A stretch of 40,728 nucleotides of DNA from Vulcanimicrobiota bacterium. Lineage in GTDB: Bacteria; Pseudomonadota; Gammaproteobacteria; Xanthomonadales; Rhodanobacteraceae. The position numbers were made by a program, and so were the translations under genes. The stretch lies in contig CAJCJD010000111.1 of the NCBI GenBank assembly GCA_903970555.1, positions 1-40,728 of the forward strand. The letters run 5' to 3'. Under the pieces are notes generated by a model. That model was not told where the DNA came from and did no database searches. It saw only the letters and a program-made list of their open reading frames with translations. Positions within the stretch are counted from its first letter, which is position 1. Each line of letters starts with the position of its first letter. Shown here piece by piece: positions 1 to 40,728 of the stretch.

Positions 1-1220
1 GCATAGTGGCCATGCTGTGACGTGGCGACCGGTTCCCCGCCATGACGTGGCGGCCGTTGCGGCAACATCAGGTCGCTGACGTCGACGCGATCGCCGTCGC
101 ACATGGCCACTGCACGTTCCAGGATATTTTCCAGCTCGCGCACGTTGCCCGGGAAATCGTAATCCTCCAGCGCTTGACGCGCCTCGGGCAGCAGGCGAAC
201 CGGAGCACCGCCGCCGCTCTTGGCGGCCAGCTGTTTCAGCACGAAGTCAGCCAGCAGCGGCACGTCGCCGCGACGTTCACGCAGCGGCGGAACGCGCAGT
301 TCGATCACATTAATGCGATAGAACAAGTCCTGGCGGAATTGGCCCTGGTCGACCAAGGCGGCGAGATTCTTATGGGTGGCCGAAAGAATGCGCACATCCA
401 CGGCGACTTCTTCGCGCGCACCGATCGGTCGCACAGCCTTTTCCTGGATCGCGCGCAGCAGCTTCACCTGCATGTGCAGGGGTAGCTCCGCCACTTCGTC
501 CAGGAACAACGTGCCGCCGTGGGCAGCCTGGAACAGGCCTTCCTTGTCGGCGACCGCGCCCGTGAAGCTGCCTTTGCGATGGCCGAAAAATTCGCTTTCC
601 ATCAGCTCAGAGGGAATCGCGCCGCAGTTGACCGGCACGAACGGACCCGTTGCGCGCGGACCTTGCTCATGGATCAGTCGCGCGACCAATTCTTTGCCAA
701 CGCCCGATTCGCCGGCGATGTAAACCGGTGCCTGATTGCGGGCCAGCTTGCCGATGGTGCCGCGCACCTGCTGCATGGTGGCGGAGTCGCCGATCAGGCG
801 GTCGCTGAAATTGGTGGCCCCGCCGCTGGCGCTGACGCCAGTGCGCTTTTCTTCGGCCAGCTTCAGCGCGGTGCGCACCAGCCGGCGCAACATCTGGATG
901 TCCACCGGCTTGGAGACGAAATCGAAGGCGCCGGCCTTGAGCGCGGTGACGGCAGCATCGACATTGCCGTAGGCGGTAATCATGGCCACGGGCGTATCGG
1001 GATATTCGTCCGCGATCAGCTCGATCACTTCCTGACCGCTGCCGTCGGGCAGTCGCATGTCGGTGAAGCATAGATCGTAGCTGCGTTCCCCCAAGGCGTG
1101 GCGGGCTTCGGCCACGGTACCAACGGCATCGACCTTCAGGTCCATGCGTCCAAGAGTGATTGTCAGGAGTTCGCGGATATCGCGTTCGTCGTCGATGACC
1201 AGTACGGTCTGTTGGCTCAT
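1..1220 (-). CDS. pilR: Type IV pilus response regulator PilR, sigma-54 activator (3' end outside window)
   Basis: NtrC-family response regulator that activates sigma-54-dependent pilin transcription when phosphorylated by PilS. The reading frame is open to the window edge, about 406 residues. The receiver domain (about 1-115) shows the acidic pair D10/D11, phospho-acceptor D54 in TDMRLPDG, T82 and K104 in SKPVD. The AAA+ domain follows with Walker A GESGVGKE and the sigma-54 contact loop as GSFTGA near residue 218, a variant I recall from PilR proteins. The C-terminal Fis-type helix-turn-helix must lie beyond the window. The ATG at 1220 begins MSQQTVLVIDDE; no strong Shine-Dalgarno (SD) is visible. 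Its usual partner pilS lies 18.6 kb away at 19820-21424, with a sugar-utilisation island between them. Family identity is secure; the pilR assignment rests on motifs plus pilS/sucCD synteny. Confidence 0.9.
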   Translation of the reverse strand, partial: MSQQTVLVIDDERDIRELLTITLGRMDLKVDAVGTVAEARHALGERSYDLCFTDMRLPDGSGQEVIELIADEYPDTPVAMITAYGNVDAAVTALKAGAFDFVSKPVDIQMLRRLVRTALKLAEEKRTGVSASGGATNFSDRLIGDSATMQQVRGTIGKLARNQAPVYIAGESGVGKELVARLIHEQGPRATGPFVPVNCGAIPSELMESEFFGHRKGSFTGAVADKEGLFQAAHGGTLFLDEVAELPLHMQVKLLRAIQEKAVRPIGAREEVAVDVRILSATHKNLAALVDQGQFRQDLFYRINVIELRVPPLRERRGDVPLLADFVLKQLAAKSGGGAPVRLLPEARQALEDYDFPGNVRELENILERAVAMCDGDRVDVSDLMLPQRPPRHGGEPVATSQHGHY

Positions 1221-1249
1221 GATTCAGAGGCGAGAGTGGGTTGTCATTC

Positions 1250-1278
1250 AGGATACTCGCCACACTAGCAAGTGGCAA
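1250..1278 (-). promoter_or_regulatory. Predicted sigma-70 promoter for pilR
   Basis: Read on the minus strand, TTGCCA (1278-1273) and TATCCT (1255-1250) are separated by exactly 17 bases, matching 5/6 and 4/6 consensus positions. The site lies in the 80-base gap between the esterase stop and the pilR start. It would give pilR a promoter independent of both the sugar operon and the distant pilS. Prediction by eye only. A 7-base inverted repeat (CACACTA at 1261-1267, TAGTGTG at 1283-1289) surrounds the -35 box and could be an operator or chance. Confidence 0.45.
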
Positions 1279-1300
1279 AGCATAGTGTGTGTGCGTCGCG

Positions 1301-2377
1301 TCAACGGCCTAGGTGCCGTAGGAAGAAATGAACAATGGTTTGATAGGCCTCTTTCGATTCGGGCAATTCCGGATCGGAGAAGAAGGAATGCCACATGCCC
1401 TCCCAGACGTGCAGCTCGGTCTGCGCCCCCGCCCGGTCGAGCAGTTGTTGGCTATAGATCACCGAACTCATCGTCATGTCCCGGGTACCCGTAATGAGCA
1501 AAGTGGGTGGGAATTTGGCCAGCAGAGCCGGCGATAGTCCCGGCAAAACCAGCGGATCGGTGGGCTTGGCGCCACGGAAATAGGGGAGTTCGGTCACGCC
1601 GAGCAGGTGTGGTGGTATGCCCTGGCCATTCAGTACCGGCGCGACGTAGGACGAGTCACCCTCGATATTCGCCACTGAGCCGCAAAAAGTGCCGATAGCG
1701 CCGGGCGTCGGTAGCTTGTCCGTGATGATGCGGGCAACTGCTTCGCCGGTAAGGATGCCGCCGGCGGAGCAGCCATAGATGCCGATCTGGGCGGGTTTGT
1801 ATTGCTTGAGCAGCGCACGATAGACCGCCTCCACGTCATCACTGGCGGCGGGGAAGGTGTGCTCGGGCCCTTGCCGATAATCGACCGTGATGACTTTGAT
1901 GCGGCCAATGCTGGCGATAGGAATGGCTTCGACCAGGCCGCCGCTGTGCGCGCCCCACAGGAAAGCGCCCCCGTGCAGGTTAATCAGTACGCGATTGCGA
2001 TTTTCCGGAGCAACGCCCTGTGCGGGTAACACGACATCCGTGCCGACACCGGCGATCGTTTCGCTGTGAATCGTCACCGGATACAACTTTTGCATGCGCG
2101 CGGCGCGATCACTGTTCATGTGATCGTAGAACGCGCGGCTTTGCTCAATCGGCGCGGTGATCGGTGGCGCCTTGGCGCCTGCGGCCAACATCTTCGGGAA
2201 AAAGGCGCGCGCCTCGGGTGAGGCCACACTGGAATACGGAATGGTGAGCGCTGGCGACGTCACGCTGCCGTCGGCGTTGAATCCCGGCGATGCCGTTTGC
2301 GCTGAGGCAGTTGTACCCAGTGAAACTGCGCACAATAAAAGAGCCGATACGACATACGAAAGACGCGGTGCTTGCAT
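1301..2377 (-). CDS. Secreted alpha/beta hydrolase (HSL-type esterase)
   Basis: Predicted secreted carboxylesterase of the hormone-sensitive-lipase group, 358 aa. A signal peptide is visible (about residues 1-26, hydrophobic core then TTASAQ). The oxyanion-hole motif HGGAF is near residue 132, the nucleophile elbow GCSAGG near 202 (family consensus GDSAGG, so Cys replaces Asp), and the likely catalytic Asp and His are in GTRDMT (about 299) and MWHSF (about 328). The ATG at 2377 has a clear SD, GGGAGAAA. It is the last gene of the sugar operon, 54 bases after the trehalase. Its place there suggests it removes acyl groups from the imported or hydrolysed glucoside, for example an acylated sugar. 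That role is inference; a general esterase is equally possible. Confidence 0.8.
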   Translation of the reverse strand: MQAPRLSYVVSALLLCAVSLGTTASAQTASPGFNADGSVTSPALTIPYSSVASPEARAFFPKMLAAGAKAPPITAPIEQSRAFYDHMNSDRAARMQKLYPVTIHSETIAGVGTDVVLPAQGVAPENRNRVLINLHGGAFLWGAHSGGLVEAIPIASIGRIKVITVDYRQGPEHTFPAASDDVEAVYRALLKQYKPAQIGIYGCSAGGILTGEAVARIITDKLPTPGAIGTFCGSVANIEGDSSYVAPVLNGQGIPPHLLGVTELPYFRGAKPTDPLVLPGLSPALLAKFPPTLLITGTRDMTMSSVIYSQQLLDRAGAQTELHVWEGMWHSFFSDPELPESKEAYQTIVHFFLRHLGR

Positions 2378-2431
2378 CGTGTTTCTCCCGATCGCTTGAT
2401 GGTGTGCGGCGAAATACGCCAGCTGTTAGCA

Positions 2432-4144
2432 CTAGTTTCCAGTCGTCGCCGGTTTGGCGCTGCCGTTGAGGATTTCCTGCATTTTCAAATAAACGCCATT
2501 GGTCCAACCGAAGCCGATCACGTTCTGCGTGTATCCGGAACTCACTTTCACATCGGCGTTGCCAAGCGCCATGTTGTACTTCTCGCGAATGGTGCCGTCG
2601 GCGGCGAAGCTGCGATCGATCGTGGCGTTGAATTTGCCAGCGATGCGATGCGCATCGTCATGGAATCCATAAGCGTCCAGGCCGGATACGGCAAGCCAAT
2701 TGGTCGGCGCCCAGCCGAATGGGCTGTTCCATTGCGCGCCGCTGGGACGGTTGTCCATCGTCAAGCCGCCGGGCAGTTCAAAGATGGAAAGCTTGTCGCG
2801 AACCGCGGTGGCTTGCTGCGTTGACGCGACGCCGGCCCAGAGTGGATAGAACGTCGTGAGGTAGGGGCCATCGGACGGTTTGCCGGCAACCACATCGTAA
2901 TCGCGATACATGCCGAGCTCGGGGCGCCATAGATATTTGTTCATCGCATCTTTGCGTGCCGCTGCTGCTTGCGTCCAACGCTCGGCATCTGCGGAGCTGC
3001 CGAGTTGCTCGGCGAAATCGTGCAAGTCTTTTTCGTACCGATAGAGCAGGCTGTTCAAGCCGACTGCAGCGTAGTGATGCGTGGAGCCGCCGAACGGGCC
3101 GAAGTGGAAGTTGGTGTCGAAGCCCGATTCGCGCATGGCGCGGTCGCCACGGTAATAATCAGCTGTAAAGCGGTAGCCACCGACCCAGGCACCTGCACAA
3201 ACTTTCGACGCGCGCACGTCGCAGCTCTTCGTCTTCAATTGCGCTGCCTCAGCGTCGTTCGGATGCTCGGACGCCTTCATCAGGTATCCGGGATCTTCCG
3301 AAGGATGCGCGATCAGCCATTTGATGACGCCGAGATAAAATTCGCTGTCCTTCGCCTCCAAGACGGGGCCGTTGCCCAGGTCGTAGTAGCGGGCCAGGCC
3401 TGTGTCGCCGGCGAGATGTTCCGGGCGCGTCCAGATTTCATAGTTGCGCACGGCAAGCGGATACGCCCTTTCCAGCCATGCACGTTTTGCTGCTGCGTTG
3501 GGGAAACTGGCCGGATCGCTCAGCAGTGCCGCGATCATCGCGCTGAGGAACGGCGGCTGCGACCGGCTCAGGTAATAGGTGCGATTCGCATTGAGCACGC
3601 CACCGTAGTACTGCACTTCGAACAAAGCGTTGTCGACCATGTTGCGCGCCAGATCGACGCGATGATCGGCGAGCAGGCCGAGCATGATGAAGTAGCTGTC
3701 CCAGCCATACATTTCGTTGAAGAAGCCGCCCGGCACGACATAAGGATGCGGCAGATAGAGCAATCCCTGCGTGGCAAGCGTGGTCGCATCGATATCGCCC
3801 AGCTTTTCGATCGGATGCGGCAGCGTCCGTATATCCACGTTGCAACGTTTTCCCACTTGAGTGAGTTCCGTCGACAAGGGGAACTGCGCCGGCACATACA
3901 GCACGGGACGAGTAGCGACCTTGCTATCGGCCAACGAGGCGCAGTCGTCCATGGAGCGGGTCAGCGTGCTCCACGCCTTGTCGATGTACGCACGTGTCTT
4001 GGCGGCATCGGGCTGCGCCGCGGAAGCGGTGGCAACAAGCGTCGACGATACGATCAGGCTAGCCACACGCGACTTGATGTGAAGAGGTGTCGCCCGGCGA
4101 GAATCGGCAGCATTTCCGTGCGCAGAGCATTTTGGACTTTTCAT
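2432..4144 (-). CDS. treA: Periplasmic trehalase, GH37
   Basis: Hydrolyses alpha,alpha-trehalose to two glucose molecules in the periplasm. The protein is 570 aa, the usual length for periplasmic GH37 enzymes. Both trehalase signatures are present: PGGFFNEMYGWDSY (about 136-150) and QWNSPFGWAP (about 468-478). The catalytic acid is probably the Asp in RESGFD (about 339), and the base the Glu in REKYN (about 521). An export signal with a long n-region lies at about residues 25-45 (VASLIVSSTLVATASAA). The ATG at 4144 is supported by a GGGGA SD six bases upstream. The gene sits between a GH65-like gene (66-base gap) and the esterase (54-base gap), apparently in one operon. Signatures make GH37 firm; activity on other alpha-glucobioses is not excluded. 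Confidence 0.92.
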   Translation of the reverse strand: MKSPKCSAHGNAADSRRATPLHIKSRVASLIVSSTLVATASAAQPDAAKTRAYIDKAWSTLTRSMDDCASLADSKVATRPVLYVPAQFPLSTELTQVGKRCNVDIRTLPHPIEKLGDIDATTLATQGLLYLPHPYVVPGGFFNEMYGWDSYFIMLGLLADHRVDLARNMVDNALFEVQYYGGVLNANRTYYLSRSQPPFLSAMIAALLSDPASFPNAAAKRAWLERAYPLAVRNYEIWTRPEHLAGDTGLARYYDLGNGPVLEAKDSEFYLGVIKWLIAHPSEDPGYLMKASEHPNDAEAAQLKTKSCDVRASKVCAGAWVGGYRFTADYYRGDRAMRESGFDTNFHFGPFGGSTHHYAAVGLNSLLYRYEKDLHDFAEQLGSSADAERWTQAAAARKDAMNKYLWRPELGMYRDYDVVAGKPSDGPYLTTFYPLWAGVASTQQATAVRDKLSIFELPGGLTMDNRPSGAQWNSPFGWAPTNWLAVSGLDAYGFHDDAHRIAGKFNATIDRSFAADGTIREKYNMALGNADVKVSSGYTQNVIGFGWTNGVYLKMQEILNGSAKPATTGN

Positions 4145-4210
4145 GTCAGTTCCCCATTCGGTGCGATCGACGACGATGGAAGCACGATGTCGGTCGCGTG
4201 GTGCAATGAT

Positions 4211-6466
4211 TCATAACGCGTGACGAGTCAGTGTCACTTTCCCTTGGGCGTCACGCTGGATGGCGATGTCGTAACGTTCGCCGCGGAAAGAAACATGCTT
4301 GAACGTCAGCGCTTTCCAATCCGCCGGAAGCATGGGTGGATAAGCCTGGACTAGGCCTTGCTCCTCGATCCGTAGCCCGCTGAATCCATAGATGAGATTC
4401 TGCAGCAGGCCGCCACTCGCCGTTGCGAAATACCCAGTGTTGTTGGTGGCCGTTTCGGTGCGCACGTTGAACGGCGGTTTCAGCACATGGGCAATGAGGT
4501 TGTGCTGGAACCAGTCGCCTGCATCGCCAGTGTTGCCCGAGGTGGAAGCTGCGACGGACAAAGGCGTGAAGCCCATGCTGTTTGGGTCACGATGCGATTG
4601 TTCGATGGGAGCGATCGCGTATTTGTAGTCGCGTTCGCGTACGTCCGCGCTCATTGGCATATCGAGCGACGGATAGGAAAGCATTGGCAGCGAACTTCCG
4701 CCCCACGAATCGATGTCATGTGCGACGGATTCATCGAAATCCAGGTAGTGCCCGTCTTTGGCGGAGAAGGGGATGTATAGCTGCTTGGCCACATCGGCCC
4801 AGTGTGGGTCGGCCTCTTCACCCACGATCGCTGCAGCTGCCGACGCTATCTCCAGCGCCTTGCGTGCCGATGCATTGGTGAACGTATCGTTGGGTACATC
4901 GTTATAGTCTTCGTCGACAGACGTGACATGCTGGATCTCATATCGCTGCTTGGCCGCCACATAGGTGGCGCGGCTGGCCCAGAAATCAGCGACGGCCCGG
5001 ATCACCGGCCAGCCGTGATGAACAAGCCAGTCGCGATCATGCGTCGCGAGGTAGTACTGCCACTGCGCTATGGCGATGTCCGCGTTGACGTGGATCTCGC
5101 GTTCGTCCAACACCCAGGCGAAATGCGGTGTCTGCGAGCTTCCGTTGTCCGGGTCGGCTTCCCATGGATACATCGCGCCGCGCCATCCGCGTTGGTGTGC
5201 GCGTTGCTCGGCCTGGTGCAAGGTGCTGGAGCGAAACATCACCAGCGACTTGGCGCGTTCGGGATGAAGCAGAAGCAACGCGGGAAATACCCACGAATCG
5301 CTATCCCAGAAAACATGTCCGGTATATCCAGGCGTCATCCCGCATGCGCCGATCGGCCACGACGTATCGGGCGTTGAATTCGACAACAGGTAATAAAGAT
5401 CGGAATGCACGATCTGTTGAGCCTTGGCATTCCCATCGATCACGATGTCCGATTGCCACAATGCATGCCAAGCGTTTTCGTGTTCGGCAAGCGCATGATC
5501 GAAGCCTGCATTCCGCGCGGCGGTAGCCAGCGCGAGATCCTGCTTTGCGTCGCCGCCCCAGCCGTCGCGGGACGCAGTGACATATTTAGTGAAGGTATAG
5601 GTCTGGCCCTTATGGACTTCGACGCGAAGATTCAGTGCAAGGCGATAGTCATCCTTGTAGAGCTTAGCGTCGCTGACATGTATGCCTTGCGGTAATGCAA
5701 CGGCTACCGCTTCGGCCATGCCAGCACCTTGTTCGGCGCGCCCATCCAGCCACAATGTAAGCGCGCCGGTGTCGCCATCGTTGGCGAGCACGTGCGTATC
5801 GCCGTGGTACCAGAGTGGCGCACGGTCGGGCGTGGCGGGCGGTATCGGTTGCAGCTTCAGATTGTTTGCCGCAACTGCTTCCTGCATCTGTGGGCCGTCC
5901 AGTTTGCCGAGCGGGAAACGCGGCTGATGAGGCGCCCACAGATTGAGCGCAAAAGACAAGTCGATCTCGCCATCGAAATCCGGGGTGATCGTCAACTGAT
6001 TGACGGCCAGATGAGGCGATGCCTGACTGACTAGCGTCCGCACGTTGATATCGGTCGACTTGCGTCCATCGACGTAGCGATAACTTGTGGTCAGAACGCC
6101 GTTGTACATGTCCAAGGTCTGGCGATAGTTCTGAAAACGAGTCGGACCGATATCCACCTGATTGAGCCAGAACTGTCCTGCCTGCGATGGGCCTGTGCTG
6201 TAGTCGATCTCGATCCAGCCGGGAATCGCTGCGGGTCGCGAGATATCGCCCTTGGCGTAATCCATGAAAGCGACCATGTAGGCAAGATTGCCTTCGGTGC
6301 CGCGTGGCGCAGTCATGGTTGAGAAATAACCGTTCGCGAGCTGGCCCGGGAAGTAGGCGTTGAGATCTTGCAGGTTGGCAGTGAGCAGGAAACTGGAATC
6401 GGATGCGGCACAAGCTCGACCGGCCATCAGCGCCAGACACGCCAACACGACTCGTGAGGTTGTCAC
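4211..6466 (-). CDS. Secreted GH65-family glycoside hydrolase-like protein, copy A
   Basis: Predicted exported GH65 (acid-trehalase/kojibiose-hydrolase-like) protein, about 751 aa. GH65 landmarks are GHVFWDSDSW (about 384) and VTSVDEDYNDVPN (about 517), the second carrying the candidate acid Glu where phosphorylases have VTGPDEY. The phosphorylase phosphate-site motif KQADV is not seen, which favours hydrolysis. I chose the GTG at 6466: it has SD AGGGGA six bases upstream, gives a compact signal peptide (MTTSRVVLACLALMAG then RACAAS) and starts 19 bases after the methyltransferase stop. An ATG at 6499 is in frame but overlaps that gene. It is a paralogue of the product at 9180-11426, sharing blocks such as AYMVAFMDYxKxDISRPAAI. 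Substrate specificity cannot be read from sequence. Confidence 0.85.
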   Translation of the reverse strand: MTTSRVVLACLALMAGRACAASDSSFLLTANLQDLNAYFPGQLANGYFSTMTAPRGTEGNLAYMVAFMDYAKGDISRPAAIPGWIEIDYSTGPSQAGQFWLNQVDIGPTRFQNYRQTLDMYNGVLTTSYRYVDGRKSTDINVRTLVSQASPHLAVNQLTITPDFDGEIDLSFALNLWAPHQPRFPLGKLDGPQMQEAVAANNLKLQPIPPATPDRAPLWYHGDTHVLANDGDTGALTLWLDGRAEQGAGMAEAVAVALPQGIHVSDAKLYKDDYRLALNLRVEVHKGQTYTFTKYVTASRDGWGGDAKQDLALATAARNAGFDHALAEHENAWHALWQSDIVIDGNAKAQQIVHSDLYYLLSNSTPDTSWPIGACGMTPGYTGHVFWDSDSWVFPALLLLHPERAKSLVMFRSSTLHQAEQRAHQRGWRGAMYPWEADPDNGSSQTPHFAWVLDEREIHVNADIAIAQWQYYLATHDRDWLVHHGWPVIRAVADFWASRATYVAAKQRYEIQHVTSVDEDYNDVPNDTFTNASARKALEIASAAAAIVGEEADPHWADVAKQLYIPFSAKDGHYLDFDESVAHDIDSWGGSSLPMLSYPSLDMPMSADVRERDYKYAIAPIEQSHRDPNSMGFTPLSVAASTSGNTGDAGDWFQHNLIAHVLKPPFNVRTETATNNTGYFATASGGLLQNLIYGFSGLRIEEQGLVQAYPPMLPADWKALTFKHVSFRGERYDIAIQRDAQGKVTLTRHAL

Positions 6467-6485
6467 GCAGGGTCCCCTGGTGGCA

Positions 6486-7289
6486 TCAAGGACGTACATG
6501 GGTGGCGTGCGCCGGCAACAAGTCATCGGTGGAAATACGGATCCATGCCGTGCTGTTCTGGCTCCTTGGTGCCTTTTCGACGAGATGCACCAACTGGAAG
6601 CTGGACTTGTCGACCAGCTCATCCAGTGCTGTCAGTTGATCGCCGTCGAGGCCATGACGTAGCACTGCCGGAATGCGCTTCGCATTCAACATACGTATCA
6701 GATTGTCAAGCATCCAATACGACGGAAGGTAAGTCGACGCGCTGTCGATATAAATGGAAGATGTCGCGTTCATATGCGGAAGATACGCGCCAAGCAACGG
6801 AATAATGGTATTGGGTGCGTGATTGAAATCCGAAAATAGCAAATCGATTTTCTGCTCCTGCGCTACCGCATCTACAGCACGCGCGTGGAAGCCGATATCG
6901 CCTTTGGCGAATTGGACCCTATCGGCAACGTCAGCATGATCGAAGATCCATGCCATGCATTCTTCGTAAGAGCCCGCCTCCGACAGCCGCGCGAGGTCAT
7001 GTAATGGCCCGGTAAGCTGCGAGAGAAACGCGCGGACGGATGCGTCTTGAAAGTGGCTGCCGTTGTCGAATGTATAAATGCGACCATCGCCAAGTTCCTT
7101 CAAAGCCGAAGCCACCCAGACGGTACTCGCTCCGAAACCGGTGCCCAGCTCAACCACCACGCGCGGTTGTTCGCGTCGCACCATGCTGTAAAGAAGCATG
7201 CAAAGATCTTCGCTTCCATACACCGGTCCCAATTGATCCCGCATTGCAAGGAGGCAATCAATGTTTTGCTTGATGTTCCATGCCTGCAC
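6486..7289 (-). CDS. Class I SAM-dependent methyltransferase-like protein
   Basis: 267-aa predicted cytoplasmic protein with a Rossmann methyltransferase core. The SAM-binding glycine motif VVVELGTGFGAST is at about residues 45-57, a following acidic strand end is in IYTFDNGSHF, and IDLLFSDFNHAP fits the later strand with its acidic residue. It resembles the Methyltransf_24/cephalosporin-hydroxylase-like group, in which the true chemistry is often unknown. The start is a GTG at 7289, supported by a strong SD (AGGAGA six bases upstream). It follows the TPR/oxygenase gene by 50 bases and precedes GH65 copy A by 19, so it is embedded in the sugar operon. No signal peptide is seen. Its acceptor is unknown; the oxygenase next door suggests a shared modification, but this is inference. 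Confidence 0.75.
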   Translation of the reverse strand: MQAWNIKQNIDCLLAMRDQLGPVYGSEDLCMLLYSMVRREQPRVVVELGTGFGASTVWVASALKELGDGRIYTFDNGSHFQDASVRAFLSQLTGPLHDLARLSEAGSYEECMAWIFDHADVADRVQFAKGDIGFHARAVDAVAQEQKIDLLFSDFNHAPNTIIPLLGAYLPHMNATSSIYIDSASTYLPSYWMLDNLIRMLNAKRIPAVLRHGLDGDQLTALDELVDKSSFQLVHLVEKAPRSQNSTAWIRISTDDLLPAHATHVRP

Positions 7290-7339
7290 AAATCTCTCCT
7301 AGGCCGTGTGAATGCGAATATCTCGATACGTCGTCATGC

Positions 7340-9154
7340 CTACAGCTGCGGCACTACGTCGAAGGCCACCGTAAGCCGGTTCTTATCGCTATGGAAAGGC
7401 ACCGTCCCGTGCCAGAAATACGAAGGAAACAACACCAGCCTGCCTGGCTCTGGACGCACTACGTGCTGGGCGTGCAAGGGTGGCTTTGTGGCGATGCTGG
7501 GTTCGCCGAATGCAAGGCATCCATCCTGCGTTGAGGCTTGTGCCATGCCATCGGGCAAATCGACGTAGAACGCAGAGGAGATCCAGCCGCGCGGATGCAC
7601 GTGACTGGCATGGTAGCCCGCACTTCGCAATCGCACCGACCAGCCGCCGTTGAATCGGTACGCTCCACGGTTGCGACGGCGCAATGGGTCGGCGCCATTG
7701 CCGATGAAAGCAAGATAGTCACGGATTGGTGCGTCAAGCGCCTTGAACAAGGCCTGGATGACAGGGTCTGTTTCGCGCGTGAGGTCACCTGTGGTTTCCG
7801 TGCCGTGGCGCAGCGACTGGAACAGCAGCGGATGACCGTGTGGATTGTGCAGGCGTTCGAGGCTTTGTTTTAGATCGCTGAGGAAGCTCGTTAGATCCGG
7901 CCACGGTGACGGTGCTTGCAATAAGTAAGGGCGCACCCATTGCGTGTAATTGCAAAGCGCGTCGTAGCGCTCATCGCCGAGCAGTCGCCATGCTGTGGTT
8001 TGCAGAGCCACCAGGTATTGATCATCCGGCGCGCCAGACAACAGTGCCTCGCAGTGGCGTAGTGCGTTACTTGCATCGCCGACACCTAACAAGGCAGCGG
8101 CCAGCAGGTTTCGCGGCGCAGTCGCAGAAGGGGATCGTTGCAGCGCGCGTTCCGCCAAAGTCAGCGCAATAGTCGGATCGAATTCCAGTGCGGCAAGCCC
8201 AGCCCGCACCAACAGAGAGGGTGTTGCTTGCGCGCGCGCCGCCAAGGCTTCAAGGCACATGTAGGCGCCGCGCGCATCGCCGGCGCCCTGCAGGATGGCT
8301 GCCTTCGCGGCGAGCAATGCTTCCTCCCCCTGAAATGTCTGCAAGGCCTGGTCGAGCGTTGCAGTGGTTTGCGTGCTGTCGCCCGTGCGCATCCATATCA
8401 GCCGCGCGAGATGATTGTGCGCATCGATATGGCGTGGTTCCTGCCGAAGGCATTCGCGCAGGGACGCTTCCGCACGTTCGAACTCACCCAGCGCGATCAG
8501 GCTGTTCGCATGGGTGAAATGGACGGCCGCTGTCTTGTGTCCTCGCGCGAGCGCGTGCTGAGCGGCGCGTTCGGCATCGGTGTGCTGGGACGCCGCAGCC
8601 AAGGCAATAGCCAGTGCATGCGCCGCAGCAGGATTGTCGGGCGACGCTTCGGCCAGCTTGCTGTAAAAAGTGACGGCTTCCGCGTGGCGACCTAGCGCGG
8701 CAAGCGCAGTGACGTGTTGTGTGGCTAGCTCCGCGGGTGCCTGTCCCGAAGCGCACAGCGGGGCGACGATGGTCAGTGCATCGGCTGGACGCTGTTGATC
8801 GTTGTAATAGCGCGCGAGCAACAGCGCCGCGTGCGGCATGCGCTGGGCTGCTCGTTGCAGCAGCGGTATCGCCTCATCCTGGCGTCCGCTGTTTAGCAGC
8901 AACTCACCGAGTGTTGCCAGCGAGGGTGCCCAACCAGGGTCGGCGGCCACCGCTTTGCGCAAGAGCGCTTCAGCGCCCTCGCTATCGCCGAATGCCTGTC
9001 GAACGCCACCGAGCAGGCGCAATGCTTCCGCATAGTCAGGATGCTGTTCGACGATTATCTGGAGCCGGTCGTGCGCACCGCGAAAATCACCCGTTTGCAA
9101 CAGCGTGCCAACATGCCGCATGGCGTCTAGAACGGTGGGCGGTAAGTTGGACAT
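7340..9154 (-). CDS. TPR protein with C-terminal 2OG-Fe(II) oxygenase domain
   Basis: 604-aa predicted cytoplasmic protein. Residues 1 to about 400 form a run of tetratricopeptide-like helical repeats rich in Ala and Leu (for example DYAEALRLLGGVRQAFGDSE), a protein-binding scaffold. The C-terminal region (about 490-604) matches the putative 2OG-Fe(II) oxygenase family (PF13759-like). It has the iron-binding pattern YHASHVHP near 512-518, a distal His in FPSYFWHGT near 583, and the 2-oxoglutarate-binding Arg in KNRLTVAFD. A hydroxylase acting on a protein or small molecule is expected. It lies between the two GH65 paralogues, 25 bases after copy B. No clear SD precedes the ATG. Similar Fe(II) oxygenases accompany TBDR loci in Xanthomonadales and Caulobacter, but their substrates are unresolved. 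Confidence 0.8.
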   Translation of the reverse strand: MSNLPPTVLDAMRHVGTLLQTGDFRGAHDRLQIIVEQHPDYAEALRLLGGVRQAFGDSEGAEALLRKAVAADPGWAPSLATLGELLLNSGRQDEAIPLLQRAAQRMPHAALLLARYYNDQQRPADALTIVAPLCASGQAPAELATQHVTALAALGRHAEAVTFYSKLAEASPDNPAAAHALAIALAAASQHTDAERAAQHALARGHKTAAVHFTHANSLIALGEFERAEASLRECLRQEPRHIDAHNHLARLIWMRTGDSTQTTATLDQALQTFQGEEALLAAKAAILQGAGDARGAYMCLEALAARAQATPSLLVRAGLAALEFDPTIALTLAERALQRSPSATAPRNLLAAALLGVGDASNALRHCEALLSGAPDDQYLVALQTTAWRLLGDERYDALCNYTQWVRPYLLQAPSPWPDLTSFLSDLKQSLERLHNPHGHPLLFQSLRHGTETTGDLTRETDPVIQALFKALDAPIRDYLAFIGNGADPLRRRNRGAYRFNGGWSVRLRSAGYHASHVHPRGWISSAFYVDLPDGMAQASTQDGCLAFGEPSIATKPPLHAQHVVRPEPGRLVLFPSYFWHGTVPFHSDKNRLTVAFDVVPQL

Positions 9155-9179
9155 CGGTTCGTGTTGTTTGTCGAAAGGG

Positions 9180-11426
9180 TTATAGCGGTTGGCGAATCAG
9201 TTCTGCTTTGCCCGACGCGTCACGCCGAACGGTAATGTCATACAGCTTGCCACGGAAGCTGACATGCCGAAGCGTCAGCGATTTCCATGATGGCGGAAGT
9301 TGCGGTGCGTAGGCACCATCCAGGCCCTTGTCGTCAATGCGCAGGCCAGTGAAGCCGTACACCATGCTTTGGACGAAACCGGCGGAGGTCGCAAGAATGT
9401 AGCCAGCGTTGTTCGCAACGGTCTCGGTACGCACGTTGAAGGGTGGTTTCAGGAAGCCAACGAGATTGCGCTGAATCCAGTCGCCGGCTGATTTTGCGTC
9501 GCCCAGCTCCGAAGCGCCGACGGCGAGCATCACCATCATCATCTCGTTGGGATCGTCGCCATGGACTTTCAGCTCGTGCAACTGGAAGTCGAAGTCGTTG
9601 CGGCGCACGGCGTCGGACATGGAGAGATCCAGATTCGGGTACATCAACCACGCCAGAGACGAACCCATCCAGGTGATCTTGTCGTGCGGGACGGATTCGT
9701 CGAAATCGAGATGGCGCTGCTCCTTATCCAGGAACGGGATATACATCTTTGATGCAATTTCCGACCACTTCGGGTCCGCCGGTTGTCCCGTCAGTTTCGC
9801 GGCTTCGACGGCAATGAGGAGTGCCTTGCGTGCGGCGGCGTTGGTGAAGGAGTCGTTGGGCACATCGTCGTAGGCTTCGTCAGGCGATGTGACATGCATG
9901 ATTTCGTAGCGGTCTTTCGCTGAGTTGTATGTCACGCGACTCGCCCAGAACTCGGCGACATCGTGAATCACCGGCCAGCCGTATTGCTTGAGCCACGCTG
10001 TGTCGTTGCTGGCCAGGTAGTACTGCCATTGTGCGATGGCGATGTCGGCGTTGACATGGATCTCGCGATAAACGCCGTATGCAAAGTGCGGCGTGTTGTC
10101 GACACCGGTTTGCGGATCGGCCTCCCACGGATACATTGTGCCCTTGGCACCGTACTGAATTGCGCGCTCACGCGCCGGCTGCATGGTGCGATTGCGGAAC
10201 ATTACGATGGGCTTCGCCCGCTCGGGGTGAAGCAGCAATAGCGACGGAAATACCCACGAATCGCTGTCCCAAAATGCATGCCCCGCATAGTTCGGTGTGA
10301 TGGCGCATGCGCCCATCGGCCACGCCGTGCCTACCGTGGTGTTGGAAAGAAGGTAATAGAGATCCGAATGAACGGCCTTTTGTACCTGCGGATCGCCGTC
10401 GATAACGATGTCCGATTTCCACAGATCGTGCCACGCCGCCTGATGGCGGCTCAGCAGCGTCGCGAAGCCTGTCTGACGTGCTTGCTTTGCGAGTGCTACG
10501 TCGTCGGTTGCGTTGCCACCCCAATCCTGACGGGAAGCGGCGAGGTACTTGGTAAAGGTATACGTCGTGCCTTGTTTCACCTTGGCGGTGATGTGCAAGG
10601 AAAGCAGATCGGACGTCTTGTCCAGCTTTACGCTTTCCACGGTGAGCGCCGCAGGCAGTTCGATCGCCGCCGCCTCGGCCATGCTCAGGCCTTGTTTGGC
10701 ACGGCCGTCCAACCAGAGTGTCAGTTCCTTGGTGTTGCCGTCGTTCGACAGTACTTGTGTGTAGCCCGGATACCACACCGCAGCGCGATCGGGTGTCGGT
10801 ATCGGCTTGTTGTCGAGACTCTGCCCGCTGGCGATGACCGCGGCGATCATCTGATCGCCGGTCATGCTGCCGATCGGAAAACGTGGTTGATGTTCAGACC
10901 ACAGGCGGATGGGAAAGGTGAGCTCTACGCTACCGTCGAAATGCGGCGTGATCGATATCTGGGTGGCGGCGAGGTGCGAATCGGCCTGGCTGACAAAGGT
11001 GACGACCTGCACATCGGTGGACTTGTTGGCATAGTCAAACCGATAGTGCGTGGTGAGCGTACCGCCGTACATATCCAAGGTCTGCGAATAGTTCGCGAAG
11101 ATCTTGCTGTCCAGGCGCGTCGAATTGATCCAGCCACCACCGGGGTTGTAATCGATCTCGCTCCAGCCGGGAATCGCAGCAGGGCGCGAAATATCGTCCT
11201 TGCTGTAATCCATGAAGGCGACCATGTACGCGCGCGACGGTTCGGTACCGCGCGGCGAGGTCATCGTGGAGAAGTAACCATTCGCAAGATAGCTTGGAAA
11301 GTAGCTACCGAAATCGCTGGATGACGCCGTGAGCGTGAAACTCGGGTCCGTAGCGCCCCATGCCACGGAGCTGGCTGCGGCAGCCATCAGAAACAATCCG
11401 GTAATGCCGATGTTGCGAAAGATCAT
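9180..11426 (-). CDS. Secreted GH65-family glycoside hydrolase-like protein, copy B
   Basis: About 748 aa, the second exported GH65-like protein. It carries GHAFWDSDSW (about 383) and VTSPDEAYDDVPN (about 515) at almost the same positions as copy A. The loop around the candidate acid Glu differs (SPDEAYDD versus SVDEDYND), which may signal different linkage preference. The KQADV phosphorylase motif is absent. The ATG at 11426 is preferred to one nine codons upstream: it has SD GGAG six bases away and a clean signal peptide (MIFRNIGITGLFLMAAAASS then VAWGA). It starts 45 bases after the MFS permease stop. Many blocks are shared with copy A (MYPWEADP, EIHVNADIAIAQWQYYLA), so the pair arose by duplication and has diverged. 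Confidence 0.86.
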   Translation of the reverse strand: MIFRNIGITGLFLMAAAASSVAWGATDPSFTLTASSSDFGSYFPSYLANGYFSTMTSPRGTEPSRAYMVAFMDYSKDDISRPAAIPGWSEIDYNPGGGWINSTRLDSKIFANYSQTLDMYGGTLTTHYRFDYANKSTDVQVVTFVSQADSHLAATQISITPHFDGSVELTFPIRLWSEHQPRFPIGSMTGDQMIAAVIASGQSLDNKPIPTPDRAAVWYPGYTQVLSNDGNTKELTLWLDGRAKQGLSMAEAAAIELPAALTVESVKLDKTSDLLSLHITAKVKQGTTYTFTKYLAASRQDWGGNATDDVALAKQARQTGFATLLSRHQAAWHDLWKSDIVIDGDPQVQKAVHSDLYYLLSNTTVGTAWPMGACAITPNYAGHAFWDSDSWVFPSLLLLHPERAKPIVMFRNRTMQPARERAIQYGAKGTMYPWEADPQTGVDNTPHFAYGVYREIHVNADIAIAQWQYYLASNDTAWLKQYGWPVIHDVAEFWASRVTYNSAKDRYEIMHVTSPDEAYDDVPNDSFTNAAARKALLIAVEAAKLTGQPADPKWSEIASKMYIPFLDKEQRHLDFDESVPHDKITWMGSSLAWLMYPNLDLSMSDAVRRNDFDFQLHELKVHGDDPNEMMMVMLAVGASELGDAKSAGDWIQRNLVGFLKPPFNVRTETVANNAGYILATSAGFVQSMVYGFTGLRIDDKGLDGAYAPQLPPSWKSLTLRHVSFRGKLYDITVRRDASGKAELIRQPL

Positions 11427-11471
11427 GAAAGCTCCAGCAATGACGCGTTGCAATCTCCAGCCCTGGCAACG

Positions 11472-12737
11472 CTATTTGGCGATAAAGCGGGTGATGCTCG
11501 CGGTCTTCGTTCCGGCGCGGTCGGTTTCGCGCTTGAAGAAGAACAGGGTGATCAGAATCAACATCATGGGAACCAGCGAGAAATAGAACGCGTGGATCCC
11601 GTCGAAGCGCGAAAAAACGATCGCGGTGATGCGTGAACCGAGCGTTCCGCCAAGCGCGGAGAAGATCACGATCAGGCCGGTCATCGCGGCGTGCGAGGGT
11701 TTAGGCAGCGAGCTAAGTGCCACGGAATTGATCACCGGATAGATCGGCGCCATCAGCAGGCCGATCAGTGGAATCAGGTAGGCGGCGATAGGCGCGTTGA
11801 ACCAGCCCACATTGCTGCGTGCCACGACGCCGTGTGCCAGCGGCAAAGTAAGCATCACCAACATGCCCATGCCGACCACGCACAGGTTCAGCAGTACGTA
11901 CCAGGGTATGCGGCGCAGAACTTGGCCCGCGACGATGCGTCCGGCGGCGGAGGCGGCCGCCAATATCGTCGCCAGCTGGATGCTCATCGCATTCGGCAGC
12001 ATGAGGATTTCATTATTGAAGGTCGGCAACCACGTGCTGAAGCTTTGTTCGATCAGCACGTAAAGGAACGCCGAGGCCAGGAAGACGTAAACCAGTGGCC
12101 GCAGGAACAAATGCAGCATCTCCAGCAAGGAGCCGTGGATGGACTTGGTTTCGTCGCTACGCGCCTCCGATTCGTCGAGTTCTGAGGTGGCAAGCAGCAC
12201 AATGACAAGTGCGCAAACCACCGCAAGCACCCAGTAGACATTCAGCCAGGAAGGATTGGCCGGCGCGGTGCGATCGACGAAGGCACTGAACAGCCAGCCG
12301 GCGATCAGCACGCCGACCATGAACAAGCCTTCGATGGTATTGGTGAGACGCCCGTGCTCGCTTCTATCGTTAGTCAGAAGGCCGATCGAGGAATACACAG
12401 AGACCTTGGTCAGCGCGAACGAGATGCCAACGCAGGTGAAAAGCAATTCGGTGGTGTGGAAGCTGGGATAAAGCGGCATCAATACACATGCACACCCCAC
12501 GATGGCGAGCGCGGTCATCATGGATCGACGGTAACCCAGCAGCGGAAGAAACGACGCGACCAGAAACGAGGTGATCGCAATCGGGAGATCCTTGAATAGC
12601 TCAAGCAGGCTAGCTTGCGGCTTGTCGACACCAAAAGTGTAAATCGATTGCAGGATGACCGTGCCGACACTGTTGAGCAGAATCGCGAAGACCATGTAGA
12701 TCAACGCCAGCGCAGCGATCATGCGAAATCGATTCAT
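11472..12737 (-). CDS. MFS sugar permease
   Basis: 421-aa inner-membrane protein with about twelve hydrophobic segments and a central charged loop (SELDESEARSDETKS, about residues 185-200), the usual layout of the major facilitator superfamily. The C-terminal half includes APIYPVINSVALSSLP and LGGTLGSR, reminiscent of the FucP/GlcP-type glucose-fucose permeases. Its place between a TBDR and secreted glucosidases suggests import of glucose or the intact disaccharide from periplasm to cytoplasm, feeding the GH65-phosphoglucomutase fusion. The SD before the ATG is weak (GGTTACC). The 192-base gap upstream holds the TBDR terminator, so the gene may be expressed by read-through or from its own promoter; no convincing promoter was found. 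Confidence 0.82.
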   Translation of the reverse strand: MNRFRMIAALALIYMVFAILLNSVGTVILQSIYTFGVDKPQASLLELFKDLPIAITSFLVASFLPLLGYRRSMMTALAIVGCACVLMPLYPSFHTTELLFTCVGISFALTKVSVYSSIGLLTNDRSEHGRLTNTIEGLFMVGVLIAGWLFSAFVDRTAPANPSWLNVYWVLAVVCALVIVLLATSELDESEARSDETKSIHGSLLEMLHLFLRPLVYVFLASAFLYVLIEQSFSTWLPTFNNEILMLPNAMSIQLATILAAASAAGRIVAGQVLRRIPWYVLLNLCVVGMGMLVMLTLPLAHGVVARSNVGWFNAPIAAYLIPLIGLLMAPIYPVINSVALSSLPKPSHAAMTGLIVIFSALGGTLGSRITAIVFSRFDGIHAFYFSLVPMMLILITLFFFKRETDRAGTKTASITRFIAK

Positions 12738-12845
12738 GGTAACCAGCCTACCCGAGTGAATGCGTGGTCGAATACATGGTTGTCTCCGTCGCGGTTGATA
12801 CGTGGGCCACGCATGGCAGGACTAACTTTACAACTCACGCGATCA

Positions 12846-12884
12846 GGAAAATCCATGGCCGGGTGTCTTCACACCCGGCCATGG
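12846..12884 (-). terminator. Intrinsic terminator after the sugar-operon TBDR
   Basis: A perfect 14-base stem (12853-12866 with 12871-12884, core CCATGGCCGGGTGT) encloses loop CTTC and is followed on the minus strand by ATTTTCC. It lies 46 bases beyond the TBDR stop. The short T-run suggests partial termination, which would attenuate expression of the seven genes downstream relative to the phosphorylase and TBDR. Apart from this hairpin and a nine-codon ORF (see findings), I see nothing recognisable in 12738-12929. Confidence 0.65.
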
Positions 12885-12929
12885 GTGCCCCAGGGAGGGG
12901 AGGGCGATTAACGCTGGAGCAAGCAGTTC

Positions 12930-15476
12930 TCAGAAGTTGTACTTGATCTGACCTTGAACCTCGCGGCCCATGATGGATCGAGCCAGGATCACGCCATTGG
13001 TGCTGGCAAAGCCAAACAGACGCGCATTGCCTTCGGTGATGCCGATCTGGTTGGTCATGTTGGTGCCGTTCACGCTGTACACCCAGTGCTGACCGACATT
13101 GGCGGCGAAGAAGAAGCTCAGATCGTAGTAATTGCCTAGCGGCTGCTGTTCGATCAGGTCGCCGTAGCGGTTGCCCACGTATTCGTAAGTGATTCCTCCA
13201 CGCAAGCTGCCCCAGCTGGTCGGATAGGTGTAGGCCGGTGTGATACGGAACTGCACTCTAGGCTGACGCTGCAACACCTTGCCGTACATGCTGGCGAACT
13301 CGGTCGCGCCCGATTGCGCGGTAAATTCCTGCAGGCCCGTGTTGCTGTAGTGGCCGTCCATGTAGTCGCCGCTCAGTGCGATCGTGAAGTTTTCGAACGG
13401 CTTGAACGTCGTCGATAGGTTCACACCCTTGGTGTTGGTGCCGTAAACCAGCGAGATCTGCTGGCCCTGCGGGTCGGTATAGGTGTACGGCACGCCGTAG
13501 AACAGGCGATGGTAGGCGCTGACATCGACATACACCCAGTCGGCCTGATACTTGAAGCCGATTTCCTGGTTGTGAATTTTCTCCACCGGAACGCTACCAG
13601 GATACGCACCGCGTAGATCGTCGAAGCCAGGGAAGTGCACGCCATCATTGGCGCGAATATATGCACTCATGTTCGACGTGAACTCGTAGTTTGCGCCGAC
13701 GGTCCATGACGGCGCGCTCTTGCGGTAGTTGATGTAGTTCAAGCCGGGCGCAAAAACATTCGAGCCGTTGTTGTACAGCGTGAACGGATTGTTATCGAGA
13801 TCGGCGGTCGTGGTGTTCTGAATACCGCCGCTGGCCTGTTCCCGCTCCTCGCGGATGCCGGCGTCAAACAACCAGTTGTCCAGCTTCCAGCTGTCGGTCA
13901 GGAAGAATGCGGTGTTGAAGCCGTTCCAGCGTTCGTAGATCGCGGTACTCGGCCCGCTGACGAAGCCTTGGTTGCTGCTCAACTGGTACGTGTTGGCGCC
14001 GTCGGCGAGGTCGACCACGATCGGGTTTGGATTGCTGATCGCCTGCAGCAACATGTTGTTGCCCAGGTACCACGTGTCGTGATCGTTGTAGACCGTGGTG
14101 AAGTTGCCCAAGGTCAACGTGTTGCCGTCAAACAGTTCCTTGCTGATGTGGAATTCGTTGCTAATCGCCGCGATACGCTTGTGTACGTACCACAAGCCTT
14201 GCGTGGTGACGTTCTGGTTTAGGTTTGCCGCTTGCCCATTGGTATAAGTGGCCGTAACGGGAAGGCCGGCCGGCAAGCCGTCGGCAGTTTCCTGGCTAGA
14301 TATGTAACTACCCAGCGTCGTTGGATTCGCTCCGGTGCTGAAGAACGAGATGGTATTCATCTGGCCGCCGGTGAAATTCAACTTGTCCGACAGCGACCAG
14401 CCATTGCCGAAGTCCCAGTCGAAGTTGCCGCCATACATGCGTATATTGCTACCACGGCCCTTCGCCAGGTTCAGCGGAATGCTGCCAGGAGTACAGCCTG
14501 CTGTATTGCAAGGCGAGACCTGGATGCTTTCATACTGATCGGCCTTGCTGCTGAACGTTCCGTAGAGCGGATCGAATCCGGGGTATGGGGAAAAGTCGCC
14601 TTTGGTCGGATTGAGAATGGGTGTGTCGGTCACGAACTGGTTGTGATCTTTAATCGCGCGCGCGTAGAACATCAACGAGCCGCTATCCCAGTCGCGTGTC
14701 AGCGTGGCAGAAAGGGAGCCACCGTTATCGGCGGGGAATTGCGCATCGCGATAGTCGTCACGCCGATACCAGCCGCCGAAGCTTCCATACCAGTTGTTGG
14801 CAACCTTGAACCCAACGAAGCCATCAATTCGCTGCAGGCCATCGGAGCCAGCCGTATAGCCAATATCACCGGAAGGTACGTCGGTACCTTGCTTCTGGAT
14901 GAAGTTTGCCGTAACGCCCGGCTGGCCGGTGCCGTAGAGCACCGCCGGGCCGCCTTGCACGATTTCCACGCGATCAATCGTGTCGTCGGGAATGCGCATC
15001 AACGAAGACTGATCCAGGAAGGACAGCGCCATCGGATAGAGCGGCGAGCCGTCGATCTGGAAGGTTACGTAAGGTGCATCGCCGCCGCCCGGGAAGCCCG
15101 CGACTTCGATATTCGCGCCCGTCTGGCCGCCAGATGATTCCGGAAAGACGCCCGGAGATTGTTTCAGCAAGTCGGCAGCGCTTATCGGGTTCGCTTCCTT
15201 GATCTGCTGAGAAGACATGGAGGTGATCGAATAGGCTGCATCGATCTTCTTCACGCCGCCGAACGTCGCAGTACCGGTCACGACGACCTGCTGCAAGGTC
15301 GACGCATTTTTGGCATTCGCCGCTTGCTGCGCGCCGGGGCTTGTGGGTGCCGTTGTGGTGGTCGAACTTTGAGTGGGCGTCGTCTGACTGGTTTGCTGCG
15401 CATACACAGTGCCGGAGATCAGCGTTGCCGCGATCGCCCCCGGTAGTGCTAAACGAGTTAAGTGCTTGCTGTTCAT
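12930..15476 (-). CDS. TonB-dependent outer-membrane receptor of the sugar operon
   Basis: About 848 aa. It takes up substrate across the outer membrane using TonB/ExbBD energy. A signal peptide (about 1-25, ending GTVYAQQ) is followed by a low-complexity Thr/Ser/Gln linker (about 26-65) and a TonB-box-like segment VVVTGTA. Then come a plug domain (for example DDTIDRVEIVQGGPAVLYG) and a long 22-strand-type barrel ending in the expected terminal aromatic (QGQIKYNF). The ATG at 15476 has a strong SD (GGGGAGAA). It lies 68 bases after the GH65-phosphoglucomutase fusion and is followed by a terminator hairpin. Next to glucoside-degrading genes it fits the carbohydrate-utilisation TBDR pattern known in xanthomonads. 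The actual ligand is inferred only from context. Confidence 0.9.
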   Translation of the reverse strand: MNSKHLTRLALPGAIAATLISGTVYAQQTSQTTPTQSSTTTTAPTSPGAQQAANAKNASTLQQVVVTGTATFGGVKKIDAAYSITSMSSQQIKEANPISAADLLKQSPGVFPESSGGQTGANIEVAGFPGGGDAPYVTFQIDGSPLYPMALSFLDQSSLMRIPDDTIDRVEIVQGGPAVLYGTGQPGVTANFIQKQGTDVPSGDIGYTAGSDGLQRIDGFVGFKVANNWYGSFGGWYRRDDYRDAQFPADNGGSLSATLTRDWDSGSLMFYARAIKDHNQFVTDTPILNPTKGDFSPYPGFDPLYGTFSSKADQYESIQVSPCNTAGCTPGSIPLNLAKGRGSNIRMYGGNFDWDFGNGWSLSDKLNFTGGQMNTISFFSTGANPTTLGSYISSQETADGLPAGLPVTATYTNGQAANLNQNVTTQGLWYVHKRIAAISNEFHISKELFDGNTLTLGNFTTVYNDHDTWYLGNNMLLQAISNPNPIVVDLADGANTYQLSSNQGFVSGPSTAIYERWNGFNTAFFLTDSWKLDNWLFDAGIREEREQASGGIQNTTTADLDNNPFTLYNNGSNVFAPGLNYINYRKSAPSWTVGANYEFTSNMSAYIRANDGVHFPGFDDLRGAYPGSVPVEKIHNQEIGFKYQADWVYVDVSAYHRLFYGVPYTYTDPQGQQISLVYGTNTKGVNLSTTFKPFENFTIALSGDYMDGHYSNTGLQEFTAQSGATEFASMYGKVLQRQPRVQFRITPAYTYPTSWGSLRGGITYEYVGNRYGDLIEQQPLGNYYDLSFFFAANVGQHWVYSVNGTNMTNQIGITEGNARLFGFASTNGVILARSIMGREVQGQIKYNF

Positions 15477-15544
15477 CGATCGTTCTCCCCAAACGGTTTT
15501 TGTAAATGTTCGCGTGGCGTAAACCACGTCTGCTGTTGGCCGCG

Positions 15545-18500
15545 TTACGTCTTGAACAAGCTGATGTCGAACGCGGCGACGTTCGGCAACAGCACGTCTG
15601 CTCCGGCCAACGCTTGCGCGTGACCAATTCCCACCGCTTTCATTCCAGCCGAGTGGATGCTGGCAATGCCCGCCGCGGCGTCTTCCACGCCGAGACATTC
15701 GCTCGGTGCCAGACCGAGGCCGCGCGCAGCGGCCAGGAAAATTTCGGGATAGGGTTTGGCGCGACGAATGTGGTCGGCGTTGACCACGTAGTCGAACAAA
15801 TCGGCGATGCCGAGTTTTTCCAGCAAAAGAGGTGCGTTGCGACTGGCCGAGGCCAGTGCCGTTTTCATGCCCGCGCGGCGAACCGACTCGATCGCGGCAC
15901 GCGCGCCGGGTAAAAGGTTCTGCGGCCCAAAGCCTTCGATCTGCTGCCGGTAGTAGTCGTTCTTGCGTGTCGCCAGCGCTTCTTTTTCTGGTTCGGCGTA
16001 AGGGCGCGAGGCTTTTTCCAGCAAAATGTCGAGCGAAGCGCGCCGATCGACGCCCTTGAGGCGCTCGCCTACGCTGTCATCGAAAGGAATGCCGATATCG
16101 GATGCGAGTTTTTTCCACGCGGCGTGATGTACCACCGCTGTGTCGGCAATGACCCCATCGAGATCAAAAATGACCGCCTTCAACGCGCCAGGCGTTGATG
16201 AGGCGGTCTGCAGGGGAAGATGGATGGATTGTCCCACGCGCAACAGCAGCGGTTGGCTGTGATGAAGTATTTCGGCCTGTGTGCCTTCGGTAAGCGCGTA
16301 TTCGACGCCGCTTTTGCTGACCGACACGCGGATGTGCGCATCCTGCCAACGCAAGCCGAAGCGATAACTCTTCCAGGCATCGGGAAGGGTCGGTGCAAAG
16401 GCAGGGCGTCCGTCCACGGGGCGCATGCCGCCGAAGCCCCACGTTAGCGCGAGCCAGCTGCCGGCCATGGCCGCCATGTGCACGCCGTGCGAAGTGTTGC
16501 CGTGTAAATTGTCCAGATCTACCCGCAGCGTGTCGAGGAAGTAGCGGTACGCTTTGTCGGCATAACCCACTTCCGATGCGACGATGCTGAAGGTCGAGGC
16601 CGACAGCGTGGAGTCATGCACGGTGACGCCTTCGTAGTAATCGAAGTTGCGTCGCTTGCTGTCTTTATCGATGGCGTTGCCGGCGAGCACAAAGGCTTGC
16701 AGTACGTCGGCCTGCTTGCACACCTGATGACGGTAAATGGTCAACGGATGCATCTGCAGTAACAGTGGGCGATGCCCTTGCTCGCTGGAATGTGAGACGG
16801 GCAGCCGCGGTTTATCGAGAAAGTCGTCGTCTTGCGGAAAGATGCCGAGCGCCGGGTCCACGGGCAGATACATAGCATCGGCAGCGGCAAGCCACGCAGC
16901 GATTTCTTTTTCGGAAAGATGGATGGCTGTTGCGATGCGTGCGTATTCCGCCGGGCGCTCATGCGCCAGTTGCGCAGCGATCACGGCGGCGTAGCGCAAA
17001 TGCTGCTGCGCCATGTGATTGGTGTAGTAGTTGTTATCGACGAGCGCCGTGTATTCGTCCGGACCGGTGACTTGGCAGATGCAGAATGCATTATCGCGTC
17101 GCGGGTTGTAATAGCCGACGTTGTGCCACAGGCGCGCGGTTTCGAAGAGTGCTTCGGCGCCACCGTGGGCGAGAAAATCCGTATCGCCGGTGGCATCGAC
17201 ATAAAGCCGTATCGCAAAGGCGATCGCTGCGTTGATGTGATATTGCGCCGAGCCCGAAGGGAAATAAGCCGAGCATTCATCACCGCTGATCGTGCGCCAG
17301 GCGTACAGCGCGCCGACGGGGTGATTCATCTCTCGCGCATGGGCGCGGGCACGATCGAGCGTGTGCACGCGGTAGTCGAGCATGCTGCGCGCCTGCTCCG
17401 GCGAGGTCAGTGCCAGCACGGGCAGGATAAAGGCTTCGGCATCCCAGAAGTAATGGCCTTCATAGCCTTCGCCGGTGAGGCCCTTCGCCGCGGCGCTACC
17501 GCTGCCGTCGCGACCGGTCGATTGCAGCAGATGAAACAGGTTGAAGCGCAGCGCTTGTTCGATGGCCGGGTCGCCGTCGATCATCAGGTCGGCTTCTCGC
17601 CAGAACGCGGCGCAGGCGCGTGCCTGGTTTTCGCGATGAGTATCGAAATCCTGCGTCAGTGCCTGCCCTAGCGATGTCGACATGGCGTTGAGCAATGATG
17701 TTTCCGTGTCTCCGCCACCCGGTAGGCTCCAGGCGTAGGCAACGTACTTTTCCAGCACGACGCTTTGGCCTGGCTGCAGATCTGCGGTGTAGTGCTGCTG
17801 CACACCTTGGCCGTCTTCGATGATGGCGCGGGCGAAAACGAGGCCCGATGCCGACGGCAGGCGATGACGCTGGCCGCTGGCGAGACGGATGTGGCTGTTC
17901 TGTGTGCGCTGGCAGATCGATGCCAGAAGCTGGTCCGAGTCGGCCGCCGTGATGCTCAAACCACCCGCTACGCGCGCGCCGATGCGCGGGTCGTCGCCCT
18001 GCTCGGCGGCAGTGTTGCTGGCAATCAGGGCCGATTCGAGAGTGATCGGGCCGCTGTAGTCGATAGAGGTGACGCGGTAGCGGATGCACAGCAAATTCGG
18101 CGTGTGCAGGGGAACGATCCGCTCCGCGTCGATCTGCAAGGTAACGCCAGTGGGAGAGCGCCATTGCAGAGTTCGTTGCAATGAGCCGGCGCGAAGATCC
18201 AACGCCTGCTCGAAGTGCAGCCATTCGCCCTCGTCGAGGTCGACGAGGGTTTCACCCAAACGCAGGCCGATGCGGGTGCCGTCCGGGGCGGGGATGCGCG
18301 TATCGGTCGTGCGGGCAAAACCGGGGAAGCGTTCGTGGTACTCGATCGGGGTGCGTTCCCAGACGCCGGTCAGGAAGCTGCCTTGAGTGGGGCTACGTCC
18401 TTCTTCCAGGCCGCCGCGCACACCCAACGATCCATTGGCCAGCGCGAAGAGGCTTTCGAGCTTGGCTTGCTCGTCGTAGCTGGGGCGATGCGCATGCACA

Positions 18501-18589
18501 AGCCGCCAGGGATCGACGGATGCCTGGTGTGCCGCATCCTTGGCGTAGGTTGGCGCATCGTGGCTGTGCACGCTTTCTCCCCTTGGCAT
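15545..18589 (-). CDS. Fused GH65 disaccharide phosphorylase and beta-phosphoglucomutase
   Basis: Bifunctional cytoplasmic enzyme, 1014 aa. Residues 1 to about 790 are a GH65 phosphorylase with HYFWDAEAFILP (about 379), the acid Glu in VTGPDEY (about 506) and the phosphate-site motif KQADV (about 625). These features separate it from the two secreted GH65 paralogues. GH65 phosphorylases release beta-glucose 1-phosphate from maltose, trehalose, kojibiose or nigerose. Residues about 800-1014 are a HAD-family beta-phosphoglucomutase: FDLDGVIADT with its two catalytic Asp, LKGVDRRASLD, ALASASRNAP and GVEDAAAGI. This half would make glucose 6-phosphate. Fusion keeps product and consumer together. 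It is the first gene of the operon, with SD AAGAGAAG before the ATG and a palindromic operator about 50-80 bases upstream. Which disaccharide is used cannot be decided from sequence. Confidence 0.93.
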   Translation of the reverse strand: MPRGESVHSHDAPTYAKDAAHQASVDPWRLVHAHRPSYDEQAKLESLFALANGSLGVRGGLEEGRSPTQGSFLTGVWERTPIEYHERFPGFARTTDTRIPAPDGTRIGLRLGETLVDLDEGEWLHFEQALDLRAGSLQRTLQWRSPTGVTLQIDAERIVPLHTPNLLCIRYRVTSIDYSGPITLESALIASNTAAEQGDDPRIGARVAGGLSITAADSDQLLASICQRTQNSHIRLASGQRHRLPSASGLVFARAIIEDGQGVQQHYTADLQPGQSVVLEKYVAYAWSLPGGGDTETSLLNAMSTSLGQALTQDFDTHRENQARACAAFWREADLMIDGDPAIEQALRFNLFHLLQSTGRDGSGSAAAKGLTGEGYEGHYFWDAEAFILPVLALTSPEQARSMLDYRVHTLDRARAHAREMNHPVGALYAWRTISGDECSAYFPSGSAQYHINAAIAFAIRLYVDATGDTDFLAHGGAEALFETARLWHNVGYYNPRRDNAFCICQVTGPDEYTALVDNNYYTNHMAQQHLRYAAVIAAQLAHERPAEYARIATAIHLSEKEIAAWLAAADAMYLPVDPALGIFPQDDDFLDKPRLPVSHSSEQGHRPLLLQMHPLTIYRHQVCKQADVLQAFVLAGNAIDKDSKRRNFDYYEGVTVHDSTLSASTFSIVASEVGYADKAYRYFLDTLRVDLDNLHGNTSHGVHMAAMAGSWLALTWGFGGMRPVDGRPAFAPTLPDAWKSYRFGLRWQDAHIRVSVSKSGVEYALTEGTQAEILHHSQPLLLRVGQSIHLPLQTASSTPGALKAVIFDLDGVIADTAVVHHAAWKKLASDIGIPFDDSVGERLKGVDRRASLDILLEKASRPYAEPEKEALATRKNDYYRQQIEGFGPQNLLPGARAAIESVRRAGMKTALASASRNAPLLLEKLGIADLFDYVVNADHIRRAKPYPEIFLAAARGLGLAPSECLGVEDAAAGIASIHSAGMKAVGIGHAQALAGADVLLPNVAAFDISLFKT

Positions 18590-18628
18590 TTTCTTCTCTT
18601 CGGCCCGTGGGGCCTGTCGTTGGGGCGG

Positions 18629-18657
18629 AGCATAAAAGCGAATGATATCGATATCAA
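18629..18657 (-). promoter_or_regulatory. Predicted promoter of the sugar operon
   Basis: On the minus strand, TTGATA (18657-18652) and TATGCT (18634-18629) are separated by 17 bases, 5/6 and 4/6 consensus. The -10 box lies 39 bases before the start codon of the GH65-phosphoglucomutase gene. The -35 box falls inside the double palindrome at 18642-18671, so a bound regulator would block RNA polymerase. Prediction by eye. Confidence 0.6.
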
Positions 18658-18671
18658 GATATCGATATCAT
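18642..18671. promoter_or_regulatory. Double palindromic operator, probable LacI-family binding site
   Basis: Two copies of the 12-base palindrome GATATCGATATC (18644-18655 and 18658-18669) are separated by AA. Together they form one larger inverted repeat with 14-base perfect arms (18642-18655, 18658-18671). The left copy extends to a perfect 14-mer, TGATATCGATATCA. The central CG is typical of LacI-family operators. It lies between the divergent lacI-type gene and the sugar operon and overlaps the predicted -35 box, as expected for repression relieved by an inducer. Two sites 14 bases apart centre to centre could bind two dimers. Confidence 0.75.
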
Positions 18672-18802
18672 ATGCGGCGACGCATCATTTTCAGCTCGTT
18701 CGCGCATAGGCAATGTCAACCGATTGGACGAAGCGGTAACCGCAGGCCACACTTGCCGCGTTAGGTATCGCATCCGCCCATCGCCGCTTCGAGGGCCGCC
18801 TT

Positions 18803-19816
18803 TTGACGCACGCCAAGAAAAAACAGCCCCTTGCGCATCGCCCGAGCCTGACCATGGCGGATCTGGCGGAGTTGGCGGGTGTCTCGAAGATCACCGTTTC
18901 GCGAGCGTTGAGCGAAAGCCCGCTGGTTAATGTCGAGACCCGGGAACGCGTGCAGGCGCTAGCGCGCAAGCATGGGTACAAGTTGAATGTCAGCGCCCGC
19001 AATTTGCGCTTGCGGCGTAGCCACACGGTAGCCGTGATCGTGGAAATGAAGCCTTCCTCGGGCCGCACCATGTGGGACCCGTACCCGCTATCCCTGCTCG
19101 GCGGTATTTCCCAGGAACTGACTTCGGCCGGATACAGCGTGCTGTTGACCACCCGCCAAGGCGCGGCGGATGCGTCGGTGCAGGCGGCCGATGGCCTGAT
19201 CCTGCTGGGCCAAGGCGTTCGCCAGGATGCCGTGCGTCTCTACGACAAACTCGGCATGCCAATGGTGGTTTGGGGTGCGGCAGCTCAAGGCGGCGACAAC
19301 CACATCGTGGTCGGCAGCGATAACCGTCAGGGCGGTATCAGTGCAGCCGAGCGTTTTCTTTCCATCGGGCGACGCAATCCGGTGTTTATCGGCAACCCCG
19401 ATCACCCGGAAATGGCGCAGCGTCTGTTCGGTTTTGTCGACGAGCTGGCCGATCACGGCATCAAGCCGCTGCTGTTGCGTCGTGCTGATTTCACGCTGGA
19501 ATCGGGCGTTGATGCGGTGCGTTCGCTGCACAGCCGCAAGGTGCGCTTCGATGCGATTTTTGCTTGCAGCGACTTGCTGGCAATGGGCGCGATCCGCGCC
19601 TTGACGGAGCTTGGGCAATCGGTGCCGAACGATGTATCGGTGATCGGCTATGACGACACGCCGCTAGGCGCGACTTTCCTGCCGCCGTTGAGCACGGTGC
19701 GCCAAAACTGGCAGGAGGGTGGTGTGCTGCTGGCGCGCAAGGTATTGGCGTTGATCCATGGCCAGCCGGTGACGTCGCAGATCATGGCGACGACGCTGGT
19801 GGTGCGATCAACCTAG
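18803..19816 (+). CDS. LacI-family transcriptional regulator of the sugar operon
   Basis: 337-aa repressor-type protein. The N-terminal helix-turn-helix and hinge are clear: MADLAELAGVSKITVSRALS, then VNVETRERVQALARKHGY. The periplasmic-binding-protein-like effector domain follows, including ADGLILLGQG, FDAIFACSDLLAMGAI and VPNDVSVIGYDD. I place the start at a TTG at 18803 because GAGGG lies six bases upstream. An internal ATG at 18854 would start right at the helix-turn-helix and truncate the usual N-terminal tail. The gene is divergent from the sugar operon and faces the double palindrome at 18642-18671. Its stop is only three bases from the pilS stop (convergent). The likely inducer is the disaccharide or a breakdown product such as glucose or a glucose phosphate; this is inference. 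Confidence 0.92.
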   Translation: MTHAKKKQPLAHRPSLTMADLAELAGVSKITVSRALSESPLVNVETRERVQALARKHGYKLNVSARNLRLRRSHTVAVIVEMKPSSGRTMWDPYPLSLLGGISQELTSAGYSVLLTTRQGAADASVQAADGLILLGQGVRQDAVRLYDKLGMPMVVWGAAAQGGDNHIVVGSDNRQGGISAAERFLSIGRRNPVFIGNPDHPEMAQRLFGFVDELADHGIKPLLLRRADFTLESGVDAVRSLHSRKVRFDAIFACSDLLAMGAIRALTELGQSVPNDVSVIGYDDTPLGATFLPPLSTVRQNWQEGGVLLARKVLALIHGQPVTSQIMATTLVVRST

Positions 19817-19819
19817 GTT

Positions 19820-21424
19820 TTACGCAGTCGGTTCGATGCGCGCAGGCGGCGTCAACACCAGACGGAAGCAACTGCCGCCTCCAGCCACACGCACGTATTC
19901 CAGCGCGGCCTGATTGGCTTCCGCCATCTGCCTTGCCAAATAAAGCCCCAAACCCGTGCCGTATTCGTGCGTGGTGTAGAACGGTTCGAAAATCTGCGCC
20001 GCGACTTTCGGTGCAATGCCGGGGCCGCGATCGATCACTTCCAGAATCGGCACGCCATGTTCGCCATGACGAATCACCACCATCACGCGCGCCGGTTCGC
20101 CCGGCATGCGGCCATAGCGCAGCGCGTTTTGCACCAGGTTCCACAGTACTTGCTGCAATTGCTGCGGATCGGCCACGGCAGCGACCGGCGCCGCGCTGTT
20201 ATCGATCACACGCAGCGAATCGCCGCCCAGATCGTTGCCTTGTTTGTATTCCTCCACAAAGTCGTGCGACCAATCGCCGAGGTTGAGCGTTTCCGGGCGC
20301 GAGCGTTCACGTCGTGACAACTGCAGGATGTTTTCGATGATTTCGTTCAAGCGACTGCAGTGGTTGTTGATGATCTCCACCATGCGCAGGTCGGTGGGAT
20401 TCATCTCGTTGGATTCGGCCAGCAACTGCGCCGAATAACGAATCGCGGCCAGCGGATTGCGGATTTCGTGGGCGATCGAGGCTGACAGGCGCCCCAGCGA
20501 GCTGAGCGTCAACTCCTCTGCGCGACGGGAAACCAGCGAGGTATCGTCCAGAAAGATCAGCACCAGCGAATCGTCGTTCGGCGCAAGGCGGCTGAAGCGC
20601 GGAACCACTTCCGGCATGCCATCGGCCAGTTGCGTGGCGGTTTCGTCCAACTTGCCGGAGGTGATCCAGTGATACAGGCGGCGCGAAAGTTCGGGCGCCA
20701 CGCGCCCCAGGTCACGCTGGTCGGACGATGGATTGCCCAGCAGCATCCAAGCCGATTCGTTGATCTGGTGAATGCGGTTGGCATCGTCCACCAGCATCAC
20801 GCCGGTTTTCATGCGGCGGATGATCAATTCATTGACTTGCGACAGGTTGACCAGGTCGATGCTGCGCTGTTCGGCCAATGCCTCGCTGGCGCGCAACTGT
20901 CGCCCAAGCACGTTACACAGCACCACGATCGCGAAATAGGCCATGCCGAACAGGCCTGATTCGAGAAAATCCCGGTCATCGGCTACCACCAGGTGCGGCA
21001 GTCCCAGCAAGGTTCGGCCCAGTACGCCCAGCGTGGCGAGTGCGGCCAGGAACAGCGCCAGTCGAAGGGGCAGCAGCAGGGCGCCCGCGGCCAGGTTCAC
21101 GGCCAGCATCATGGCGATGCCGATGCGCGCATCGTTCATGGCGGTGATCGCCAAGACGGCCGCAACGATATCGATGAACAACGTGCCCAGGATGGCTAGC
21201 CAGCCCAGTGTCCGGCTCAGGTGGGTGATGGTCACCACCAGGATGGCAAACAGCAGATAGAGCGCGGCGACAATGCGCGCCAGGCCGATATTGTCCAGAT
21301 GGGGCCAGCCTATGCCTGCAGGCGTAAAGGCCAGCCCTACATAGACCAGCGCCTGGGCCAGCCTGAAATAATTCAGAAACAAGAGTTCATGGCGGGTCGT
21401 CGTGCTGTTGGGCGAGTCGGACAT
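19820..21424 (-). CDS. pilS: Type IV pilus sensor histidine kinase PilS
   Basis: About 534 aa. Inner-membrane kinase that senses pilin and phosphorylates PilR. Around six hydrophobic segments fill the first 190 residues, followed by a PAS-like region (about 205-300). The kinase core has an H-box with phospho-acceptor His in SIAHEIRNPLAAIRYSAQLL (about 318), N-box LWNLVQNALRYG, G1 DRGPGIA and G2 GTGLGLYLARQM. The ATG at 21424 (MSDSPNSTTTRHE) places the first membrane segment correctly; the frame is open 74 codons further upstream but that extension looks non-coding. It is divergent from sucC, as commonly seen in Xanthomonadales, but its partner pilR is not next door. A lacI-type gene converges on it from the other side. 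Confidence 0.92.
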   Translation of the reverse strand: MSDSPNSTTTRHELLFLNYFRLAQALVYVGLAFTPAGIGWPHLDNIGLARIVAALYLLFAILVVTITHLSRTLGWLAILGTLFIDIVAAVLAITAMNDARIGIAMMLAVNLAAGALLLPLRLALFLAALATLGVLGRTLLGLPHLVVADDRDFLESGLFGMAYFAIVVLCNVLGRQLRASEALAEQRSIDLVNLSQVNELIIRRMKTGVMLVDDANRIHQINESAWMLLGNPSSDQRDLGRVAPELSRRLYHWITSGKLDETATQLADGMPEVVPRFSRLAPNDDSLVLIFLDDTSLVSRRAEELTLSSLGRLSASIAHEIRNPLAAIRYSAQLLAESNEMNPTDLRMVEIINNHCSRLNEIIENILQLSRRERSRPETLNLGDWSHDFVEEYKQGNDLGGDSLRVIDNSAAPVAAVADPQQLQQVLWNLVQNALRYGRMPGEPARVMVVIRHGEHGVPILEVIDRGPGIAPKVAAQIFEPFYTTHEYGTGLGLYLARQMAEANQAALEYVRVAGGGSCFRLVLTPPARIEPTA

Positions 21425-21721
21425 CACGCGGCTGGACACGGTTTCTGGCACTCGGCGGCAGGGTTCGGGCCAGTGTATCGGTACGTGAGCCATGCCTGCC
21501 ATGGTGCCGAGCCCATATCTGATGCGGTCTGGCGGGCGCCCCTTTCCATCGGGTCCGGCTTCCGCGAAAATACCTGGCCGTATTGCGCGGTTTTCGTCAT
21601 GCCCAGGCATGGCCGCGGCGCACTGCACGCCGGTAGTGCGTTCCACCGCCGTCCGTTCTCCCTAGTCTGTGCTGCCGCCACCGCGCAGGCTTGATCCTTC
21701 CCCATTCACTCGAGGTATCGA
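21425..21721. other. Divergent intergenic region between pilS and sucC
   Basis: About 297 bases without a convincing gene. Frames open here on both strands but show no recognisable protein. It must hold the sucC promoter and the pilS promoter. I saw a good SD for sucC (GAGG at 21711-21714, seven bases before ATG) but no clear -35/-10 pair on either strand. Confidence 0.4.
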
Positions 21722-22882
21722 ATGAATTTCCACGAGTACCAGGCCAAAGAGCTGTTCGCGCATTACGGCATCGCCGTACCGCCGGGCAAAGTTGCCAATT
21801 CACCCGACGCCGCCGTCGACGCCGCCAAGCACCTGGGCGGTTCGCAATGGATGGTCAAGGCCCAGATCCACGCAGGTGGCCGCGGCAAGGCCGGTGGTGT
21901 CAAGTTCTGCAAAAGCCTGGATGACGTCCATGCTGCCGCCAAGGGCATGCTGGGCAAGACCATGGAAACCTACCAGTCCGCCGGCCGCGCACTGCCGGTG
22001 AACCTGGTGCTGGTCACCGATGCCACGAACATCGCCAAGGAGCTGTACCTGTCGATCCTGGTCGACCGCGACAGCAAGGCCGTCACCTTCATCGCCTCCA
22101 AGCACGGCGGCGTGGACATCGAGCAGGTTGCCAAAGAGACGCCCGAAGACATCCACACCATCGTGGTGGATTTCATCGAAGGCCTGCAGCCCTACCAGTG
22201 CCGTCAGCTCGGCTTCGCGATGGATCTCAATCCGAAGCAGGTCACCCAGCTGACCAAGATCATGCTGGGCCTGTACAAGCTGTTCAACGAGAAGGATCTG
22301 TCGTTGGTCGAGCTGAACCCGCTGGCCATTCTCGAAGACGGCAACCTCGCCGCGCTCGACGGCAAGGTCAACTCCGACGACAACGCCGAGTTCCGCCACG
22401 CGGACCTCGCCAAGATGCGCGACCTCACGCAGGAAGACGCCGCCGAAGCGGCTGCCGTGCAGCACAACCTCAACTACGTGACGATGGATGGTTCCATCGG
22501 TTGCATGGTTAACGGTGCGGGTCTGGCCATGGCCACCATGGACGTGATCAAGCTGGCAGGCGGCGAGCCGGCCAACTTCCTCGACGTCGGCGGCGGCGCT
22601 ACGAAAGAGCGCGTTACCGAAGCATTCAAGCTGATCCTTTCCTCCGACAAGGTGAAGGCCATCCTGGTCAACATCTTCGGCGGCATCGTGCGCTGCGACC
22701 TGATCGCCGAAGGCATCATCGCCGCGGTGAAGGAAGTGGGCCTGAAGATTCCGGTGGTGGTGCGCCTGCAGGGCACCAACGTCGAAAAGGGTCGCGAACT
22801 GTTGGCCAACTCCGGTCTGGCGATCACGCCGGCCGACGATCTCAACGACGCGGCGAAGAAAGCCGTCGCTGCCGCGAAGTGA
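21722..22882 (+). CDS. sucC: Succinyl-CoA ligase [ADP-forming] beta subunit
   Basis: 386 aa, the normal length. With SucD it interconverts succinyl-CoA and succinate with substrate-level phosphorylation in the TCA cycle. The N-terminal ATP-grasp domain is recognisable: [44 protein letters not shown]. The C-terminal ligase domain carries [14 protein letters not shown] and [16 protein letters not shown], the latter containing the power-helix region. SD GAGG precedes the ATG by seven bases. sucD follows after 13 bases, so the two are co-transcribed. Confidence 0.98.
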
Positions 22883-22895
22883 GGAGCAATAAATC

Positions 22896-23771
22896 ATGAG
22901 CGTTTTGGTCAACAAGAACACCAAGGTGATCGTGCAGGGCTTTACCGGCCAGCAGGGCACCTTCCACGCCGAACAGGCAATCGACTACGGCACCAAGGTG
23001 GTCGGCGGCGTGACGCCGGGCAAGGGCGGCACCGAGCACATCGGTCTGCCGGTTTTCAACAGCGTGCAAGAAGCAGTCGACGACACCGGTGCGGATGCGT
23101 CCGTCATCTTCGTGCCGCCGCCGTTCGCGGCTGATTCGATTCTCGAAGCGATCGATGCGGGCATCCGCGTGATCGTGGCGATCACCGAAGGCATCCCCGT
23201 GCTGGACATGCTGCGCGTGAAGAACGTGCTGCAGCAGCATCCGGAAACCGTGCTGATCGGGCCGAACTGCCCCGGCGTGATCACCCCGGGCGAATGCAAG
23301 ATCGGCATCATGCCGGGCCACATCCACAAGCCGGGCAAGGTCGGCATCGTCTCGCGCTCCGGCACGCTGACGTACGAAGCTGTGTTCCAGACCACCAATG
23401 AAGGCCTGGGCCAGTCCACTTGCATCGGCATCGGTGGCGACCCGATCAACGGCCTGAGCTTCATCGACTGCTTGAAGCTGTTCCAGGATGACCCGCAGAC
23501 CGAAGGCATCATCATGGTCGGCGAGATCGGCGGCAGCGCGGAAGAAGAAGCCGCTGAGTTCATCGGCGAATACGTCAAGAAGCCGGTGGTGTCGTTCATC
23601 GCAGGCGCCTCCGCTCCGGCGGGCAAGCGCATGGGCCATGCCGGCGCGATCATCTCTGGCGGCAAGGGCACGGCGGCAGCAAAGTTCGCTGCGCTGGAAA
23701 AGGCTGGTGTCACCACGGTGAAGTCGCCTGCCGATCTGGGCAAGACGCTTGCCAAGCTGTTGAACAAGTAA
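22896..23771 (+). CDS. sucD: Succinyl-CoA ligase alpha subunit
   Basis: 291 aa. Binds CoA and carries the phosphohistidine of the succinyl-CoA synthetase reaction. The CoA-binding Rossmann domain starts [31 protein letters not shown] and [14 protein letters not shown] follow, and the active-site His is in [10 protein letters not shown]. The ATG has SD GAGGAG nine bases upstream. The gene ends 25 bases before a strong intrinsic terminator, closing the sucCD operon. Confidence 0.98.
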
Positions 23772-23795
23772 GTCGATCAGGTCGAATGATCTGGA

Positions 23796-23824
23796 AAGGG
23801 CCGCGGCGACGCGGCCCTTTTTTA
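23796..23824 (+). terminator. Intrinsic terminator of sucCD
   Basis: An 11-base stem (AAAGGGCCGCG at 23796-23806 with CGCGGCCCTTT at 23811-23821), loop GCGA, then further T residues. Located 25 bases after the sucD stop. Confidence 0.9.
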
Positions 23825-23851
23825 TGCCCGCGCACATGCAAGGCGGTGGCT

Positions 23852-23894
23852 TTTACGCCGTCATTCCGGCCTGTGCCGGAATGACGAGCGTAAA
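23852..23894. repeat. Palindromic dispersed-repeat-like element (CGTCATTCCGGC type)
   Basis: Perfect 12-base arms (23859-23870 and 23875-23886) around CTGT, extended by TTTACGC / GCGTAAA (23852-23858, 23888-23894) with a single bulged A. The core resembles the GTCATTCC...GGAATGAC intergenic palindromes scattered through many proteobacterial genomes. Only one copy occurs here, so genome-wide repetition is inferred. It may act as a hairpin insulating sucCD from the next operon. Confidence 0.6.
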
Positions 23895-24009
23895 GAGCCC
23901 GGCGTCGTCTCCCAATCGCGCACCATTGCCCTGACACAAAACGTAAATCGACAAACGCCCCAAATCGTGCCAGCGTAAAGGTCCACGCATGATGCATTGG
24001 GGGTGCCGC

Positions 24010-24987
24010 ATGACTGCTTCGTCACGTCCTCCGTTTTTGTATCCGCCGGGCTCGCCCTTGATGCACCCGCCACTGGCGCTGGACAAAGCGCGCCTGTACG
24101 GCTTCTGGGTGCCCGGCAATCTGGCCGCATTGCAAACCAGCGTGGATCACACGCTCAACGCGTGCAGTCGCGGCGAGATGCATTTCACTGTGCTCACCCA
24201 TTACGTGCTGCTGAGCTTCGCCGAGATCAATCACGCGCACAGTGCTTATCCCATGGATGTGGTAAAGGGCTGGGGCAAGGAAATCGATGTCGTCACCTGG
24301 GTCATGGTGGGCGCGACAAAACCGGGTGATGCGTTGCCGACGTTTTACGCCTATCCATTGCATATCTGGGTCGACGATTGCATGGCGCTGATCAACGGGC
24401 GCGAGTTGTACGGATATCCTAAATTCGAATGTCTGTACGCGATGCCGGAGCCTGACGAACCGCCCACGACGTTCCGCCTCGCCGCGAAAGGGTTTCATCC
24501 GTTTTCGTTGGAAACGGAATTGGCGATGCATCCCTTGCTCGATTTGAACGCAACGTTGGGCGTCAAAGACGAACCGGAGAAGGATGTGATCGCATGGCGC
24601 GAAGGTTTGATTGCCTGCATGCATCAAACACCGGGTTTCTGGGATACGCATCCAGCGTGGCGACAGACATTCGACAAGTGGTTCGAATTTTTTCCTGGTG
24701 TGGATCAGGTTTTTCTCAAGCAGTTTCCCGATGGCGATGGTCATCGCGCGGTATATCAAGCCATCGTCGCCGCGCCCGCGAAAGTGAAGGAAATTCGCAA
24801 GCTTGCCTTGTTGGACGGCCGATACGATCTTCGACTGCACGCGTTCGACAGTTTTCCACTCAATCGCTCTCTCGGCTGGATTGTTGGCGAGCAGCAGGCG
24901 CACTGCGGTTTTCGCATCGATTTTGATTTCGAAGTGGGTGACGGTATCGAGCTGGTCAACAACTCCATCAGCACGGAGGGCAATTGA
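24010..24987 (+). CDS. Acetoacetate decarboxylase family protein
   Basis: About 325 aa. It shows the acetoacetate-decarboxylase fold signature INGRELYGYPK, in which K138 matches the Schiff-base Lys region of true decarboxylases. Family members also include enzymes with other Schiff-base chemistry, so the reaction is uncertain. No signal peptide. The ATG at 24010 is preferred (SD GGGGGTG five bases upstream, and the conserved part starts soon after); ATGs at 23989 and 23992 are also in frame, the first with a weaker SD. Its stop overlaps the start of the next gene by one base (TGATG), so the two are translationally coupled and probably form one pathway step pair. The pathway is not recognisable. 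Confidence 0.8.
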   Translation: MTASSRPPFLYPPGSPLMHPPLALDKARLYGFWVPGNLAALQTSVDHTLNACSRGEMHFTVLTHYVLLSFAEINHAHSAYPMDVVKGWGKEIDVVTWVMVGATKPGDALPTFYAYPLHIWVDDCMALINGRELYGYPKFECLYAMPEPDEPPTTFRLAAKGFHPFSLETELAMHPLLDLNATLGVKDEPEKDVIAWREGLIACMHQTPGFWDTHPAWRQTFDKWFEFFPGVDQVFLKQFPDGDGHRAVYQAIVAAPAKVKEIRKLALLDGRYDLRLHAFDSFPLNRSLGWIVGEQQAHCGFRIDFDFEVGDGIELVNNSISTEGN

Positions 24988-27170
24988 TGGCGACGCAACC
25001 CCGGCGCATTGCCATCCTTGGCGGTGGTGTTGGTGCGATGACAGCGGCGTTCTGGCTCAGCAGCGGTGATAACTGGCAAGACCATTATCAAATCGACGTG
25101 TACCAAATGGGCTGGCGGCTCGGCGGCAAAGGCGCCAGCGGTCGAAATGCCGACATGGCCCAACGCATCGAAGAACACGGGCTGCACATCTGGTTCGGGT
25201 TTTACGACAACGCGTTCAAGCTGATGCAGCAGGCTTACGCCGAACTCGGTCGGCCTGCAGATAGCCCGTTGGCGACGTGGACAGATGCCTTCAAGCCCCA
25301 GCATTACGTTTGTCTCGCCGAATTGATCGAAAGCACCTGGCGCGTATGGCCCATCGATACACCCGAGCTGCCAGGAACACCCGGCACGCCGCGTGCGCCG
25401 GAAACACCAAGTGCGGCGGTTGCCGAATTGCTGGATTGGCAGCGCTCCTGGCTGGAATCCTGGGCAGTGACGTATTTCAAGCATCTCGGCTCGCCGTTTC
25501 GCATGGGCGAGCATCGTGAAAGCCGCTTGCACGACATCTTCGCGGCAGCACATGCAGGGCTTACGGCATTCGAAGATGTGGGCGATCCGCTGGTGGTCGC
25601 GCGCAAGGCAAGAGATCTTGCGCGCACTTCCGCGCAATCGCCATCGGCGCATGGTGCGGCCACAGCGGATTGGCCGGCCGTTCTAAAACTGCTGCAGGAC
25701 CTGCAACACGCGCTGCACGATGTTGCCGCACCATTCGGCAATCCCGATACGTGGTCCGACGATTGGCGCCGACTTTATCTCGCGATGGACCTGTCGCTGG
25801 CCATCGGCATCGGCATGTTGGCCGACGATGTGATCGGCGACGGTTTCGAGGTGATCAACAACGTTGACTTTCGCGTGTGGCTTGCGCGGCACGGCGCACA
25901 GTCGGTGAGCGTGGACAGCGCGCCCGTGCGCGGCTTTTACGATCTGGTGTTCGCGTATCGCAACGGCGACCCGCTGCAACCCAATATCGAAGCCGGCACG
26001 ATGTTGCGCGGGATGCTCAAGGTGGGCCTGTGTTATCGCGGTGCGCTTATGTACAAGATGCAGGCCGGCATGGGCGATGTCGTTTTTGCGCCGATATATG
26101 AAGTGCTCAAGCGCCGCGGCGTGCGATTCCACTATTTCCATAAACTCTGCCAACTACGGCCCGATGCCACCAACCAAAACGTGGATGAAATCGAGCTGGA
26201 ACAGCAGGTGGCGCTGATCGGCGATCAGTACGATCCGTTGGTCGATGTGAATGGTTTGCCATGTTGGCCATCACAGCCGCTTTTCAGTCAGATCGATCCG
26301 CAGCAAGCGGCGCTGCTTCAACAGCACGGGATCAATCTGGAAAGCCATTGGTCAAATTGGCCGGATGTGTATCGACAAGCCACCGGTTCGCCGCTTCCGC
26401 ACAAGACGCTGCGCCTGGGCGTCGATTTCGATCAGGTCGTGTTCGGTTTATCCGTGGCGAGTCTCGCGCAGGTTGCGCAGCCATTGCTCGCGGTCCACGT
26501 GCCGTTGCAGCAATGCAGTCAGGCGGTGGCGACTGTTGCGACGCAGGCCTATCAAGTCTGGTTGAATCAGGATCTGCAAAGCATCGGCTGGAACTATCCG
26601 GATGCGCGCGGTGAAGAGCCGGTGCTGTCTGGTTTCACCGAGCCGTTCGATACCTGGGCGTCGATGAATCAGTTGCTGTGCCGCGAGACGTGGCCCTCGG
26701 GTGACGAGCCGAAGAACATCGCGTACTTCTGCAATGCGCTTGCGCTCGATGCCTATCCACCGCCGGACGACCAAGGGTTTCCCGCGCGTTGCGCCGAGCT
26801 GGTGAAGACGACCGCCGTCCATCAGCTGCAAACCCAGATCCATGCGTTGTGGACGCATGTCGGTTCTGATGGATTTCCATGGGCATGGTTGATCGATCCC
26901 GCTGGCGGCTCGGGTGTTTCGCGCTTCGACAGTCAGTACTGGCGCGCCAATATCGATCCATCCGAGCGCTATGTGTTGTCGCTGGTCGATACCAGTCGTT
27001 ACCGATTGCACGCCGACCAGTCGGGTTTCGCCAATCTGTTCCTGGCGGGCGACTGGCTGAAAACCGGGCTCGACGCTGGATGCGTAGAAGCGGCCGTAAT
27101 GGGCGGCATGCAAGCGAGCAGGGCGATCTGCGGACTACCTGCCAGCATCCAGGGCGAACACGGTTGGTGA
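24987..27170 (+). CDS. Large FAD-dependent oxidoreductase (amine oxidase/phytoene desaturase-like)
   Basis: 727 aa, longer than typical carotenoid desaturases (about 500). The N-terminal dinucleotide-binding motif RIAILGGGVGAMTAAFWL is at about residues 7-24, followed by GWRLGGKGASGRN and EEHGLHIWFGFYDNA. The C-terminal FAD-contact motif is NLFLAGDWLKTGLDAGCVEAAVMGG seen as two blocks (AGDWLKTG; EAAVMGGMQASRAICG). A central insertion accounts for the extra length. ATG at 24987 has SD GGAGGG and overlaps the decarboxylase-like gene's stop. Cytoplasmic or membrane-peripheral; no signal. Coupling suggests it oxidises or desaturates the substrate or product of its neighbour, but no pathway can be named. 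It converges with the cyclase gene, stops 23 bases apart. Confidence 0.78.
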   Translation: MATQPRRIAILGGGVGAMTAAFWLSSGDNWQDHYQIDVYQMGWRLGGKGASGRNADMAQRIEEHGLHIWFGFYDNAFKLMQQAYAELGRPADSPLATWTDAFKPQHYVCLAELIESTWRVWPIDTPELPGTPGTPRAPETPSAAVAELLDWQRSWLESWAVTYFKHLGSPFRMGEHRESRLHDIFAAAHAGLTAFEDVGDPLVVARKARDLARTSAQSPSAHGAATADWPAVLKLLQDLQHALHDVAAPFGNPDTWSDDWRRLYLAMDLSLAIGIGMLADDVIGDGFEVINNVDFRVWLARHGAQSVSVDSAPVRGFYDLVFAYRNGDPLQPNIEAGTMLRGMLKVGLCYRGALMYKMQAGMGDVVFAPIYEVLKRRGVRFHYFHKLCQLRPDATNQNVDEIELEQQVALIGDQYDPLVDVNGLPCWPSQPLFSQIDPQQAALLQQHGINLESHWSNWPDVYRQATGSPLPHKTLRLGVDFDQVVFGLSVASLAQVAQPLLAVHVPLQQCSQAVATVATQAYQVWLNQDLQSIGWNYPDARGEEPVLSGFTEPFDTWASMNQLLCRETWPSGDEPKNIAYFCNALALDAYPPPDDQGFPARCAELVKTTAVHQLQTQIHALWTHVGSDGFPWAWLIDPAGGSGVSRFDSQYWRANIDPSERYVLSLVDTSRYRLHADQSGFANLFLAGDWLKTGLDAGCVEAAVMGGMQASRAICGLPASIQGEHGW

Positions 27171-27193
27171 TGCGCGCGACGTGCGACGGCGGC

Positions 27194-28954
27194 CTACTCG
27201 CTTCGCACTTCCGGCAAAGGTTGTTCACCGGTACGTTCGGTGCGGCGCCGTGATTTGTGCGCGTACATGGTGCGGTCGGCTTCGCGGACCAATTCGGCAA
27301 AATCCGCATTGCTGAAACGGCGTTGATCGGCCGGCGCACTGCAGATGCCGAAGCTGACGCCGGCATCCGGAAAATGACTTTCGCGCAGCATCTTGTCCAA
27401 CTCGGCCAATGCTTTGGCCAGACGTTGCTGGCTGAGTTCGTCGCCATACGCGATCACAGCGAATTCGTCGCCGCCCAGTCGAAATGCGCGAATAAGATCG
27501 CCAAGGCGCGCCAATCCCTCGCCGACTGCTCGCAGCAGTTCGTCGCCGCGGTCATGCCCTAGGCTGTCGTTGACTTGCTTGAGTCCATCCAGGTCGATCA
27601 TTGCGATCTGCCACGTGCCTTGCGCCGGGTCGGTGTTTTCGCGCCGCGTGATTTCCTCGACCATCACGTTGAACGCGAGCCGATTGCCGAGCCCGGTCAG
27701 TGCGTCGATCGAAGCCTTGGCAATGGCTTCCTGCATACCGCGGCGAAAACGCTCGCGACCGTCCTCGACCAGTTTGACGTGATCGGCCAGCGCAAACGCA
27801 AGCAGCATCGCTTCGCAGCTGTTGCCCATCAAGGTTAAAAGGTCGGCGTTGTCGACGATGCTGGGCACCAGGCCGAAGTTCACTGGAAGAATGATCGAGC
27901 CAGGTATCAACACTGCCATGTAGGCCAGCGTAAAGAAGCGCGCGCGGCGCACACCGCGCAAGAGTGCCCAAGCGCCCATGCAGGCGGAAAACAGTACGAC
28001 GATCGAAACGGCGAAGGTCGCTATCAGGAACGCGAGCGATGGAAAGAACAATGAAACAGGTAGCGCAATGATCGATGCGATCACGATGGCATAGCCCACG
28101 CGTGCCATGCGCGGCGCATGTCGCCATAGATCGAGGAAGCGAATGGTAAACCGCGCATGCACGACAGGCAGCAGGATGAACCATTGCGTGAAATTGATCG
28201 GCCCCGTGCTGATGCCCAACCAGCTTTGCGGCACACCGAAAAAGAAACCCCAGCCCAACACCAGGATCAACGCCTGGCATCCGTAAAGCGTGTAGCTGCG
28301 ATCCTTGATCCACAGCCCTACGAACAGAATGAAAATGCCCAGGCCGAACAAAACGCCAAGCGAGCCGAGCATCAATGCTGACTCATTCGTCCGGCGCCTG
28401 TGATATTGGGTGCGCGTCTGCACATCGATGCGTGGCATCGCGGTGAAGAATTTCGAAGTCACGTGGACGACGACGACGTAGTGGTGATTCGGCGCCAGTG
28501 TTACGGCGACCGCACCGCGTGGCACATCGTTGATATCGGTGTCTGCGCCTGTCTCAAAGGTCTGGCGTAGGCCGTCGTCGCCAAGCACGACGAACTTGGC
28601 GTTTTCGTAATAGGTGTTGTCGAAGGTCACCACCCAGTCCGAACCGGGTTGGTTCGGACTGAACTGCGAGACCAACCAGAAATCGCCGCCCAACATATCG
28701 ACGGATCGAACGCGGGTGCGTTCGGCGAGCCACGTGCCAAGGTCGGCGTAATTTTGCGGCGCCTGCTCTCCGGGTGCTGCCTTATAAGTAGCGACGGAGG
28801 GTTCTTGCGAGCGTGGCCCGAACAGAGGGTAGGGTTCGTCCGCCTGGCACGTGGGATACACGAATAGGCCTAGGAGAAATAAAAAAAGAACGGCCCAGCC
28901 ACGGCCCGACGACCGCGACGACGCGGGTTTCTGCGCGTGCGAATGATGACGCAA
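27194..28954 (-). CDS. Membrane diguanylate cyclase with 7TMR-DISM sensor and GGDEF domain
   Basis: 586 aa. Makes cyclic di-GMP from two GTP. A signal or first membrane segment (about 20-38) precedes a periplasmic sensory domain of about 150 residues, resembling the extracellular domain of 7TMR-DISM proteins. Then comes a block of seven hydrophobic segments (about 195-390) and a GGDEF domain (about 415-575) with intact active site RLGGDEF near 494. At the usual inhibitory-site position, six residues before GGDEF, Ile replaces Asp, so the RxxD product-inhibition site seems absent. I place the start at a TTG (28954) because AAGGGG lies six bases upstream. No EAL domain. Not obviously linked to its neighbours. 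Confidence 0.88.
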   Translation of the reverse strand: MRHHSHAQKPASSRSSGRGWAVLFLFLLGLFVYPTCQADEPYPLFGPRSQEPSVATYKAAPGEQAPQNYADLGTWLAERTRVRSVDMLGGDFWLVSQFSPNQPGSDWVVTFDNTYYENAKFVVLGDDGLRQTFETGADTDINDVPRGAVAVTLAPNHHYVVVVHVTSKFFTAMPRIDVQTRTQYHRRRTNESALMLGSLGVLFGLGIFILFVGLWIKDRSYTLYGCQALILVLGWGFFFGVPQSWLGISTGPINFTQWFILLPVVHARFTIRFLDLWRHAPRMARVGYAIVIASIIALPVSLFFPSLAFLIATFAVSIVVLFSACMGAWALLRGVRRARFFTLAYMAVLIPGSIILPVNFGLVPSIVDNADLLTLMGNSCEAMLLAFALADHVKLVEDGRERFRRGMQEAIAKASIDALTGLGNRLAFNVMVEEITRRENTDPAQGTWQIAMIDLDGLKQVNDSLGHDRGDELLRAVGEGLARLGDLIRAFRLGGDEFAVIAYGDELSQQRLAKALAELDKMLRESHFPDAGVSFGICSAPADQRRFSNADFAELVREADRTMYAHKSRRRTERTGEQPLPEVRSE

Positions 28955-29149
28955 AGCTGCCCCTTCGCCAGTCTGCGTCTGGGGATGGTAGCACCGGCGC
29001 TGTCATGGATGCGCAATCGGTTCCGACAGGGTGAGCGGGAGGGGAGGAGAAGCCCCTGCGACGTGAGCGTTTGAAAAGGAGCCAGCAGGGCTTGTGGCCG
29101 GCCTGTTCGACTACCATTTAGCACCGAACGATCCTGGATAAGTACAACG

Positions 29150-30790
29150 ATGGCTGCCCTTCGCCTGGCACTGGCCCAATACGATTTCCCCGTCGGCGCA
29201 GTGGCCGCCAATGCCGCCAAAGTACGCGAATTGATGGCGCGCGCACGCGCCGGCGGCGCCGCGCTGGCGGTCTTTCCGGAGCTGACCATCAGCGGTTATC
29301 CACCGGAAGATCTGCTGTTGCGGCCGAGCTTTCTTGCTGCTTGCCAGGAGGCGGTGCAGGACCTGGCCACCGACACCGACGGCATGGCGGCCATCGTCGG
29401 GTTCCCGCACAGCCAGGGTGAGGTATACAACGCCGCTGCGTTTCTGCGGGGCGGCGAAATCGTGCAAATCACGCACAAGCAAGCATTGCCCAACTACGGC
29501 GTGTTCGACGACAAACGCTATTTTCGCTCCGGCCGCACAAGTGCCATTGCGGTCGTTGACGGCGTTCGCGTCGGCTACCTGATCTGCGAAGACATTTGGC
29601 AGGCCGAGCCCGCTGCCGCGGCCGCGGCGGCCGGCGCGGAATTGATCGTGGTGATCAACGCCTCGCCCTGGGACGATGCCAAGCAGAGTACGCGCGAAGA
29701 GATCCTGGTGACCCGCGCCAAGGAAACCGGTTGCGCTCTGGTCTATCTCAATCTCGTCGGCGGCCAGGACGAAGTCGTCTACGACGGCGGCTCATTGATG
29801 GTGAACGGCGACGGCAGCATTGCGGCACGCGCGCCCGCGTTCGTCGATGCGTTGTTGTGGGCCGACTTCAATCCGACCGACCGCACATTGCACGCACGGG
29901 ACTGGCCGACTGTCGCCGACAGCTCGCGTGAGGCGACGCTTTACGCCGCACTCGTGCGCGGCGTCCGCGACTACATCGACAAGAACGGTTTCGGCGGTGT
30001 GCTGCTGGGTCTCTCCGGCGGTATCGATTCGGCCCTGACCCTGGCGCTTGCGGTTGATGCGTTGGGTCCGGATCGCGTCACCGCGGTGATGATGCCGATG
30101 CGCTACACCTCGCAACTTTCGCTGGACGGTGCACGCGAGCAAGCCGAACGTCTTGGCGTGGAATATCACGTGATCAGCATCGAGCCGACCTACGACGCAT
30201 TCATGACGACCCTCACGCCCTTCTTCGGCGGCAAACAACCCGATACCACCGAGGAAAACCTGCAATCGCGCACGCGCGGCGTGATGCTGATGGCGCTGTC
30301 GAACAAACACAGTCGCCTGTTGCTGGCCACCGGCAACAAGAGCGAGATGGCAGTCGGCTACGCCACGCTTTACGGCGACATGTGCGGTGCGTATGCGCCG
30401 CTGAAGGATGTCTACAAGACCGTGGTGTATCGCCTTTCGCGCTGGCGAAACGAAGCGCAGGCGCGCAAAACGGGTAAGGTCGGCGACTGGGCAATTCCGC
30501 CCGCGGTGATCGAGCGCCCGCCCTCGGCTGAGCTGCGCGACAACCAGACCGATCAGGACTCGCTGCCCCCTTACGACGAACTCGATGCCATCCTCGCGCG
30601 CTTCATCGAGGAAGAACAATCCCAGCCCGAGATCATCGCTGCGGGCTTTGACGAGAAAACCGTCCACCGCGTGGTGCGACTGGTGCTGGTGAACGAATTC
30701 AAACGGCGTCAGTCGGCACCGGGACCTCGCGTCACCACGCGGGCATTTGGTCGAGAGCGGCGTTATCCAATCACCTCCGGCTGGAAGTGA
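29150..30790 (+). CDS. nadE: Glutamine-dependent NAD+ synthetase
   Basis: 546 aa, the long two-domain form. The N-terminal nitrilase-type glutaminase (about 1-260) has catalytic Glu in FPELTISGYPPEDLL, Lys in THKQALPNYGVFDD and Cys in LICEDIW. The C-terminal synthetase has the ATP-pyrophosphatase loop LSGGIDSAL near residue 289 and LLATGNKSEMAVGY. It amidates nicotinate adenine dinucleotide in the last step of NAD synthesis, channelling ammonia from glutamine. The ATG at 29150 gives MAALRLALAQYDF, the conserved family start; its SD is weak (GGATAAG). It is divergent from the cyclase gene across 195 bases in which I saw no convincing promoter. Confidence 0.96.
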   Translation: MAALRLALAQYDFPVGAVAANAAKVRELMARARAGGAALAVFPELTISGYPPEDLLLRPSFLAACQEAVQDLATDTDGMAAIVGFPHSQGEVYNAAAFLRGGEIVQITHKQALPNYGVFDDKRYFRSGRTSAIAVVDGVRVGYLICEDIWQAEPAAAAAAAGAELIVVINASPWDDAKQSTREEILVTRAKETGCALVYLNLVGGQDEVVYDGGSLMVNGDGSIAARAPAFVDALLWADFNPTDRTLHARDWPTVADSSREATLYAALVRGVRDYIDKNGFGGVLLGLSGGIDSALTLALAVDALGPDRVTAVMMPMRYTSQLSLDGAREQAERLGVEYHVISIEPTYDAFMTTLTPFFGGKQPDTTEENLQSRTRGVMLMALSNKHSRLLLATGNKSEMAVGYATLYGDMCGAYAPLKDVYKTVVYRLSRWRNEAQARKTGKVGDWAIPPAVIERPPSAELRDNQTDQDSLPPYDELDAILARFIEEEQSQPEIIAAGFDEKTVHRVVRLVLVNEFKRRQSAPGPRVTTRAFGRERRYPITSGWK

Positions 30791-30831
30791 TCGGCGCGAC
30801 CGCCGTCATCCATCGCACATCGAGCAAAAAA

Positions 30832-30863
30832 GAAAGCCGGTAACGCGAGGCGTACCGGCTTTC
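30832..30863 (-). terminator. Terminator between convergent nadE and bamD
   Basis: A hairpin of GAAAGCCGGTAACGC (30832-30846) with GCGTACCGGCTTTC (30850-30863), one bulged A and loop GAG. On the minus strand it is followed by TCTTTTTTGC, a good T-run, so it mainly terminates bamD. In the nadE direction the tail is poor in T, but the stem may still help. Confidence 0.8.
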
Positions 30864-30889
30864 GTATTGTTCAGCGGTGATTCGCTAGG

Positions 30890-31750
30890 TCAGTAGTGAC
30901 CCGAGAACGGGATCAGCTTTCGAATCGTCGACGGCGAATGCGGCCACTTGGGATCTTTCAGGTACGGGTGATCCGGATAGTTGAGCGCAAGCACCTGGCG
31001 TGTCTGGTCGGCCAGCTGCTTTTGGCCCAACGCCAGATAGCTGCGGCACAGAATGGCGAGTGCATCGCCCGCCTGCGGGGCTTCCTGGTAATGCTCGATC
31101 ACGTACTGGGCGCGATCAGCCGAGGCGACATAGGCTTTGTTGCGGATGTAGAACTCCGCCACGTTGATCTCGAACTGGGCGAGCACGTTGCGCAGGTAAA
31201 TCATGCGCTGGCGAGCATCGGCAGCGTAGGCGCTATCCGGGAAGCGGCGGCTGAGCTCGGAGAAGTCGTCGAACGATTTCAGGTTGTAGCCCTGGTCGCG
31301 ACGCGTCTGGGCGCCCTTGTGTTCGCTCGCGAAAGCGCGCTCGATGACACCGGAGGTGCGATCGAAATTGATCAGACCGCGCAAGTAATAGGCATAATCC
31401 ACATGGCTGTTGAGTGGATCGGTCTTGATGAAGCGGTTGACCGTGGAATACGCATCATCCGGCTTGTTGTTCTTGTATTGCGCGTAAGCCAGCTCCAGCT
31501 GTGCCTGCTCATTGAACGGCCCCGATGGGAAGCGGGCGATCAGACGCTGGTAGGCTTTCTCGGCTGCCGAATAATCGGAATGGATCAGATCATTGTGTGC
31601 CTTCGCGTAAAGCTGCGGCAGCGGCAAGGTGTCGAGCGGGTCGCCGTTGTGCCGGAACCACGAGCAGGCGCTCATCGTCAAAGCCAGAGCGAGCACGATG
31701 AGTACTTTCAAAACAGGCGTCGGGTTGGCCGGCAGCTTGGTTACGCGCAT
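30890..31750 (-). CDS. bamD: Outer-membrane assembly lipoprotein BamD
   Basis: 286 aa. Essential partner of BamA in beta-barrel insertion at the outer membrane. A lipoprotein signal ends in LTMSAC (Cys about residue 29), and the mature protein consists of TPR-like helical repeats: YAKAHNDLIHSDYSAAEKAYQRLIARFPSG, seen as blocks AYQRLIARFPSG, NEQAQLELAYAQYK and DSAYAADARQRMIYLRN. Length and repeats match the family. No SD is evident before the ATG. A -10-like TATGAT lies on the minus strand about 35 bases upstream without a clear -35. It is divergent from rluD, as in many gammaproteobacteria. Confidence 0.94.
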   Translation of the reverse strand: MRVTKLPANPTPVLKVLIVLALALTMSACSWFRHNGDPLDTLPLPQLYAKAHNDLIHSDYSAAEKAYQRLIARFPSGPFNEQAQLELAYAQYKNNKPDDAYSTVNRFIKTDPLNSHVDYAYYLRGLINFDRTSGVIERAFASEHKGAQTRRDQGYNLKSFDDFSELSRRFPDSAYAADARQRMIYLRNVLAQFEINVAEFYIRNKAYVASADRAQYVIEHYQEAPQAGDALAILCRSYLALGQKQLADQTRQVLALNYPDHPYLKDPKWPHSPSTIRKLIPFSGHY

Positions 31751-31950
31751 GAGTTAGGGGTTCAGATGTTTGAGCGAAAAGGGATCATAGCTGGGAACCT
31801 CGAAAAACGCCCGTCTTGGACGTTTTTTGAGTCGCTACGGCTGGCACATGTCGGGGTCTACCTCCAACGATCAAGCACTTATGCGCCTGGTCGCAAGTGG
31901 GGCAGCCTCATCCGGCTTGTCGAAACCCAGCGTCTGCTAGGGGGCTTGGC

Positions 31951-32925
31951 ATGACCACCATCCATCACGAGGCGGTCGTCCCCCTGTCGGCCGCAGGTCG
32001 GAGGTTCGACCAGGCATTGGCCGAGATGTTCCCGGACTACTCGCGCTCCCGTCTCACCGCGTGGGTAAAGGCTGGCGCGGTGACCCTGGATGGAGTCCCA
32101 GCCGCGCCCCGCCAGCTGTTGCGGGGCGGCGAGCAGGTTCGGCTGGAGGTGGAGCTGGAGACCGAAGTCACCAGCGCGCCCGAAGCGATCGAACTGGACA
32201 TCGTCTACGAGGACCCGCACTTGTTGGTGCTGAACAAACCAGCCGGCCTGGTGGTACATCCCGGGGCCGGCAACCCGGCGGGCACCGTGCTTAACGCCTT
32301 GCTGCACCACGATCCGAAGCTGGCCGAACTACCGCGTGGCGGCATCGTGCACCGGTTGGACAAGGACACCTCTGGATTGATGGTGGTGGCCAAGACGCTG
32401 GCCACGCATACCGCCCTGGTCGAAATGCTGTCCCGGCACGATGTCGAGCGCCAATACGAGGCCATCGTCCTTGGTACGTTGATCGCCGGAGGCACCGTGG
32501 ATGCTCCCATTGGCCGCCATCTCGGCGACCGACTGCGCCAGGCCGTGCGGGACGAGGAGGACGGCAAGCACGCCGTCACTCACTACCGCCTGCGCGAACG
32601 CTTCCGCGCGCATGCCTTGCTCCAATGCAACTTGGAGACGGGACGGACACACCAGATCCGCGTGCATCTGGCGCATATTGGCCACCCGCTGGTGGGTGAT
32701 CCCTTGTACGGCGGTGGCCTCAAGCTACCCAAGCGCGCCACGCCTGAACTCACCGCGTCGTTGCGGGGTTTCCGGCGACAGGCGCTTCATGCGGAACGAT
32801 TGTCGTTCGTACATCCCGTAAGCGGCGAAACCTTGACCTTCGAAACGCCGCGCCCCGCCGACATGGATGCATTGTTAGTCACGCTTCGCGCTGATCTGGC
32901 CGCCAACGGGCCGGATGAGTATTGA
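31951..32925 (+). CDS. rluD: 23S rRNA pseudouridine synthase RluD
   Basis: 324 aa. Converts uridines 1911, 1915 and 1917 (E. coli numbering) in helix 69 of 23S rRNA. The N-terminal S4 RNA-binding domain ([19 protein letters not shown], about 14-70) is followed by the RluA-type catalytic domain with the catalytic Asp in [17 protein letters not shown], plus [19 protein letters not shown] and GDPLYGGG. I start at the ATG at 31951, which has SD AGGGGG, rather than 18 codons upstream. The divergent bamD-rluD arrangement and following pgeF match the common gammaproteobacterial order. pgeF starts five bases after its stop. Confidence 0.95.
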
Positions 32926-32930
32926 ACGCG

Positions 32931-33680
32931 ATGACCGACGCCTGGATTTTCCCCGATTGGCCCGCGCCGCGCCGCGTGCATGCGGCGGTGACCACGCGTG
33001 ATGGTCCTGGCATATCGCAACCACCGTTTGGCCGTTTCAATCTCGGCTTGCGCAGCGGCGACGACATACATGCGGTGCACGCCAATCGCAGCGCACTGCG
33101 CCAGTCGTTGAATTTGTCTGCCGAGCCACGCTGGCTGCGGCAAGTGCATGGCACCGTCGTGGCAGAGCTTGGCCCTCTGCCGAGCCCGGAGGAACCCGAG
33201 GCAGATGCAGCGGTATCGCGTCTGCCTGGAACAGTGCTGGCGATCCTCACCGCCGACTGCCTGCCGGTGCTGTTCTGTGCCGACGATGGGAGTGCCATCG
33301 GCGCAGCCCATGCCGGCTGGCGCGGATTGGCCGGCGGCGTGCTGGAAGAGACCGTCGAGCAGATGCAGCGGCCCGCGGCCGAGCTGATGGCATGGCTTGG
33401 GCCTTGCATCAGCGCGATTTCTTATGAAGTGGGGGAGGAAGTGCGTGCGGCCTTCGTCGACCACCGTCCCGCAGCGGCCGAGGCTTTCGTGGCGACACGT
33501 CCCGGCCATTGGTTCTGCGATCTGGCGTTGCTGGCGCGACAGCGTTTGCAGGCGGCCGGTATTGCGCGAATTTACGGCGGCGGCTTCGATACCCGCGTCG
33601 ATACGCGCTTTTATTCCTACCGCCGGGAAGGCGCGCGCAGCGGCCGTTTCGCCAGCCTGATCTGGTTGGCCGAGAGCTAA
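32931..33680 (+). CDS. pgeF: Peptidoglycan editing factor PgeF (YfiH/DUF152, laccase-domain)
   Basis: 249 aa. In E. coli YfiH corrects muropeptide misincorporation; the fold is a Cys/His zinc-binding polyphenol-oxidase-like domain. Family motifs are WLRQVHGT, LTADCLPVLFC, AAHAGWRG, WLGPCIS and CDLALLAR; they contain the conserved His, Cys and His metal ligands. The ATG at 32931 follows the rluD stop by five bases; a TTG at 32922 is also in frame and overlaps rluD, and neither has a strong SD. Co-transcription with rluD is likely, and rluD-pgeF-clpB is a conserved order. Confidence 0.93.
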   Translation: MTDAWIFPDWPAPRRVHAAVTTRDGPGISQPPFGRFNLGLRSGDDIHAVHANRSALRQSLNLSAEPRWLRQVHGTVVAELGPLPSPEEPEADAAVSRLPGTVLAILTADCLPVLFCADDGSAIGAAHAGWRGLAGGVLEETVEQMQRPAAELMAWLGPCISAISYEVGEEVRAAFVDHRPAAAEAFVATRPGHWFCDLALLARQRLQAAGIARIYGGGFDTRVDTRFYSYRREGARSGRFASLIWLAES

Positions 33681-33737
33681 AACGTCGCGTTCACTTGCTC
33701 TTGGCTGAAGCTCGCCAGGGTGCCATCCTTGCATCTG

Positions 33738-33765
33738 CTTGAATCGCACCGCGCTGTCCGCATCT
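33738..33765 (+). promoter_or_regulatory. Predicted sigma-32 heat-shock promoter of clpB
   Basis: CTTGAAT at 33738-33744, a 13-base spacer, then CCGCATCT at 33758-33765. The sigma-32 consensus is CTTGAA, 13-17 bases, CCCCATNT, so only one specified position in the -10 element differs. It lies 48 bases upstream of the clpB start codon, which fits known heat-shock control of clpB. Confidence 0.75.
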
Positions 33766-33813
33766 CGTTGGGCAGTGGCGGCGTGTCCGCCAAACCTTTT
33801 TGGGGATACTCCG

Positions 33814-36396
33814 ATGCGAATGGATAAACTCACCTCGCGTTTTCAGCAGGCGCTCGCCGATGCGCAGTCGCTGGCGGTCGGACGCGATAACAACATGCTC
33901 GAGCCGGTGCACGTGATGGCCGCGCTACTCGACCAGCAAGGCGGCTCGACCGGGCCGCTGCTAACCCAGGCTCAGGTCAATGTACCGGCGCTGCGCCAAC
34001 GGGTTGGCGAAATACTTGAGCGTCTGCCCAAGGTCAGCGGGCAGGAAGGCAACGTGCATGCCGGCAACGAGCTGACCCGACTGCTCAATCTCACCGACAA
34101 ACTTGCGCAACAGCGCGGCGATCAATTCATTGCCAGCGAACTGTTCGTGCTCGCGGCCTTAGAAGAAAAAGGCGAGCTGGGCGCGGCGCTCAAGGCTGCC
34201 GGTGCGACGAAGGCGCATCTTGAAGCGGCCATCGACAAGCTGCGTGGCGGCGAAAAGGTGCAGAGCGAAAACGCCGAGGATCAGCGCCAGGCGCTGGAAA
34301 AATATTGCGTCGATCTGACCGCTCGCGCCGAAAGCGGCAAGCTCGATCCGGTGATCGGCCGCGACGAGGAAATTCGCCGCACCATCCAGGTGCTGCAGCG
34401 TCGCACCAAGAACAACCCCGTGCTGATCGGCGAACCGGGTGTCGGCAAGACCGCGATTGTGGAAGGCCTCGCGCAGCGCATCGTGAAGGGCGAGGTGCCC
34501 GAAGGTCTTCGCGACCGCCGCGTGCTCGCACTCGACATGGGTGCGTTGATCGCCGGCGCCAAGTTCCGCGGCGAGTTCGAGGAGCGATTGAAGGCAGTAC
34601 TGAACGATCTGTCCAAGAACGAAGGTCAGATCATCCTGTTCATCGACGAATTGCACACCATGGTCGGCGCCGGCAAAGCCGATGGCGCGATGGACGCGGG
34701 CAATATGCTCAAGCCCGCCCTGGCGCGCGGCGAATTGCACTGCATCGGCGCGACCACGCTCGATGAATATCGCAAGTACATCGAAAAAGATGCCGCGCTG
34801 GAGCGTCGTTTCCAGAAAGTGTTCGTGGGCGAGCCCAGCGTCGAGGACACCATCGCGATCCTGCGTGGTTTGAAGGAGCGCTACGCGGTGCATCACGGCG
34901 TGGAAATCACCGATCCGGCCATTGTCGCCGCCGCCACGCTATCCAACCGCTACATCACCGATCGCCAGTTGCCGGATAAAGCCATCGACTTGATGGATGA
35001 AGCCGCCTCGCGCATCCGCATGGAGATCGACTCCAAGCCGGAAGAGCTCGATCGCCTGGAGCGTCGCTTGATCCAGCTGAAGATCCAGCGCGAGATGTTG
35101 AAAAAGGAGACCGACGACGCCTCGAAAAAGCGCCTCGCCGATCTTGAAACCGACATCGGCAAGCTGGAGCGCGAGTTCTCCGATCTCAACGAAATATGGA
35201 AGTCGGAAAAGGCTGCGCTGCAAGGTGCGACCAAGGTGAAGGAGCAGATCGAACAGGCGCGCGTGGAATTGGAGTCGGCGCAGCGTCGGCAGGACTACGC
35301 CACGATGAGCGAGATCCAGTACGGCAAGCTGCCGGAACTGGAGAAGCAGCTCGCCGCCGCGCAAGCCGCCGAGAAGCAGGACTTCAAGCTGGTGCAGGAC
35401 CGCGTCACCGAAGAAGAAATCGCCGAGGTCGTATCGCGCTGGACCGGCATCCCAGTCACCAAGATGCTGGAAGGCGAGCGCGACAAACTGCTGCAGATGG
35501 AGAGCTCGCTGCACAAGCGCGTGGTCGGCCAGGATGAGGCGGTGCGTGCGGTGTCCGATGCAATCCGCCGCGCGCGTGCGGGCCTGTCCGATCCGAATCG
35601 TCCGTATGGTTCATTCCTGTTCCTCGGCCCCACCGGCGTGGGAAAGACCGAGCTATGCAAGGCGCTGGCTGAATTCCTGTTCGATACGCCGGACGCGATG
35701 GTGCGCATCGACATGAGCGAGTTCATGGAAAAACATTCCGTGAGCCGTCTGATCGGCGCACCTCCCGGTTACGTGGGTTACGAGGAAGGCGGCTATCTCA
35801 CCGAAGCGGTGCGTCGCCGTCCGTACAGCGTGATCCTGTTGGACGAAGTGGAGAAAGCGCATCCGGATGTCTTCAACATCTTGCTGCAGGTGCTGGACGA
35901 TGGACGTCTCACCGACGGCCAGGGTCGCACCGTGGATTTCCGCAACACCGTCATCGTGATGACCTCGAACCTGGGCTCGCAGTTGATCCAGGAGCAGGCG
36001 GGCGATTCGGAAGCCGACTATCTGCAAATGAAGGCGTCCGTGCTGGGCGTCGTGCAAGCGCATTTTCGTCCCGAGTTCATCAATCGGCTGGACGAGCTGG
36101 TGGTATTTCGTCCGCTGGAGAAAAAGCAGATTCGCGCGATCGCCAAGATCCAGCTCGCCTATCTGGAAAAACGCCTAGCCGAACGTCAGTTGAAACTGGA
36201 GATCGGCGACAAGGCGCTGGACCTGTTGGGCAACGTCGGATTCGATCCCGTGTACGGTGCGCGTCCGCTCAAGCGCGCGATCCAGCAGCAGTTGGAAAAC
36301 CCGTTGGCGAAGGAAATTCTGGAGGGCCGCTACGCACCCGGCGCGACCATCGCCGTCGACGCGGAACACGGACATCTGACTTTCCAAAGTCGCTGA
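33814..36396 (+). CDS. clpB: ATP-dependent disaggregase ClpB
   Basis: 860 aa, the family length. Hexameric AAA+ machine that dissolves protein aggregates with DnaK. Order: N domain (about 1-145), NBD1 with Walker [11 protein letters not shown] and Walker [10 protein letters not shown], a coiled-coil middle domain (about 410-520, rich in Glu/Lys/Arg), NBD2 with Walker [11 protein letters not shown] and Walker [14 protein letters not shown], then the C-terminal small domain. The ATG at 33814 gives [18 protein letters not shown], matching the E. coli ClpB N-terminus; SD GGGGA is eight bases upstream. Regulated by the sigma-32-like promoter at 33738-33765 and ended by a strong terminator. Confidence 0.98.
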
Positions 36397-36421
36397 TAGC
36401 GACGTCTAGAAAAGCATGACT

Positions 36422-36457
36422 CCGGACTCATTCGCGCCAATGAGTCCGGTTTTTTTT
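36422..36457 (+). terminator. Intrinsic terminator of clpB
   Basis: An 11-base stem (CCGGACTCATT at 36422-36432 with AATGAGTCCGG at 36439-36449), six-base loop, then eight T. It lies 26 bases after the clpB stop. A further 9-base GC-rich hairpin without T-run follows at 36465-36485. Confidence 0.93.
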
Positions 36458-36490
36458 CGTAGATGCGGGTGCCACGGGCACCCGCGACGC

Positions 36491-36517
36491 AAAAAAAATC
36501 CCGGCCGGAGCCGGGAT
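36491..36517 (-). terminator. Intrinsic terminator of the second TBDR gene
   Basis: Stem ATCCCGGC / GCCGGGAT (36498-36505, 36510-36517), loop CGGA, followed on the minus strand by eight T (36498-36491). It lies 41 bases beyond the receptor's stop codon. Confidence 0.88.
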
Positions 36518-36557
36518 GTTCGATGCGATGCATCGCAGAGTTTGGCAGTGGGTCGAA

Positions 36558-39014
36558 TCACCAGTGATAGATCACTTTGGTGTAATAGTAGCGCCCATTG
36601 AAGCCGTCGGGTGAAAATTCTGAATACGGGATGGTGCCGTTGTTGTTATTCGCGGCGATCACCTTGTCCGGATAGCTGTCGGTTGCGTTGTCCACGCCCA
36701 ACGTAAACGTCCAGTTGTCGAGGTTGTAGCTGCCTGCAAGATCGAGCACCCATTGCGGACTGAAGGACTGGTTGAGCAGATACGTACTGTTGCTGTACGC
36801 GGTAAAGCTGCCGTAACGCGTCAGGTTGCCGTTGAACACCCAATGCCCCAGCGTGTAGTTCTCGTTGAAGATCAGCTTGCTGCGCGGCGTGGAGTTCGCC
36901 AGCAGGCCTTTGATGTCGCGATAGCTGACGCGCTCAAGTTGCAATCCAAGTGCTTCCAGTTGCGGTGGGTTAGGCGCCACGCCGGTGACCTGCGTGCGGT
37001 TGTAGTTGTAGCTCAAGGTGCTGTCGAGTACGCCATCGTTGCCGAAATCCGAGTGGTAGCTGGCAACCAGGTCGCCGCCTTGCGTGCGGGTGCTCACCGC
37101 ATTGGTGAAGTACTGCGCCGAGCTATAGCCCACGTTGGTGATGCCATTGGCGGCCAGATAATCCACCACCACCGGATCGTTCAAGCCGCTAAGCGTGCTG
37201 GACAGCACGATGCGGTTGTAGATCTGGATCTGGTAGATGTCGAACGTCAGCGTCAGTGGATCGATCGGATTGAATACCGCGCCCACGGTGTAGTTGTGCG
37301 ACTTCTCCGGACGCAACGCTTGCGCACCCAGCAACTGCGCTACGGGATTGCCCACCGGCAAGAGACCGGTCTGATAAATGCCTGGCGCGATGCCCGGTCC
37401 CGCGCTGCTCGGCGTCAGGTAGAGCGAGCCGATCTGCGAGTAATCCTCTTGCGCCAGCGAGGGTGCACGGAAGCCGGTCGACGCGCTGGCCCGCAGTGCG
37501 AATCGGTCTGTGAAGTCGTAACGCGCAGCGAGCGAACCGGAGGTGGTGTTGCCGAAGTCGTTGTAGTCCTCGTGGCGCACGGCGACCGAGGTGCCCAGTT
37601 TGTCCGTGAGATTGGTTTCAAGGCTCACGTATTGGGCAATATCGCTGCGGCTCCACGAGCCGGTGTTGACCGGGCTGTAACCGCTGAAGCCTTGCGCGCC
37701 GCCGCTTACGCCCGACGTGCCGACGTAATAGGAATCCGGATTGCCCGCGCCGATGCTGTACGTATCGCGCAGGTACTCCACACCGAAGGCCAGCGTCACT
37801 GCATTCGGCAACCAACTGACATTCAGATCCTTGGCGACATCCACATCCGCCGCCTGCTGCGCCGCCGAGACCGTGCCGTCGAAGAAACTGGTGGGCGTGT
37901 AGCCGAAGTCATGCAGGAAGGCATAGTTGGCGCTGTTGATCGTATCGAGCGAGACGCGATTGCCACCGTAGTTGGCGCTGACGTCCCAGCGCCAGCCGTC
38001 CGTCGTGCCACGAACGCCGGCCACCAGCGCCTGGTCGGTGCTGTGGGCTTGCAGCAGTGGCTGGTAGCCATCCGGGTACAGCGCGTTGAGCGCGGTTTTC
38101 ACCGAGGAGGAATACGAATACGGATTGCGATACAGCTCATCGGAAATCGCATCGCGCTCGTGATAGCTGCCGAACGCGTAGAACTGCACATTGTTGGTGA
38201 TGTCGTATTGCGTGTTGAGGAACAGGTTGTGCTGGCTGATCGACGGATCGCCAAATACCTGCTTCTCGCCCAGTTGCGGATAGCGCACATCGGCGCCGCC
38301 ATGGTTGGTCGGGTCTTGATGCCCATCGTCCACGCTGATGCGCAGCCAGCCCTTGTCGCCACCGAGCGGAATACCGAAGTTGGCCGAGCCCAGCCACTGC
38401 CGGCCGCCGCCCTTGTCGTACTGGCCGCCATCCAGCTCGATCGAGCCACCCTGGGCGCCATGCTTGAGGATGATGTTGATCACGCCGGCGATAGCGTCGG
38501 AGCCGTACTGCGCGGATGCACCATCACGCAGCACTTCGATGTGATCGATCGCGGAAAGCGGAATGGTGTTCAGATCGACCGGCGCCGAACCGCGGCCGAT
38601 GCTGCCGTCCGTGTTGACCAGCGCGCTGGTGTGCCAACGCTTGCCATCGACCAGCACCAGCACTTCGTCCGGCGCCAAGCCACGCAGCTGCGCGGGACGT
38701 TGCGAGTCGGTGGTATCCGTGGCGGCGGGGCGCGGGAAATTCAGCGATGGGATCAAGCGCGCCAACGCCGTGGCGAGCTCGTTGGTACCGCTGCTTTGCA
38801 ACGCGGAAGCTGGAATCACATCGATCGGCGACAGCGAGGTGCTGTCGGTGCGGTTCTGCGCGCGCGTGCCGGTAACGATCACGGCCTGCAAATTCTTGGT
38901 GTTGCTGGGTGGGGGTGGGGTTTGCGTGGTGTCTTGCGCGGCGGCGCTGGTGGCGATCGCGAGTAATACGGCTGTAGCGAGTGGTGTCGCTGTTCTATGG
39001 AGCTGTTTTTTCAT
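36558..39014 (-). CDS. TonB-dependent outer-membrane receptor, substrate unknown
   Basis: 818 aa. A signal peptide (about 1-26, ending ATSAAAQ) and short Pro/Thr linker precede a TonB-box-like LQAVIVTGT. The plug domain contains AQLRGLAPDEVLVLVDGKRW and IDHIEVLRDGASAQYGSDAIAG (shown as overlapping conserved blocks), and the barrel ends in an aromatic (YTKVIYHW). SD AGGGGA precedes the ATG at 39014. It is a monocistronic unit with its own terminator. Although it faces away from a cobalamin riboswitch, it is about 200 residues longer than BtuB and the riboswitch is on the other strand, so it is probably not the B12 receptor. A perfect palindrome 25 bases upstream of the start may be its operator. 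Confidence 0.9.
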   Translation of the reverse strand: MKKQLHRTATPLATAVLLAIATSAAAQDTTQTPPPPSNTKNLQAVIVTGTRAQNRTDSTSLSPIDVIPASALQSSGTNELATALARLIPSLNFPRPAATDTTDSQRPAQLRGLAPDEVLVLVDGKRWHTSALVNTDGSIGRGSAPVDLNTIPLSAIDHIEVLRDGASAQYGSDAIAGVINIILKHGAQGGSIELDGGQYDKGGGRQWLGSANFGIPLGGDKGWLRISVDDGHQDPTNHGGADVRYPQLGEKQVFGDPSISQHNLFLNTQYDITNNVQFYAFGSYHERDAISDELYRNPYSYSSSVKTALNALYPDGYQPLLQAHSTDQALVAGVRGTTDGWRWDVSANYGGNRVSLDTINSANYAFLHDFGYTPTSFFDGTVSAAQQAADVDVAKDLNVSWLPNAVTLAFGVEYLRDTYSIGAGNPDSYYVGTSGVSGGAQGFSGYSPVNTGSWSRSDIAQYVSLETNLTDKLGTSVAVRHEDYNDFGNTTSGSLAARYDFTDRFALRASASTGFRAPSLAQEDYSQIGSLYLTPSSAGPGIAPGIYQTGLLPVGNPVAQLLGAQALRPEKSHNYTVGAVFNPIDPLTLTFDIYQIQIYNRIVLSSTLSGLNDPVVVDYLAANGITNVGYSSAQYFTNAVSTRTQGGDLVASYHSDFGNDGVLDSTLSYNYNRTQVTGVAPNPPQLEALGLQLERVSYRDIKGLLANSTPRSKLIFNENYTLGHWVFNGNLTRYGSFTAYSNSTYLLNQSFSPQWVLDLAGSYNLDNWTFTLGVDNATDSYPDKVIAANNNNGTIPYSEFSPDGFNGRYYYTKVIYHW

Positions 39015-39038
39015 GCGGTATTTCCCCTAACGTAATAT

Positions 39039-39055
39039 TTGTTGCTATGCAACAA
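39039..39055. promoter_or_regulatory. Perfect palindrome upstream of the second TBDR
   Basis: TTGTTGC (39039-39045), TAT, GCAACAA (39049-39055): 7-base perfect arms in an AT-rich stretch (about 39030-39180), unlike the GC-rich surroundings. It lies 25 bases before the receptor start, so it is an operator overlapping the transcript start or a 5'-leader hairpin. It does not look like a Fur box. The rest of 39056-39317 shows no gene; it must contain divergent promoters. Confidence 0.5.
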
Positions 39056-39317
39056 TTTCAGATTAGTGACAAACCGGCTCGGCAGCAACCGATGATTGGG
39101 CGTCTAAAAGTCCAAATAAGAATATCGATGCTAAACATACTCTTACTTGCATATTCCGGCGCATATGAGGCCTGTCGATAGGGTGGGGATCACGACAGAG
39201 GACTCACCTGCATGAGCCCTTGTTGGAAAGAATGCGTCGCCGCCGGGTGTAGGTGACGTATAGGCGTGCCTGTAAATCGCGGGCTAGGCGCGAATAGGGG
39301 CAGGCACTACCATGCCC

Positions 39318-39514
39318 GGGCCTGAGGTGACTGTCGGCATGCGTCGACGGTTGAAACGGGAATCCGGTGAAATCCTGCGATCCTGCATGATCATTCCGGA
39401 GCTGCCCCCGCAACGGTAAGCGCGCAAAACCATCCACATAGAGCCACTGCGTCATACGCGGGAAGGCGTGGAGGTGAAGGCCCCGCCTTCGCGCGTAAGC
39501 CCGGAGACCGGCCC
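39318..39514 (+). ncRNA. Cobalamin (adenosylcobalamin-class) riboswitch aptamer
   Basis: Upstream of cob genes on the same strand, the conserved riboswitch blocks appear in order: GGTGAC at about 39326; GGGAATCCGGTGAAATCC at 39358-39375; CCCCCGCAACGGTAA at 39405-39419; the B12-box core GCCACTG at 39442-39448; GGGAAGGCG at 39460-39468; and the closing AAGCCCGGAGACCGGCC at 39497-39513. The aptamer boundaries are approximate to about 10 bases. When cobalamin is bound it should reduce expression of the downstream synthesis operon. The downstream SD-sequestering arrangement suggests translational control. Confidence 0.93.
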
Positions 39515-39533
39515 CAAGCTAGATCCGGACGGC

Positions 39534-39628
39534 GGAGGGCCAGGTCGGGGACCGCTGCGTCGCAGTCGGTGCCATCCTCCTTCTCTGCCTGACACCAGGC
39601 ATGCCGCGCGAGCAGCTGCATCAAGGAG
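39534..39628 (+). promoter_or_regulatory. Candidate riboswitch expression platform (SD sequestration)
   Basis: CTCCTT at 39577-39582 is exactly complementary to the SD AAGGAG at 39623-39628. GGAGG at 39534-39538 can instead pair with the overlapping CCTCC at 39576-39580. These two pairings exclude one another, as expected for an on/off translational switch. A small hairpin (TGCCTG/CAGGCA, 39586-39601) lies in the would-be loop. No T-run terminator is present. Inferred by eye; no folding was run. Confidence 0.45.
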
Positions 39629-39638
39629 CGTTGTGCCC

Positions 39639-39707
39639 ATGAAGTCTATCTCCCGATTCACCTTCGCCCGTTATCTGCGCCGTGGCGCAAGACAGGTGCG
39701 CGCATGA
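39639..39707 (+). CDS. 22-residue ORF between riboswitch and cobO
   Basis: A short reading frame starting with ATG at 39639, SD AAGGAG ten bases upstream, encoding a very basic peptide (MKSISRFTFARYLRRG then ARQVRA). Its TGA overlaps the cobO ATG (ATGA at 39704-39707). This SD is the one the riboswitch platform could mask, so cobO translation may depend on ribosomes finishing this ORF. It might be a leader peptide or a remnant of a longer gene. No conserved domain is recognised. Confidence 0.45.
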   Translation: MKSISRFTFARYLRRGARQVRA

Positions 39708-40333
39708 GCGACCAACCACCGCGCGAGACGATGACCCCGGAAGAGCGCCATCGCGAGCGCATGCAACGCAAAAAAGAATTGATCGATCGCAAGATCGCCC
39801 GCGCCACCATCGATCGGGGCGTGCTGGTGGTGAATACCGGCAACGGTAAGGGCAAGAGTTCGTCCGGCTTCGGCATGCTGGCGCGTTCGCTTGGGCACGG
39901 CTTCAAGTGCGGCGTGGTGCAATTCATCAAAGGCACTTTCTCTACCGGCGAGGAAGCGTTCTTCCGCCAACTGACCGGTGATCAGCTGGATTACCACGTG
40001 ATGGGCGAAGGCTTTACCTGGGAAACCCAGGACAAGGCGCGCGACATCGCTGCCGCGCAAGCGGCCTGGGCGATCGCCGCGGGGATGCTCGCCAACCCCG
40101 ATTACGACTTCGTGCTGCTGGACGAACTCAACATCGCGCTAGTGAAGCAATACGTGCAGCTTGAGCAAGTGCTCGCCGCGGTCGCCGCGCGCCCGCCACG
40201 CCAGCATGTGGTCATCACCGGTCGCGGCGCGCCCGATGGGCTGGTTGCCGTGGCCGACACGGTTACCGAAATGCGCGTGGTGAAGCATGCGTTCGACGCC
40301 GGCATCAAAGCGCAAAAAGGTGTCGAGCTGTGA
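39704..40333 (+). CDS. cobO: Cob(I)yrinic acid a,c-diamide adenosyltransferase (CobO/BtuR)
   Basis: 209 aa. Adds the adenosyl group from ATP to the corrin cobalt, using Co(I), in adenosylcobalamin synthesis or salvage. The P-loop is VVNTGNGKGKSSSGFGM (about 45-60), followed by VVQFIKGTFSTGEE and the Walker-B-like VLLDELNIAL. The basic N-terminal tail (RHRERMQRKKELIDRK) matches CobA/CobO proteins. The ATG at 39704 overlaps the preceding small ORF; AGGTG lies six bases upstream. Its stop overlaps the cobB GTG (GTGA), so the genes are translationally coupled and lie under the cobalamin riboswitch. Confidence 0.96.
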   Translation: MSDQPPRETMTPEERHRERMQRKKELIDRKIARATIDRGVLVVNTGNGKGKSSSGFGMLARSLGHGFKCGVVQFIKGTFSTGEEAFFRQLTGDQLDYHVMGEGFTWETQDKARDIAAAQAAWAIAAGMLANPDYDFVLLDELNIALVKQYVQLEQVLAAVAARPPRQHVVITGRGAPDGLVAVADTVTEMRVVKHAFDAGIKAQKGVEL

Positions 40334-40728
40334 TCGAGAGTCGCCACTGTCCCGCGTTGCTGGTTTCCGCGCCGGCATCGGGGCAGGGCAAGACATCGGT
40401 CACGGCCGCGCTTGCGCGCTGGCATACCAGGCAAGGTCGACGTGTGCGCGTATTCAAGACCGGGCCGGATTTTCTCGATCCCATGGTGCTCGAACGTGCC
40501 GCGGGAACACCGGCATATCAGCTTGATTTGTGGATGTGTGGCGAAGCGGATGTGCGCACGCGATTGTTCGATGCGGCTGGCGCGGCGGATTTGATCCTGG
40601 TGGAAGGCGTGATGGGCTTGTTCGACGGTGCGCCATCCAGCGCGGACCTCGCGCAAAAGCTCGGGTTGCCCGTCATGGCGGTGATCGACGGCTCCGCGAT
40701 GGCGCAGACGTTTGGCGCGCTTGCCTGC
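40330..40728 (+). CDS. cobB: Cobyrinate a,c-diamide synthase (CobB/CbiA), 5' part
   Basis: 133 codons visible; the frame stays open to the window end (family length about 430-460). ATP- and glutamine-dependent amidation of cobyrinate at the a and c side chains. The N-terminal synthetase domain shows the P-loop VSAPASGQGKTSVTAALA, then FKTGPDFLDPMVLERAAG and LVEGVMGLFDG, typical of CobB/CbiA rather than CobQ. The start is a GTG at 40330 within GTGA overlapping the cobO stop. With cobO it forms at least a two-gene corrinoid operon under the riboswitch. Confidence 0.92.
   Translation, partial: MIESRHCPALLVSAPASGQGKTSVTAALARWHTRQGRRVRVFKTGPDFLDPMVLERAAGTPAYQLDLWMCGEADVRTRLFDAAGAADLILVEGVMGLFDGAPSSADLAQKLGLPVMAVIDGSAMAQTFGALAC

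Follow-up and report, generated by a model that had tools for sequence, protein, structure and literature searches.

Sugar loci in Xanthomonas and Caulobacter bring together a TonB receptor, a permease and a LacI-type regulator. The annotated ycjM-W cluster of E. coli combines a GH65 phosphorylase (the kojibiose phosphorylase YcjT), a β-phosphoglucomutase (YcjU) and a repressor gene (YcjW, of the LacI type). Every characterised GH65 enzyme in the list given by PMC8537180 is active on α-glucosides. A review (PMC10969515) describes GH37 as trehalase only and, in its own tree, shows GH65 in Gram-positive bacteria only. The locus described here belongs to a soil bacterium of the Dyella group of Rhodanobacteraceae (genome 91.7% complete) and was studied in a window, that is, the whole stretch of DNA analysed, of 40,728 nucleotides. 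Positions 1301-19816 hold a divergent LacI gene and a single minus-strand run of nine genes, given below in minus-strand order.

18803-19816, plus strand: LacI-family regulator (PF00356, PF13377)
18643-18670, no strand assigned: tandem operator of LacI type, made up of two adjoining 14-bp palindromes
15545-18589, minus strand: GH65 phosphorylase-β-phosphoglucomutase fusion (PF03632, TIGR01990), predicted to be cytoplasmic and of trehalose phosphorylase type
12930-15476, minus strand: TonB-dependent receptor (PF00593, PF07715) with a signal-like N-terminus
12853-12884, minus strand: hairpin of 14 pairs, 10 of them G-C, following the receptor gene
11472-12737, minus strand: MFS permease (PF07690, 109.8 bits)
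9180-11453, minus strand: secreted GH65-like hydrolase A (GH65-A), catalytic acid and base kept, subsite -1 Lys-Gln absent; best fold match FjGH65A (7fe3)
7340-9154, minus strand: TPR and 2OG-Fe(II) oxygenase protein (PF13759), lacking a signal-like N-terminus
6486-7289, minus strand: Methyltransf_24 protein (PF13578, 55.6 bits), accessory
4211-6490, minus strand: secreted GH65-like hydrolase B (GH65-B), a paralogue of A with 58% identity
2432-4144, minus strand: secreted GH37-like protein (PF01204, 322.8 bits), catalytic Asp kept, canonical Glu missing
1301-2377, minus strand: secreted hormone-sensitive-lipase-type esterase of the GCSAG subfamily (NF058650, 512.1 bits, cut-off 410), signal-like N-terminus

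The receptor, permease and regulator occur together as in the Xanthomonas and Caulobacter loci, yet the enzyme set differs. The ycj cluster, unlike the operon, has separate enzymes, ABC transporter genes and other specificity residues, and its annotated stretch contains neither a TonB receptor nor GH65 or GH37 hydrolase genes. All parts named in the initial annotation (LacI regulator, fusion, receptor, permease, two GH65-like proteins, a GH37-family match and esterase) are present, and the gene set bears out its picture of a single locus in which a receptor of the outer membrane and a permease of the inner membrane are combined with glycosidase-like enzymes in the periplasm, a cytoplasmic phosphorylase-mutase and a LacI regulator; the oxygenase and the methyltransferase between the GH65-like genes had been overlooked. 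The gene set is not due to chance, since the same set recurs in many relatives, and a search of open-access papers found no description of such an operon. Signal-like N-termini were called by a hydropathy test, a crude measure that also flagged 5 of the 51 fusion homologues. The TTG start of the regulator and the exact start of GH65-B, whose longest reading frame reaches 6622, are uncertain, and the receptor start was set at an internal Met, the longest frame beginning at 15698, within the fusion gene. The strong hairpin at 12853-12884 is a possible partial terminator, in a region (1-19900) where 27 terminator-like sites were found against 17.4 +/- 4.9 expected.

With moderate confidence, we read the operon as a LacI-controlled uptake and catabolism system for a trehalose-centred sugar, in which the enzymes of the periplasm would trim trehalose-type sugars that carry modifications or extensions. 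The TonB receptor would bring in such a sugar, which is probably an extended or modified one. Once in the periplasm, it would be trimmed by the secreted GH65-A and GH65-B, both putative inverting hydrolases, together with the GH37-like protein and the esterase. The MFS permease would import the core disaccharide, which the fusion would phosphorolyse in the cytoplasm to glucose and β-glucose-1-phosphate, its mutase half making glucose-6-phosphate, and LacI at the tandem operator would keep the operon repressed as long as the sugar is lacking. The sequence itself shows the order and families of the genes, the signal-like N-termini, the catalytic and phosphate-site residues, the operator and the division into core and accessory genes; which sugar is used, the directions of transport, the repression and all enzyme activities are predictions of this scheme.

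The fusion scores 373.8 bits against PF03632 and, at 228.6 bits, exceeds the 189.4 cut-off of TIGR01990, which assigns it to the β-phosphoglucomutases. Its phosphate site is kept throughout an alignment of 51 homologues (Lys, Ser and Thr/Ser in all 51; His in 49, with two gaps), as are the general acid Glu and W, D, K and Q of subsite -1, each in 51/51. These phosphate-binding residues and the intact glucose subsite are shared with GH65 trehalose phosphorylases (EC 2.4.1.64), whose published specificity motif, TRIGPP (PMC8537180), corresponds to positions 64, 392, 394, 402, 416 and 585 in CsKP numbering. There the fusion reads T-R-I-A-P-H or T-R-I-A-P-P, an agreement at four (T-R-I and P) or five of six positions in which 64 and 416 were assigned by eye, because automatic alignments gave Glu and a gap and put the control LbMP in the wrong place as well. 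All 51 homologues have Arg at position 392, and 49 have Ile at 394; position 402 is mostly Ala (44, with Ser in 5 and Gly in 2; n=51) rather than the Gly of the published enzyme, and 585 is Pro in one alignment and His in another that places LbMP better. The fusion to β-phosphoglucomutase and the Gram-negative host are further differences from the trehalose phosphorylases. By alignment, trehalose phosphorylase is the closest fit to the specificity residues, which do not support the kojibiose, nigerose or maltose entertained by the initial annotation; kojibiose phosphorylase was rejected as an identity for the fusion on account of the Arg, not Glu, at position 392 in all 51. The division into a hydrolase-like pair and a phosphorylase, made at the outset, returns in a GH65 tree, where GH65-A and GH65-B group with hydrolases and the fusion with phosphorylases; this tree holds few characterised sequences, has long branches that drew warnings (FjGH65A, hPGGHG, BsGGP and others), and was midpoint-rooted for drawing only.

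GH65-A and GH65-B share with the GH65 kojibiose hydrolases or α-1,2-glucosidases (FjGH65A, MmGH) the fold, a signal-like N-terminus and, as expected of GH65 hydrolases, the catalytic acid and base glutamates (FjGH65A E472 and E616), each kept in 73/73 A and 34/34 B sequences. The base column alone fails to separate hydrolases from phosphorylases, because CsKP, a phosphorylase, also has Glu there; the phosphate-site columns do separate them. Trp343 and Asp344 of subsite -1 are retained in 73/73 and 34/34, and so is the Trp391-Glu392 pair of subsite +1. This last pair, the fold match of GH65-A to FjGH65A (model of mean pLDDT 78) and the kojibiose hydrolase model NF053734, the best NCBIfam model for both proteins (352.6 bits for A, 372.2 for B), would suit a system for kojibiose or other α-1,2-glucosides, with A and B acting as α-1,2-glucosidases like FjGH65A and feeding glucose or kojibiose inward. 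We consider such a system unlikely: both scores lie below the cut-off of 800, FjGH65A Thr407 and Trp473 are not kept, the subsite -1 Lys-Gln pair (K538, Q539) is absent from all aligned A and B sequences, and the fusion has Arg at position 392 against the Glu of kojibiose phosphorylases (EEAPxx). The Lys538 column holds Met in 69, Phe in 3 and Trp in 1 of the A sequences, and in B Gly in 27, Asp in 3, Ala, Gln and Thr in 1 each and one gap; the Gln539 column is Gly in all 73 A sequences and, in B, Gly in 23, Asp in 9 and Ala in 2, giving Met-Gly in A and mostly Gly-Gly in B. These columns were read from a realignment with two closer relatives, the region having been gapped in earlier alignments. 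A KQxD-like string occurs somewhere in one of the 73 A sequences, outside the Lys-Gln column. According to PMC8626586, the -1 residues are fully conserved among the fungal acid trehalases and PGGHGs that it aligned; two of these residues are missing in GH65-A and GH65-B.

The GH37-like protein resembles the GH37 trehalases (E. coli TreA, yeast Nth1) in overall sequence and in fold, its predicted structure matching the yeast and E. coli enzymes best. The catalytic Asp (D343) and the RSQPP core of trehalase motif 3 are kept in 37/37 sequences. At the site of the catalytic Glu, presumably E496 in E. coli numbering, 36/37 have Tyr, and the same 36/37 proportion lacks motif 1 PGGRF (its Arg replaced), the motif 4 Arg (His instead) and motif 5 EKYD (EKYN instead). 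The homologue at L111, the only one with Glu, is canonical at the Glu and motif sites and serves as a positive control. Pairwise alignment puts Tyr at this site against E. coli and Gly against yeast, in a loop where the predicted model is unsure; with a mean pLDDT of 73 and low values in the active-site loops, the structure leaves the site of a possible base unsettled. The best NCBIfam trehalase score was 221 of the required 941 bits, none of the trehalase cut-offs being reached. The label 'GH37 trehalase' given by the initial annotation is thus reduced to a family match and was rejected as unsafe because 36/37 lack the catalytic Glu, and the protein may be inactive. A plain trehalose system, in which GH65-A, GH65-B and the GH37-like protein would each be a trehalase of the periplasm and duplicate what import and phosphorolysis achieve, would agree with the structural match, the RSQPP core and the trehalose phosphorylase-like fusion, but it is quite improbable given the missing Glu and the missing Arg of motifs 1 and 4, to which L111 is the exception, and the two absent -1 residues.

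The inner parts of the operon look conventional, but the periplasmic enzymes are short of residues by which well-studied relatives bind or cleave glucose, and their substrate may therefore be a modified sugar yet to be recognised. A more specific form of the trehalose-centred reading, offered tentatively and with some doubt, is that GH65-A, GH65-B and the GH37-like protein belong together as a periplasmic set matched to a trehalose-type sugar that is modified, for example by acylation, methylation or another substitution, or whose glycone is not glucose. The GH65 pair would then have a glycone subsite shaped for something other than plain glucose, and the GH37-like protein would have a relocated base, perhaps Asp531 (acidic in 34/37), or a non-trehalase function. 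If so, no earlier GH65 hydrolase would have had such a subsite, and the GH37-like protein would be the first GH37 enzyme of its kind. Acyl-trehalose may be the substrate, a possibility hinted at solely by the esterase and by the changes in subsite -1 of the GH65 pair. Decay of the periplasmic enzymes into paralogues devoid of function, to which the lost -1 residues and catalytic Glu and the patchy, accessory occurrence could point, is very improbable: the frames are open, both GH65 carboxylates are kept in 73/73 and 34/34, the genes are kept over many species, and the replacement residues are themselves conserved (Gly at the Gln539 column of A; in the GH37-like protein Gly537 in 37/37 and His347 in 36/37). 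That canonical active-site residues are missing from both the GH65 and the GH37 enzymes of the periplasm in a conserved operon, beside a cytoplasmic phosphorylase that retains its own, suggests a natural sugar that has gone unrecognised and supplies a short list of candidate enzymes. It is also a caution that proteins of this GH37 group should not be labelled 'trehalase' automatically.

The operator precedes the fusion gene, and its two 14-bp palindromes show 0 and 1 mismatch to TGATATCGATATCA; the 10-mer GATATCGATA is present in 32 of 44 lacI-fusion intergenic regions, the window counted in. The regulator, which reaches none of the NCBIfam equivalog cut-offs, is presumed to be a local repressor of the operon. 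Control of a wider regulon was rejected, the bacterium's own genome (91.7% complete) having no further operator site at one mismatch or fewer; 23 operator-like sites occur there at two mismatches. Among eight relatives with operator sites, three (G135, G038, G124) have single one-mismatch sites elsewhere too. Sigma-70-like matches overlap the operator and are no evidence by themselves, because nine were found in 1-19900 against 7.5 +/- 2.6 expected. In line with this, LacI-family regulators of trehalose genes that are described as local (ThuR) are predicted elsewhere (PMC4052901).

Across relatives, the regulator, fusion, receptor and permease are the core, and the periplasmic enzymes are variable additions. 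From the operon's set, L161 and L162 have only these four genes, L158 and L160 the core and the esterase, and L157 and L159 the core, the GH37-like gene and the esterase; the four core genes also stand together outside the family (L164, L168, L170). Cultured Dyella species, among them D. flava and D. lipolytica, have related loci (L035 and L037). That the periplasmic enzymes and the fusion share one sugar is what we infer, against which count the 26 of 76 GH65-A loci lacking the fusion (some cut by contig ends); G005 has A and B and no fusion match at E <= 1e-150. The TPR/2OG-Fe(II) oxygenase occurs in 23 of 85 loci, each of which also has GH65-A, and the Methyltransf_24 protein in two (L034, L075). 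These counts, which leave out the window, over-state GH65-A and anything tied to it because 78 of the 85 loci were fetched with GH65-A as the query. Neighbouring genes were relied on only if profile-scanned, automatic picks often being wrong-strand frames in this high-GC DNA. In favour of a trehalose-centred sugar, a trehalose synthase-like gene in four divergent loci adjoins GH65-A or lies within about 2.3 kb of it; the one member of the four scanned against NCBIfam scored 899.8 bits with TIGR02455 (cut-off 719.4).

Sugar loci that combine a TonB receptor with a permease, a phosphorylase and a LacI regulator are of a known kind. No description of the present operon was found in the open-access full-text literature, and what is new in it is the set of enzymes and the changes in their active sites, the layout being already known. 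Nine minus-strand genes run from 18589 down to 1301, divergent from the LacI gene, with the following features:

18643-18670, tandem operator of two abutting 14-bp palindromes, consensus TGATATCGATATCA
15545-18589, minus strand, GH65 phosphorylase-beta-phosphoglucomutase fusion
12930-15476, minus strand, TonB-dependent receptor
12853-12884, strong hairpin in the 192-base gap between the receptor and permease genes
11472-12737, minus strand, MFS permease
9180-11453, minus strand, GH65-like paralogue A (GH65-A)
7340-9154, minus strand, TPR protein carrying a 2OG-Fe(II) oxygenase domain at its C-terminus
6486-7289, minus strand, methyltransferase
4211-6490, minus strand, GH65-like paralogue B (GH65-B)
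2432-4144, minus strand, GH37-like protein
1301-2377, minus strand, esterase

The genes listed in the initial annotation were right, the oxygenase and methyltransferase having been left out. Intergenic gaps are short or nil except that between receptor and permease, where the hairpin is a possible partial terminator giving the genes different expression levels. The esterase, GH37-like protein, GH65-A, GH65-B and receptor of the window each carry an N-terminal hydrophobic stretch followed by a cleavage-like site, a combination which the hydropathy test did not find in the fusion, oxygenase, methyltransferase or LacI. Among homologues, the same simple test, which is not a trained predictor, detected the stretch in 31/35 esterases, 30/37 GH37-like proteins, 26/34 GH65-B and 61/73 GH65-A, as well as in 5/51 fusions and 0/24 oxygenases.

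Comparison of 85 related loci, 78 of them fetched through GH65-A and seven picked for want of a strong GH65-A match, many being cut by contig ends or 10-kb flanks, revealed GH65-A in 76, the receptor in 70, the permease in 61, the fusion in 57 and LacI in 56, followed by the esterase (46), GH37-like protein (42), GH65-B (37), oxygenase (23) and methyltransferase (2). GH65-B is accompanied by GH65-A in 35 of its 37 loci. The loci lacking a strong GH65-A match form a graded series. L161 and L162 have no more of the set than LacI, the fusion, the receptor and the permease; L158 and L160 add the esterase to these four, L157 and L159 add both GH37-like protein and esterase, and L156 has the fusion without other operon genes. 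In L168, from another family of the same order, LacI, fusion, receptor and permease are followed by a gene for a relative of an L111 protein that has no Pfam family, and then by the esterase; the four are likewise present in L164 and L170. The phosphorylase pathway is therefore the core of the system, with the periplasmic enzymes as interchangeable accessories.

Several accessory genes are worthy of mention. The TPR/2OG oxygenase occurs with GH65-A in 23/23 loci, most of them fetched through GH65-A, and could modify a protein or sugar of the pathway. The methyltransferase gene, found in 2/85 loci (L034 and L075), may be a mobile addition, since in L075 it is placed elsewhere, between pilS and the regulator. 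Related proteins of about 660-700 residues (L164 17649-19628, L111 970-3039 and L168 5735-7843; 48-54% identity), judged by eye to be secreted, occupy the position of the GH65/GH37 enzymes in two of the fusion loci. Those from L164 and L111 were scanned and reached no Pfam cut-off, and the L164 protein gave only a weak PDB match, to an amylo-alpha-1,6-glucosidase (E 0.019). In L170, an ORF adjoining the permease (6077-7078), glucokinase-like by eye, would be in keeping with free glucose being released in the cytoplasm.

Among named records, the closest to GH65-A comes from a Lysobacterales MAG at 96% identity, and the next ones are from Dyella and Rhodanobacter species. The host assembly (247 contigs, 91.7% complete) contains three GH65 matches, every one inside the window, and for PF01204 the GH37-like gene and only one marginal match (21.1 bits, cut-off 21, E 2e-4). 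GH65-A was matched in 84/147 sampled genomes of the family Rhodanobacteraceae (E <= 0.001), 13 of them weakly only (best E no better than 1e-57); by table count, this leaves 71 family genomes, the host's included, that match GH65-A or the paralogous GH65-B strongly. Under thresholds stricter than at family level, GH65-A was matched in 1/321 sampled genomes of the class, the host's own (E <= 1e-60), and in 2/398 of the phylum, both of the host's family (E <= 1e-50). The fusion is more widely spread, occurring in 4/398 phylum genomes (E <= 1e-150), namely the host and three outside its family, with a homologue of 50% identity on an alphaproteobacterial plasmid.

The 10-mer GATATCGATA lies in 32/44 lacI-fusion intergenic regions, the window's counted. 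In the host genome no further operator site was found at up to one mismatch, and 23 appeared at two mismatches. Among 12 chosen relatives, eight have sites at up to one mismatch, three of these with one-mismatch sites elsewhere in the genome too, and none was found in G017, G031, G069 or G083, although G069 has the fusion gene; a reversed control pattern matched in one genome, G125. We infer that LacI would be mainly a local repressor.

In the aligned fusions, the phosphate-site Lys and Ser/Thr are kept in 51/51, the His in 49/51 (two gaps), and the four subsite -1 residues in 51/51. The specificity motifs given by De Beul et al. 2021 (PMC8537180) are TRIGPP for trehalose, EEAPxx for kojibiose, KV[MF]NES for maltose, FAITQA for alpha-1,3-oligoglucan and DQGQDE for trehalose-6-phosphate phosphorylases, subgroups 2 and 3 being among those uncharacterised there. 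In the fusion (CsKP numbering), Arg 392 (51/51) and Ile 394 (49/51) are secure; Thr 64 and Pro 416 were placed by eye, because automatic alignments gave Glu and a gap and misplaced the control LbMP there too. At position 402 the 51 sequences have Ala (44), Ser (5) or Gly (2), and position 585 is Pro in one alignment and His in another, the latter placing LbMP as published. The resulting fit to the trehalose phosphorylase motif, four or five of six with two positions set by eye, exceeds that to every other published motif and makes trehalose the best single guess for the probable substrate.

The periplasmic GH65 proteins were described initially as hydrolase-like, and a tree indeed groups GH65-A and GH65-B on the hydrolase side with the kojibiose hydrolase FjGH65A, human PGGHG and the distant family relatives L115 and L116. 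Subject to long-branch warnings, the two share a single clade set off by a long branch (1.54; support 100/100), and its nearer outgroups branch in an order that is weakly supported. The GH65-A model (mean pLDDT 78) best matches FjGH65A (TM-score 0.81 over target, 0.71 over query), and the catalytic acid and base are kept in GH65-A (73/73) and GH65-B (34/34). According to Nakamura et al. 2021 (PMC8626586), glucose at -1 is bound by Trp343, Asp344, Lys538 and Gln539, completely conserved across the GH65 hydrolases aligned there. In contrast to those enzymes, GH65-A and GH65-B keep the Trp and Asp without the Lys-Gln. In GH65-A (n=73) the Lys column holds Met (69), Phe (3) or Trp (1) and the Gln column Gly (73); in GH65-B (n=34) they hold Gly (27), Asp (3), Ala, Gln, Thr or a gap (1 each), and Gly (23), Asp (9) or Ala (2), respectively. 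Three alignment modes agree on these columns, and a profile alignment likewise placed no Lys-Gln there. L115 and L116 (about 35% identity) retain the pair, which indicates that its absence is specific to the GH65-A/-B clade, as judged from the alignments. Where phosphorylases have one phosphate-site Ser, GH65-A has Glu in 73/73 (in a DPNEMMM stretch in the window) and GH65-B has Ser, Thr or Gly.

The GH37-like protein matches GH37 trehalases in fold and sequence. Against the five trehalase motifs given in a review (PMC10969515), 36/37 aligned proteins lack the Arg of motif 1, 36/37 have His for Arg in motif 4 and 36/37 carry EKYN at motif 5 in the place of EKYD; Tyr aligns with the canonical catalytic Glu in 36/37, and the catalytic Asp is kept in 37/37. 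The single exception throughout is the L111 homologue (9196-10905, 32% identity), with PGGRF, the motif-4 Arg, EKYD and the catalytic Glu, which therefore serves as a positive control; it shares its locus with a GH65-B homologue. The Asp531 position is acidic in 34/37, and this residue could be a moved catalytic base, the model being unsure there.

Acyl-trehalose, raised in the initial annotation, is a speculative candidate substrate, compatible with the altered -1 subsite and the esterase. Apart from the fusion, a link with trehalose itself comes from four divergent loci, in each of which a trehalose synthase-like gene adjoins GH65-A or is at most about 2.3 kb away:

L091, 3655-5829, trehalose synthase-like gene
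L098, 1886-4105, trehalose synthase-like gene
L099, 5518-7668, trehalose synthase-like gene
L103, 12229-14481, trehalose synthase-like gene

One member, scanned against NCBIfam, matched TIGR02455 (899.8 bits, cut-off 719.4), and the other three were assigned by blast clustering. Their N-termini are signal-like by eye, and the proteins are possibly a periplasmic maltose-trehalose isomerase. L099 and L103 also contain GH92 genes, and L099 a GH31 gene; such divergent loci may thus serve other glycans as well.
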